From Scenedesmus sp. ARA3 (Eukaryota > Chlorophyta > Chlorophyceae > Sphaeropleales > Scenedesmaceae): a DNA stretch of 64,000 bases. The notes beneath the pieces were generated by a model. It ran no database searches, was not told where the DNA came from, and saw nothing but the letters and a program-made list of their open reading frames with translations. Where the stretch lies: assembly GCA_004335835.1 (NCBI GenBank), contig RWJK01001913.1, forward strand, positions 1 through 64,000, in the 5' to 3' direction. Position numbers and translations under genes: made by a program. Positions within the stretch are counted from its first letter, which is position 1; every line of letters begins with the position of its first letter. Below are positions 1 to 64,000 of the stretch, piece after piece.

Positions 1-58
<58 letters not shown>
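1..58. repeat. (CTG)n trinucleotide repeat at window edge
   Basis: An uninterrupted run of GCT/CTG opens the window. Similar runs elsewhere in this window lie either in coding exons (as CAG on the coding strand) or just upstream of splice acceptors (as CTG). Which applies here cannot be told, because the flank is cut off. Confidence 0.95.
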
Positions 59-59
<1 letters not shown>

Positions 60-2419
60 ACATTGCATACAGGCGAAGCTGACGGCAGGGGAGCTGGCTG
101 GACTGCCTGTGCCGCTGCTGTCTGAGCATGCGGCGGCGCTAGGGGCACCTCGCAGCAGCGGGCTGCCACCGGGCAAGGGGTAGGAGCTGCAGCAGGCGAC
201 AAGCAGCAACACAGCAACCTGCTAGGCACTGCCTACTATGCTAGTAGCGGCCCGCAACCCGGGGTTGCTGTATATTTACATTGGCATTGTCAACTGCCGT
301 AGCGGGTACAACTTGTACTTGAAGTAGTGATCACAGCTAGCACAAGCAGCAGGTTGTGTTTTGTTACCATGAATTGTGTACCACGATTTGCATGTTACCA
401 CTAGCAGCAGGTTGCGGTTGCGGTCAACCTGCAGAGGCAGCTGTCCGAGAGGACGGTCCCAGGTTGGGCTGGCTGAAACTGACAGCGGTGCTGTGTAGCT
501 GGCTGCCTGCCTTTGTGTGTTCTATGTACGGGGTAGACAAGTTCCCGGAACACTGGGCCAGTGAGGTCATGCACTGCTGTAGCCGTGACGGCTGGCCGTG
601 ACAGCCTCATGCGATCAGCCAGGCCTAGGCCTGACTGTACATTGTACAGATGCTTGTAATTTGAGTGGCAACTGCCTTAAGGCTGAGTGTCGACTTTCAT
701 TTACTGTTCATTTCCTCTGCTGGGCGACTGGTGCCCGTGTAAGGTGCATGAATCTGCTACATACTACGCCCTTCGTGGCAGTCACTGAGGAGACTGCACT
801 CTAGCGGGCTTACAACAAGGTGATCTCGACCGAGGTTACTGCGATGTGCTAGGCTAGCTGCACTTGTGATCCTGGTGTCAGATGACACCAGATCTCTTTT
901 TTCTAGAATATTGACGGTGCAACGTTGACATCACCCCTTTGCAGCGGGTTGTCAGCGTGTCGTCGGTTTGACCGGAATGCATTGGCGCACAGCAACGGTT
1001 GTCGGACAGATAGGCCAAGCTATCAGTCTGAACACAAGTTATACAGCTACTCTCCAGCTGCGGAAGCAGTCGGTTTCGAAAGTCGGCCCTTTACTTCGTG
1101 CGAACATCACACACGCAGCGTCTGCTTTGTTCAAAAAGATTATTTGAGCGGCAATACCTTGTTATTGAGAGCATAAAACAATGTTTGGCGACTCTGTAAC
1201 GGGAAGGCATGTTGTGTCAGCCTTATGGCCGGTTGTAACAACTTCCGCCTCTCCTCATCCAAGCCAGCAGCGTGCTTGAAAACCATATGTAAGCAAACAA
1301 GATGATACATCAAATAAGTGTACGTGCCATTGGCCTTGACTGCGCCCTCACTCTGTGTCAGTAACCTGCAGACGATTGACACTGGCACTGTGACACTGCA
1401 TGCTCGTAGCGATGCGTGTTGCTAGTCAGTGCCACAATGTAACCTACTTCATTAGTTGTTGCGCTGCGATTGCTATGCTTTCAGAAATTGTAATCCTAAA
1501 ATTCCCACAGAGCTGATATGAGCTCACTGTGGACCTGAACACCTCGCAGCGTGCTTCCGGCCAGCTGTTGAGTTTCGCTTTCATGCATCTCATATGAAAC
1601 ATAACTTTAGCTAGGTGCTTCCATCAAGTTAGCTTACAGGCAACAGGCATGGGCAGTGGCCCTCAAAGAACTGGGAAGAGGTACTTCGGCCTCCACACCA
1701 AGGGCACTGAAAAGGCACGTCCAGCTTAACGCAACGATTCCTTCCAGCAGTATGCCCTCAGGACCTTGAGCACGGCACAGTGTCGAGATTGGCTGAAACT
1801 GAAGCCAGTGTCAACTGCATACTGCAGGCAGGAATATCATTGAGCGAAGAGTTTCTAACATATTCATTGAAGGTGGGCGCTTCAGTTGATCATTGTCACT
1901 AGTTCAGTTGCCATGGTCCGCCTTGACAGCAGTGATGTTGCTTTGCCCGATGCCCCTTAATATGCAAACCTATATAGAAATTGATATTCTGGTGTTGAGC
2001 AGCCGAGCATGTGAACGTTTGAGGCAGTGGTGATGAGTCGGGCGAATACCAGGGGTATGGTGGGCTGAGCTGACTGCCGCAACCGCTATTCTTGCATGCA
2101 GGTCACGCCTTGCAACAGATATTATCCACGTAAGCTGCGGTGTCGATGCGATTGCACATCGAGTAGGGTTTCTTGCGCTGCCAGCTGTCTTGTACAGCAC
2201 CCACATTATGCCCAGCAGCCGCAGCCCTCCGTGTACAGCCACTTGCGCAGCATCTGTCTGCTACAGAGTGACATCTGCTGTAAAGCATATGTCAGCTGGC
2301 AGCAGCTGGAGCTGGCAACAGCCATCAGCACTTCGGCAGCACTGGACCAGGTCATGATCACTGATCATAATCATAATCACTTTCAGGATGACAGACCCAC
2401 AAGGTGTGATTGTTTGCAG
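59..2419. other. No gene resolved; probable upstream part of the CCCH gene
   Basis: Only short open frames without recognisable domains are present. The 5' exon or exons of the CCCH gene should lie here, because its first visible exon starts mid-codon, but I could not find a convincing exon ending in the required phase. One small perfect hairpin lies at 873-890 (8-bp arms, 2-nt loop), followed by a T-run. Confidence 0.5.
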
Positions 2420-3759
2420 ATGACTGGGCCAGCTGCTTGTGTGGGCACAAGGGCGAACGTGCAACCCGCAGAGACCTGAGGACACACAACTACCTGCCCA
2501 TTGCCTGCGAGTATGCCAAGCAGGTGGGCCAACTGTGCAGATCCAGCCAGCGCATAACCCCACTCAATGACAGCCAGCAATGACGCCACGGTGACAGCGC
2601 TGCACATGTGTGTGCCAATCTCAGCCAGCAGATGCATGTGCAGTGCTAGGTCGTGGCATGTGCATTTCTTCATCTGGCAGCCTGTTGCGGCCTGTCGGCA
2701 AGTCCACACATCTGCACCACACTCGTGCTGCTGCTGCTGCTGCTGCTGTAGAGGCTGGAGTGCCCACGAGGCGATGACTGCCCCCACTCACACAACGTAA
2801 GCAACGTGCCGCCATAGCACTCCAAGTATATGTTGAGCTTCGCCAGATGTGCACACATGCATGCGCAAATGCAAGATCCAGCACAAGGAGGCTTTCGCTG
2901 CTGTGCAATTGACAGCAGGATTGCTGCTCCCAACTGTTACATGCCTGCTGATGTCAGCAACAACCTTACTGACTGATGCATTGTTCCTGTGGTTGTTTGT
3001 GAATGCAGCTGTTTGAATACTGGCTGCATCCCAAGCGGTGAGTGCGCGGCAGCAACATCGGACCAGCAAACACAACCAGTGCTACAAGCTGGACAGACTG
3101 ATGCTGTGCACAACAACGTAGCCCTCATGCTGACTCAGCACCGCAGCAGCGGGCCCAGCCATATCAAAACAACAGCAGTGGGACGCCTGCAGGTGCATGT
3201 GTGCAGATGCATTGCGAGTCATAGTTGTGCGTATTAGCAAACTATATAGTCTGCCTTGCACCTGCCTTGACGTAGTCCATCATCTGTTACACCCAAACAG
3301 GTTTCGGACAGAGATGTGCCTCTTCCGCTCCAACTGCGACCGGCGCGTCTGCTTCTTCGCCCACTCAAGCGAGGTATGCCCCCACAGCTGCCCCTGCAAC
3401 ATCTACTAGCATGCCTGGAAACACTGTTGTCAAGTCTGCTGCAGCAGACCTCTGAAAGCACCATGCTGCACTCGTAGCCAGCACAACAGACATGATCCGC
3501 GCGAGGCCCACATGCATCATAGAATGTAACAGAATCCGTAGGCCGACACAGCAGCGCGTTGTGTCGCCCAACGATTGCGCATCTGCTGTGCTATTGTGCT
3601 GCTGCCCTTGCTGCATTGCTGCATTGCACTGCAGGAGCTGCGGCAGCTGCAGGATGGCCTGCCTCCTGCTGAGCTGTGCTGGAGTGCAGGAGCAGCGATC
3701 ACCAGCAAGCAGCGCAGCATGCCAGAGCTAAGCAGGGCCAAGCAGCAGCAGCGGTACAA

Positions 3760-3801
<42 letters not shown>

Positions 3802-4783
3802 CCCGCAGATGCTGCAGCAAGCATTGCAAGGGCAGCTGCACGTGCCGGCGAGTGTGCCGCTGCTGCAGCAGCAGCAGCAGCAGCAGCATGCGTACATGCA
3901 GCTGCCAGGTTACGCTGTCTTGGCAAATGGCCAGCTTGGCGAGGCAGCTGGCATGGATGCGATGAGCAGCCAGCCGCTGCTGCTGCTGCTGCAGCAGCAG
4001 CAGCCGCAGCTGATGACGTTTGCAGCAGCCAACCAGGCCCTGGTCGGCAGCCACATACTGCCTGGCAGCAGCGCTGCGCCGTTTGCTGCTGCTGCTGCTG
4101 CGCCGCAGTTCATGGCAGTTGGGGGTCTCGCAGGCACTACACTGATGGGCGGGCTTGCCGGCAGCAACATGCTAACTGCTGCTGGCACACATGCGGCACC
4201 TTCCTGGCAGCACCCCCAGCAGCTGCAGCAGCTGGGCTGCACTTTAGGCCCTGCTGGGCTTCACAATGGCAGTGGCTTGTTCATGGTGCCTGCAGCAGAT
4301 GGCAGCTTGCAGGGCTGGGGTGTGGATGGCCTGGGGTTGGGTGGGCATGCTGCAGCAGCAGCAGCAGCAGCAGTAACGGCTGGGCACCTGGCTGCAGCCC
4401 TGCCTCTGGCAGCAGCAGGCGGCCTGCCGCCTGCCACAGCAGGCCAGTTGCTGACTCAGCAAGGCATTGCATTGCCTGCTGGTGTGCTGCTGGCTGTCAG
4501 TTCGGGCAGCGGGACCGATGCGTGTGGTAACGACATAACAGGCCTGGCAGCAGCAACGCCGAGCAGCTGCAGCAGCGCCGGCAGCAGCAGCAACTTGTTG
4601 GGTGCGCTGGTGGGCGGGCAGGCAGCAGCAGGGTGGCAAGTGTCACACGCTCCGGTCCATGTGACCTCAATGGGGCTTTCAGGTATGCAGCTGCGCGGAT
4701 CCAACCATCTGCACATATCTGGAGACTTGTCCCAGGTCATGCAGCAGTTCCAGACCATGCAGCTGGCAGTCACACAGGCTTGA
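2420..4783 (+). CDS. Plant-type tandem CCCH zinc-finger protein (RR-TZF family), 5' partial
   Basis: Five exons join in phase: 2420-2523, 2752-2796, 3009-3037, 3301-3373 and 3635-4783. The first encodes a segment beginning DWASC and containing GERATRRD, which corresponds to the conserved basic block before the fingers in Arabidopsis TZF proteins. The next exons give C-x8-C-x5-C-x3-H, a 16-residue linker containing FEYWLHPKR, then C-x5-C-x4-C-x3-H ending in RRVCFFAH. This is the plant TZF spacing. The last exon starts ELRQLQ, as in the family, followed by a long Gln/Ala/Gly-rich tail. Known family members bind AU-rich RNA and act in processing bodies and stress responses; that role is inferred here. 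Two exons are very small (45 and 29 nt). The start is not resolved: the exon at 2420 enters in mid-codon, so at least one upstream exon is missing. An AATAAA lies at 4876-4881, 93 bp after the stop. Confidence 0.88.
3763..3800 (+). repeat. CAG run encoding poly-Gln in the CCCH protein
   Basis: A run of CAG codons in the last exon gives about 13 consecutive Gln, and a second run near 3865-3888 gives seven more. Both are in the reading frame set by the zinc-finger exons. Confidence 0.9.
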
Positions 4784-7700
4784 AGCGCCACGGCTCAACT
4801 GCCATGCCATGGCTCGAACGCTGTGCTGGCTGCAGTTTGCAGCGGGGTGTGCTGACTGCTTGACTGGTGTGGCTTAATAAATGTGGGGGTGTTCAGTGAT
4901 TCACTGTGGGCGTTGTTTATGCCAGCAAATGCGGTGCAGCACTGTGGGTGCAACAAACACCCGGTGGGCACGGCACTTGGATTGTTGGTGTGTGTCTGCA
5001 TCGGCTGTGCTGCATGCTTGCGAGCTGCCAGCTCAAACATCAGTGATGTCGCCCCGAGGATGGTTACAAGAAAAATTGTGTGGGGTACAGCGGAAATCAG
5101 GAGCCGCAAGCATACCTGTGCTGGAGCACTAGGTCAGTGATGAAGTCTATCAGTCGCTGCTGTAGGGCAACCCTCAATGCCCAGCGTCTGTTCAATTCTG
5201 GAGGGAAGTACAGCTGAGGTTTTTGTGTGTGGCTGATATCACTGATTTACATCTGTTTCAAAGCGTTTGTGGCAGCTGCAGCCTGCTCTGCTCGTTGCGC
5301 GGCTGCATGTCCAGCATCTGATGTTGGCCTGCACTTGCCAGCGATGTGTCAGACAGATGAAAACACAGTTGCAACTCCGTTCAGCAGCCATGCTTGCTTC
5401 AGGCTGGTAGGGCGGGCCAGAACTGGCTGTTGGTGTTGCCATGCTGCCGACACCACCCAGTACGGACTGCAGCTATCGCTTGTGCACCTAACAGGCTGCA
5501 ATCCGACACTGTTGTCTGCTTGCCGCTACCAGTATGCGGTGGGCTGCATATTCTACCAATGGCTTGTTTGCAGAGATGCTTGCTGAGGTCCGCTACTGCC
5601 TGTGGCTGCGCCAGCATCGGCCTCCTGTTCCTTTGCGCTGTGTGTCGGGTTGCTGTCAAGTTTGGCTCACCGAGGGTTTGGACAGCATACGACGCTTCAG
5701 CCAGTGCACTTGTCTGCGTTGGGGTTGCGAAGTGCTCAGCTGCATCGCCTGCATGGCTAAGGCAGCAATCGGCTCACGAGTGTCTGTTGACACGGCGGCT
5801 CCTCTTGCTGTGGCAGGCAGCATAGTCTGTTCCAGTAGGACGTGCTGCCATCACAGATAGAAGCGGCGTTGGTGCTGCATAGTCCCGGATGGATCGGCTT
5901 TTGCGCTGGCTTGCTGGAGCCACACACAATGTGGTGGGCTCGCTGCCAGTGCTGCATTTCCCTGGTGATGTGCTGAACAGTACCCAACGCAGTGGTGGGG
6001 GACTGACTGAACAGTACACAGCGTACGGGCGCTGGGGGGTGCCGCAGCTCGGTTTGTGATTGGGTCTCAGGTCTGCAGACTTGCAGGTTTATGCGCTTCA
6101 CGTTTCTTGCAGACAATGTCAGGTGGGGCTCCAGTTGCTGGGTTGCAGTTTGCATATCCCGGCGGTGTTATCTCTCATGCACGGCTAGCATGAGGCCGAT
6201 TTGTCTGTTCAGGCAGCAGGGTCAGGATGCTGTTTCAGTGATGCGAGTGTGCATGCTTGCGTTGTTGGCAGCTGCATGTCGCATGTGCGCATGCACGTAT
6301 AGCTTGGCGCGGTTCTGGTGTGCAAAGGTACGCATGGTAAGGAACGGACGGCAACAACACATGACAACTAGGCAATAGAGCTGCTCGGTCGCAACAGCTC
6401 GGCTAAAAGGGTTGAGGTGGCATGGAGTGTGTAGGTTCTCAGGCTTCGGCTGCAATGTATGCCGCTTGCGTTGCTGGTGTGCATGCGCTGCGCTTGTTGC
6501 ATCCTGGCCCAGCTGTACGCTGACAGTAACAATAGCAGTATGCTGGCAGGTGACTTGGCAGGCATTGCATTGTGGAGGACACTTGCAACAGCATGTGCGC
6601 GCACAGATATCGCGAACCGTTGTGGAGTCGGCGCTTTTTGGCACAGCCCTTTCCAGGCGTGGCTGTGCAGCCAACTTGCCTGCTTGTATCTTCGGAGGGA
6701 TGCCTGCAGGGATGGCCTGTCAGGTGCTGCGTGCCTGCTGCCCAGCTGCAGCATGTGTCAGCATGTGCTGGCTGCCCCTGTGGTTGTACCAGACCCTGAG
6801 CTTTGTAAGCTCCTGCAGGGATGGAAATCACCGGCTTTGGCTTGTCAGCGGTTGGTTGATGTTTTGCACTCTTGCATTGAATAACACTCCTGCGCTGCGT
6901 AGCTGTTGTGGTGCTATGCCTGGGCTGCTGCAGCCAGCCCGCAGCATCTTCAGCCTGCCAGCATCAGCACGAGCATCAGCTGGCTTTGTTTGGGTGCTTT
7001 CGGTGCTGCTGGTGCTGCTGATGCAGTTTCGTGAACCACAGCTGCCAGCGCATTGCGAGCTGGCCCCTTTCCAACAGAGACGCCTGCATCAGTAAGGCTC
7101 TTTACTGTTGATGCGGCCCTGCCACATGTATGCACGCTCCCCTGCTTTCGTGTCGGCGCACAAATGCTTCAGGCTTGTGGTTTGCACGCAGTACACAAGG
7201 GCTGCTGCATATGGTGCCTCTGGCTTTCAGCCGGAGCTCAGTCATGCTGTCTGCAGCACCAATCACCCCATGCGTGTTACATCTGACAATCTCCTGGCTT
7301 CTTGTGTCAGCCGCACTAGGGCTGCCATGCATGGAGTTCACCACAGCAGCTCAGAGACACGGCTGTGCGGCTGGCGCGCTGCAGTACATATGCACCGCGC
7401 AGCATTGCGACTTGCTGGCTGGTGACACTGTCCCGCCATAGTGGGTTCTGTTGAACAGATGACTTGCACTTGCACTCGGCGCTCGGCGCTCAAGCAGCGC
7501 GACCGCTTTTTGCGCACAATTTGGGGGTGGCTCCTTGACGTCATGGGACCAGCTTCCTTTGTGTTAGCACACCAGGTTGTGAGCCACAGCACGGGCTCCT
7601 GACAGCCCTGTATTGCTGCAGCGGATGATTGCTTGCTTGGGGCGGGATTCTTCTAGCTGTGCTGCACAGTCTGCTGGCCGTGTTTACGCTGTTGTTCTGC

Positions 7701-10700
7701 TGGGCCAGCAGCTTTGTGCGGGCGCAAGTGCCTTGGCATTACATGCAGAGAGCTTGCCACACACCGCAAGGCATGCTCTCTCTGACGGTGTTGTTGGAGA
7801 TGCTTCCGAGCCGCAGCAGGGTCACTGCTGCTTGTGCGTGGTTGTGTCCAGCACGCCGACTCACTCATGGCATTGTGTCGTGGCTTGGGTGCCCTGGTCT
7901 TGGCTGTTTGTTACATCAATTGCAGGCCTTGAGCCTGTTCATACCAGCGCAGTCCGTTTTGCGCAGCATTGATTCAGTGGCGAGTGCATGTGCTGCTAAG
8001 TTACCCTTCATGGTACTGCCTTGGGCGCAGTGCACTGGAGTCAGCGAGGGTGTCATCTGCCCGGCTCACAGGCAGCGCTGGCGACTAGCCAATCAACACA
8101 TGTGGCGCTACTCAACGCAATGATGTGTTCCTGAAGTGTTACAAAGTTTGAGTGGCGGCTGCAGTGCGTATGTGTCCTGGTCCTCACCCGAAAGGCATGT
8201 TTCCGATGCCATGGGCTGCACACGTGCATGCAAGGGGTTTCAGTGCTGTTGTGCTGGCATGATCGTGTGCTCACGGCGACTTGTGCATCTTGGTGGCTGT
8301 TGAAATCTGCATGGCTTCTATGTTGGCTTGTTTGTGTTGTTGAGATCTAGCCCCTGACTGATATGCTGAGGTTGCACGGGTTGTGGTTGATGGCACACGG
8401 TCAGATCTGCCTCACGTTCGCAAAGATAAACTCGTCATAGCTTTCAGAACAACGCAAAACACGTTTGCGCACAGGTTGGCGTGCTGCGCTGCAGCAAGCT
8501 GCGGCAGCACTTTGAACGCAGCCAGAAAGCCTGCTGGGCGCTTTTGCGGCTGCGTGGCAGTTTGTTGAAGCACTCGTCATGCAACATCTTCTCCCCATTT
8601 GGTTGTCAGCGTTGCTCCCTTGCACTTGTGGGCGTGCTGCTTCTGCTTCAGAATTTTGGAGAAGATGCTTTGTGGCGTTGGGTTGCTACACTGCGCCTTC
8701 CTCAGCATTTGGGCAGAAGCGAGCAGCGTGCGAGCTGACAACAGGTTGTTCAGCATTGAGGGGCGGTGTTGTTGACATGACATACACAAACGCTGCTGCC
8801 CGGCTCTTGTGGCACGCATGCAGTGCACCCCAAAGATGCTGCAGCTTGTGTGTGCACTTAGTAAAGGGGTACTGCATTGGCCGCACTAGCCTGTTGCAGT
8901 TTGCGACACAGCAGTTGTTGATGTGTGGGGTTGTTGATTGTGTACGTAGCCGCAACAGCTTGTACCCTGCTGGCCCTGTGACTGCCACAGATGGTCAAAG
9001 CCGGCTGCAACTGCATGACATGCACAGCTGACTTGTGCTCACTCTTGCAGCCGCTCACATTATTGTAGTACAAGGGATATTGACTACCCTCAGAGCGAGT
9101 GCGGTCTGCTGCTGCAGCTGTTGTTACAGGGTTGATCTTTATGGGGCCAGAGGCCTTGCTGTTGTGGATCTTGTGATGTGTGCTTAACCAGCCACACGTC
9201 ACAGCATGCCTTGCGCATGCCTTACTGCTGGGATACTGTGGAATTTCAAAGCCTGTGCGCCATTCCGTTGCTAGCTGCCATGCTGCGAACAGTGCGTTTG
9301 TTTACGAGGCTTTGGTACTAGCTTTGGCTGACACAGCTGCTGTGTTTTGTTCACAAGCAGGGGCCGTCCAGAACATTAGGGCCTGTTGAATCTGCTTGCT
9401 GCAAGCAGCAGCGTTTATGGGTGAATGCTTGCTAGGTACTGTCTGGCACCAACGCTTGCAGGGTGACAGGTTTGAATGCCGCCTGCAGCCTCCCTTCTCT
9501 GCTGTGTTTTAAGTGTAGCAGCAATGGTGGCTTCTCAGACTGCACCACTGGTTGCATTGATATGACAGGCTGTGTCGTGGGGTTTCAGGGGCCTACTGCT
9601 TGGTTGTTGGCTGTGGTTGCAGCACGTGTGCATGGCAACGATGTGAGGCATCAGCCCCGAACTCCGATAATCGCTTTCAGCAGTGTGCGGCGAGCTTGGT
9701 AGAGTACGCATATCCGAACATGCCCAGACCTTGCCACACCAAAGATTGTTTGTGTGCTTGAACAGCGCGGCTTGCTGGTTGTGTCCTTGCAGTCTAACTT
9801 GCTGCGTTGCTGTACATGTCAGCTGTGCTCCAGCATGCCGACATGGTGTTGTGGCGCAAGCCACAACAGAGATTCAGCCCCACATTGCGGCGGCGCATGC
9901 GACCTGGAGACTAGGCCTTGCACGGTCACAACAGCCTCGGCTGATACAGTCGGCAAGGATGTGCTGCATGATAATGGGTGCAGAGCTAGGCGCAGAACGT
10001 GTTACTATGCTATTAGCAGATGCACAGGTTTCCTTGGGGATTTGCTTAGGGGTGCCCACGAGGGTTGAACAACGTATGCGACCGCCAAGGTGGCGTGGAG
10101 GGTCCCTGTTGCATGCATGGTGCTGACAAGGCACTGCTGTCGGCCAGAAAGGCTAGCGCATATGATATGCTGCATGTTATATTTGGCATCTGACCAGTCT
10201 GGTCATGCATGTGGGGCCGTTGCTGAGTACAGCAGCGGGCTGCAAACACATTATCAACGTGAGTTATGTTGCTCTGATGCTGGGACGGTGGGCGGGGGAC
10301 GACCCTTGGTGGCTTCCACTGCGGGGTTTGTTTGTTGTTGGTTGCAGGCCGGGTGCAGCGCAGGCTACATGTTTGATTGGCTGCAAAGAATTGACAGCAG
10401 ACGCATGTGTAGGCATGATCATGTCGCTCATGAGGCTTCTGCAGAGTGTGGCTGATTAGTGTGGCTGGTTGGTGTTATAAAACTCAAACACCGACCAGGT
10501 ACGGGCGGTGCCTGGTAGGGTGCGTGATGATTTCGTTCGACAGTTTTCTACGACAGTTCCATTACAGTTTCAGCATGCATGCTGGTATGGCTTGTGTTTT
10601 CGAAGCATGACAGGGCACAGGGAAAAATCAGAGCAACTAGTAGTACTACTAGTGTTGCAGGTTGTGGTGTGCAGTTGACCAGTCTGAAGTGCATGGAGTG

Positions 10701-12040
10701 ATTGTAACCCAACACCACACTGGATGCGCTGGCAGGCAGAACCCGTCTCCGGCACTTGCCCGATCAGAGCCCCTTCAGAGCTGCTGTGATCACAGTCATG
10801 ACACAAAGCTCTCCTTTACAACTAACTTCGTTCATTTCACAAACCCCTGAAGCACATCTCATCAAAAGTGCCTACCCGAGAGGCAGGGAAAGTGGCTCAT
10901 TTGATTTGTGAAAACAAGGGGAGCTCTCGCGTTGCATGGCTGGCAGCTGCTGCGTCACCGCATCAAGCAAAGAGCACTTGGCAGTGCATCACACTAAGCG
11001 TCATCGTCATGATGACAACGGGGCCTCATTCAATGACTGGGTGAGCATGTAAACCAGTGCGCCCCAGCCAAAGCACACTAATACACAGTCCAAATCAACA
11101 GGCCCTTGCAGGGGCTCCCTTCAGCACACGACCCCGCCCACCCGCCTAACACCAACCTGGCTTACACCTTAACCTGGCTGTGGTCTGCCTAGAATGGTTC
11201 AGGTCTTCATGGGCCACCTCACCCCCCCGACGTTGACTGTCACAGAAAAACATTGCTGCACGCTTAGCCACGCATAAAATCGGCATTCGGGGAGTTCAGC
11301 CGCGCTCGTGAAGCTATCAAGTTTAGGCAGGACACCAGTGCGATCTGCTTCTGCTGAGAAGTGCCATGGCGCAGGCGTTTGTGCACAATAGAATGGAAAG
11401 TATGAATTTATCACTATGCAGACGGTCTGTGATGCCTGGCCCTGCCCCCTTCAGAGCTGGTGAGTGGGATGCTTACAGCACTGTACGGCTGTGCATTGAA
11501 ATTGCTTCTTCATAAAAGACTTTTCTGGTATTATATGTTTTTAGTGGGCTGCGTCAGGTGCCTGGACGTGATGACTGCATCCTGCACTACTGTGCTGGTG
11601 TGTGGTTGGCATGCTGATGCTCTCCATGCAGGCAGAGCAACTGCTGGCGCACCGAGGCTGCTGCTCAAACCTAGCGCCGCGTTGATCGCGCGCTCCGGCT
11701 TTGGCTGCAGCGTCCGACAGGGATCTGTGAGTTGACAGCAGCAGCAGTAGTAGTAGCACCTGGGGTGTGTGTTTGCACATGCATGCTGACATATGCTGGC
11801 TGCTTCCTAAACAGCTTTTTGCAATCTGGAAAGGCTCAGGAGGGGTTGTTGTGGTGTTTAGTAGCAGTACAGCTGGTGCAGCAGCCTTCAGGCGTGCTCG
11901 CAGCCAGCCACACCATCAGTGTTGCATGCGCTGACATGCACATGCCACAGCAAGACACAGCTGACCGCCTGTCATGTGCACATGTATGGACCACCATCCT
12001 GCCATCATGAAACACAACACAACCTTGCAATACATGCTAC
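4784..12040. other. 7.2-kb stretch without a supported gene
   Basis: After the CCCH stop there are many short frames on both strands, none with a recognisable domain or a chain of phase-compatible exons. From about 5,000 to 10,500 the plus strand is rich in T and G, like introns and UTRs of the plus-strand genes in this window. That suggests transcribed non-coding sequence (a long 3' UTR, an lncRNA or large introns), but it is only an impression. From about 10,850 the composition becomes more A/C-rich. A perfect 18-nt palindrome is at 10636-10653. Confidence 0.5.
10636..10653. repeat. Perfect 18-nt palindrome
   Basis: ACTAGTAGTACTACTAGT reads the same on both strands. It lies in the gene-poor stretch and its flanks (GCA and TGC) extend the symmetry imperfectly. 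Confidence 0.97.
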
Positions 12041-15000
12041 ATGTCAAAGCAGCGTGCAAGTCAAGCTTCCCACCGCACGCCCCCACGCACTCGCGCCAAT
12101 AACCTTGCATGCATGTCTCCCCACCAATTTACGCCTGCATGTGGTGTGGCGCAGCAGCAGCGGCTGCGCCCGCTGCGCAGCACTGGCACAGATGAGCGGG
12201 CTTCCACTGGCACTGATGAGCGGCTGAAGAGCACACTGGCTGACTTGGATGCTCTGCTGGGCATAAAGGAGGAGGAGGAGCAGGAGGAGGCCAAGGTGGG
12301 ACTGTTATTAAGTTGTTATTTACTTGTTACTTTGTTATAACATGTGATTGTTTAGTTTGAGGGATACGCCAGCAGCAACAGGAGCGCCAGCAGCGGCGAT
12401 AGCGGGCAGTGCAGGTCGCACAGCGTGTGACGGACGTTGTCTGACAGCGTGCTGCATGCATATGTGCAAGCATACAGAGCACAGCTGGGGCTGATGACAG
12501 CATGAGTACTGCTTTCAGCCAGGCATGCAGGCCTTGTGTATGCTGGTGCAGGCAGCTGCTGGTTTTCTTTTCATTCTGTTTCAAACCTTCAATGATCGGC
12601 CTTGCCGCGTACAGTGCTGTGCATCAGCGCACCTGCATACACTGCCTGCTGCTGCTGCCGCTGCTGCTGCTGCAGGCTGCCGCCAGTGGCGTCAATGCTG
12701 AGTCAGCAAACTTGGAGCTGATGCAGTCTGCAGTGACAGCAGAGGTGGCCAAGCTTGCAGGAAAAGCGGGGGAGGGCAAGGCCACCTCGGAAATGGAGCG
12801 GGACATGACAGATCAGATGGTGCGTGGGGGTTGGGGCTAAGGCAGCCAGGGTTGGACACAAGCAGCGGGGTTTGAGGCTCTAAGGTGGCGGCAGAGAGAA
12901 TGCAGCAGTTGCAAGTCCAGCGGGACATGACAGATCAGACGGTGGGCGAGGGGTGGAGCCAAGGCAGCCAGGGGTGGAAACAAGCAGTGGGTTGTAAGGT
13001 TCTTACATCGGCAGCGGAGAGCAGTCGTATGCCTAGCATACTACGAGCAGCAATCAGCAGCCGCGTCATGGAGCCGTCAGCATGCACTCAGACTGCACAG
13101 CAGCAGCACAGACCAGATGGTGCGTGAGGGGTGCAGCAACGGCGGCTGGGAGCTGGTGATTGTTTTGAGTGTGGAGATGGCAGCAGATGGCAGCAGAGAG
13201 CAGCTGTGCGTCTAGCTTGCCACGGCACAGCGTTGAGCAACGATACTTGTCAGCAGCGCTGTAGCTGGAAGCACGCGCTCAGTCTGCGCAGCAGCAGCAG
13301 CAGCAGGAGCTTTGTCATCTGCATCGCTGAGCATCATGCCCTGCTTGATGCTATGTGTCTCTCGCTTGCTGCTGTGCCGTGGCTGTCAGTCCTTGCCGTG
13401 CCATGCATCACACCCTGCCTGCCGTGCTACTGAGACATTGCTTCCCATGCTGTGTGTCCCATCTGACCTGTGCTGAATTCAACGCACTGTGCTGCTGCTG
13501 CTGCTGCTGCTGCTGCTCCTGCTGCTGTGTCTGCTGCAGCGCAAGCTGGTGGAGCGCGCCAAGCAGATGACTGAGGAGGACAGCAGTGACAGGTCGCAGC
13601 AGAAGGAGGCACTGCAGCAGGAGTTTGAGCAGCTGCTCAACATATTCTTCACAGGTGCGGCAACAGCAACAGCAACAGTGGCAGCATCAGCAGTGACAGT
13701 GGCAGCAGCAGCAGCAGTGGCAGTGACACTGCAGGCGAGCAGAGGGACAGGAGCAGCGGCAGGGGAAGGGGGTCGCAGCATGCATGAGCAGCAGCAGCAA
13801 ACCAGAACGCAGCGGGCGTGTGCTCAGTATCGGCCCCAGCGCGGCAGTTGGTACTAGCTTCATCAGCAGCGGATGCCTGTAAAAGCAGCCTGATAAGAGG
13901 CAGCTGCATGCTTGCGTACGTCTGTGTGACTCAGCAGCGGTCATGCCATGATGATGAGGTCGCTGCACTTCTGTTCAACGTGTTCATCATCATCAGGACG
14001 TGCGCACAACACCTTATTGACGCTGCTGTCGCTGCTGCCTCCGCTGCAGGCGAGAACAGCATGGACAAGGCAGACATAAACCGGCTCAAGGAGAGCGGCG
14101 TGTTTGGCCCGCTCACCTTCTGGGTGACAGAGATCAAAAACCTGGAGGAGGCGGGCAACCCCAATGCAGCAGTGAGTGTGCAACACACAGCTGACAGCAC
14201 ACCAGTTGCCCAGCGAACTGAGGAAGGAGTGAGGGCGATGAGCAATGCTGCAGCTGTGGCACATTGCACGTGCATGTGAAGCTTGGCAGGCATGGCGTGC
14301 CTGAGTGCTGCCAAAAACATTGTGGTGCGCTGCTTGTGTGTCGGGTGGCACGTCAGCCCGCGGGCGTGGCAGTGGCAGCTGCTGTGATGTTGCACACCTA
14401 ATGCACCTCGCATCATAACGGTACCGTGTGCACTGAGGTCGTGTTTGTGCCGTCACTGCCGTCTGCTTGCGCTCCGGCTCGCCCCACCTCATTTCCTGCC
14501 CGCCTCACCCTCCCGCCTCACCCTCTGTCACCCCGCCCTGCCTGCACTCCGCAGTCTGGCGTGCTCATCCGCGGCAACATGCGCTCAGACCGCGCCAGCG
14601 TCTTCCAGTCGCTGTGTGACAAAGTGCAGGAGCTGTTCGGCCCCAAGTACTCGGTGCTGATGATTGAGGATCCAGAGGCGCTGGGAGAGGACGAGCCGGC
14701 GCCGCGGCCAGTCAAGGCGGCTGATGGCAGCGCAGCAGCAGCAGCAGCACCAGAGCCGCGGGTAGCGTTCCAGGTGCGGCGGCTGCGAGGGTCCTGCGGG
14801 TTCAAGCAGGCATGGCAAAGGTGGTGACGTTAAGGGCTTGTTTTTGACATCAGCTTCAGCTTTCGGCTTGATTTGCTGTGTCAAAGGTTGGCGTAGTGGT
14901 GCTGATTATTGAAGATCCAGAGGCGCTGGGAGAGGACGAGCTGGCGCCTGTGCGGCCAGCCAAGGCGGCTGATGGCAGCGCAGCAGCAGCAGCAGCACAG

Positions 15001-15193
15001 GAGCCCCGGGTAGCGTTCCAGGTGCGCCGCGGCTGCATGCTTTGAGTTCCGAAGGTGCGCTGCTGCTTGTTCAACTGCTGCTGGCTTTCTTGTTGTACAC
15101 TGCCAGCTTGGGTTCGAGAAGTGGCACTGCTGCGGGTCACTTGTTGTACACCACAAAGGAATGGTGCGGCGCTGATAGCGTGCCGTGGTGTTC

Positions 15194-15225
<32 letters not shown>

Positions 15226-17743
15226 TGGTGCTGACATCTGAGGTCACACCCCCGCAGACAAACGGCTGGAAGGTGACTGTGGCAGGTATACTGCTGCTGC
15301 TGCTGATGGCCAGCTGCGTGCAGCTGTCGCTGGTGGCAAACATCACCAAGCTGCCTAAGGTGGGGGTTTTAATGGGTTGTGTGTTGGAGGGAGGGTGAGG
15401 CGCAGGACAGCCTGTTGCGGAAGTAGCAGGCATGTATAGCTATGCAGGGCGTGTTGTCACCGCTGTGATAAGATAAGACGCAGCAATTGCTGCATGCATG
15501 GCTCTGCAGCGTCATGCAGGGCACATGCGTGGCTCAGTTGCCTGTGCTGTGGCTGCTGACATAGCCAGGTGGCTTGTAAGCTGGGTGACACGCATCAAGC
15601 AGTCCTGTACCTGCTGGATGCTCCGTCGAATCGAATTTCACACAGGCGCTTGAACACATCAGCCGTATGCTGACATGCCGTGTGTGCCACTGCGCGTAGC
15701 ACCACCAACAACTCTGCAGCCTTTGAACAGCTGCTGCATGTGCTCTGTCTTCTCTCTGTACACGCTGTACTTGCAGGAAACATTGGAGTGGCTGGCCAAC
15801 CCCGACAACCTCAACACAGACGTGCTGCCGCCCGGCCTCGCAAACTGGGACCCCTCTCCCTACCTCGCATCAGCCTTCCCAGTGGCTATCTCCATCATTG
15901 GCGTGAACTTCATGCATGAATTGGGCCACCGCGTAGCAGCAGCAGTGCGCGGCGTAAAGCTGGGCCCAACCTACTTCATCCCAAACCTGCAGATAGGTAG
16001 CTTTGGGGGGATCACGCCGCTGCTGAGCTTGCTGAAGGACCGCAGCCAGCTGTGGGACGTGGCAGCAGCAGGGCCGATTGCTGGCGTGTCTGCCAGCATC
16101 GCGCTGCTGGCGATCGGGCTCAGCCAATCGCACCCGGGGGGCCTGCCGCAGGTGTGCACAGTGGCTGTTATGTGACGTGTTACATTTGACGAGGTGTCGC
16201 TGGCACCAAGCTCACACGTGTGTGTCTTGCAGCAGGCAAAGGTGTTTAATTAGCTAGGCGCATGCATGAGTTCAAATCATAGGATGTGAAGCGATGGTGC
16301 GTCCAGTGCCCTGCTTGTACTGGCACACTCGTCCCATGCAGCGCAGCTGGGTGCATGCCCCCGGCAGTTGTTGCAGTGCTGTGCATGCTGTGCATGCGGC
16401 ATGCTCATCATGTGCATCAGCACACAGCTACCCGGCTGGTTGGCACAGCAGCTGCTTGGATGCTCCTTCGCATGTGCGCTGTACTGCGCTGATTCCCTTG
16501 TCCCTGCTGCTGATCTCCTGGCTGCTGTTTGTCTGCTTGCTGCTGCTGCTGCCCCCCAGGAGCTGCTGGTGCCTGTGCCCACGCAGCTGTTCCAGGGCAG
16601 CCTGCTGGCCCCTGTGCATGTGCGCTGCCTCCTGCTCACTTCTAAATCTCTGCTGCTGCTGCTGCTGCTGCTGCTCCCCCCCCCACCCCACCCACCCACT
16701 CCACCCACCCCACCCACCCAGGAGCTGCTGGTACCTGTGCCCACGCAGCTGTTCCAGGGCAGCCTGCTGCTGGGCAGCGTCACGCGGCTGGCGCTGGGGC
16801 CGGAGGCGCTGGCACGGCCCGACGTGATGATCAGCCCGCTGGTCATTGCAGGTGGGTAATCATAAATAGTTTCCAAGCAAAGTGCTTTATTGACGCCTGT
16901 AAAGACTTTACTGACAGTGCTGGGGTTTGGCGGCGGTGTGCTGTATGGATTCTTATTATGCATAATGCATGTGGGGCTCGCGCTGCGCGCAACGTTCTGG
17001 CTCCACCCGGCGTGCTCATCAGCTTGCTGGTCATCACAGGTGGGCGGTGGGCTAGTGGTTGCTTGCGGTTGTGGGGGCGGTGTGCTGCATGTATACAGAG
17101 TGGTCTAAGGCTGGCAAGGCTCATCAGCCCACTGGTCATCGCAGGTGGGCGGCAGGCTGGGGTGTGGGGGTGGTGTGCTGTTTGAAGTCCATGTATGCAT
17201 CGTGAATGTGAGACTGGCACTGGGGCTCCAAGGCATTGACGCTGTGTGCGCTTCTAATTGAGTGAATGCACAGGCACTCGTAAGCAGGCGCCAGCAGCAG
17301 GCGCGTTTTGATTGATGTCGAAGCAATCGCGCTTCTGATCTCACACGCGCTGTTCTGCCGCTGCTGCTTGCGCATCCCCTGTAGGCTGGTGCGGGCTCAT
17401 CACCAACGCCCTCAACCTGCTGCCGGTCGGCTGCCTAGACGGCGGCCGCATGGTGCAGTCTGCGTTCGGCATGCAGGCCCTGAGCCTGAGTGCCTTCTTC
17501 ACATATGTGGGCCTAGGCTTAGGCCTGCTTGGCAGCAGCTTGAGCCTGCCTTTCGGCCTGTACGTGCTCATCTGCCAGCGCACAGCGGAGAAGTACATCC
17601 AGGATAACGTGTCGCCGGTGGCGAGCCAGAAGCAGACGGCAACAGCGATTGCGGTGCTGACGGCAGTGCTGGTGCTGGTGCCGATGGCACCGGAGGTTGC
17701 GCAGTCGGTGGGAGTGGGGCCGACACCCAACCTGTTTATGTGA
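12041..17743 (+). CDS. EGY-type chloroplast site-2 metalloprotease (M50 family)
   Basis: Nine exons join in phase to 617 codons: 12041-12295, 12676-12819, 13540-13654, 14050-14171, 14555-14773, 15225-15359, 15777-16151, 16722-16851 and 17385-17743. The N-terminus is rich in Arg, Ser and Thr and poor in acids, as expected of a plastid transit peptide, so the ATG at 12041 was chosen. A segment reading LIRGNMR matches the GNLR-type motif of EGY proteins. Exon 6 encodes a hydrophobic helix. Exon 7 carries the zinc motif HELGH and the following FIPNLQIGSFGGIT. Exons 8-9 encode LFQGSLLLG and NLLPVGCLDGGR, the second catalytic motif holding the metal-binding Asp, then two more membrane helices. In plants EGY proteases act in thylakoid membranes and chloroplast development. 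EGY1 and EGY2 cannot be separated here. Three places in the gene carry duplicated exon edges. Confidence 0.93.
12794..13125 (+). repeat. Triplicated tail of EGY exon 2 with its splice donor
   Basis: The last bases of exon 2 (near 12796-12819) and the donor recur at 12918-12941 and, shortened, at 13108-13119. The intron sequence after the first two copies is also similar (a G-rich stretch, then an aaggcagccag motif). Only the first copy keeps the reading frame from the upstream exon. Confidence 0.8.
14899..15021 (+). repeat. Second copy of the 3' half of EGY exon 5, with donor
   Basis: About 120 bp repeats 14656-14773 almost exactly, including IEDPEALGEDE coding sequence, the Ala run and the GTGCG donor. 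The copy stays open in the same frame, but I see no good acceptor in the right phase in front of it, so it is probably skipped. If included it would duplicate about 40 residues. Confidence 0.85.
16560..16607 (+). repeat. Upstream copy of the 5' edge of EGY exon 8 with acceptor
   Basis: The 48 bp repeat 16722-16769 with a single difference and are preceded by a C-rich acceptor ending in CCCCCCAG. The copy breaks off after the LFQGSLL codons and has no matching donor, so I take it as a relic or a decoy 3' splice site. Confidence 0.85.
17014..17150 (+). repeat. Two downstream copies of the EGY exon 8 tail with donor
   Basis: The exon 8 end (16829-16851, encoding ISPLVIAG) recurs at about 17015-17039 and 17121-17144. 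Each copy ends in CACAG or CGCAG followed at once by GTGGGC, so it could serve as acceptor or as donor. The flanking G-rich intron sequence is also shared between the two copies. Confidence 0.8.
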
Positions 17744-17765
17744 GGGGTGAGGAATGGGCATAGCC

Positions 17766-17835
17766 TGTGGTGTGGTGTGGTGTGGTGTGGTGTGGTGTGG
17801 TGTGGTGTGGTGTGGTGTGGTGTGGTGTGGTGTGG
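17766..17835. repeat. (TGTGG)14 pentanucleotide microsatellite
   Basis: Fourteen perfect copies of TGTGG start 22 bp after the EGY stop codon, so they probably lie in its 3' UTR. Confidence 0.97.
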
Positions 17836-19596
17836 TTTGAGGCGTAGCCGGCCATAGATGGTGTTTGTTTGAGGGGTTGGTGATGTGTAGCCTGGCAGTG
17901 CGGCGCCTTCACAGCGTGGCTGATGCGTCAAGGCGTCGTGGTGTTCTGGGGTGGGGTGGAACGTCACGAGGGTGTGGTCGATGCAGGTGTGATGTTTGTG
18001 ATATTGATGCCGTGCTGCGTTGTTGTGTTGTGTTGGTCGGCACGCAGGCCTTGTCTTGATCCAGGACCTTGCCGGTCTGGCTTATGTGGTTGCGTGGCGC
18101 GTGCTGTGGCTGTGCGAGGGAATGAGATGGCACATGCCTCCCCCTTCATGTGTGATTGCAGCCATATGCGGTGCACAGCCCTGTGCGGCTGCATCAGATA
18201 CAGCCTGCATGCTGCACAGTATCGCCGTGGCATGTGTGCTGCTGCTGTGTGGCAGCGCACGGCTGCTGCCCGGGATGCTGCTGCATCTGCAGGGGAAGGC
18301 TGTCGCAGCTGCAGCCGGGCTGCTGTGCAGGTGGGTGCAGCTTGCAGACGAGTTACGCTGCGATCAGACATCTCTTGTGTGGGCTGCTTTGGGCTGATTC
18401 AGGTGCATTGCGGCTGATTATGGGCCGGCTCAGTCCATAGGTAGCCTTAGCTTGCAACGGGGCATGGCACTGCAGTGGGGCTGCCACTGCTGCTGCAGTC
18501 CTGGTTTTGCAGGTTTTGCAGGTTCGATCTTTTTGGATGCTGCTGTTGGGTGCATGGTGCAGGATGCTGCACTGCTGGCTATCAGCGTCCAAGGTTGTGC
18601 AGCAGTTTGATGTGTTCGTCGCTGTGGTGTGCTGCGGTGTATACTCATTTTTTCTATCGTAGAGTGCAGGGTCAGCAGCTCTAGGACGTCTTCATGCTGC
18701 GGAGGGCATGCATTGCTTCAGCTTAACAATGCCAACAAGCATACATGTGCATGGCTTAGTGTGCACAGCGTGGTTACTGGGTCAGCAGGACTGTGCTGCA
18801 GTAGCTGCACTAGCACAGTAGCACCTTGCGGTTGCCACTGCTGTCATGGTGCTGTGTCGTAGTATGCACCCAGACACCGTGTCGCGGCGTAGCGCATCCT
18901 CATGTTACACGCCAACGATGTTACTGGACTAACCAGGCTTCAAAACGATCAGAGTCAGCTCACAGCCGGTGCCATTGTGTGCAGCAGCAGCAGCAGCAGC
19001 ACACTTCCAGTGTGGAGGGCTGTCCACACACCGGTACAGGGCGCACTGCTGCTGTTTAGCAGGCAGTACATATGCACTGCTTGACATGCTGATCAGATGG
19101 CTGTTTGTAACAGAAAAGGCACAACGGTTGAGCAACCATGACGGCTGAGCGAGCAAGGCGCTACCGGCGGGTTGTAGCTACAACCAAAACTTGCTGCGGC
19201 CGCTGCATCTAAAGCAGCGAAGCATCGCAGACTGAGAAATCAGGGAGACCGCAGCATCAATTTGGGATGTTGATCACAAGTCATGCATATGAAACAAACA
19301 ACACATGGCATGCACGCTTGCCGCATCTGTCAAGATCTGCACATGCACATGTGTACTGCACACTGCAGCTGTCAGAGAGCTGCACCAGAGGGTAAGATAT
19401 TCTGTTGCTGGAAGTGGCACATCAATTTTTCACGCAGGACGCAACTGGGGAACTCAACAACCTGCAGGACGCAACGTGATACCTTGCGGCACACGCGTAC
19501 TGTACACAGTATGCTCCTGTACATCGCTGTGCCAGGTGGCACAGTGCTGCAGGATTTTGATGATGCACACAGCACTGCTCCCATGCCCCCAGCATA
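17836..19596. other. Intergenic region between two convergent genes
   Basis: The EGY gene (+) and MUS81 gene (-) end towards each other here. No open frame with a recognisable domain is present. The region probably holds both 3' UTRs. Confidence 0.6.
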
Positions 19597-20074
19597 TCAC
19601 TCGAGCACAATGACATCATCGTCATCATCAGGCTGCGTCTCAAGCACAATCACCTCTGCAGCAGCAGGGGCATGCTGCTGTTTCCAGCTGCCTGCAGCTG
19701 CTGCTGCCCCTGCAGCACGCGACCCTGCTGCTGCTGCAGCTTGCCCAGCCTCAGGCGCAGATGCAGCTGCTGCAGGCTGCTGCTGCTGCTGCTCGTCTCC
19801 ATCACAGTCGTCAAACATCATCTCATCTAGCCACTCCTTGAAGCTGCTGCCAGATGGCGTCGACGATGGCTGCTGCTGCTGCTGCTTCTGGCGCGCTGTG
19901 TGACTGGGCTGCAGATGTGCTGAACCTTTGCTAATTCCAGCATCATCACCCAGCACCTCCTTCTCCTGCTGCTGCTGCCTGCGGCAGCCAGACGAGCCCT
20001 GATGCAAGTTCTGCTGCTGCTGCTGCTGCTGCTGTTGCTCCTGCAACCGCAGCCGCTGCTCAACACCCGCTGCC

Positions 20075-20112
<38 letters not shown>

Positions 20113-22076
20113 ACCGTCCCTGCGCTGCAGCTCTTCTGCCAGCCAGCAGCAGCGGCTGCCAGCCACCTGCAGCAGGATCTCAGTGGCCCGTGCAGTCTGG
20201 CACAGCTGCAGATGCCAGCCATGCTGCAGCAAGCACAGCAGCCACAGCCACAGGCACTGCCTGATGCCCTCAGCATTGAAGCTGCATGCCTCTGCCTGCC
20301 GCTCTGCTGCCTTCTTCGTTGCTGCTTTGCTGCCAGTGTTGACTGCGGCCTGCTGCTGCACTTTGGCCGTGTAGGTGACGGCACCAAGCAGGTCCCGCAC
20401 CATCAACATACGGCAAGGCTGCCGCTGCTGCTGCTGCGTGCTGTTGCTGCTGCCGGGTGCCTGGCTGCTGCCAGTGCCGATGCCAGCATCTGCAATGAAG
20501 CTGTCTAGAAGTGAAGCCAGCAGCGTAGCAACCTCCTGTGCAGCTTCTACTGCCTCTGATACTGCCAGGCCAGCTGCTGCTGCTGCTGCACCCCCAGCAG
20601 CTCCTATGTCACCTGCTCCTTTGCCAGCTGCCACAGCAGCTGCATGGAAGCCATTCAGCAGCTTCAGCAGGCTATGCCCTTCTACACTGACTATCTGCAG
20701 CTGCGGGTAGCTCCTGTGGCTGTACAGAGTCAGCCCAGCAAACTCACTCTTTGCTGCGCCTCGAGTGACGCTGAACGCCACCTCAGGTGACACCGGCGAC
20801 ACTGCAGCCATGCTGCAGAGCTCCATCGGCAGCTGGGACCTTGGCAGCCTGTGATTCACCTGCTGGCACAGGCTGGCAAACTCTGGGTATCTGGTCTGTG
20901 TAGCTGCCAGCAGCTTATGCTGCTGCTGCTGCTGCTGCTGCTGTGTTGAGTTGGCTGCGTGGCGCTGCAGCTGCTGCATCTCGTGCAGCAGCAGCTGGCT
21001 CATTGCCAGCAGCACCGCGCGCGTGTCGCCCTCCGAAGGTGTCAGCAGGATGCGCTGCGTGCCACCATACGGGCTCACCGCAGCCCTCACAATAAAGTCA
21101 AAGAGTGAGGCCTCGCTGTCAACAGTGCATGCTGCAGTGCTGCTGCCCGGCCCCGGCTGGTATACGGTGTAGCGGCCTGCCATGTGGCTCAGGTTCTCCA
21201 GCAGCAGCAGCTGCAGCGGCACGAGCTCGCGCAGCTGGTACATGCGCTGCAGCTGCCGGATGTGGTCCCTGCGCATGCAACACATAGCGTTGCGGGTTGT
21301 GGCAGTGCGATTGCCAGGAGTGGCAGCAGCACAGCAGGCAGAGAAGGAAATGGCCGAGAAGCCCTGCAGATGAGCAATCGCACGCCCCTGATGTAGATGC
21401 ACTGCATGCGCATAGTGCTGCAAGCCTTGAGAGAGCGCCAGGCAGCACCTGCATACCGACCATGCTGCCCATGTGCCAAAGTATCTGTCACACAGCCAGC
21501 CGGCACCCCACTCACCCTGCTGCGGATCTGCCCACCAGGTCCCGCATCGTCTTGCGCTCCACCACAGCACCAGCGAGCACGCACGCGGCTCGCTCAGCAG
21601 CAGCAGCACGCTCGTCTGCCTGCTCATCTTCACTGTCGGCATCTGCAGCTGAGGGTGCAGCACCGGCTGGCAGCATCAGCCATGTGTAGTCACCCAGGGG
21701 CAGCCTGTCCCGGTCAACGTCCAGCTGCATAGCACACACACGGGGCAGCAGAAAACACAGCACAGCAGCAGATATACTCAATACACAGGATACAGATACA
21801 GATACGCCTCAGACTCAACATGACGCAGTAGTTTACACGGTCTTGCTCTCAGATTGCAAGAAAGGTTGTACATCTCACAGCTGGCAGCAGCAGCAGCGGC
21901 AGCTACAGCCACGCCTGCGCCTCACCGTGGCGCCCTGCAGCAGCTGCTGCAGCCGCATGTGCTCCTGGCGGATGTTGCTGAAGATCTTCAGGTAGTCGTC
22001 CTCGGAGCGCCGCTCCTTGTCATCAACCACCAGCTTCAGCTCAAAGCCAGTGCTGCTGCTGCCCACCAAACCCGAC

Positions 22077-22116
<40 letters not shown>

Positions 22117-25100
22117 CGTCGGTCGCAGCTCGGCTGCTGCCGGCTGTACCACCGCTAGCACCAGGCACATTGCCGCCTGTCGCACGCGTGCCTGGACACC
22201 TGCTGCCGGGGTTGCCTGCAGCAGCAGCAGCAGCAGCAGCAGTGCTGCCATCTTGCTGCATAGCATCGTCCAGGTCAGCAAGGCCCAGCCCAAGGCCACC
22301 TGCTGCAGCTGCATCTTGGGACTCCAGCAGCTCAATGCACATCTGCTGCTGCTGCTGCTGCTGCATGCGCCTGCGCTTGGCAGGTGGCTGTGCACCAGTA
22401 CCAGCAGCATCACCATCAGCGTCAGGCACGTCTGTTGTGCTGCTACTGCGTGGCTTCCGCTGCCGCTTGTGTGGTGCTGCTGCAGCAGCCACAGTGGCCC
22501 AAGCAGCAGCAGCAGCACCGTCGTCCTGAGACTCCAGGAGGCTGACAAATGCAGGGCCTGCTGCTGCCTGTTCTCTCCTGCCAGCTCCTGCTGCTGCTGC
22601 TGCTGCACCCTGGTGGTAGGGTGGGCTGAGGTCCTCTGCTGCCTCATCCTCACTGTCAGACAAAACACCACGCTCAGCTGCTCGCTGCTGCTGCTGCTGG
22701 TGGTGCTGCTGCAGGAGCAAATCAAAGCCTGCCTCAGCATCGTCAGGCAACGTAGCATCCAGCAAGCATATCTGCTCAGTCTGCTGTGCAGCGGGAGCAG
22801 ACGCCTGCCGCCGCTGCTGCTGCTGCCTCTGCAGCTGCTCTGCCACGCGTGCCTCTGCCGCAGCAGCTGCTTTCTGCGCAGGTGACAGCGGACACGCGCT
22901 GCCACGGTGCCTGGCAGCTGTAGCCGCAGCTGCTGCTGCAGCTGCTGGGTTTGCTGCGGGATATACTGCTGGAGATGCAGGCTGGCGCCGCTGCTGCTGC
23001 TGTTGCTGTGGTCGCTGCTGCTGTGTGCTGGGCTTTGAGGACAGCATGCTCTCCAGCGCCGCAAGCGGATCTGCATGTCACAGAAGTCCACGGCATGTGA
23101 CAAAAGAGATGATGACATACATGAGCTGCGGCCAACAGCACATAAGGCGCTATGCACAGTCAGCACTGCGCAGGAGACACAACGTCAGACCCACTATCGT
23201 AACAGCTGTCTGTCAAATGCAAACTAAAACAATTTCTGCACAGCAGCAACATGGGTGTTGGTGCCACTCACTGTGTGCTGGGACTCCAGGGGCTGCAGCA
23301 GCTGCCTGCATGTGCTTGCTGCCAGCTGCAGGTGCTGCATCCTGCAGCTTGCAGATGGTCACACTCTTCTTGTCTGCAAAAGCGGAACGACACAGCAGCC
23401 GCAGGCAGCAAGGTCGGGCTTGACAGAGCAGACAACGGTGCCCCCTGCATTTCCCTGTCATCCTTTATTGCACCATTTCTTTCTGTGCAGGGTGGTGGCT
23501 CATGAAAGGCAAGGACAAGTCTCGTGAGCATTCTACGAAACAGCAGGCGTGGCCTGTCATCGCACATTCCTGCGTGCAACATCATCTGCACAACGGGTGT
23601 AGCAAAGACCGCAACCACGCACTACATCCTTCGCCATTGATTGCAAAGAAGAACAGACTCCAATGCTTGCTGTACGCCCTGTGAAGCTCACCGTCGGCGA
23701 CAGCCATCTGCAGCGCCCAGCCGCCCCCCTGCGGCGCCATCAGCCACCCCACTGTCTGCTGCACATGCGCAAGCCCCTTCTTGCTCAGCACCATTGGCAG
23801 CTCTAGAGCCCGCTCATTCTCAATGAAGCCCTGCAGCGAGGCACACGGCGCGCACTGCGCCGCCGCATCACACAGCGGCACCAGCCGCTGCCGCTGCGCC
23901 ACACGAGGCATAAGGCCCTCCAGCACGGCTGCACGCGCAGCAGCAGCTGCTGATGTGCCGGCTGCTGGCGCTGCCGCCGCCGCTGCTGCTGATGCCCTGC
24001 CTCTGCCACGGCTGCTGCTGGCAGCGCCCCTGCCGCGCCCTCTGCTTCCAGCAGCAGGTGCTGCTGCTGCTGCTGCTGCTGGTGGTTCTTCTCCAAACAG
24101 CTCAGGTTTATACACAGGGAAGCCATCCTCATCCACCTCCATGTCTGCATCAGCAGCACCCTCTGACAGCTCATCATCTCGGTCAAACTCCAGCCGCCTG
24201 CCGCTGCTGCTGCTGCCGCGGCCACCACCCAGCACACGGCCCCTGCCGGTGAAGGGCGAGACACCTGCAGAAGCCCTGCCAGCAGCAGCAGCAGCTGCTG
24301 CTGCTGCTGTGCCGCCATGCGGGTTGATGAACTCAGGGCCTGTCGTCAGCTGGTCAAACACCGCATCAAGGCCGCCTGCTCGAGCAGCTGCTGCGGCTGC
24401 TGCTGTGGTGCTGAGACCCCCAAGGCCTGCAGGGCTTGCGCTGTGGCGGTGCTGCTGGCGGCCTGCTGCTGCTGCTGAGGTGCTGGGGCCGCCGCCTGCA
24501 CCAAAGTGCTGCTCCCAGAGGATTGCTGCAAGTCTGCTGCCCCCCTCAGTCAACTCGAACTGAGCCATGAGCGGGGGAAAGCAAGATGCAGACAGCAGCG
24601 TTAGAAACAGCCAACACGATGATACAAGGCGGGTAGTCGAAGATGGACTACGCAGTGCACGCGGCTTCAGAGCCGATGCACCAAAACCAGGCACGGGACA
24701 CATGCACGGCACAGCCTTCACTGCTGCCAAGCGCACAGCTGCAGCAGGTATAGATGCTTTTCCATCAGCCTGTAACCTCCCTTGTGTGCTTACCTCGTCC
24801 TTCCTGCCTCCAAAGCCAGCCGTGCCGCCTCCACCATACATCCTGCAGCACATTGCAGCAGCAAGTTGAGCCGGTGGGGGTCTTAAATGCAAAGACACCT
24901 CAGCATGCATGATGGCATCAACGTTTTAAGAACATAGCTCCACAGCCCAGCGCACCTAGAGTACGCTTTGCGGCGCATCCAGCCGTTATTCTCCAAGGTC
25001 TTGCAACCGCTCCATTTGGTGTGGCCTGCAGCCCCATCATTCAAGTTAACGTGCAGGTGGCTGCCGGCCCAGCGTATGATCTGAACTTTGGTCAGCGTGT

Positions 25101-26024
25101 CCCTGCCCTCATTGTGTGCCTGTTACGGCCACAGCAGCACAGCAGCAGCGGACGTCAGTGGCTGCCCTCGCACTAGAGCCTGCTCTGAACAGGGTGCAGC
25201 GGCCGCCTGGCATACACAGTGCAGCGGCCGCCTGGCATACACACGAACGCCACTTAAAGCGACCCATCACTTCAAGGGCATAGTAATGCAAACCAGCTGC
25301 TACTTTTGCTGCACATCTCTGCACCAGCAGCAAGAGGTGACTTATACACAGCAGAATGTTGTTACAGCAGGCACGGCCACTCACGTTGTGCAGAGCCAGC
25401 AGGATACACCAGCTGCCAGCGCCTTTGGCAGGTGGGTTCCGGAACTCCCGGTTTGGGCCCAACCGCTCAGCATTGCGCAGCTGGCGGGGGCTTGGACCCT
25501 CGACATCAACCGGCGCCGTGCCGTTGATGATATCGACAATCTCCTCCCTCATCGTTCGACAGATTTTGAGGCTGCATCAGCAAGTATGCAAGCATGCACA
25601 CAGGATGGTGGTGATGGTTGTGTGCCATTGCTTGCAGGTGCACAGCCTACGTCCTGCGATACATACAACGCACGGCAGGTGCCTGCTGCAGGCATCAGGG
25701 ATACCGGGGTGCGTAGCATGCTGCAGAGCTGGTTGTGCACCCCCTTGGTGCTAGGCCTTGCTTCTGTCACCCAACTTACTCGAGGACGTGAGCAGCCCTG
25801 GTGATGTTTGTGCGCATGGCCTTGATAGCTGCAATGGCGGTTCCATAGGTGAACCTGCGAAGGAAAGCAGACAACGTTGGGCTCCTGGCGGATGCAGTGC
25901 GGCTGACCTTGCAGCTGCTGCTGTGTCACACTTACTCCTTATCATTCCTAAGGAGTTGACAATTGCGTTTCCTGTTCTCCAGCGCCTCAACTATCTTGTC
26001 ATTCAGCGGCTCCTTGCGCGGCAT
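19597..26024 (-). CDS. MUS81: MUS81 structure-specific endonuclease, greatly enlarged
   Basis: Ten exons on the minus strand join in phase to 1,519 residues: 26024-25936, 25854-25780, 25571-25385, 25119-24956, 24842-24794, 24559-23692, 23373-23272, 23070-21926, 21724-21516 and 21268-19597. Residues 1 to about 80 match the N-terminal helix-hairpin-helix region, and about 95-200 match the MUS81 winged helix (WSGCKTLENNGW, then FELTEGG). A linker of roughly 640 residues rich in Ala, Gln and Ser follows. The ERCC4 nuclease domain starts near residue 853 (KLVVDDKERR), with GDYTW near 904 and the catalytic ERKTMRDL near 949. MUS81 with its partner EME1 cuts branched DNA at stalled forks and in meiosis; the active-site residues look intact. 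Usual length is about 550-660 residues. The C-terminus ends in two VIVLE motifs around a run of Asp. The start MPRKEP was preferred because MUS81 domains begin directly after it. Confidence 0.88.
25194..25243. repeat. Perfect 25-bp tandem duplication in a MUS81 intron
   Basis: Two identical 25-bp units, each with a GCGGCCGC site, lie back to back in the intron between exons 3 and 4 of MUS81. Confidence 0.95.
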
Positions 26025-26756
26025 GCTGCTCAGCTGCTGTCTCTGCTGCACTGCTGATGCAGAACTTCCTGCAATAATGCTTGTGCTGCTACTTGCAGTC
26101 AGCCGTACAGAAGTGGCTGAAGATGGAGTTTTGAACGTTTTGGACCGCTCTCCCGCAGCTACTGCAGCAGGATGTGCTCGCTGCTGGCACAGCAGGGCAC
26201 AGCAGAAGGCCAGTGCCAAGAGCATTGCGTTGCGTCAGACATCATGGAAATGCAGTTCAACATGAATCTTTTTGCCGATTGCAGCAATATGGTAGCGTTG
26301 CCGTGCATACAGCCTCAGGTGACCTGACCGCAACGGGCAAGAAGACCTTGTCAGCGCTCCACATCTAGCTTCACGTTGAGAGATTCAGTTTATCAGAGCA
26401 ACAGTGTCTTGAAGCTGCCGTGGTGATCACAATGTTGCTGTAGGGAGCTGTCACTGCTGTGATTTGCACCGAGAAGGGGTTCTAGTGACCAGTGCAGCTG
26501 CTGAATGTCGTCAGGTGTGCTGCCTTGTCATAATCAGTGTCGAGAAAAACCCTTCACGATGCACGATCCGTCGAGACTGCCTTGATGCCAGTAGCAGACA
26601 GCACGTTGCCCTTGCTCCACCAGCAGCAGCATCAGCAGTTGATGCCTCTCTGCTTGTTTAGTACAGGGACCTGTATGCGGGACGTCCATCATTTGAACCT
26701 CATATGCTGACGAGCACCTTCAACCAGCCTAGCTGGCAGGGCATGCAACAGCTGCA
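26025..26756. promoter_or_regulatory. Shared 5' region of MUS81 (-) and the MYND gene (+)
   Basis: The two genes start about 730 bp apart and run in opposite directions, so their promoters and 5' UTRs must fit in this interval unless upstream exons exist. No clear TATA box or other element was recognised. A minus-strand frame from 26225 would add a signal-peptide-like leader to MUS81, which I consider unlikely for a nuclear enzyme. Confidence 0.45.
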
Positions 26757-29700
26757 ATGCACCTGGACACAGCTGTCTCTGCTGCACGCGTGTTTGTGAA
26801 GCAATGGAGCTGCGCTGGACAGTCGCTGGGCTTCCTGCTGCAGTATAGCAAGAAGCTCAGCACAGTCACAACGAACCTGCTGCAGGCAGTGCAGGGCGTG
26901 TGGAGCCTAAGCAATTCCTATAGGTAGCAATCTTAACCCAGATGCCTCATGCAAAGCGGCAGCATGGTGTACCAACCTGCTCCACATTGCATGTAGCAGC
27001 ATGCATGCACCCTAGGTTATGATAGCTTTGCTTCACGGCAGGGGTATGCTGCGCAGCAAGCTGAGCATGAGGAAGTCTTGACTGATGTGTCCAGTTGACA
27101 TTCCTGTCCACTGTGTTATCATGCTAGGTACTGCTCTTGCTGAGCAGCTGTGCGTGTGTGTCCTTGCAGGCCTCCAGATTCACTGCTGAGGCAGCTGCAG
27201 CGCTATGCCTGGCTGCCCATGCTGTGCGAGGCAGTCATGTGCCTCAAGGACTGCTGCAGCTCACAGCAGATGGCAGGCAGCAGCGACCATGCAGCAGCAG
27301 AGGCGATGCAGCATGCAGATACAGCCATCCTCGCGCTTGGAAGGTGCGCTGTAGGGCTTTCCTGCAAGCCAATTTTGTGTGACTTTCCAGCAGTTCTGGT
27401 TTGTATGTGCTTGCTGCTGGTGTATGCTTGCCATAAGCTTGCAGGAAACTACACAGCAGCCTGGCGTATGGTAGCTGTGAAGGAGCGACATGCAACAGCA
27501 AAGCAGAAAAGCAACTTGGTTTGTCCTGCTGTGCTGTGCCTCCTGCTTGCAGCCTGCTGCTCGCCATCTGCCGCTGGTGCAACTTGAGCCAGCTGCTGCA
27601 CACAGCAGAGCAGCAGGGAGCGCCGCGCAGCGCTGCAGCCTTCCGAGAGCTGTTCCAGCAGGCGTGGTGCCATGCAGCAGTCTTCCTGCTTGCCAACTAC
27701 ACAGCTGTGCTGGTCGCCCTACTACGGCAAGACGTGCAGCAGCAGCAGCAGCAGCAGCAGCAGCTACTGCCGCCAGGTGCTGCCAGGTCACCATCACAGC
27801 AGCAACGAGCAGGCGGAGCTAGCCCGCTGCAGCAAGGGATGCGCACCAGTCGGCAGGAGCAAGTGCAGCAGCAGCAGCTGCAAGCGCTATCCTTGGACAT
27901 GCCTATGCTACAACAGCAACAGCAGCAGCAGCAGGTGGCGTGCTCAGCTAGCGCATCAGCCGCTAACAGAGCAGCACCGCCATCTTCGCAACAGGATCTT
28001 CAGCAGCAGCAGCAGCAGCCGCTGCTGTCGACAGCTGCTGTGTGGCAAGAGGTGCAGCTACCAGCCGCGCACTGCGCATGGGTACCACCAAGCGACCCCG
28101 AAGTCTGGCGCAGCCAAGGCCTTGGGGTGACCAACAGCGCAGCAGCTGAGCTGCAGCTGCTGCTGATGCTGTGGGGGTGGGCTATCCGGCGCGCGCCAGC
28201 AGCAGGGCTGGAGCACCACGCGTCTTGTGATATGCTGCTGCTGTTGCTTGAGGCGGCATGGCTCCTAGATGTGTGTCCTGCTGCTGCCAGCCATCAGAAG
28301 CGGGGCCTGTGTTTGTGGAGCACGCCTGCGCACATGCTGCGGCTGCTGGCGCAGCCTGTGCTGCCGCCTGAGGAAGCAGCAGATGACAGGCACACAAAGC
28401 AGCGGCATACTGAAGAGGTTGAAGCAGCAAGTGAGCAGCTGGGAGAGGAAGCAGGAGCAGCAACGCCAGCAGACAGCGCTAGCGGGCAAGCAGCTTCGCA
28501 AACCAACGGCCAGCAGCGGGATGGTGTGCCAGCCGACCAGGAGCAGCAGCAGCAACAGCAGCGGCGGCAGGAGCTGCTGCGGCTGCTGCAGCATCCTGGG
28601 CTTGCTGGCTGCCTGGTGCAGCTGCCGCTTGAGCTGCTGAGGGCTCTGCAGCCGTTGTCAGATGCGCGGCTGAAGCAAGCTGCGCTGCACTTCAGCCGGC
28701 TGGATGACACAGTGCGGCGCCTGATGGAGATGCCAACGCTGCTGCTGCAGGTTGAGGATGGGCTCAGCACAGCAGCAGCCAGCAGCCAACAGCAGCAGCA
28801 GACTGGACAGCAGCAACCGCAGCAGCAGCTGCTGCAGCAAACAACCGGTGAGACTGCTCATGGCTGCCGTAACCTCTTGACCATCATCCCATTTGCCCAT
28901 GCTGCATAGACTAGCACGTGCATGCTTTCTTGCAAGCAGAGCACATGCGCTGGTGTTACAGACGTATTCAATGCATGGTTTCATTACCTTGCTGCATGCT
29001 TTCGTGTGCGCTGTCCTTTGCTGCAGGGCTCCGGGAGCAGCACTCGCTGCAGCTGCTGCAGCTGGCAGAGGCGTACCTGCGCTGCCAGCACCTGTCCCGC
29101 GTGGTGGGCTTGGAGGCAGGCCAGCTGCTGGCAGCAGTGCTGCCCAACACTGCAGTGCGGCTGCTGCACGTGTTCAGCAGCAGGGAGCTGACGGCAGGTC
29201 TGGCAGCGCTGGTCATCACCCGCTGCAAGGCACTGCGGGTGCTCACAGCAGAGACGCTGGAGCAGCAGCAGCAGCAGGGTCTACAGCATTTGGTGGCATC
29301 TGCAGAACACGACACTGGTCAAGCTGGCGGAAGTGAACCTGCAGATGCCAGCAGCAGCAGCAGCAGCAGCAGCAGTGGCAGCAGTCCAGAGTTCGGAGGG
29401 CGTCACGCCAGCAGGGGCGCCTGCAGCAATGGCGACAGCAGCGATGACGATGACAGCGTCAGCATCAGCAGCTGGTGCAGCACCAGCAGCAGCATCCTGG
29501 ACTCTCCTGGGGTGCTGTTGCATGAGAAGCACCTGGCTGTGGGAGGCATGGCGCTGCACATGATGGAGCAGGCCACAGCCTGGCTGAACATGTGAGTGGC
29601 ATGGCTTATTAAGCTGCCATGGCTGTTGGCGCTAGTTACATAAGACGTTGCTGTCGTTTCTCTTGCTGATGGTGCTGCTGCTGTTGATAAAGACGCAGCC

Positions 29701-31045
29701 AACTGAGTTTTGTAGCATATGTTTGCTGCGCTGCATGTGTGTCATGCCTACCTTCTGGCCGGCAGCAAGCGTTCAAATGCTGTTTTTCCATGCTGCTGCC
29801 ACATACAGCATCACCGTCTGGCAGGGGCGCTCTAGCGAGGCAAACTGCAGTAGCCAGCTGTCAGCTGCTGACATAGCCAGGCAGCTGGACGCAGCACTCA
29901 GCCAGGGCAGTAGCGTCAAAGTTGCAGCCCAGCTGTTCACTGAGGCCCTGTCCAGCATTACCAGCAGCAGTGATGCTGACACGTGTCGGCCTGTGCCAGC
30001 TAAAGCCAGCAGCAACGGGTGCAGCAACAGCAGTAGTGCAGCAGGACCACCTTGTGCCAGCAGCAGCAGCAGCAGCAGCAGCGATGCTGGGGTTGCCGCG
30101 GTAGATGCTCTGGTGGCGGCCTGCCTTCCTATGGCCTGCTGCATGATGCAGCATGCAGCAGCAGTGCTGCAGCAGCTGCTTCCTGTCTGGGCAACCATCG
30201 CCCCTAACTGGCAAGAGGCCGCCTTCACAGCTGCCGGCAGCAGCAGCAGCAGCAGCAGCGGCAGTGGCAGCAGCAGCAGCAGCAGCAGCGAGTCTGATGC
30301 AGGCTCCAGCTGTGAAGATGAAGCTGTGCCCAGCCTGAAGGAGATCGCAGCACACCATCAGCTGATGGTGGCCCAGCACATTGTGCAACACATGTTGTCA
30401 CTGGTGGCGGCGATGCCCACGATCGTGGAGGCCCTGCAGGGCAGCCTCAAGCAGCTTGCGCTGGCGGCAGCAGTGGCAAAGGCGGTAGCTGGTTTGCGTA
30501 GCGCGCCTGCGTCAGATCCAGCAGCACAGCAGGGCGCGTCTGCTAGGGCGTGCAGCGGCGGCGGCTTGCGCGCTTCTAACTTGCAGGGCCTTGGGGCGCA
30601 GCAGCACGCAGCGTTGGCCTGCCTGGCTCAGCTGCCGTTTGCATTCAGTGATGTGCTGCAGGCGGCAGCAGGGGCAGCAGCAGATGTTGCAAAAGCGGGG
30701 CTGGGCACAGGAGCCGGCAGCAAACAACGCAGCAGCAGTGCTCAGGCCACCCCTAGTGCATCACCGCAGCAGCCTGCTAGCAGCCTGCAGCCCTCACCTC
30801 GCAGCAGCAGCAGCAGGAGCTGGGGTTGCCATTATGCTGGCTGCACCAACTTGTCTGGTGTGAGCGAGCTTGCTATGGCTGTGTATGGCTGCTCAGGATG
30901 TCGCAGTGTGGACTACAGCCACCCTTGCACCTACTGCAGCAGTGCATGCCAGCAGGCTGACTGGCCTGTGCACAAGCTAGTATGCAGGCAGGTGCGGCGG
31001 CAGTCAAGCAAGGGGCAGCAGCAGCAGCAGCAGCAGCAGCAATAG
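26757..31045 (+). CDS. Large MYND-type zinc-finger protein of unknown function
   Basis: Five exons (26757-26923, 27170-27343, 27553-28847, 29027-29591 and 29770-31045) join in phase to 1,158 residues. The only recognisable domain is a C-terminal MYND finger, about 30826-31005, with C-x4-C, then C-x2-C, then YCSSAC-x7-H-x3-C; MYND fingers bind proline-rich protein partners. The rest is mostly helical-looking Leu/Ala sequence broken by Gln and Ser runs encoded by CAG and AGC repeats, a layout common among MYND proteins of chlorophycean algae. No SET domain is present, so a SMYD methyltransferase is not supported. The ATG at 26757 keeps the frame open to the donor at 26924; an exon further upstream cannot be excluded. 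The acceptor before the last exon is a CAGCAAG pair, so the exact junction is uncertain by a few bases. Confidence 0.82.
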
Positions 31046-32516
31046 AAAGCAGGATGCATTGTGTTGCCTGCTCAAACAGGAACTAGTGAGCCCGCAAAGT
31101 GGTGTCTGATTATTTGTTCGTTGCATCATGTTGCTCTCGTCATCATGTGGTACAATGTTTGGGTGAGGACGTTCTTCGTTTTTTCTACAGCATGGACACG
31201 TAGTCTTGTTGTTGTTTGCTGTACATAATGTTGCTTGTCTTTTATCATGACCTGTTTGTTAGAGTCTTCCGTGCTTGACTGGCTGATGTGCTGTGGATTG
31301 GTCCTTTGAGCTTGTCCCTTTTTGCCTGCGCAGGCCTTGCCTAGGCACCAAGCATGCTTGGTAATCATTACCAAGCATGCATGATGCTGGTGGCTCTTGT
31401 GCGCTTCCTGCAAGCAGCCTTCAGTCAGCGACTTATCAAACAGCTGTTTGCACTGTCCTTGCAACGTATTTCAGGCACTTTAACCTTCCTCTGCCTTATG
31501 TTGGCATGCCCTTTCAGTACTGCTTGCAGAGCACCTCATGGCTGGGTGCTGGCATGTCTTCTGGTCCGACCAGAAGAGTCCAGGGTTGTCAGTAGCACCA
31601 TTGAGTGCAGTGCCAGAGGTCCTGATGTTCCTTTGCGACGTGCTATGTAATGACACGGTTATCCCTGCATTTGCGCGCTGGGGCCACACAACTGGGCTCT
31701 GACACTGCAAGTGCTGTACAACCTGTCAGTCATTCGCACACCTGCCACAACCGAGCATTGCTCTGGCCAATCGCACAGACCTTCAAGCAAATCCAAAAGC
31801 CGTAACATGCACTAAACGCTAAAGCGAATGAAGGTTTTTGCTTGCCACTTACAAGCGATCTCCAGCCGGAAACTTATCTCATCCACCTCTTGAAGCGGGC
31901 GGGCGTTCCAGTTTGGCAGCATACCTCGTGAAGAGTGCTTTGCAACCAACAGATCATGCGGATGCTGTAGCTTGCCAGCAGGCGCAGCTAGTGCGTTCAG
32001 GCACTGTGGTCCACCCGTCTGCTGCTGCTGCGACCCACCTATATTTGCAACGGGCCCGACAGTGCCAGTAACAGCGGTCACCTCTCCTATCGGTTAAGTC
32101 AGGTGCGTTTATGATGCTACTATTAGGCTATTGTGCGTGGAAGCTGGCAGCAACAGTACAGCAGCTGCAGCGGGTTGTGATGCAGTGCTTGAAGCCCTCA
32201 AGCTTTGCTAGCCCCGCATAGACCAGGCTGCACATATTGAAATGAAATCAATGCATGTTCAATTTGACTGCTGTATTCCTCCCCCTGTGGCATAGATCAT
32301 ACGGCTGCTAGCGGCCCACGTGATGGTCTGTACACCATCGTCTGGCCAGATCTGGTGTCACACGGTGTCGACTGCTTGCCAGGCAGAACTGCAGGTCATC
32401 AGCTGAGAGCAAAGCATGAAAATAGTGATATGCAGCCTTCAACACAGTTTATTATCGGCCGCTGCGCACCTGCTTGATTGTACGTTGTACGTTGTAGGCC
32501 CCAGTCATCCCGCAGC
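31046..32516. other. Intergenic region with a strong palindrome
   Basis: No gene recognised. Probably the 3' UTR of the MYND gene and the promoter of the SDR gene. Contains the palindrome at 31347-31380. Confidence 0.5.
31347..31380. repeat. Compound palindrome
   Basis: 31347-31362 is a perfect 16-nt palindrome. In addition, 31352-31365 and 31367-31380 form 14-bp inverted arms around a single base. The sequence could extrude as a hairpin in DNA or fold in RNA. Confidence 0.95.
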
Positions 32517-33945
32517 ATGCTGCAGAGCAAATCCCACTATGCCCTCGTCACTGGGGGTTCACGCGGCATCGGCAAAGAGGTCTGCAGGCAGCTGCTGCAG
32601 AAGGGCAAGCCTGTGCTCTTCACAAGCACCAACGAAGCAGCAGGCACACGCGTAGCAGAGGAGCTCTCCAGCATCAGCACTGCACCTGTGCGCTGCCTGC
32701 TGCTGGATCAAGGCAACCCCAGCAGCGTACAGCAGCTGGTGCAGCAAGTGCAGCAGCAGTACGGCCAGCAAGTGGATCTCCTGATCAACAATGCAGCAAT
32801 AATGATTCGGCAGGCATGGGACGCTGAGAGTTATGCCACCACGCTGGCAGTAAACACGGCTGGGCCGCTGACGCTGACAGAGGCGCTACTGCCGAGCCTG
32901 GCAGCCAACAGCTTGGTCATCATGGTGACATCAGGTGAGTGCTGTGTAGGAGTGCGGCTTACCGTGATCCGTGATCGTGCACTTTGTGGTGCGTTGCCGC
33001 AGAGATACCTGTGGTGTTGAGCATGTCATCTGCACATGCCATGTGTTGTCCGCCAATGCCGCAAGCTGCTTTGTGGCTGGCTTGGCATGCAGACATCTGC
33101 TTCCTTTAGACTGTACTTGGCGAAATCCTCGCAGCTACAACAGTCTCGACAGCCACTGATATGCGTTGCCCTTTCGTCTGTCTTGTACGTACACAGGTTT
33201 GGCAGGCCTCGTGTGCTCAACAGAGGACTACAGGCAGCAGGTGACCAGCCAGCAGCACTGGCGCAGCATGGCAGCAGCACTCCCCGCCTTCAACCCTGAC
33301 AGCCCCATGGCCAGACTAAAGCCGGAGCAGCCTGGGGCCCTGGCTCCCACCTACTGTGTGTCTAAGGCGCTGATGAACAGGGCGGTGCAGCTGACGGCAG
33401 CAGATGAGGGGCTGCAGGCGCGTGGTGTAAGAGTGGTGGCAGTCACGCCGGGCTGGTGCAGGTAAGCAGCGGCTGCAGGACAGCAGAGCTGTGTAAGGTG
33501 TCAGCAATAGCATGTTGTCAGGTCATTCATGTGCAACAGCACCGCAGGATCGGCCTCGTACCCTATGTGAGGTGTGATCAGATCTGATCAGACATCTAGA
33601 TGTCTGACAGTCGCATCACGCACTCCACACTCAACTGTGTTGGAGTAATGTCTGTTGAAGCATTACAGAGGTGCACAGTAGGGACTCGGTCCATGCAAGC
33701 GCATCGACTGCCTAATCTTCACTGCCTGCAATCAAAGACTTCACACTTCGCGGTGACATGCATGCTCTGTCGGCCTGCCTGGCTGTTGCTGCTGCTGCTG
33801 CTGCTGCTGCAGGACTGACCTGGGCACACAGGCAGCTGAGCGCTCAGCAGAGGAGGGCGCCACCTCAGTGCTGCACCCGTACTTCCACTGGCAGCCCAGC
33901 CTGAATGGCACATTTACCCGCGACGGCACTCTGCTGGACTGGTGA
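32517..33945 (+). CDS. Short-chain dehydrogenase/reductase, carbonyl-reductase-like
   Basis: Three exons (32517-32934, 33197-33461 and 33813-33945) join in phase to 271 residues, the normal size for a classical SDR. Visible motifs in order are the nucleotide-binding TGGSRGIG near residue 12, NNAA, and the catalytic YCVSK, followed by VAVTPGW after the active site. The end (GTFTRDGTLLDW) resembles the C-terminus of the carbonyl reductase and menthol dehydrogenase branch, where a GKF..DG..W ending is common. It should reduce small carbonyl compounds with NADPH; the substrate is unknown. No obvious targeting peptide. The first in-frame ATG after the upstream stop was used; the glycine-rich motif follows it at normal distance. 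Intron 2 ends in a CTG run before the acceptor and contains two adjacent palindromes. Confidence 0.92.
33575..33606. repeat. Two overlapping perfect palindromes in SDR intron 2
   Basis: 33575-33590 is a 16-nt palindrome built on TGATCAGATCTGATCA, and 33589-33606 is an 18-nt palindrome centred on TCTAGA. They share two bases. Confidence 0.95.
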
Positions 33946-34486
33946 TGATGACTAGCCCTGAGGAAGCCATTCCTGAGAAGTGCCAAAGAAAGTGTCGCTG
34001 TTGCTGGCAACAGCGGCGCCAGTGGAAGCTACAAGATGCTCAGCTGTCTGGTTGTTTGCTGGGTTCTGTTCTGGGCTGGGTGGCTTGGACTGGGTAACGC
34101 ATTGCCGCGTCTCACATTTTTTGAAGAACACGCGAGCTGCTTATCATGCGTGCAGATGGACGACAGCAGCTGCCTTTGGCCCGGAGGGAGCCACATCCTG
34201 GCACCTCCAGGCTGTACCACAGCAGCACCTCGGAGCCAGCTGCACACGCGGGCTGCGCGAGCACCGGCGTCAGAGTACCTTATAGCGTGTAATGATGTCT
34301 TGAGGGCGCTTTCGGGCGCTGTGGGGCCGGCACCTCTCTAGCCGCTCTTGCGGCTTACCTGCCCTGATCATCGGAAGCTGGCACACCGGACGCCCTATAT
34401 GAGCGTAGCAGTCCCCCTTTACAGCCATTACAAAGCCTTCCAAGTGTCGAACAGCCTTCTTCTTACACTCAAACGCTCGCTTAACA

Positions 34487-35376
34487 ATGTTTTCGTACAA
34501 TCACGCTCAGCGGGCTGTGGCGGGAGGCAAGTACAGCTGCCGCAAGGCCGCTACTCCCGTCTGAAAGAAGGCTTCGAGTGCCTTGGACTTCATCTCCAAG
34601 GCGAGCAAGGCTCTGGCACTGCCCTCCGTGCCCTTCCCGGTCATAGCGGGCAGGCGCATCAGGACCTGCGAGGACCTGTGCTGGGCGCTCTCCATTGTGC
34701 TGGTGGCCTGGCTCCTGCAGCAGGCCATTGAAGCAAGCAACAGCAACCAGGCTCTCAAGGTGAGGCGAGCTGACAAGCAAGGCAGTGCGTGTGCATGTGC
34801 AGCAGCAGACAACACAACAGATGCACACGTGCTGCACTCAACAGCATACAGGCCAGCTGAGACAATGAATCAACAAAATGTAGCAAAATCTCAGTTTCTC
34901 GTCCTCACCCGCCCTTGCCTGCTGCTGCTGTGCCATGCAGGCCGCGCTGCTTGCCCCCAAGCCCTGCCAGGTGCAGCTCTCCAGCCCCACCCCCCAGGAG
35001 TGCCCCCAGCAGCCCCTGCAGGAGTCTGGCGAGGATGGCAGCAGCAGCAGCAGCAGCCAGGGCCAACAGGAGGCAGCAGGCGCCAAGCCAGCAGCAGCCA
35101 GCACGTTCACAGTGGCCTTCATCTACGTGGACGCTGGCTGCAGCAGCGAGCGCAGCAGCGACAGCGCAGCAGACACCGCCTTCCCTGTGGAGCAGGCACA
35201 GCTTGCTGAGCAGGACGACACAGCAGCTGATGCCCACTGCTGCACCAGCAAGCAGCAGCAGCAGCACCCAGCAGCAGCAGCAGCAGCAGCCAAGGGCAAG
35301 CTGCAGGTGCATGCTGCAGACAGCGACACCCTGCAGCAGCAGGAGGCCTGCGCAGTGCAGCCGGGCAGCCTGCCAG

Positions 35377-35425
<49 letters not shown>

Positions 35426-35534
35426 GGTGCAGCAGCAGGCAGCTGTGGTGAAGCTCAGCTGGCTGCAGCGCGCCCTCACCAAGCTGCTTGGCAGCTGCGG
35501 AGGCCACGACAAGATGGCGGTTGTGTCGGCATAG
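34487..35534 (+). CDS. Small single-pass membrane protein, unknown, with in-frame TGA
   Basis: Exon 34941-35534 and the exon ending at 34759 join in phase. The first exon encodes a basic segment and then one hydrophobic stretch (LCWALSIVLVAWLL) that should span a membrane. The second encodes an acidic, Gln/Ala-rich tail with a run of about 16 Ala and a final basic helix. I do not recognise a family. The upstream ATG at 34487 is in the same frame, but a TGA at 34562-34564 (codon 26) interrupts. Alternatives are a missed upstream exon joined at the AG just before 34565, a sequencing error, or true readthrough. The part from 34565 onward is the better supported. Counting from 34487 the frame has 288 sense or TGA codons. 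Confidence 0.5.
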
Positions 35535-36359
35535 TGTGGTGGGGTTTGCTGTTCCTGGTGGAATGTTGTTATCAAACTAAAAGGAATGCGGTTGCCAATG
35601 CACTTATTGCAAGCTGAACTTGAAATGCAGCTTGATGAAACCTATGGCGTTGTTATTTTGACGAGAGGAACTGTTCATGGTCTCGAACTTGCAGGAGTTG
35701 GGTTGTTGCTGTAGATGTAGCTCAGCTTGCTGCACTTATTGGAAGTTGAATTACAGGTGCAGCAGGTTCAGCAAAAGGTACAGAGGGGCGGGGTTGGTTG
35801 TTGTGGATCGGTTGCTGATCTCAGACTGTCTGGAAGTAGTTGTTTGGTTTGTTGTTGGCGGTCAATGCACACGGGGGCTGCACTTGTTGCAAATTGTTTT
35901 GAAGGTGCTGGCTCGTGGCAGATATGGTGGGTTCTGTGGATTGCATACCATCATCAAGAGGGGGGGCATATATTGCTTTCATGCCATTAAAGGAAGGTAC
36001 ATGCGGGTCCTGCACCATGTAACATTTTGTGAACATTACACAAATGCCCTGTACATCAAGGCCAGAGTCTTGCCATATGACCAGCTCAAACAGCACCCCC
36101 AAACACACTGTTGCGAGGTCGCAAACAATGTTGCTGCCCAGCACAACTGCACCGCAATGTCAGAAACCCAGAATTTGTGACGGTTGCCTGGTGACATGCA
36201 TGCACTTTTGCAACGTCACCGCTATCACTTGCACTGGGTGAGTGGCTCACTGAGCATCATCAGTCCAGGCGGCTGAAACTGACACACCACCCGTACTAGG
36301 GGTATTTGGTACGTTCAGTAGACATGGACGCCCCTAAACATTCCTCATGACTTGACACA
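35535..36359. other. Intergenic region between convergent genes
   Basis: No recognisable gene. It lies between the 3' ends of the membrane-protein gene (+) and the glycerol-3-phosphate dehydrogenase gene (-), so it probably holds their 3' UTRs. Confidence 0.55.
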
Positions 36360-39300
36360 CTACACACCACAGCCGTAAGCTGCCTGCTGCTGCGGCTGCT
36401 GCTGGCTGCTGGCCTCCTTGTCTGGCTCATAGCTGAACATGCGTGCGTCCAGCTCTGACGTCAGCGGCAGGCACAGCAGCCCCCGCACCACATCGTCAAT
36501 GTCGGCGTCCTCTGTGCCCATGAGCAGTAGCAGCAGCAGCAGCAGTAGCAGCAGCAGCAGTAGTGGCAGCAGCAGCTCGGGCGGCAAGCTGACAGAGCGC
36601 CAGCAACATCAAAACGTCTGGAAACACTGCGCAAGCACACATTACGTTCCTGCAAGCATACGCCATGTTTCTGCAAGCAAGCTCCTGCAAGCACAAGCTC
36701 CTGCAAGCATACGCCATGTTTCTGCAAGCAAGCTCCTGCAAGCACAAGATATGCAAGCACACGCCACACTCCTGCCACCTGCGCCCCCAACCTGCGCCTG
36801 GCTGAGCCGCTCGAGGCCCCGGCCGAATGAGGCAGTGAGGATGTTTGCAACTGCTGAGCACACCCCACACCTCCTCAATATCAGCTGCACGTACATGCAT
36901 TGCAGCATTGCTCACCATACAGGATGGTGTACAGGCCGCTGATGATGGGCACAGCCAGCCCCAGGCTGTCAGCCAGCAGCTTGGCAGCGCGTGTGGTGGC
37001 CACGCCCTCGGCCACTGCGCCATGCATGCCCTCCAGAATAGACGCCATGCTCTCACCGCAGCCCAGGCGGTAGCCTAGCGTCCTGCACATGCAATGTTGC
37101 ACGGAAAGTGTTAATGCAAGCTTGTTGCTTTCGAGGTGAGGACGAAGCCCTCAGGGTTGCTGTTGGTGGCAAGACGGCTTGAAGCCATGGGGCTGATGTG
37201 AGACACACCCAGCTGACAGCATGCACCATGGATGTGCATGGGGCAACGCAGGCCAAGCTGGCAGTGCCTGACGTCGGAAGCAGGGACGCTCTTGTTTTGT
37301 GAAGCAGGAGAGCATGTGGCAGCGCCCACCTGTTTCTCGAGGCATCGCCTGTGCATGTAAGGATGAGGTCACCTGTCAGGTGAGCAAGCAGCAGCACCAG
37401 TATACCTCAGGGCAGGGTAAAGGTTGCAGTAAGCTTTGCGAGAAATCTTTGCAAACACATCTGCAAACCAGTACTGTGCTGCCCAGGTTGTGCTGCCGCA
37501 ACCACTTGTGTCTTAACGCAGATTGGCAGGAAGCATGCACTTGCGTACAGGTTTGAACCTTGCCTGTGCATTTCTGCCTTGCACCCAAGTTGCTGCACTT
37601 TGAAACACTGTGTGAAGGTACGCGTGTGCCAAGAGTGCAATGAACCCCTTACCCATGCCTCCTAGCCCTCCGAGTGTCATGGGGTTTGCACCTGCAGTAC
37701 AGCACACCAGCAGCCTATCTTGCAAAGATCCTTCATGCACAGCGCAGGCCTGCGCACCTAGGTGCACCAAGACTGTTACTCAGCAAGCATTCAACACACT
37801 GACATGGCATCGCTGTAATGTGTGCAGGCAGTTCAAATCAGAGAACAGGCCATCTATGGCCAAAATCCGCACATGAAGCAGCTGCTGCCAGGCCCCTCAC
37901 CCTTTGCAACAGCCAGCCGTGTCATTTCGTGCAGGCCTGCAGCGCAATTGAAGCACAAGTCAGTGACACACGCGCACGGCACAATAGGCGATACCACACT
38001 GCTGTACTTGAGCAGCTGCCCTACCTCGATCGCCAGATGTGAGGAGGCAGCAGCTCATATACCAGGTTACATACTAGAGGCAGCAGCATTGGCGGGCAGC
38101 CTACCGCGTGTGATGATCATTGCTCGCCCATTGGCACCGTACCCCTTGCCATCTGCCATGCCGCAGGCGATGCTGCATGCATCAAAAGACAGCAGCAGAC
38201 CAGACAGCGCACATGTCAATACAGCACAGAAGCAAACAGCAGTTCAGCCTGCAAGCACAGAGATGCAACAGTAAACAGGATGCACAGGCTTGGTTGGGCT
38301 AGGACATCACGCTGACACTGCCCTGTTACTGGCACAGCAGCTGATGCAGATGGGGCATCTTTTGCGGCAGCAGCTGATGCAGATGGGGCATCTTTTGCGG
38401 CAGCAGCTGGCACCTGGGTGCACTCACGCTATGCTGTTCTTCAGCGCCCCGCCAAACTCAAGACCCTGCAGGAGACAAAACACAAAGCCAGGTCAGGCTG
38501 CTTCTGCTTGTGACCCATGTTCACCCATCATGTAGGAAAGCAGTACTTCACAGGTGCTCAGTGACAGCCAAAGCAGACAGTGCGTCATGTGCCAGGGCCC
38601 ACAGCACCTCACCACTACGTCAGTTGTGCGGTAGCAGCGCAGGTTGGCTGCCGACAGCCACCACTGCACCTGCTTGGCCACACTCTCTTCCTGCACAGCA
38701 CGGCAGGGCAGGCAGAAACCCAGTCAGACTTAGCGCGCTGAGTTGTAGCATTGTGTCAAGTTGGCTGCCAGTTTGCAGGGACATGCAGGGCAGCATGTTC
38801 GCATGTGCTTTGCTGCTGTGAGAACAGCCAGACATGCAAGCTCCTCATTGCAGCACCACGTTGAAGGGCGGCACCAGGGGCATCAGCACAAGCCCGTGCC
38901 CACCCGTGCTGCGATGGTGAGGCCTGTGGGCATGCCTGCAGCCACCTCTGCTGCAAAGGAGGGGCCGCTGAGGTACGCCAGCTGGCAGTGCTGCGGGCGG
39001 GGCACAACCTGCAGGCACGGCACAGCGCATTGTCAACTCTCAAGCAGCTGAACTGCAATATTGGGTTGTAATCTGGGTTGTAAAACTAGCCAGTCGTGGT
39101 GTCAGATGTTGTGCGCCTTGCACCAGTTTCGGCCCAGATGTCACGAGGCATGCATGCCAGCAGAGATGTGCAGACTGCGCCAGTGCATTGGCATCCGGCT
39201 GCATGCTGCTTGTTGAGGGCTCCTGAATAACCAGCAGCTGCTCACCTCCAGCAGCAGCTCTTCCATTGTCTGCAGCGTGTCTGTGGTGATGCCTGCAAGG

Positions 39301-40120
39301 CAGGTACGGTACAGGGTGTGCAACTTGATCTATTTTTCCCTGAGTCGATGAGCACAGGGAGTAGAGCTGCCGCTGCCGCAGGAAGCTCAGGTAGCTGTGC
39401 CAACAAATAATGTGTGAGCTGCACACCCTGCTGCTTGCCATCGTGCAAGAATACACCTACATCCACCATGCTCCAATGATTATACATGCTGCTGCGTTCC
39501 TGCCACCACCACCACAGCACTTGCTTAGATGCATTGCAGCAAGCCTTGGCGCACCCTTAGCGCAGCACACCAGCACCGCATCTGGTGGCAAGTGCTCCAC
39601 GCAGCGCTGCGCTGTGCTTGCTATGTGTGCAGACGGCACCGCCAGCAGCAGCAGCGTGGAGTCGCGCACCATGCCTGCTAAGTCTGTGGTGGCTCTCAGC
39701 TGCTTCGGGCAGCTGTGGCCTGGCAGCCTTCTGCTGTTGGTGTGCTGCGTGTTGATCTCATCTGCCACCTGCTTGCAGGACAACACGCCAGCAGCAGTAG
39801 GGCATGAGTGAAAGCCGACATGCAGGCTGGCCGTTGCATGCGGACCAGATGCAAACCATTTAGGCTAACAGGACTGCTCGCACTGGCAGCAGCAGCTGCT
39901 ACCCTGGCAGTCGTTAGCGGCAAGCAGATACGTCCTGCAAGAGCTTCCTGCAAGTAAACGTCTGCCTGCAGTGCAGCTAGCCCTGCAAGTGCTCATTAAT
40001 CAACCGGTCACCTCTTGACTCCTGCACCAGATCACTGTTGGATGTCCTGCCCTTGCGCAGTGAATGGCAAGGGCTGTGCCGTAACTGCCAGCGCCAATGA
40101 CGCCCACAGCAGGGCACAGC
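36360..40120 (-). CDS. NAD-dependent glycerol-3-phosphate dehydrogenase (GpsA type), 5' partial
   Basis: Twelve exons join in phase: 40120-40012, 39768-39555, 39292-39246, 39008-38904, 38690-38613, 38465-38428, 38172-38105, 37936-37901, 37691-37653, 37372-37330, 37082-36916 and 36511-36360, about 364 residues. The enzyme interconverts dihydroxyacetone phosphate and glycerol 3-phosphate, feeding membrane lipid and glycerol synthesis. Motifs in order: [13 protein letters not shown] (NAD-binding), [38 protein letters not shown], then [18 protein letters not shown] with the catalytic Lys, [31 protein letters not shown] and the [13 protein letters not shown] helix. This is the single-domain bacterial and plastid form; I see no phosphatase domain of the kind fused in some green algal isoforms. 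Several exons are only 36-47 nt. The N-terminus, perhaps a transit peptide, lies upstream and was not resolved. Confidence 0.92.
36648..36749. repeat. 51-bp tandem repeat in the last GPDH intron
   Basis: Two near-identical units (36648-36698 and 36699-36749), themselves made of shorter CTGCAAGCA words, lie in the last intron of the glycerol-3-phosphate dehydrogenase gene. Confidence 0.85.
38335..38400. repeat. Perfect 33-bp tandem duplication in a GPDH intron
   Basis: Two identical 33-bp units lie 28 bp from the donor of the exon ending at 38428 (minus strand). Confidence 0.95.
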
Positions 40121-41908
40121 CTGAGCCAAACAAGCCCGGCAACGGCAAACGACAGCGGGTGATGCATGAGGGTTTGTTCCATGCAACATACAGTATGCAT
40201 ACGTAGTGTGTAGGTGATGAATGCGTGTGCCTTGGGCTGGAACTACTGTATGTGAGTCAGCAGCACCAGCAGCAGCAGGTCCCAGGGCAGACTGAACAGG
40301 CAGCATGGTCAGCGCTGCACTCACTTGCTTGCTGTCCTCTCTACAGAGTCATGCCAGTCCAGGTGGTGTTCGGCCATCAATATGTCCTTTTCCACGACGC
40401 TTGCTGCAACGGGTGTCTGCAGGTGCGTACCCGATCGGGGTGTACTGCTTGCTAGGCGATTGTCGCAGGGCATACACGACGTCGAACAGATGAACCGATG
40501 CAGGGGCAGCAGTGCAAACGAGCTGACCGAGGCGGACGTGAGGCCTGTCACGGATCAGGGCTCACTCTTCTCAGTGTCACACATGTCCTCACAACACACC
40601 TTAGGCTTGCACCCCTGCCTGGCAGTGCCGGCAGTGTCCGTGATGCAGCTACTGCGGTGCAATTTTGCTTCCTAGACGGATGCACTGCTGTCATCGGCTG
40701 CTGCTGTTGCTGTCAGGGTTGACAGTAGCCACAGACAACACAGCCACTTGTTACCACGGACAACTCCTGCCATGCGCGGCATGATGTGCACTGCAGTGTT
40801 ATATGTGTCGACGCCCAGAAGAGCTGAACACTAGAAAGTGGCACACCACTTGATGGGCTTCGTACCCATAAAAGCGAACTTGGAAGAGCACCTTGCCTGT
40901 AGAAACCAGCGGCATGCATGGGGTGCTTGCTCTGCCCCAATAACCTGCAAACAATCCCTGTGACAACACATGATACCCCTCTGACCCTCTTACAGCACCT
41001 GTGTAGACCACACACACTGTGCTTGCCACACCCTGGCGTGCTCTGGACAAGCCGTCCCTTCACCTCTGATCCTGCCTGGATACCACTGACCAATGACTCT
41101 GACAAAACATTGATGTATCAGGGCTGCATGCACTCGGTTGCATGTATGCCACCAGACAAGTGGCAAGTGCCCTCCTCGACTCTGATTGCATGCAACCGCC
41201 AACATGCATAATAGTGGGCGGGCTGCAGCGACACATGCAAACAGTCACCTGTATGGGATAAGCCAACAACACGCTGCATACCCTCGCTCAACTGTAAGGG
41301 CTGCAGATCTGCAATCACAGAACCCCGCTCGCTACACAACACAGTGCACCAGGCGACCAGACACTCACTCAAGTCTGAACAATGAAGTGGCCAAAAGATC
41401 CCGCATGCAGACGGCGCGTAGAAACTCCGTCGTCGTCTGCAAGTCGCCACAAAAAATCCGCTGCTAGACACCGCAGTGAAACATGCTGCAAGGCCAATCA
41501 TACTTCAAGCGCTTCAAGCACTGCTGTCACGCGTGGCTTGGTGTGCAGCCATCTCCAGCAACTGCTGACCCAGCTGAGTACCTCAAACTAGTCCATCACT
41601 GAAAATGTGTGCACGTATATCCCAAGGGCCAAATACAATGACTCCACTGTGCACACTCGCTCCGCTCCACAGCACCTGGCCAGATCAGCACCAGTGCAGG
41701 AGCAATACGCCCTGCAGGCACCACACACATCCAATTCCAGCAACGCGATGCCGGATGACCCATCCAGCAGATGTGCATACCGCCAACTGCTGCCTCCCTC
41801 ACACAGCAGCAACTGTGTCTGTACACCCTGGCCAAACCAATCATCCTGCCAACCATTACCTCTGCCAACTGCCTGACACCGACTTATCTTGTGCCTCACT
41901 GCCGCTGC
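40121..41908. other. No gene resolved; expected 5' exons of GPDH
   Basis: The start of the glycerol-3-phosphate dehydrogenase gene should lie here. A minus-strand frame from about 40550 to 40430 is rich in Ser, Thr and Leu, like a transit peptide, but its donor phase does not match the exon at 40120, so it was not joined. The 3' UTR of the ABC1K gene also falls here. Confidence 0.45.
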
Positions 41909-44900
41909 TTACCGCTGCTGCTGCCTGCGCTGCAGCTCGCTCAGCACAGCCAGCGGCGTCAGCACCGCCAGCAGCGGGGCAGCAACCAGCCCAGTCACCA
42001 GCTGACCAGCTGTCAACGGCCCCACTCCCCAACTGCCGGCTGCCCCAGATGCAGCAGCACCGGGTGGCGCCTGGAAGTGCAGCGGCCTCACAGCAGCACC
42101 AAAGCCAGCACCCAGCCCTGACTGCTGCGGCGGCTGCGGCTGCATCTGCTGCTGCAGCAGCACCCCTGCAAACTCGCTCGCAATGCTGCTGCTGCCATTC
42201 ATTGCAAAGCCGTTGCTGCTGCTGCTGCTGCCGTTGAGGAAGCCTGCAGGCAGGCCGACGCTGCCAATGCGCTTGAAGGAATCAGGTCCTGCAACAAAAC
42301 CCAGCGCTGCCATCGCTAGCGCTCGCTCCTCATCATCTACAGTGACACTGCTGCTGCTGCTGCCGCTGCTGTCGGCAACTGTGAAGGACTCTGCCAGCCT
42401 CAGCGCCACACGCCTCACAAATGCACGCACAAACAGCTCGCCAGTGTGCTGCAGGCCCGGCACGAGCTCTGGCAAGATAGGCTGCAGCTCACGTGCGACA
42501 CCAGCAGCACCATTCACTGCCTCGGCAGCAGCTGCCACTGCTGCACGCGGGTCGACCTGCTGCGCCCTGCCTGCTGCAGCAAGCCCCAGCAGCCGACTGC
42601 TGCTCTCATTGGTGGTGCTGAACACCATGCCTGAGGCGGCATTGCTGGCATCTGCTGAACCGACGGCTCTGTACCCTCCACTGCTGCCAGCGGCAGCAGC
42701 AGTGGGTGAGTCGGGTGACATGCGCGCTACCAGCTGGAAGACTCCCCTCACAACCCCCAAGGCCTCCTCATCCTCATCTGTCAGCTGCACTGCAGGCGCC
42801 AGCCGGCTGAGAAGCTCCAGCGGCGTTGTCAGCGGCAGCAGCAGCGGCCGCAGCGGCCCCAACGCCTCAAGACTGGACATGGCCACTGCAACAGGAGCCG
42901 AGCCGAGCAGCACCCGCAGCGTCTGCGACAGCGCATCGCGTGACAGTGCATCAGCAGCTGCCACGAGCTCCTCGACTAGCAGCTCCTGCACATAGCTCCC
43001 GCGCCGGCTGAACACCGCCAGCAGCGCATCCTTTGCTGCTGGATTGAGCACAGGCTCCGGCTGAATCTGGCCAGCTGCTACTGCCGGCCGAGCTGCTGCT
43101 ACTGCTGCTGGCCGTGCTACTGCTGTTGCTGTAGCGCCTGGAGCTACATTGTCCTCCAGGCCGTCTGTGGTGTAGGCTGAGAAGGCATCAGCCATCTTGA
43201 TGAGGCGCTGCACGTCGAGGCGGCTGCGGCCGCCGTACAGCACATCCCGTAGGGCCTTGCGGATGCGCGGGTCATCGTCAGCCAGCAGGCGGCGCGCCAT
43301 GTAGGGAAAGCACTCCTGCAGAGGGCACACGCAGAGGGCACACGCAGATTGAAGCAGCAGCTGTGAGTTGATCCAGGCAAGTGCATAGCTTACGTGTCTG
43401 TGCTGACGGTGAGGCGTGGTAAAGCGAAGCAGCATTGCCAGGTTGATATAGCTGTGGGCTGCAAACTGCGGTGTCACCTAGCCAAGAGCAGGAGTGTCAG
43501 ACCCACTCCCAACCAACTTGGCAATAAGAAGGCGGCTGACCGCAACTGCGAAAAACGGCGCAGCGCCGCACCTGCACGATGGCGTAGTCAGGGTCCACCG
43601 CGAGGGCGATGCCCTCGATGACGCTGAACGCGCGCAGGATGAGCGTGAAGAAGGGCGGGATGCGGAAGGGGTAGGTGCTGCCCAGGTCCTCCAGCTCAGC
43701 CATCACTGCAGCAGCAGCAGCAGCGTTGTCATCTCAAAGCCGATCAACAGCAACAGCCCACAACCCTCAGCATCATGATGAGCCAGACACACATTGCATC
43801 AAAACCAGGATGTCAAAAGCGGCATACCATCGACTTGCGCAGCAGCCACGTGATGCTTATCTCACAAACAACACAAGCACCTGGACACCGTCAGCAACAG
43901 TAGCCGCAGCAGCAGGCAGCACCCAGCCAGCCGCCGCACCTGCGTCTATGTTGAGCTTGGAGGCGCCGCCGCCCCCTGAGAGCTGCACCAGGATCTTGCC
44001 CAGCGCCGGCGCCATGCCCATGGCCACTGGATCACCAGCATCAGCAGGGATGAAGCCTAGCGTCTGCAGGTCACGCGCAACGTTCTCCCAGTCCTGCAAG
44101 TGCAGCAGGATGCGAGGCAACAGAGTCAGGTTGATGTATTATTGAGAACGCCTCTGGCAGCTGCAGGGGACAATAACAGTTACACCAGTCATTAGAACAG
44201 GCGGATGCCGGGAATGAACACAAGCAACTGTGCTGCCTGCACAGCACTGCCAGGCTACCCAGCAGCAGCAAACCAAGCACTGCAGCTGCTCAGCCCCTTG
44301 ACCTAACCAACCAGGCCTCACCTTGATGCTCAGGTGCGCAATGTACTCCACTAGCGCAATGCGCTGCTCCGGCGTCACTTCCGTCATGAGCCCAAAGTCA
44401 AGCACGCAGATCTTGCCGTCATTGGTGCGGATGAGGTTGCCGGGGTGCGGGTCGGCGTGCAGCAGCCCTGTGTCAAGCAGCTGGATGAGGTACGCGCTCA
44501 GCAGCGTGTTGCACAGCTCGCGCACGTCCGACGCGCGGCTCTCACTCAGCTTCTCGCCTGCACAGAGAAGACAGATTAGAAGTGAAAGGTTGCAAGATGG
44601 CATGATGGCATGAAACTCATGGGAACCGCATGGATGCTGGCAGCTGCAGGAGCATCGACGAAGGGAGTGCTGACGCTGCTGATGAGGATGGGGACACATA
44701 CTTGAAATAGCTGCTCGGTGCACGTCAGGAATCCTTACTGCATGCACGGCACAGCATTCTCTGCCAACGCCGCACATCATACAAATGCGCTCAACGACAG
44801 CGGCACTATACGCCGGCTGCAGCTGCAGCTGCTGCTGCTATCGCTGCTGCTGCTGCTGAGCGAGCTGGTGCCTCACCGTCCATCCACTGCGTGGTGAGCA

Positions 44901-47776
44901 CCACGTCGTTGCTGAACTCCTCAATCACGTCGGCAGTGACCACGCCAGACACCCCAGCATCAGCCATCTGCTGCCTGCAGCCACAGCCACAGCGCCGCCA
45001 TGACAATAGAGTTAGCCATGGCATGGACGGCAAACATTGCCAGATGTTAGAAGTTGCTGATACTACCTAGGAGCAGCCCACACACAACTGTGGCAGCGGG
45101 TTGCTCCGGTCATGTCAGCAGCACAGATGGCACAACCAGACAATACCAGCCAGCAGACTTCCTAGCACAGCCTGTCGCTGCTTCCTTTGGCCCAGACTGG
45201 CATGCTGTTGCTGCCACCGCAACATACATTTCATTTCAAGCGGCGCACCTGAACAGGTTTGCGTTTGCCGCCTCTCGCGTGTAGTCCATCTCGTGCAGGA
45301 AGCGCACCGCCCAGTTGTCAATCAGGGAGGCCCAGTCGGTCTTGACCTGCAGCCGCACAACAGCAGCCAGTACAGCAGACGGGTGAGACACCAGGCAGCA
45401 CTGCTGTGCACAACATCTCCCAAGCACATATGAAGCTGGGGCGAATCTGTTGAATGGTATGCTACTCAGCACTTGTTGACCCCACCAACCTCAAGCAGCT
45501 GCCCATGATCCTTCAGGGCCGGTTGCCATACACTGAGCACGTTGCCAGACGACCCCGCCTGACACACCTTCCGCTGCAACAGCGTAACTGCCTGCACAAC
45601 CTCTGCACCCCGCGGCCCACACAGCTCCCCATGCACCGCTGCCTCGCACAACACCAGCACTTGCTGCCCTGCTTCCCTACTCCCATTCCCCACTCCTTCT
45701 CTCACCTCAGGCAGTGCGCTAATCGCCTCCGCAGCCTGGCGCATGAGGTACAGGTCCAGGCACACCTGCTCCAGCACGTCAGGCCGCTGCACCTTCACAG
45801 CCACCTCGCGCCCGCCAAACTCCGGCTTGAGCTTGCCCCTGTACACCTGGCCCAGGCTGGCGGCTGCCACAGGCTTGCTGCTCAGCTGGGAGAATACTTG
45901 GTCCACCGGCCTGCCAAAGGCCTTGGACATGGCCTGCGGGCAGGCGCAACAGTGTCGGCAGCAGCAGCAGCAGCAGCAGCGGTGGTGAGGAGCTGCCCAG
46001 AGAAGCGAGCAAGGCACACGCACAAAAAAACCAGGCAAGCAGCACACTGCAGATCGCATACATTTCAAGTAACAGGCGAGCTCAGCGCGCATCAGCATGC
46101 AGCTATGGCAGGCAGGCAGAACCAGAACTCACCTCCTTGGCCTGGTCGCAGGGGAAGGGCGGCACCCTGTCCTGCAGCAGCTGGATCTGCATGTAGTACT
46201 CTGGCGACAGCAGGTCCACCCGCGTGGACATGGCCTGCGCCACCTTCACGTACGCCGGGCCCAGCCGCTCGATGACGCCCCGCAGCTGCTCAGCACGCGC
46301 ATGCTCGTTCGCCTGTAGGGGAAGTTCAAGCCAGTAGCGCAAGATCACAGACAGCTGTCAGCAGTGTTGCACAGCAGGTGTAGCGTCTGCTTGCCAAGCA
46401 AGGTCATCTTAACCAACGAACGTACTGTGATGGAAGGTGAAGCAGCATCAACTGCTGTCGAGCCACAGACACGTCAGTGCTTGCTTGTTCACTGCCTGAC
46501 TGAATTCAAACATCCTCAGCACTGTTCAACTTGCACCTCACGAGTGCACAAGCTGCACAACACCGCCTCACTCACCTGCAGGCGCCCGGTCCACAGGTCG
46601 CCCAGCAGCGGCAGCCCAAAGCTGCTCATCTCTGATGCCAGCTGCGCTGCACGCTGCGCCACCATCACAGGCCTGCGCTTGAAAAACCTTGCCACAGTCT
46701 GCGCAGCATAATCATGGCTCAGCACATCATCCTGCGCTGTGCCCTCATCCCCAAATGCGGCAGACGCGTCCGCTGCAGGCACGCTGGCCGCAATCGCTGC
46801 AAGCGCGCCAGCTGCAACGATGCACAGCGTGGGGAAGTCATAGCCACCCATGCCCTGCTCCGGCAGCTGCTGCAGCAGCTGCTCAGCATGTGCCAGCGAG
46901 CCTTGCAGCTGCTGCAGTGCTGCTGCTGCAGATGCAGACTGCTCTGCGAGCGCTCCTGCACCAGCACTCAGCGTGCTGCTGAGTTCTGCAGGCATGGAAG
47001 CCGAAGCTGAGGCTGCTACTGCCTGCCATGCAGCTGATGCCGCCTGCAGTGCTGCAGCAGGATCACCACCCACACCACCAAACCCACCCATGATGCTGCT
47101 GCTGATGCTGCCACTGCTGCGGAAGCTGCTGCCACCATGCAGCAGCAGCTGGTGTGAGCCGGACGCAGCTGCGGCAGGCAGCCCAGCAGCATTAGCACTC
47201 AGGGGCTGCAGCATGGGCGAGTCCTGCACCACGCCAGACAGTGCAGCCAGGGCCTCCTGCAGCCACGCCATCACTGCACGAGTCCCAAAGTGTGGCTCGT
47301 AGCTGCCGTTTCCTGCAGCCAGCTGCTGCAGCTGTGCCTCTAAGAGCACCAGGCGCTGCTGCAGGGCTGCAGGCAGCTGCGTCAAGCCTCCTGCTGCTGC
47401 GCCTGCCGAGCCAGCAGCGTCCTGCAAGCCTTGCAGGAGGCTCTGTGCTTCCAGCAGCTGCACGTTTGACAGACTGGGCAGCTGCGGCACTGCTGGCAGC
47501 TGCACGGAGGGCATGTGCACCTCTGGAAGCTGCATGTTTGACAGGTTTGGCATCTGCACAGCTGGCAGCTGCGGTACCGAGGGCAGGTAGATGTCTGGCA
47601 GGTGTGGCACTGCAGGGAGCTGCACACTTGGCAGCTGCACAGACGATGGCAGCTGCACGTCCCGCACAGATGCTGCCTTGTCCAGCAGCTGTCCTGCAAG
47701 CTTGCTGCCAAAGTGCGGCTGCAGCTGCTGCCATGATGCATCGCTTGACAGCTGGCTCAGCAGCTCCTCAGCAGCA
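41909..47776 (-). CDS. Plastid ABC1K (UbiB-like) atypical kinase, 5' partial
   Basis: Nine exons join in phase: 47776-46576, 46312-46133, 45933-45706, 45346-45249, 44974-44877, 44557-44322, 44093-43940, 43705-43572 and 43315-41909, about 1,244 residues. Core motifs: AYVKVAQAMSTR (KxGQ region), the Ala-rich VAAASLGQVYRG, VAVKVQRP with the ATP-site Lys, LLHADPHPGNLIR (catalytic loop) and CVLDFGLM (metal-binding Asp). ABC1 kinases act in plastid quinone and tocopherol metabolism and plastoglobule function; the sequence after DFG (FRIPPFF, IEGIALAVDPDYAIV) resembles the PGR6/ABC1K1 and ABC1K3 group. The large N-terminal region carries a Leu-Pro repeat and the C-terminal 400 residues are Ala/Ser-rich, making it longer than typical members (about 700). 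The first exon, probably a transit peptide, is missing. The kinase Gly in KxGQ is replaced by Ala. Confidence 0.92.
43319..43346. repeat. 13-bp duplication at the 3' splice site of ABC1K exon 9
   Basis: GAGGGCACACGCA occurs twice next to the acceptor of the last exon. On the transcript strand the pyrimidine-rich TGCCCTCTGC tract is thereby doubled. Confidence 0.9.
47449..47658 (-). repeat. Leu-Pro repeat (VQLPSV-like) in the ABC1K N-terminal region
   Basis: About 70 residues are made of short units of the form V-Q-L-P-[SA]-V, with variants such as YLPSVPQLP and MQLPEVHMP, spaced mostly 4-7 residues. At the DNA level the repeats are clear but diverged, so the pattern is probably kept at the protein level. 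Confidence 0.85.
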
Positions 47777-48917
47777 CTGCACAGCACAAGTTCAACATGC
47801 GCACACGTTTACACGTTTGCTTGGGATTCAGCCAGTAAGAGTACTGGCGCCAACAACTACTTGTATTGGACAGCAAGACCACCACTACAGCTAGTTCATG
47901 GGTCAGCAAGGAAACCAGCCAACCGCTGCTTCAAAAATGCATACCACGCAGCTGTGTAGTGCTCACACACCATCACCTGCTAACCTGTGGTGCACCCTAT
48001 CAAACACTTTCATAGCCAGGAGCACAGCGTTGCATGCTCACCTGACAGAAACCTGTGCTCCAGCTGCTTTGGGCACTGCTGGTGCTTGCCTGGCACTGCG
48101 CCCACGCCTGCATGCCAGCAATACATGTGGTTGCCAGTGTGTCAGCTGGTGTTGGTGATGCTATGATACCAGGGCGCTGCGGCTCGCACAGCACCACCAC
48201 AGCAAAGATCCTGCATTGTATGCGTACCTGTTGGCGCGAGTGCATGCGCCCTGCTGCAATCCCTGGCGTTGCAGTGAGTGCATGGTGGGGTGACGAAGTG
48301 GGTGCGACGAAGGCAGGCTAGACTGCCAGAAAGATAATGAAAGCGACGTTCAGCAACCCATTGCGCAAATGGAGTTGAAAAGACTTGTTGAACTGCTTGG
48401 CTGATCGTGAGGTGTGGAGCAGTGCAGCTGCTGGAGGTCAGCTGGTGCTTGGCTTGGTTGAAATCAAGCTGTGTAAGCATCTGCAGTCTCCGTGGGTGCA
48501 ACTACTGTGCGGAAGTCCTGCTTACAATCAGCTGATAACATTGTCATGCATGTATGCCATTGGCCTGCCATTTTTACTCCTCAATAGCAGCCTTCGACGA
48601 CGAGAGCGATGATTATAGGCTGTTTGGACCGCATCCACCTGTCTTTGGCTGTGCAGCGGGTCTTCTGTTCCTTGATTACTACTGCTCGTTCAGACTGCGT
48701 TGCATACCCTCTCCTGCAAGCTTATTTACGAAGTTCGCTTACTGATCAACTGAAGTATAGCACGCTGGTAGCCTGAACAGCCTTTTTTCATTCGGCAGTG
48801 CTCGGAACAAGCAAACGCTGGTGGTGTGCTGACCTAGCCAGAACAGGAAGCTACAGAAATGTCGCTACAAGAAGCTTCAGCGCTGTCCGTGGGAGTAGCT
48901 ATGGAGGGTCCGGGTCA

Positions 48918-48948
<31 letters not shown>

Positions 48949-49005
48949 GGCACGCAAGCAAACCGTGCAAGTCACTCAGCGGTGAAGCAGTCATCAACAG
49001 TCACC
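47777..49005. promoter_or_regulatory. Region between head-to-head ABC1K (-) and carrier (+) genes
   Basis: It must contain the missing first exon of ABC1K, both promoters, and a 5' leader of the carrier gene with a CAG run at 48919-48948. A minus-strand frame beginning MLTQLDF near 48478 could be the transit peptide but was not joined with confidence. Confidence 0.4.
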
Positions 49006-49846
49006 ATGGCCGTGGTGAGGTGGTTTGCTTGTTGTCTGTGGTCCTGCATCGGTATGTACATGTGCATGTCACCACCCTTGCCTGTAAATGTGCACATCAG
49101 CACCCTTACCTATGAGTAACCTGTAGTGCTGGGTGCCCTTGACTTTTTGTGCCCGCCTGCGTCCTGATATTGATGCCGTTGTTATGTAGGACCTGACTGC
49201 CGGCACCATGGCTGGTGTGGCCCAGCTGATGGTGGGACACCCCTTCGACACCATCAAGGTTGGCACCAGCTCAGCGTGCACAGCATGTGCAGCAGCAACA
49301 CCTGCCAGCAACGCCTGCCAGCAACAGCAACATGAGTTATTCAACGAGCATTTGTGACAGAAGCAGCAATTTCCATGTACATATCCCTACTCAGCTGGCA
49401 TTGGCAGTTGCTTTGGGCAGCATAGGCGCTCTCCGACAAGGGAAGTCAGCCAGAAATTCAGCCACAGTCTGGTTGGTGCTGCGTGTGCACAGGGGTGGCA
49501 CAAGCTCGCATAGACCACGCACCAATCAAGGGCAAACATCTCCGCTGTAGCTTACATTCAGCCGTAGGCCAAGTGCTGCTGCCAACTGAGCAGTGTGTTG
49601 CACTGTTGGGTGTTGCAGGTGAAGCTCCAGAGCCAGAGCTCAGCAGCTGGGGCAGCCAAGTTCAGCGGACCACTGGATGCAGCCAAGCAGGTGAGTTGCT
49701 GACGGCAGCTTTGGTAGTGGTTGACTCAACCCGCAACGCGCCTTGCACTGGCTAATGCTGTTGTACAAATGCTATATACACACACTCCTTGCCCTGTAGC
49801 GCTGTTGCAACACCCGCATTGGTTGAAACTACTCACTAACGCGGGG

Positions 49847-49884
<38 letters not shown>

Positions 49885-51678
49885 ACTGCTACCACTCCTG
49901 CTACTGCTGTTCCCTCAGACCATCACCAGGGAGGGCTTCAAGGGGCTGTACAAGGGCATGTCGGCACCGCTGGCAACCGTGGCGCTGTTTAACGCGGTGC
50001 TGTTTGCCTCGCGGGGCCAGATGGAGGTGCTGCTGGCGCACAAGGACGGTGAGCAAAAGCAGCAGCAGCCGCTCAGCCGCGAGCAGGGGATGTTCCAGTG
50101 CCAGTCGAGCAGTAGCAGCGGCACTGTTGTTTGCTCATGACCTGCAGGTGGCCCGCGTGGGCTTTTTGCATTGCAGCAGCTGCCGCAGATGTCATCACTC
50201 ATTTGCACATGTGCTGACATGCCGCATCTGCTGCTGCTGCTGCTGCTGCTGCTGCCTCTGCCGTGGCTGCCGCAGGCTCCCCGCTGGTGATGCGTGACCA
50301 GCTGCTAGCCGCAGTGGGTGCCAGCTGTGCGGTTAGCCTGGTGGCTACTCCCACTGAGCTGATGAAGTGCAGGCTGCAGGCGCAGGGCTGCAGCAAGACA
50401 GCAGTGCAGCGGCTGCTGGATGCAGGCCTGGACGTGGCAAAGGTGAGGCAGCCGGAAGCAGCCAGAGTTGGTTGACGCTGAGCAGCAGCTGTAGTGATCG
50501 ACTTGCAGCTGATGTGCATTGGCCACCTCCTGCGCTTAGCAGGGCAAATGTTGTGGCTGCGACACCCTTGCATCCTCTCTTCTGTGAGCTGCTGTTGCTG
50601 CTGGTGCGCATTTCCCAGTGCAGCAGCATGCTCTGTGGTGTTCAACAATGCTGCCACTCAGGCTGTGAGCAATGCTGCCGCTGTTCGGCTTGGCCTTCGT
50701 GCTGCATTTGCGCAGCCGCACCTGGCTCTGTCCCTTGCACTAGGACTGTTGTCAATGCTGCTGCTGCCTTGTCTGCTGCTCCTGCTGCATCCCTCTGCCT
50801 GCTACCCTCCCTGCTGCAGCACACCATATACCGGGGCCCGCGTGACGTGGCGCGGCAGGTGCTGGCGCATGAGGGCGGGCCGCTGGGTCTATTTAAGGGC
50901 CTGGGGGCCACGCTGGGCAGGGAGAGCATCGGCAACATGGCCATGTTTGGCGTGTACGAGCTGGTGAAGCAGCAGGTGGTGGAGCTCAAGGTGAGGCTCT
51001 AGCGGCATGGTCTGGCTGGTAGCATTGGCAGCAAGTCTGACGGCGTCGTCAGGGACTGCGTGATGGTTGGAGCTGCAGCCAAGTCAGCAGCAGATATTCT
51101 ATATCAAGGGCTTGGTCAGTACTCTGAACCCGCCTTCTTTGTTGCTGGTGAAGCAGCAGGTGGTGGAGCTCAAGGTGGGGGGGGGCTGGCGCGGCTGGCA
51201 GGCTTGCTGTGCAGCAAGATGTACGGCGTAGCTGGCGACTGTGTGATGTCCTGAGCTGCAATCAAGCCAGCAGCAGACAAGTTGATCAGCGGTTCCATCA
51301 GCACTTTGAACCCGTGCCCTTCTTTGCTGTCTAATGTGCGTTTCCCCTCCTCCTCCTCCCGTATCATTGCAGGGCCTGCCCAGCAAAGAGCAGCTGTCAT
51401 TCTCCGACCTGCTGCTGGCTGGCGGCCTGGGCGGCACCGCCTTCTGGCTGGGCTGCTACCCACTGGATATCATCAAAAGCAAGCTGCAGGTAGACAGCTA
51501 CACACACCCCAAATACAGAGGCATCCTGCACTGTGGGCGGCAGGTGGTGGCAGCGGAGGGGCTGCACGGGCTATTTCGGGGTTTTGCGCCCGCGCTGGTA
51601 CGCAGCTTTCCTGCGAATGCGGTGTGCTTTGCTGTGTATGAGGCCACCAAGTCGCTGGTGAACAGCGTGATCAGCTAG
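49006..51678 (+). CDS. BOU: Mitochondrial carrier of the BOU / acylcarnitine-carrier-like type
   Basis: Seven exons join in phase: 49006-49014, 49190-49258, 49619-49690, 49919-50048, 50276-50442, 50820-50990 and 51373-51678, giving 307 residues, the usual carrier size. The three signature motifs are PFDTIK, PTELMK and PLDIIK, each opening one of the three repeats of two helices, and the order and linkers (DLTAGTMAGVAQL, GLYKGMSAPLATVALFNAVLF, GLFKGLGATLGRE, GLFRGFAPALVRSFPANAV) match plant A BOUT DE SOUFFLE. That carrier sits in the inner mitochondrial membrane and is linked to photorespiration; its substrate here is inferred. The ATG at 49006 has an ideal context (CACCATGG) and gives MAVDLTAGT, as in the family. 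An in-frame ATG at 48859 would add 49 residues with poly-Gln. Exon 6's end is repeated in the next intron. Confidence 0.9.
51145..51174 (+). repeat. Exact copy of the carrier exon 6 tail with donor
   Basis: Thirty bases identical to 50961-50990, followed by GTGGGG, lie in the next intron. The surrounding sequence (51030-51143 and 51215-51330) is also repeated in degenerate form with a period near 180 bp. Confidence 0.9.
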
Positions 51679-52429
51679 CGGTTAGTGTCGTGTTTCTGTT
51701 GTGTGTGTTCAGCAGGGCGGAGGTCGTTGCGGTGTCAAGCCGTGCATCCCGGAGTCAGCCAGCGGAGGCTGCGTGGCCATGGCTATGGTCATGGTTGTGC
51801 TGCCATCATGGCAGGCTGTGTTGGCGACCGCTGCCGTGTATTGCTAGCTGCCACCGTGTAGCATCAGCTAGGCAAGGGCCAGTTGGCTTTCGCTCCCAGC
51901 CATTACGTGTGGTGAAGACATGTTTGTTTGTGTGTCATTTGCTTGTTACAAAAAAATTGATGCTTGCAGAACAGCCGTTCTTTCTAAAACTGTCTCCTGT
52001 TGCCTTTCGCAATGTGTGCATCTTGCACAGAGGCACAGGCTTATTCCTGGCATGCTGGCATGGTGGGGATGCCTTGCAATGCAGCAAGCACAGCTTGCCA
52101 TCTTCGTGGGTGGCACGCAGCAGTGCTTGCATGTTCCATATGTACAACATCAGCAGCATTGTACTTGTTTCAACGGTGGCAGATCGTGATATCATGATGA
52201 ATCATTTGTGCCCCACCATTTGTGGATGCCGCGTCTGGCAAGTTGGGACGCAGACTGCGTACTGCCCAGCTGAGAAAGCAGCTCAGCGTCAGTCATTGTG
52301 CACATGTCATCGCCTGCATGACCTAGCAAGGTGTGTGCTAGGGGTTCAGCTGCACAGAAAGCTTCCTGTCGATGCAGGCTGTGTGAAGTTCATTTCTTTT
52401 GGTAGTAATGCGAACTGCTGCATTTGGCT

Positions 52430-52550
52430 TTCGCATGCTGTGTTTTGCTGCTGTCGCATGGCTGTGTGTGGCAGCTGTGGCATGGCTGCGTTTTGCTGCT
52501 GTCGCATGGCTGTGTGTGGCAGCTGTCGCATGGCTGTGTGTGGCCTGCTC
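52430..52550. repeat. Minisatellite of about 55 bp with nested 24-bp units
   Basis: Two full units and a partial one, built from GCATGGCTGTGTGTGGCAGCTGT and TTTTGCTGCTGTC blocks, in imperfect tandem order. Confidence 0.85.
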
Positions 52551-52703
52551 AGCAGTGCTGTAGATTGCATGTGGCTGATTGCGTACCACTCCAGGTGCGA
52601 TGTTCTGCCCCACTTTGGTAGAACACATTGTGTTGTTGTGCCCTGGATTCAGGGAAACGGTCGGTGAAAACCGAAGGAAGGATACTGCTATGTCCTCGCG
52701 GCT

Positions 52704-52753
52704 NNNNNNNNNNNNNNNNNNNNNNNNNNNNNNNNNNNNNNNNNNNNNNNNNN
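52704..52753. other. Assembly gap (50 N)
   Basis: A run of N. The true length and content are unknown. Confidence 1.
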
Positions 52754-53536
52754 GTGGTCTACCCCTCACCAATAGAGAGGCAATAATAGTCGTAGTTTCC
52801 GCTCCGTACGGGGCGCCGATGCTGATGACAAGGTATGGCATACAAGAAGACTATTATTATTATTGTGTTGTTGTGTGGGGCTGCACGAATGCACCATGCG
52901 CTCCCTGCGCAGCAGTGCTGAGTCAGCGCTCTTGAGCTTTAGCAGTACAGTACAGCTGTGTTATGACAGCTGTCCCTGTGTAATGTATGCTGCTAACTTG
53001 TCGTACTTCTTCTCATCTGCTCGCATCCATCAGCGATCGTCAAGGGAACGTTGCCCAGCATCTAGCTCATACAACATGTCCTTGTGCAGTAGTCGAGGAA
53101 TTGCGTGGGCCAGCATGAACGAAACGTACACAAGGCGGGCTGCAAAATCAGCCATTCAGCAACAATACAGAGGTGTCAGACGTAGCATTACACGCTGTCC
53201 TGGAGGGCGCCGGGCAACGCAGGGCGTGGTGAGCAGCGTGCACGGCTGTTCCCGCCAGAAAGCATATGCCGTATGCATTCCGAAGCAGCGAGACATCAGC
53301 AGCGCCAGCTAAAGTCAGACGTTATTTCAGTGGCAACGACGTAAATGCTTTGCTGCAGTGTCGCCGTCGGTGTGCTCCCCTTTCACCATACGCCTCGTAT
53401 GTGCAGCACAGGCTTGCAAGCCCACAGTACGTTTCTGTTGACAAAGACAGGTTGTATGCTAGCAGCTTTCAACCGTACAAAATATTAAAGTTTTGTTGCT
53501 GTGCATGCTGTCCAGGCGGGTGCCACAAGCACAGCA

Positions 53537-54531
53537 ATGACTTTCCCAGCCAAGCAGCTGCAGCAGCGAACAGTCATCACGGCATCAAGTGCTGTCAGCT
53601 ACCTGTGCCCAGCCACTACAGAAGACACATCATTCACGCAGCTTCAGATACCGAAAGAGCCCAGCTCCCGTTGCCAGCAACAAGCCGTGCCTCCAGCCCC
53701 CTCCTGCATGGCACAGCTGGAAGATGCCTTTCATGCAGAGTATCACAGCACACATGAGCCGCTCAGCAAGGCGCTGCTGCGCCTGTTGTATTGTGACCTG
53801 GCGGCATCAGCCTGGCAGCATGCACTGGAGGAAGAGCGGCGCAGGGATGCAGCAGTGCGTGGGTACCAGGAGATCTGCAGGAGGCGCCAAGAGAAGGTGA
53901 GGGCCAGTGCAAGTCCAGCACTGCTGCTTGGCAAGTGCATGTGATGCAGCTGGGCAGGCAAGGCCTGCAGGGCAACTGGCAGTAGATGATGCAGGCAATA
54001 TGTGCACGCCTGTATGCATCGCGCGGGCGCGGAGCTGTATGCATCTACACTGCAGCAGCATGGTTCGGTTGCTCTGAGCAGCTGCTGAGTCAGCAGTTGC
54101 TGCACTCCTTCCTACTCTCAACAGGGCTTTATCTGCTCTGTTGTCCCACTGCAGGGCATCCCAAACAGCACAGCCCACAAGATCAGGCTGAATGAGGAGA
54201 TGCTGGCGCGCGTGCTGCCAAACGCAACACCACGCCAGCCAGCCAGCCGCAAGTTTGTCCCTGTTTCAAAGGTTTTCACCAACCCTTCAGCGCAGGCAGC
54301 GCTGGTGACAGCCACGCCGCAGCCAGCAGTGATGGAGGCAGGCCTACAAGCAGCAAACGATGCAAGAAAGGCAGCTGCCAGCCAGCTGGCGAGTTTGCTG
54401 CTGGAGCAGCTGGAGTACCAGCCAGCTGCTGGAAGCAGCAGCAGCGGCAGCAGCAAAAACGGCAGCAGACCCTGTGGTGACAGCAGCAGCAGCAGCAGTA
54501 GTAGTAATAGCAGCAGCAGCAGCAGCAGAGA

Positions 54532-54567
<36 letters not shown>

Positions 54568-55339
54568 CACCCCTTTGATCATTCAGCCCAACTGGGCAGC
54601 GCTTCCTGACAAGCTGCTGCTGTTCTGCATGGCTCTGATGCACAAGGCCGGCCTCACAACATACTATGGGCAGTACAGCATGCCGCACCGAGATGCTGGC
54701 AGTGCAGAGACAGACAGCAAACATGATGCAGCAACGGCGCAGCTGGAGCAGCAGCTTGACTCTTCAGCTGTTGTGCGAAACATGCTGAGGTTTGGCAGCG
54801 GACTAGGCGCTGGGCTTGCAGCAGCAGCTGGGCAGCTCGGCCTGTTAGACGGCCAGCTGGCAGAGGCAGCATCACGCGTGTGGCCAGCAGGCAGCGTGCA
54901 CCAGCTGAGTGCACGCTGGCTGCGCGTTGTGTCGCGTGTGCAGCCTCACGTCGTGCTCAGCCTGCTGCACCGCTGGCAGTGCTTGCCGCTGGGCTTGCGC
55001 GTGGCACACGCCAGCTGGCAGCAGCTGCAGGCTGAGCATGATGGTGTCAGCGAGCAGCAGTGGGGCCAGCAGTTGCGGTCACCACTGGTAGTACAGCACA
55101 CGGCAGCACAGCTGACACCACGGGCAGAAGCTAGGCAGCAGTCAGCAGATCAGCTCGCAGCATCTGAGCAGCTGGAGGTTGAGCCATGGCTCAGCAGCTG
55201 CGCAGGAGATGGGCGGGGCGGGTGGCAGAGCTTGACGGCTGTGGGGACAGATGAGGAGGGGAGGCGGGCTGGGGAGCTGCAGCTGCTGCCCTGCTTGCGG
55301 CGAGGGCAGCGTGAGGGCGCGCTGGTTGCTGTAGCTTGA
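53537..55339 (+). CDS. Protein of unknown function, Ser/Ala/Gln-rich
   Basis: Two exons (53537-53896 and 54155-55339) join in phase to 514 residues. I do not recognise a family. The first exon ends in a charged, helical stretch (HALEEERRRDAAVRGYQEICRRRQEK). The second begins with a polar segment, then a Ser run of about 35 residues encoded by AGC repeats (near 54480-54565), then an ordered-looking part with NWAALPDKLLLFCMALMHKAGLTTYYGQYS, Ala/Leu helices, and WLRVVSRVQPHVVLSLLHRW. The C-terminal 100 residues are Gln/Glu-rich. No signal peptide or membrane segment is evident. The ATG at 53537 is the first in frame after the upstream region; a spliced upstream exon is possible. The two-exon structure with a good donor and acceptor, and a frame open for almost 1.2 kb, argue that it is a real gene. 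Confidence 0.7.
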
Positions 55340-56310
55340 GCCAGCAATATGTGAGTCTTGTGGTTAGATGTGGTCTCATCTGGCTGTCCGATGTTGCGGC
55401 AGCTCGTGCCACATTGGCGCATATGCTGTGCTGACTTGGCTCAGTGAGCTGGAGTGGAACTTCACCAGACTCATGCTCTTTGCAAGAGGGGCACACTAAA
55501 ATGGCTAGGCAGGCGGCTTTCTCCTGGACAAAGGCTGGCTTTGTTGCGGAGGCAGTGTCATTGCTGGGTGTGTAGGAGCCACCAGCCCCAGAGGCCCCAG
55601 TCTGCCTTCCCCATCCTTGGCAGGGCTTAGCAATGGTGAAGAGCCAGCAGCATGTCTCTATTTGTCGTCGCTAACTTGCAGATTTTTTGAGCATACCAGC
55701 AATCTGGTTTTGTATCTGGAGCTGAAGCTGCTCGGCAGTGAAAACACGGCAACTTGACAGTTATGGCAACGCGTCAAACCTGTTCCATATGGCGCAAAGC
55801 ACAGGCGATCGCCTGGTCCGAGCAAGCGATCTGCAGCCTACGAATTTGTTCCGTCGTGTTTGCCTGATCCCCTGATAAAAATCCGTCGGCACGACACATC
55901 AGCTGCTTGCAGGCAACTGGAACAGTTGCAGGCCTGACAGCTTTGAATCAAGCTCAACCTCCCATGCAGGCGCTGATCAGCCATTTTTGATAACACTTAC
56001 TTCTGATTAGGATAGCTGCATGCTTCCTGCAGGCCTTGGCAGCACGCACCAGCAGCAGGAGCAGATACAGCCCAGCAGCAGCAGCAGCAGTAGCAGGCTA
56101 CCCGGACGGGCGGCATGCACAGCCATACAACACTTCACATGCACAGCCATATACCATTTCAGATCAGAAGCATCTGCTTGTTTCTCTTTCTGTTTTCATA
56201 CACACACCAAGGCAGCTGCAAAGGCCTAGCAGCTGCCAGCAGCAGGCAACACACAGCTCTGGCAAAACAATCTACAAGCAGCAGGCGACAAGCACCAGTG
56301 TTTCGCAGGT
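55340..56310. other. Intergenic region
   Basis: No gene recognised. From about 55,490 to 55,990 the base composition is closer to even and lacks CAG repeats. Just before the metalloprotease there is a possible small upstream exon (56115-56308) with a signal-like frame, but its phase does not fit the next exon. Confidence 0.45.
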
Positions 56311-57734
56311 ATGTGGCGATGCACACAATTCACCTGCACATTGCTGATCTGTTGCTTCCAGCTGGATGACTGCCGGCATCCTTGTCTTCTGCCACGCACA
56401 GCACGGTATATGTTCACCACAAGCAGTTGCAACTGCAGGTGTGGCACAATTGCACCTAGGCCAGACCACAGGTTGCTGCTTGAGCAAGACCACCGACAGG
56501 CTTCAGCAGCAGCAAGCCGTGTAGCCAGCACCACAGCAGCAGCAACCAGCACATCACCTGGCCTCATCAGCAGCAGCAACAGCAGCCAGCGTGTCTATGT
56601 CATCCCTACCTACGTGCACAATGTGCTTGTGGCGGACAGCACAGGCACGTTCTTTGGTGGCGTCACCCCGCAGCAAGTGCGCTTGCAGCTGGCTGCGCTC
56701 AACGCAGCGTACAACACATCAGCTCAGCAGGCAGGTGTCACATGGCGCTACAAGCTGGCAAACATCACCAACACCAGTGTCGCACTGGGTGCTGACATGT
56801 GCAATGAGCAGACAGAGGTGCGGCTGAAGAGGCGCTTACGGCAGGGCGGCGCAAGCGCGTTGAACCTGTATGTGACAGACATGTCGCAGTGTGGAGTGCT
56901 GGGTGCGTCCACCTGGCCGTGGGATTTTACAGGCGGCAGCAACAGCAGCAACAGCAGCAACAGCAGTGAACAGGGCCTTGGCCTAGGCAGCAGCAGCATT
57001 GGCAACAACAGCAGCAGCCGCAGGCTTACTGGCATCAGCAGCAGCAGTGAGGTCGTCAGCAGCAGCAGCGACGGCAGCAGAAGCAGCAGCAGTGGCGGCG
57101 GCCTGGTCATGGATGGTGTGATTGTGCACTATGGCACGCTGCCTATGGGCAAGGTGAAGGGCTACAACACTGGAGGCACAGCCATACACGAAGTGGGGCA
57201 CTGGCATGGTGAGGATAGCAGGACTTGGTGCTATTACACAGCAAGCTGGGCATGCATGCTGCTGAAATAACGGTCTGCATCAGCCTCTTGTTGTCATCAC
57301 AAGCCACTTGCACCCTCATGCAGCAAGGGTTCCAGTGCTTATGGCATGGTGCAGTGGCCACTGCCATGCCACTTAGATGTGCTGGAACCACCTGCACCGC
57401 ATCAACACTCAGCAGACATGTCTGTACATCTGTCGCATGCCACATTACTCCATCATTCTCATACACCTCATTGCTGCCTGTTGCAGGGCTGCTGCACGTG
57501 TTTGAAAACGGCTGCAGCCCACCGGGAGATGCTGTGGCAGACACGCCCTATTGCCTGCGGCCAGACAATGACAGCTGCCCCGCCAGCAGGGACAGCTGCC
57601 CGCAGCAGCCTGGCAAGGACCCCATCAGCAACTGGATGGGCTACTCTGTTGACAGCTGCATGAGCAGCTTCTCGCCAGGCCAGCTGCTGCGTGCAGAGCA
57701 GATGTGGCACAGGCACAGGCTGCCTGGCGGTTGA
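56311..57734 (+). CDS. Secreted M43 (pappalysin/cytophagalysin-like) metalloprotease
   Basis: Two exons (56311-57208 and 57487-57734) join in phase to 381 residues. The start MWRCTQF is followed by a short hydrophobic stretch that could serve as a signal peptide. Then come CRCGTIAP, as in the propeptide of the family, and the domain from VYVIPTYVHNVL on. The splice junction lies inside the zinc motif, which reads HEVGHWHGLLHVF after joining (HExxHxxGxxH). Downstream are the Cys-rich loop (ENGCSPPGDAVADTP) and the Met-turn region NWMGYSVDSCMSSF. These are hallmarks of M43 zinc proteases, which in algae probably act on the extracellular matrix; the substrate is unknown. A Ser/Asn-rich insertion of about 55 residues, near 56930-57105, lies before the zinc site. 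The N-terminal boundary is the least certain part. Confidence 0.85.
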
Positions 57735-58493
57735 GTGATTTGCCATGGGCTTGCCAGGTGATGCCGGCGTTGACAGTTGCACTTGATATCAATCAATCAT
57801 GATGTCGTGATGACACCATCACTGCGGACTCTACATGCGGGCCTGCGGTGCATGTGCGCGCTGATGATGAATGGTTGTGCGCCGAAACCACCATGCAGCT
57901 GCACATTCTGTATGCTGTGAGACTTTTGTCAAAGATGTCGAGTGTCGTATGCACGGTACATCATATAGAGCCAGTGATGATGCGTGTCGTGTTGACACTG
58001 GTTCAAGACTTCAGAGAGACCCAACACCCAGGGGTAGCTCATGTGACGCCTTTGACGTGGCGTGCACATGTTTTGCTACGCACATGGCAGCTGGCACAGC
58101 TGATTGCAGCCTGCAAGTATATGCACGGTGGATACACGTGTACTGTGTACTGGTATGGTGGATGGCTGCGCCTTGGTCTGTCCAGTGTTTTGTTGCGGTG
58201 AGGTGTTATGCCTCAGCTGTCATTGGCTTTCTTCATCTGTTGCACAGGCTTTGCGCTTGCCTTCGTCGATTGCATATGTGCTGCAGGGCTGAAGTTCAAA
58301 CCATGCCATGATGGGGTTCGACTGCTGTGATACCCCGGTACTACAGCAACTGCACACTCAAGCCAGCAACACAACTCATAAACACCTAACTTGTTGCTGT
58401 AACTTGCTCTGCTTTAACAAGCGATTCCGTGCTTGCTGTTGCCTAGCGCATCTACTGTTCCTTGACTCGCGCGCTCCGCCCAAGCTCAGCACA
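57735..58493. other. Intergenic region
   Basis: No gene or clear repeat recognised. It lies between two plus-strand genes and should hold a 3' UTR and a promoter. Confidence 0.5.
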
Positions 58494-60386
58494 ATGAGCA
58501 CATTGGCAGCTGTTACAAGATCTGCAAGCTCTGTGCAGTGCCAGGGGCTTCGGCAGCAGGCTCGGCCACACACAAGGTACTTTCAGTAGCACCAGCCAGA
58601 AAATATCTCCTACGGCATAGCAACAGGGACTCACAGCAACAGAAGGCCGATGCACCATACAAAAAATCACGAATCGTCGTGTGTTGCCCCCGCAGGCCGT
58701 TCACAGCGGCCGAAAGGCGCAGCAGCAGTTACAGCAGCTCTGTGCATGCCAGGAGCAGCAAGCAGCAGCAGTATGCTTGGGCAGCAGGCAAAGACATGCT
58801 GCTGAAGCCACTGCAGGCCACGGAGAACGACGGCTCTACCTTCGACTATGATGAGCCAGAGACAGCAAAAGAGGCCATCGACCTGGGGCTGGTGCTGTGC
58901 AAGCAGCAGAAGTGAGCACGGGGCGGCGTGCAGCAACAGTGCGTAGTATCGCTGCCTCTAATAGTCAACAGTTTGATAATGTGACAAGGAGTTGGCTACC
59001 ACAGCAGCGATTGTCATGTTGCAGTTTGCATGCTGATCAGGCAGCAACATTGTCACTGTGAAACCTCTTCATGCATCATCATCACTTTGAGACCCCTGCA
59101 CATGCATGCAGTTCTGTCATTGTTGACGTCACTGCTGAATCGACTGCTTCTATGTGAACCACGGACTACCTCTCTGCATGCCCCAAAGCGTCACAGGAAC
59201 AATGTTTGTTGTCCTGCAGGTGGGACAAGGCACTGACAATCTTTGAAAAGGGCCTCACACTTCCGGGTACTGGCATCAAGCGCTTCAGGTGCGGCGCAAA
59301 AGAAACTGCTGTGCCACTGCAGCATGTCGGATGGTGTGCCATCCTGCAAAAGCAGCAGCCAGCGACACAGCACAGCCGCCAAGGTGCAGCCGGCATGGCA
59401 GCGTTCCTGCTGATGTTGCTGGGCTGTGCCTCGGAATGTAAACCATATCTGCTGCTGCTGCTGCTGCTGCGGCTGCTGCACCCGCCTGCAGGGACAAGCC
59501 TCGCCTGATCAGCGATGGCGAGAAGATGGCGTCGCTGTACAACATCGCCTGCTGCCACGCGCAGCTGCAGGACGCACGCAGCGGCCTGGTGGCGCTGTCA
59601 GGTGGGGCCTGGCAGTGTGAGCCAGCAGCTGTGCAGATGCTGCAGCACGTGCCTGCAAATTGCTCCTGCAGCTGCTCCTGCAGCAGCTGTGCAGATGCTG
59701 GCGCCTGCTGGTCCAGCAGCCGTCTTTTTCTTCTGCACATGCTGCAGCCCGTGCCTGCAAACTGCTCCTGCATGTTGCATCAGCAGCTGGACCGTGTTGT
59801 ACATCGTGCCAAGACATGCACGGCTGCAGTGCACAAATGCACATGTGCAGTGCGTGCGCAGCGCTTCTGACGTGCTGCAACCACCTGCTGCTGCAACCAA
59901 CTGCTGTTCCTGCAGGCTGCATGGAGCTGGGCTACACGGACTTCAACCAGATCCGGACCGACCCAGATCTGGACTTCCTGCGCAAGGACTCACGCTTCGA
60001 GGTGCGCAGCACCTCTTCAAATAGTGCTACATGTTCAGAAGTCATGCAGCAGGCCTGTGCAAGTAGTGATAGGTCCGTGCGACCGGTTGGCTGCGTCATT
60101 TGTGACAGACAGGCCGTGCTATGAGGCAGGCTGGCATGCAGGATTTAGACAGGCACTGTGCATACGTAATTTTTGAGATGGGCGTGAAAGGGAGCGCTTC
60201 ATGCAAGGTGGTAACAGTTGCATTTACTGTGCCAACGCGAGGTGATGATGGCACTGCGACTGTACTGCCACTACAAGCAATGCTGTCCTGTCCTGTACTG
60301 CCCCGCAGGGCCTGATGGATCGCTTCCAGAAGAAGAGCAGCGGCTTCCTGGGGCTGGACTTCTCGGGCCTGTTTGGGAACAAGTAG
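58494..60386 (+). CDS. Small TPR-like protein with probable plastid transit peptide
   Basis: Six exons (58494-58576, 58696-58911, 59220-59288, 59492-59601, 59916-60001 and 60309-60386) join in phase to 213 residues. The first 60 residues are rich in Ser, Arg, Gln and Ala without acids, like a chloroplast transit peptide. The rest holds two TPR-like helix pairs: AKEAIDLGLVLCKQQKWDKALTIFEKGLTLPG, and EKMASLYNIACCHAQLQDARSGLVAL, followed by CMELGYTDFNQIRTDPDLDFLR, the D-x-D-x-x-x-LR ending common to such repeats. Related green-lineage proteins are plastid factors of uncertain role; none can be named. The C-terminus (FLGLDFSGLFGNK) is typical of this small group as I recall it, which is unverified. 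A TGTAA polyadenylation-type signal lies at 60443-60447, 57 bp after the stop. Intron 4 contains an internal repeat around GTGCCTGCAAA(C/T)TGCTCCTGCA. Confidence 0.85.
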
Positions 60387-60942
60387 AAGTTCATGCATGG
60401 AAGTTGGTTGCTGCTTGGGTGCTGCTGCACCGCATGGTGCTGTGTAACATTCGACCGGATGACTACGTCTATCGCCATATCTTGTCATCGTCTGGCATTG
60501 TTTGTCATTGAAGTATTTAGTTTGTGCAGAGGTTGCGTTCTCTATGGGGTGTCCTGACCACGGCGGTCGTACACGTACGTGACGTCACACCGACGCATGG
60601 GATGAACGCCGATGGAGGATGCCGCATACATAAAGGTCATGTTGCCTTGGGTATGCTTACAGTTCAACGTTCACCCTTTTGCACAGAAATCCGCGCTTTC
60701 GTTGAAAGCACGCGTGCATTCCCGCCTCAACATACAGCTGTCCGATTTGCCACCCGAGAAGTAAGAGCTTCAAGATTCAGCCCTCCTGAGCTGCACTAGG
60801 GGTAGCGAATCCGGTGCTTGAGTATATTACGATCAGGTTGTGCAGCTGCTGCCTGCTGTGCACTCTTGCTGTGCCGCTGCTGCTGCTGGCTGGCTGGCTT
60901 GCCTGAGCTGCTGCCTTGTTCATGTGCTGTAGATCAACCACT
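60387..60942. promoter_or_regulatory. Intergenic region with probable promoter of the second SDR
   Basis: A GCATACATAAAGG sequence near 60624-60636 is TATA-like and lies about 310 bp before the ATG at 60943. No other element was recognised. Confidence 0.3.
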
Positions 60943-62356
60943 ATGGCTGCCGCATCGCCAGAGAAGGTGAAGGAGCAGATCAAGCCTGAGGAGTCTGAGA
61001 AGCAGGTGCGGTGTGCTGCTGCTGCTGCTGTTGCCATAGGTTGACGTTTCCCTCCTCAGATCGTAGATCACTTCAGCAGCAGCAGCAGTTGCTGTAGCTG
61101 CAGATCTGCATGCTGCTCTAGAGCATGCAGAGCTCCGTCCTACATGCTTGATCTGACACGATCCACCCAAGATCAGCATGCTGGAAGGTTTCACAAGTGC
61201 AGAGTGCACAATGCGATGCTAGCCGAGGTTGCAAAACACCAACACAGCCTGCTGTTCTCGCTGCATGGATCGGCTCCTCACCTTAGCCACCTGCTGCTAC
61301 TGCATGGATCATTTCCTGCAATCATTATATGATCCATTTCCTGCAGGCTCACCAGCCCGGCATGGAGGTGGACATGGACACCAAGCCCATCTACATCAGG
61401 GACTCGTACAAGGGCAGCGGCAAGCTGCAGGGCAAGGTGGCCATCATCACAGGTGGGCAGGTACTAGGAATTCGTCAGATTGATGTTGGGTTGCTGGTGA
61501 TGATTGGCGGTGTTTTACAGTAGACAGCAAGCTGCAGGGCAAGGCAGCCATCATCACAGGTGGGGCGCTCTACACTCCTCAAGACATCATGTAACAATTC
61601 TAAAGGCAGCAGGACGGGTGCGGCAGCAGCCTGCAACTGCAGCACAGCAAGCTGCAGGTCAAGCTGGGTATCATCACAGGTGAGGCGGTCAGCACCATTA
61701 GATAATCTATGTGGCTGGACAGCTGCAGCAGCAGGGTAATGCGCACATGCAATGCGTGTGGGTCATCATGGTGGTGATGGGTGCATGCACAGTTGCCAAA
61801 TACAGTGTGGGTGGGTAAATTGTTGTCTTGGGCAAAGCTGCCAACTTGGCGGTTGGTTTGCCACACACGTGTTGAACCACTGCTTTGCTTTACACTGCGC
61901 TGCAGCATCACCTTACCCTGCCCTGGCGTGCCTTGCATTGCCTTGCATTCTTTGCAATGCATGCGAGTTGCGTGGTGAGCATAATTGCTTCAGACAACAC
62001 TTCATCAAGGTGCTATTCATGATGCAGTGCTCGCCACCAACTTCCCAACTCCTTGCACCACCCCAGGTGGCGACTCTGGCATTGGCCGCTGCCGCGATGC
62101 ATTTTGCTCGCAAAAATGCCGATGTGGCCATCCTGTGCATCAATGTGCACAATGCTACTGCTGCTGCTGCTGCTGCTGCTGTGCAGGTGGTGACTCTGGC
62201 ATCGGCCGTGCTGTTGCGGTGCATTTTGCGCGCGAGGGTGCCGACGTGGCCATCCTGTACCTTGATGAGCACAAGGATGCCGACGAGGTGGTGGAGCTGG
62301 TGAAGAAGGAGGGCAGGAAGTGCCTCAAGTTCAGCGGCGACGTCAGCAAGCCTGAG
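60943..62356 (+). CDS. SDR of the plastid aldehyde reductase / GsP39-like group, 3' part lost or beyond the array
   Basis: Three exons (60943-61005, 61347-61452 and 62187-62356) join in phase to 113 residues. The N-terminus has the hallmark of this SDR branch, a QPGMEVDM segment followed by YKGSGKLQGKVAIITGG and DSGIGRAVAVHFAREGADVAILYLDEHKDA; intron 2 splits the TGGDSGIG nucleotide-binding motif. Exon 3 ends GDVSKPE, where the family normally continues to the NNAA and YxxxK motifs. Those parts were not found in the remaining 1.6 kb, which instead holds a repeat array, a gap and a retroelement-like remnant. Either a very long intron follows, or the gene is broken. Related plant enzymes detoxify aldehydes with NADPH. 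Exon 2's tail, exon 3's front and exon 3's tail all have extra copies. Confidence 0.82.
61526..61686 (+). repeat. Two extra copies of the SDR exon 2 tail with donor
   Basis: The end of exon 2 (about 61420-61452 plus GTGGGC) recurs at 61526-61559 (donor GTGGGG) and 61646-61679 (donor GTGAGG). Each copy ends ATCATCACAG|GTG, which reads as an acceptor or as a donor. Confidence 0.92.
62062..62151 (+). pseudogene. Degenerate copy of the 5' part of SDR exon 3
   Basis: About 90 bp with clear similarity to the start of exon 3 (62187 on), including the acceptor and the GGTGGCGACTCTGGCATTGG core. It has a 2-base deficit near GGCCGCTGCC relative to the intact copy, so the frame is lost. It lies immediately upstream of the CTG run that precedes the real exon. 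Confidence 0.85.
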
Positions 62357-63140
62357 GTGAGTTAGACAAGTGTTTTGTGGTTTTGCTGGGAAGGATGGAG
62401 GCTAGTGTACACGTGTGACAGGTGGATTGGCTTGTTGATTTGGTTGCTGGTAGTGTCTCAAGTTCAGCGGCGACGTCAGCAAGCCCGAGGTGAGGACGGC
62501 AAGTGTTTGGGGTTTTGCTTGGAAGGATGGTGGCTAGTGTACATTTGCCGGGGAGTGTGTTGGCTAGTGGCTTGGTTGCTGGAACTGCCTCAAGTTCAGG
62601 CGGTATGCTGAGTGGCTTGGTTGCTGAAGTGATTCAAGTTCAGCGGCGACGTCAGCAAGCCTGAGGTGAGTCTAGACAAGTGTTCTTGGGGTTATGCTGG
62701 GAAAAATGGCGGCTAGTGTACATATTTGCAAGGCAGAGTGGTGTTGGCTAGTGGCTTGGTTGCTGGAACTGCCTCAAGGTCAGGGGGCGCTATGCCGAGT
62801 GGCTTGGTTGCTGAAGTGCCCCAAATTCAGGGTGACGTCAGCAAGCCCGAGGTGAGTTGAGCAAGAGTTGTGCGGNNNNNNNNNNNNNNNNNNNNNNNNN
62901 NNNNNNNNNNNNNNNNNNNNNNNNNNNNNNNNNNNNNNNNNATGTGGCAGGCGGAGTGGTATTGCTCAGTGGCTTGGTTGCTAGTAGTGCCTCAAGTTTA
63001 GCGTCGACGTCAGCTTAGCGTAAACGTCAGCAAGATAAGAGGTGAGACTACTAGACGGCTTGATGGTTACTGTGAAGAAGTGGTATTGCTTAACGGCTTG
63101 GTTGCTGGTAGTGCCATCAATTCAACGACGGCAAGCCACA
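62321..63140 (+). repeat. Array of about 130-bp units carrying the SDR exon 3 tail, donor and intron
   Basis: The 36-nt exon tail (TGCCTCAAGTTCAGCGG... to ...CCTGAG) plus GTGAGT and some 100 bp of intron is repeated. Starts of recognisable units are 62321 (the real exon end), 62453, 62630, 62817 and 62991, with further shortened starts at 62586, 62770 and 63111. Most units end in GGCTTGGTTGCTG(G/A)(T)AG, an acceptor-like end. The array is interrupted by a gap at 62876-62941. Confidence 0.93.
62876..62941. other. Assembly gap (66 N) inside the repeat array
   Basis: A run of N within the tandem array; more units may have been lost in assembly. Confidence 1.
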
Positions 63141-63537
63141 GATGAGCTTGACAAGATGTTGGAGGTCCGCTGGGTTGTGCCGGGAGGAACCCCCATGGTG
63201 TGTGCCAGCTGTGCAGGTTGTGTTGCTGGCTTCAAGTGGGCTGTAAGCCTGGTCAAGTGACAATGGTTGAGCTTGGCTTGGGTCTGTGAACTTCAGGCTG
63301 GACCGCTTGAACGGTTGTACACGGTTGACTGCAGCTCAATTACCCAAGTCAAGCTTGACCAGCACAGATTGTCAGGAAGGCCACGCTGGCGTTCTTGACG
63401 TGCACAGCAGGAACAATAATAGTTCATTGCCTGTGCATCAAAGGAGGACAACATGCAGATAGTTGGCTGCATGTTTGACAGGTTGATGTGGCAAAAACTT
63501 GATGACAATGAATATGCGTAACTCCTACTGGTAGCGA
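63141..63537. other. No gene recognised
   Basis: Between the SDR array and the retroelement-like remnant there is no frame with a domain and no clear repeat. Confidence 0.5.
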
Positions 63538-63883
63538 GTGCCTGATTGCTTGCTGCTACCACATGCGGCAACGGCTGCTACCACATGTTCAGCATGTGGT
63601 GCTGGTGTGGAGTCTTTGTCACATCTGCTGTTTGATTGTGCTCAGCATTTCATCAAACGTTTCATATCTCTGCACAGGCATAGCACTGCTACGCCTGTCG
63701 GAGAGATGAGATGTTTGATGAGATCAGGGCTTTGTATTTTTGCGCTGGAAAATTGCGTTATTTGTTGTTCATTTCAAATGCTGCGGTGAAGATGATCGGT
63801 TTGTATCGGATGATGCTTGGGGTCCTGATAGGTTACTGGTTTGTAGGATCATCGCTGCTTTCCGTGAAAAGCTTGGGGTGTGA
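63538..63883 (+). mobile_element. Decayed non-LTR retrotransposon-like remnant
   Basis: A translated segment at 63586-63639 reads CSACGAGVESLSHLLFDC, which fits the zinc-knuckle pattern (C-x2-C ... H-x4-C) found after the reverse transcriptase domain in many LINE-type polyproteins. A second piece at 63699-63786 and a third at 63788-63883 (ending in REKLGV and a stop) continue in other frames, as expected of an old frameshifted copy. No reverse transcriptase core is visible, so the assignment is tentative. Confidence 0.45.
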
Positions 63884-64000
63884 GTAAAACTTGACTGGAG
63901 TAGTGCTTCCTCCAGTTGCCGCGCCAATGGGGCGTCGGGCCGATGGCGTTGATGCTGTGGCTTGATGGGGAACATGATAATGGGTAAACATGATGCGTCA

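Follow-up and report, generated by a model that had tools for sequence, protein, structure and literature searches.

Exon edges in Scenedesmus sp. ARA3 occur as copies, together with their splice sites, in the neighbouring introns, and this pattern is real and wider than the three genes of the analysed window. The explanation that accounts best for it, to which we give a probability of roughly two in three (0.68), is that local tandem duplications crossed exon-intron borders, leaving spare copies that decay within existing introns and may occasionally provide a cassette exon. Directly seen were the copies and the way they are arranged, a surplus relative to controls, a neutral-like decay in the sampled genes and one copy that is common to another strain. 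Repeated duplication across exon-intron borders is supported by these data; intron gain is not.

Copies of exon edges at eight borders

The window, that is, the whole stretch of DNA under study, covers positions 1-64000 of contig C1491, which belongs to an assembly with 1567 contigs and a total length of 87,267,035 bases. Three of its genes, EGY, a mitochondrial carrier and an SDR gene, were analysed by self-alignment of each gene region. When the exons of the carrier are joined, the product shares 99% identity with OEZ86_002745 of Tetradesmus obliquus; the EGY product, which matches Peptidase M50, reaches 99% with P0122 and 95% with P0121 of that species, and the SDR product is 100% identical to T. 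obliquus A0A383VGB4 (294 residues), with the whole query aligned for OEZ86_002745, P0122 and A0A383VGB4. Because the exon joins give proteins 99-100% identical to those of T. obliquus, the master borders hold and the copies are intronic. By the same matches, the alga is assigned to T. obliquus. A sequence-only reading had reported copied exon edges with their splice sites at seven places in these genes; self-alignment confirmed the copies and the splice sites but put the number at eight borders, all on the plus strand.

Four of these borders lie in EGY. At border 1, the master (12797..12898) consists of an exon tail, with the border after 12819 in agreement with P0122, and the intron start, and its copies occupy 12919..13146 (12919-13021 at 81% identity and a partial one, 13108-13146, at 79%). 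The border 2 master is an exon tail at 14653..14786 (border after 14773) with a copy at 14887..15036, of which 14898-15036 aligns at 91% over 139 columns. The copy's bases 14887-15021 form an in-frame open reading frame between AG and GT, and the encoded residues are found in neither of the T. obliquus EGY proteins P0121 and P0122. Border 3 is of the opposite kind: the master, 16714..16769, comprises an acceptor and the front of the exon starting at 16722, and the copy of this front lies upstream at 16552..16619, with 16552-16607 at 96%. Border 4 is again an exon tail, at 16809..16856 (border after 16851), copied within 16997..17149, first at 16997-17044 (79%) and then, for the tail end, at 17123-17149 (93%); protein comparison agrees with self-alignment on borders 3 and 4. 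Directly past the EGY stop codon, the window also holds a perfect TGTGG array of 14.2 copies (17766-17836).

In the carrier gene, the exon tail and intron of border 5 (50960..51144, border after 50990, placed by self-alignment and protein match) are followed immediately by a tandem copy at 51144..51329. The exact 30-bp copy described from the letters alone is indeed present here, the exon part being identical at 31/31 positions; the intron part matches at 112/146 with 9 gaps, making this copy a small-scale case of the mismatch between exon and intron sides discussed below.

The SDR borders were likewise placed by self-alignment and protein match. The exon tail of border 6 (61420..61457) recurs within 61527..61682, at 61527-61564 (95%) and 61647-61682 (89%). 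At border 7, the acceptor and exon front (62184..62274) have an upstream copy at 62064..62152 that is 80% identical and frameshifted relative to the exon. The earlier impression that duplications of several ages are visible is supported. Border 8, an exon tail with the start of its intron (62313..62380, border after 62356), is followed by an array of decaying copies spanning 62440..63166, with members from 62446, 62626, 62813, 62986 and, weakly, 63098. The second of the two runs of N in the window (52704-52753 and 62876-62941) sits within this array, so that the copy number there is uncertain. At the next SDR exon (C1491:64110-64991), the front recurs upstream three times, starting near 64146, 64327 and 64548, and the tail has one copy at 64944-64991; nearly every sampled border of the SDR gene thus has copies. 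Outside the green algae, the homologues of this gene (window 60933-63140, continuing to C1491:66386) are bacterial among the best 120 of 6002 matches, many of them from Deinococcus, with some 61-66% identity across almost the full protein length, and the gene may be an old bacterial transfer whose introns were all gained in algae.

Geometry of the copies and a proposed origin

For the wider analysis, we assembled a sample of 267,884 bases (268 kb, N included) from the window, the SDR paralogue and 20 further 10-kb regions. Genes were called with a small, purpose-written HMM gene finder trained on the sample itself, which gave 358 exons and 334 introns; outside EGY, the carrier and SDR, exon borders are therefore predictions of this program, and copies that it called exons were kept as a separate class in the substitution counts. 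Using 50-bp words from 156 exons of at least 150 bp, we found that exon tails were copied downstream in 20/139 cases and upstream in 2/140 (Fisher P 0.00003), while exon fronts were copied upstream in 11/140 and downstream in 3/139 (Fisher P 0.051). Words from exon middles gave 4/140 and 7/139; in the controls (714 each), copies numbered 1 for fronts, 8 for middles and 1 for tails. Tails copied downstream and fronts copied upstream are the geometry predicted by tandem duplication across the border, and adjacent direct copies spanning the splice border were found on the exon's intron side.

We infer the duplication process, the splicing at outer borders and any use of copies in mRNA. Short tandem duplications, with units mostly of about 90-150 bp, would have arisen locally and many times in the genome. 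Where such a unit lay across an exon-intron border, the outer border could still be spliced to give the normal mRNA, so that the duplication would be tolerated, and the spare copy would be left within the existing intron, either downstream, as a tail plus its donor, or upstream, as a front plus its acceptor. Some pairs could grow into arrays by further unequal exchange or slippage; the spare copies would decay as non-coding DNA beside a master exon held by selection, and an occasional in-frame copy with both splice sites might be read as a cassette exon. Triplet runs of CAG/CTG abound throughout the window, in exons and introns, often forming the tract before acceptors, and they might help recombination of the duplicated units.

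Frequency in the genome sample

At a score of at least 40 bits, the sample contained 230 local pairs (offset up to 1500) as against 39 distant ones (offset at least 2000), a density ratio of 47. Local duplication formed 78 clusters, 75 of which had a pair at an offset of 60-400. Among these 75 duplications, 54 were mixed between exon and intron, compared to 37.4 (sd 3.9) under random placement, 11 were exonic, 4 intergenic and 6 intron-only, the last class being smaller than the 16.3 (sd 3.5) given by chance, a shortfall that speaks against the proposed origin. The offsets of the 54 mixed pairs were 90-152 bp in 36 cases, 162-184 in 5, 214-272 in 12 and 394 in one. Viewed from the introns (n=312), the tail of the preceding exon recurred in 28 and the front of the following exon in 19 at a score of at least 40, versus 9 and 8 of 1560 in controls. 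For 50-mers copied into the adjacent intron, exon-edge words scored 26/324 and intron-internal words 48/982 (Fisher P 0.038), the control for the latter being 0/877. Since intron-internal words are copied as well, the data point to a general local duplication process with a moderate excess at borders, part of which is to be expected, as constraint keeps the master exon recognisable for longer. The enrichment of junction copies over intron words that the sequence-only reading called for is thus present, and modest.

A survey at the protein level covered 506 exon edges, of which 352 had a best match that passed the low-complexity filter; 67 reached a score of 50 or more at a distance of up to 800 bp on the intron side, compared to 0/591 controls. 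These 67 are an upper bound for intron copies, as of 58 matches at a score of at least 55 only 23 lay wholly within a called intron and the rest partly or wholly in a called exon; one hit, in the carrier at offset 682, is the carrier family's own internal repeat. The density of duplications was uneven, with 11 clusters in the 10 kb of region L034 and none at an offset of 60-400 in L022, L023 and L033. Beyond the sample, a chaperonin family search of the genome (E up to 10) returned 93 matches, and at 5/11 loci (C1492, C1032, C1016, C1530 and C1184) a family stretch was repeated at neighbouring places, counted by eye and with some matches weak; C1530 also figures in the sample, under the name L038, and an isolated weak match on C85 was not counted. 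The DNA of C1492 and C1032 confirmed the copies, with spacings of about 120-185 bp.

Judged by the edge 50-mers and by the tails of the geometry test, recognisable copies accompany roughly a tenth of exon borders; they are of many ages and sit in ordinary genes. To our knowledge, reports of tandem duplications that cross a border mostly deal with single cases; with copies this frequent, birth rate, decay and the fate of exons could be measured within one genome. Among the matches listed from the open-access literature, none described copied exon edges in Tetradesmus or Scenedesmus.

Mobile introner-like elements, which are known from green algae among others (PMC9860276), might carry or duplicate exon edges, and they share with the copies described here a genome-wide occurrence and a link to introns. 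Such a family should place near-identical intron sequence at many loci. However, two stretches with young copies and their spacers matched only themselves in the whole genome and revealed no shared element, and distant pairs are as few as given above; we accord this origin next to no probability. Genome searches with stretches from EGY, L037 and L038 found no second full source locus, save for short EGY matches. A probe search for spliced exon-exon pieces inserted in introns was set aside, since its hits were overwhelmed by simple repeats and by matches chiefly to the locus of the probe itself.

False local duplications could also stem from an assembly that misjoined short reads, filled gaps with them or merged haplotypes. 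The assembly is gapped, with N runs in the window and in 7/20 of the fetched regions, and, as a caution, the UTEX 393 genome was assembled from 101-bp reads and 248-bp inserts (PMC5255914), lengths similar to the offsets around 120 and 240 bp. Yet the copies differ from one another by 5-25%, arrays have related but diverged introns, and the copies respect exon borders, which are invisible to an assembler. Moreover, the border 3 copy of EGY at 16560-16619 is encoded in P0121, a protein of another strain from an independent record with a 7.56-Mb contig, so that this copy, the one checked in this way, is no assembly error. The EGY protein of the window differs at a few residues from both P0121 and P0122, and its assembly is therefore probably neither of theirs. 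Taken together, we consider an artefact very unlikely.

Ageing of the copies

Relative to their masters, copies in predicted introns (32 pairs) showed 58 synonymous, 78 non-synonymous and 2 stop changes, and counting by codon in 33 mostly intronic pairs gave 44, 74 and 1, with frameshifts in 6 pairs. By our own estimate, a free copy beside a constrained master should show about 40% synonymous changes; the observed counts are near this expectation, and most copies accordingly look non-coding. Coding selection on copies as a general rule is not supported by the 58:78:2 count in the sample collected by nucleotide similarity, the chaperonin copies aside. In 17 pairs with an alignable intron side, the exon side matched at 611/674 positions (9.3% divergence) and the intron side at 2334/2753 (15.2%), which is close to our estimate for a free copy paired with a constrained master. 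Splice dinucleotides were retained in 85% of 47 tail copies and 72% of 36 front copies, compared to 86% expected from identity.

The intron sides fit less well. Among 85 rows of the pair list, the intron side was alignable in 30, intermediate in 7 and unalignable in 48 (46/82 distinct pairs), although the exon sides of these 48 were 92% identical on average. This counts against simple duplication, as tandem copies of equal age should align on the intron side too. Homology past the border was at most 19 bp in 27/47 tails, the median of unrelated controls being 5 bp; the 17 pairs described above had 2 gaps in 674 exon-side bases versus 105 in 2753 intron-side bases, and comparing copy with copy gave 87.5% for the exon part and 72%, with many gaps, for the intron part. 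In our judgement, ascertainment through exon similarity and frequent intron gaps explain part of this mismatch but not all, leaving the well-kept exon parts beside unalignable intron parts as a concrete puzzle.

One answer would be active maintenance of the copies' exon part, either through gene conversion from the exon, perhaps with spliced RNA or cDNA as template and stopping at the border, or through selection as alternative exon pieces. In addition to the mismatch itself, the in-frame copy in P0121 would suit this reading, and so would 13 chaperonin copies in three stretches on two contigs, with 51 synonymous and 17 non-synonymous codon changes, even though these loci were picked by protein similarity and their copies share branches. 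Over all 82 pairs, first codon positions differed more often than second ones (102 vs 70 of 1426, P 0.015), which, with the chaperonin ratio, hints that some copies are or were coding. On the other hand, changes in intronic copies fit those of a free copy, divergence is in the expected ratio where the intron side aligns, and the pairs were found through exon similarity in the first place. An inner acceptor, as a mini-exon structure would have, was not in excess at tail copies (0.34 vs 0.30 in controls). The one diverged SDR paralogue, on contig C997, has its own arrays, with copies at the same three borders, and its first tail copy is closer to the window's copy (95% over 43 bp) than to its own exon (84% over 51 bp); its own exon has therefore not corrected it recently, and some copies are, on this comparison, probably older than the split of the paralogues. 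Active maintenance is hence an unlikely account overall, while keeping an appreciable minority share of our belief. Its strongest form, in which exon edges would be copied into introns at a high, continuing rate, the exon part being preserved by exon-templated, possibly RNA-templated, correction or by optional cassette use and the intron part replaced, seems doubtful to us. If true, introns would serve as a permanent breeding ground for spare exon edges and cassette exons.

The proposed intron gain and relation to known systems

The sequence-only reading had proposed that introns arise from these duplications, one copy supplying a donor and the next an acceptor, with the stretch between them becoming the new intron. 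Tandem duplication of AG|GT-containing sequence is established elsewhere as an intron source, being reviewed in PMC3443670, and for the potato RdRp gene a tandem duplication crossing an intron-exon boundary is described in PMC4974935. The reading's further statement that the copied edge often has the form CAG|GTG was borne out at the copied borders. As the ends of a new intron would lie in two copies, its donor and acceptor contexts should match in register. However, the register test of 237 predicted introns found a single one at a score of at least 9 (L026, 1520-1698; 0.1 expected) and none at 10 or above; at score 6, there were 5 and 3 of 237 versus 3.2 and 3.1 expected, and most thresholds gave the background level. 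In addition, the splice site carried by a copy is of the same kind as its master's and lies inside an intron that already existed. The proposed pairing of donor and acceptor was thus not seen on predicted introns, and intron gain strikes us as very unlikely to explain the copies.

The alga resembles the system reviewed in PMC3443670 in having tandem copies with AG|GT-like sequence and differs from it in that its intron ends do not lie within two copies. The potato RdRp duplication (PMC4974935), as in the alga, crosses a splice border and includes the splice signals, but it made one new intron in one gene, whereas in the alga many borders are hit, the copies sit in existing introns and no new intron was seen. 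The likeness to tandem exon duplication and mutually exclusive exons, a subject of PMC9013439 and PMC12343006, is that exon sequence is repeated within the gene and that some copies are open and called exons, such as the 69-nt units of region L029; most of the alga's copies, in contrast, are partial, with one border and 20-120 bp of exon.

Copies as candidate exons

Where the earlier proposal extended to cassette exons, it fared better than for introns. The border 3 copy of EGY at 16560-16619 (60 nt) is in frame, runs from AG to GT and reads ELLVPVPTQLFQGSLLAPVH, and exactly these 20 residues stand in P0121, a gene model rather than RNA, as an in-frame insert ahead of the normal exon. The insert is absent from P0122 and from the four aligned relatives P0126, P0146, P0124 and P0125. 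With this one concrete case, cassette exons derived from copies are plausible, judging from gene models. A whole exon with both splice sites and an open frame would be possible for this copy, for 14887-15021 and for the L029 units. A donor was located near the inner end of front copies at a rate of 0.44, compared to 0.17 in controls, in a count that includes copies called exons by the HMM gene finder.

Border copies could possibly furnish material for additional exons. Introns of this kind may be treated wrongly by gene finders and in short-read assemblies of such algae, seeing that a copy stands in one strain's gene model and is absent from another's. The SDR gene model P0250 of Scenedesmus sp. 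NREL 46B-D3 has KVPSSQVAAACS in place of its relatives' KVAIITG, as if a one-base-deleted copy of that exon tail had been taken for an exon, which hints at copies in another species. At L029:5072-5983, in a gene that we take to be SNF2-like from its residues, three units of 69-78 nt with the residues TAASHVMLMDPWWNP repeat the gene's exon tail; their codon changes are nearly all synonymous, and they may be real alternative exons.
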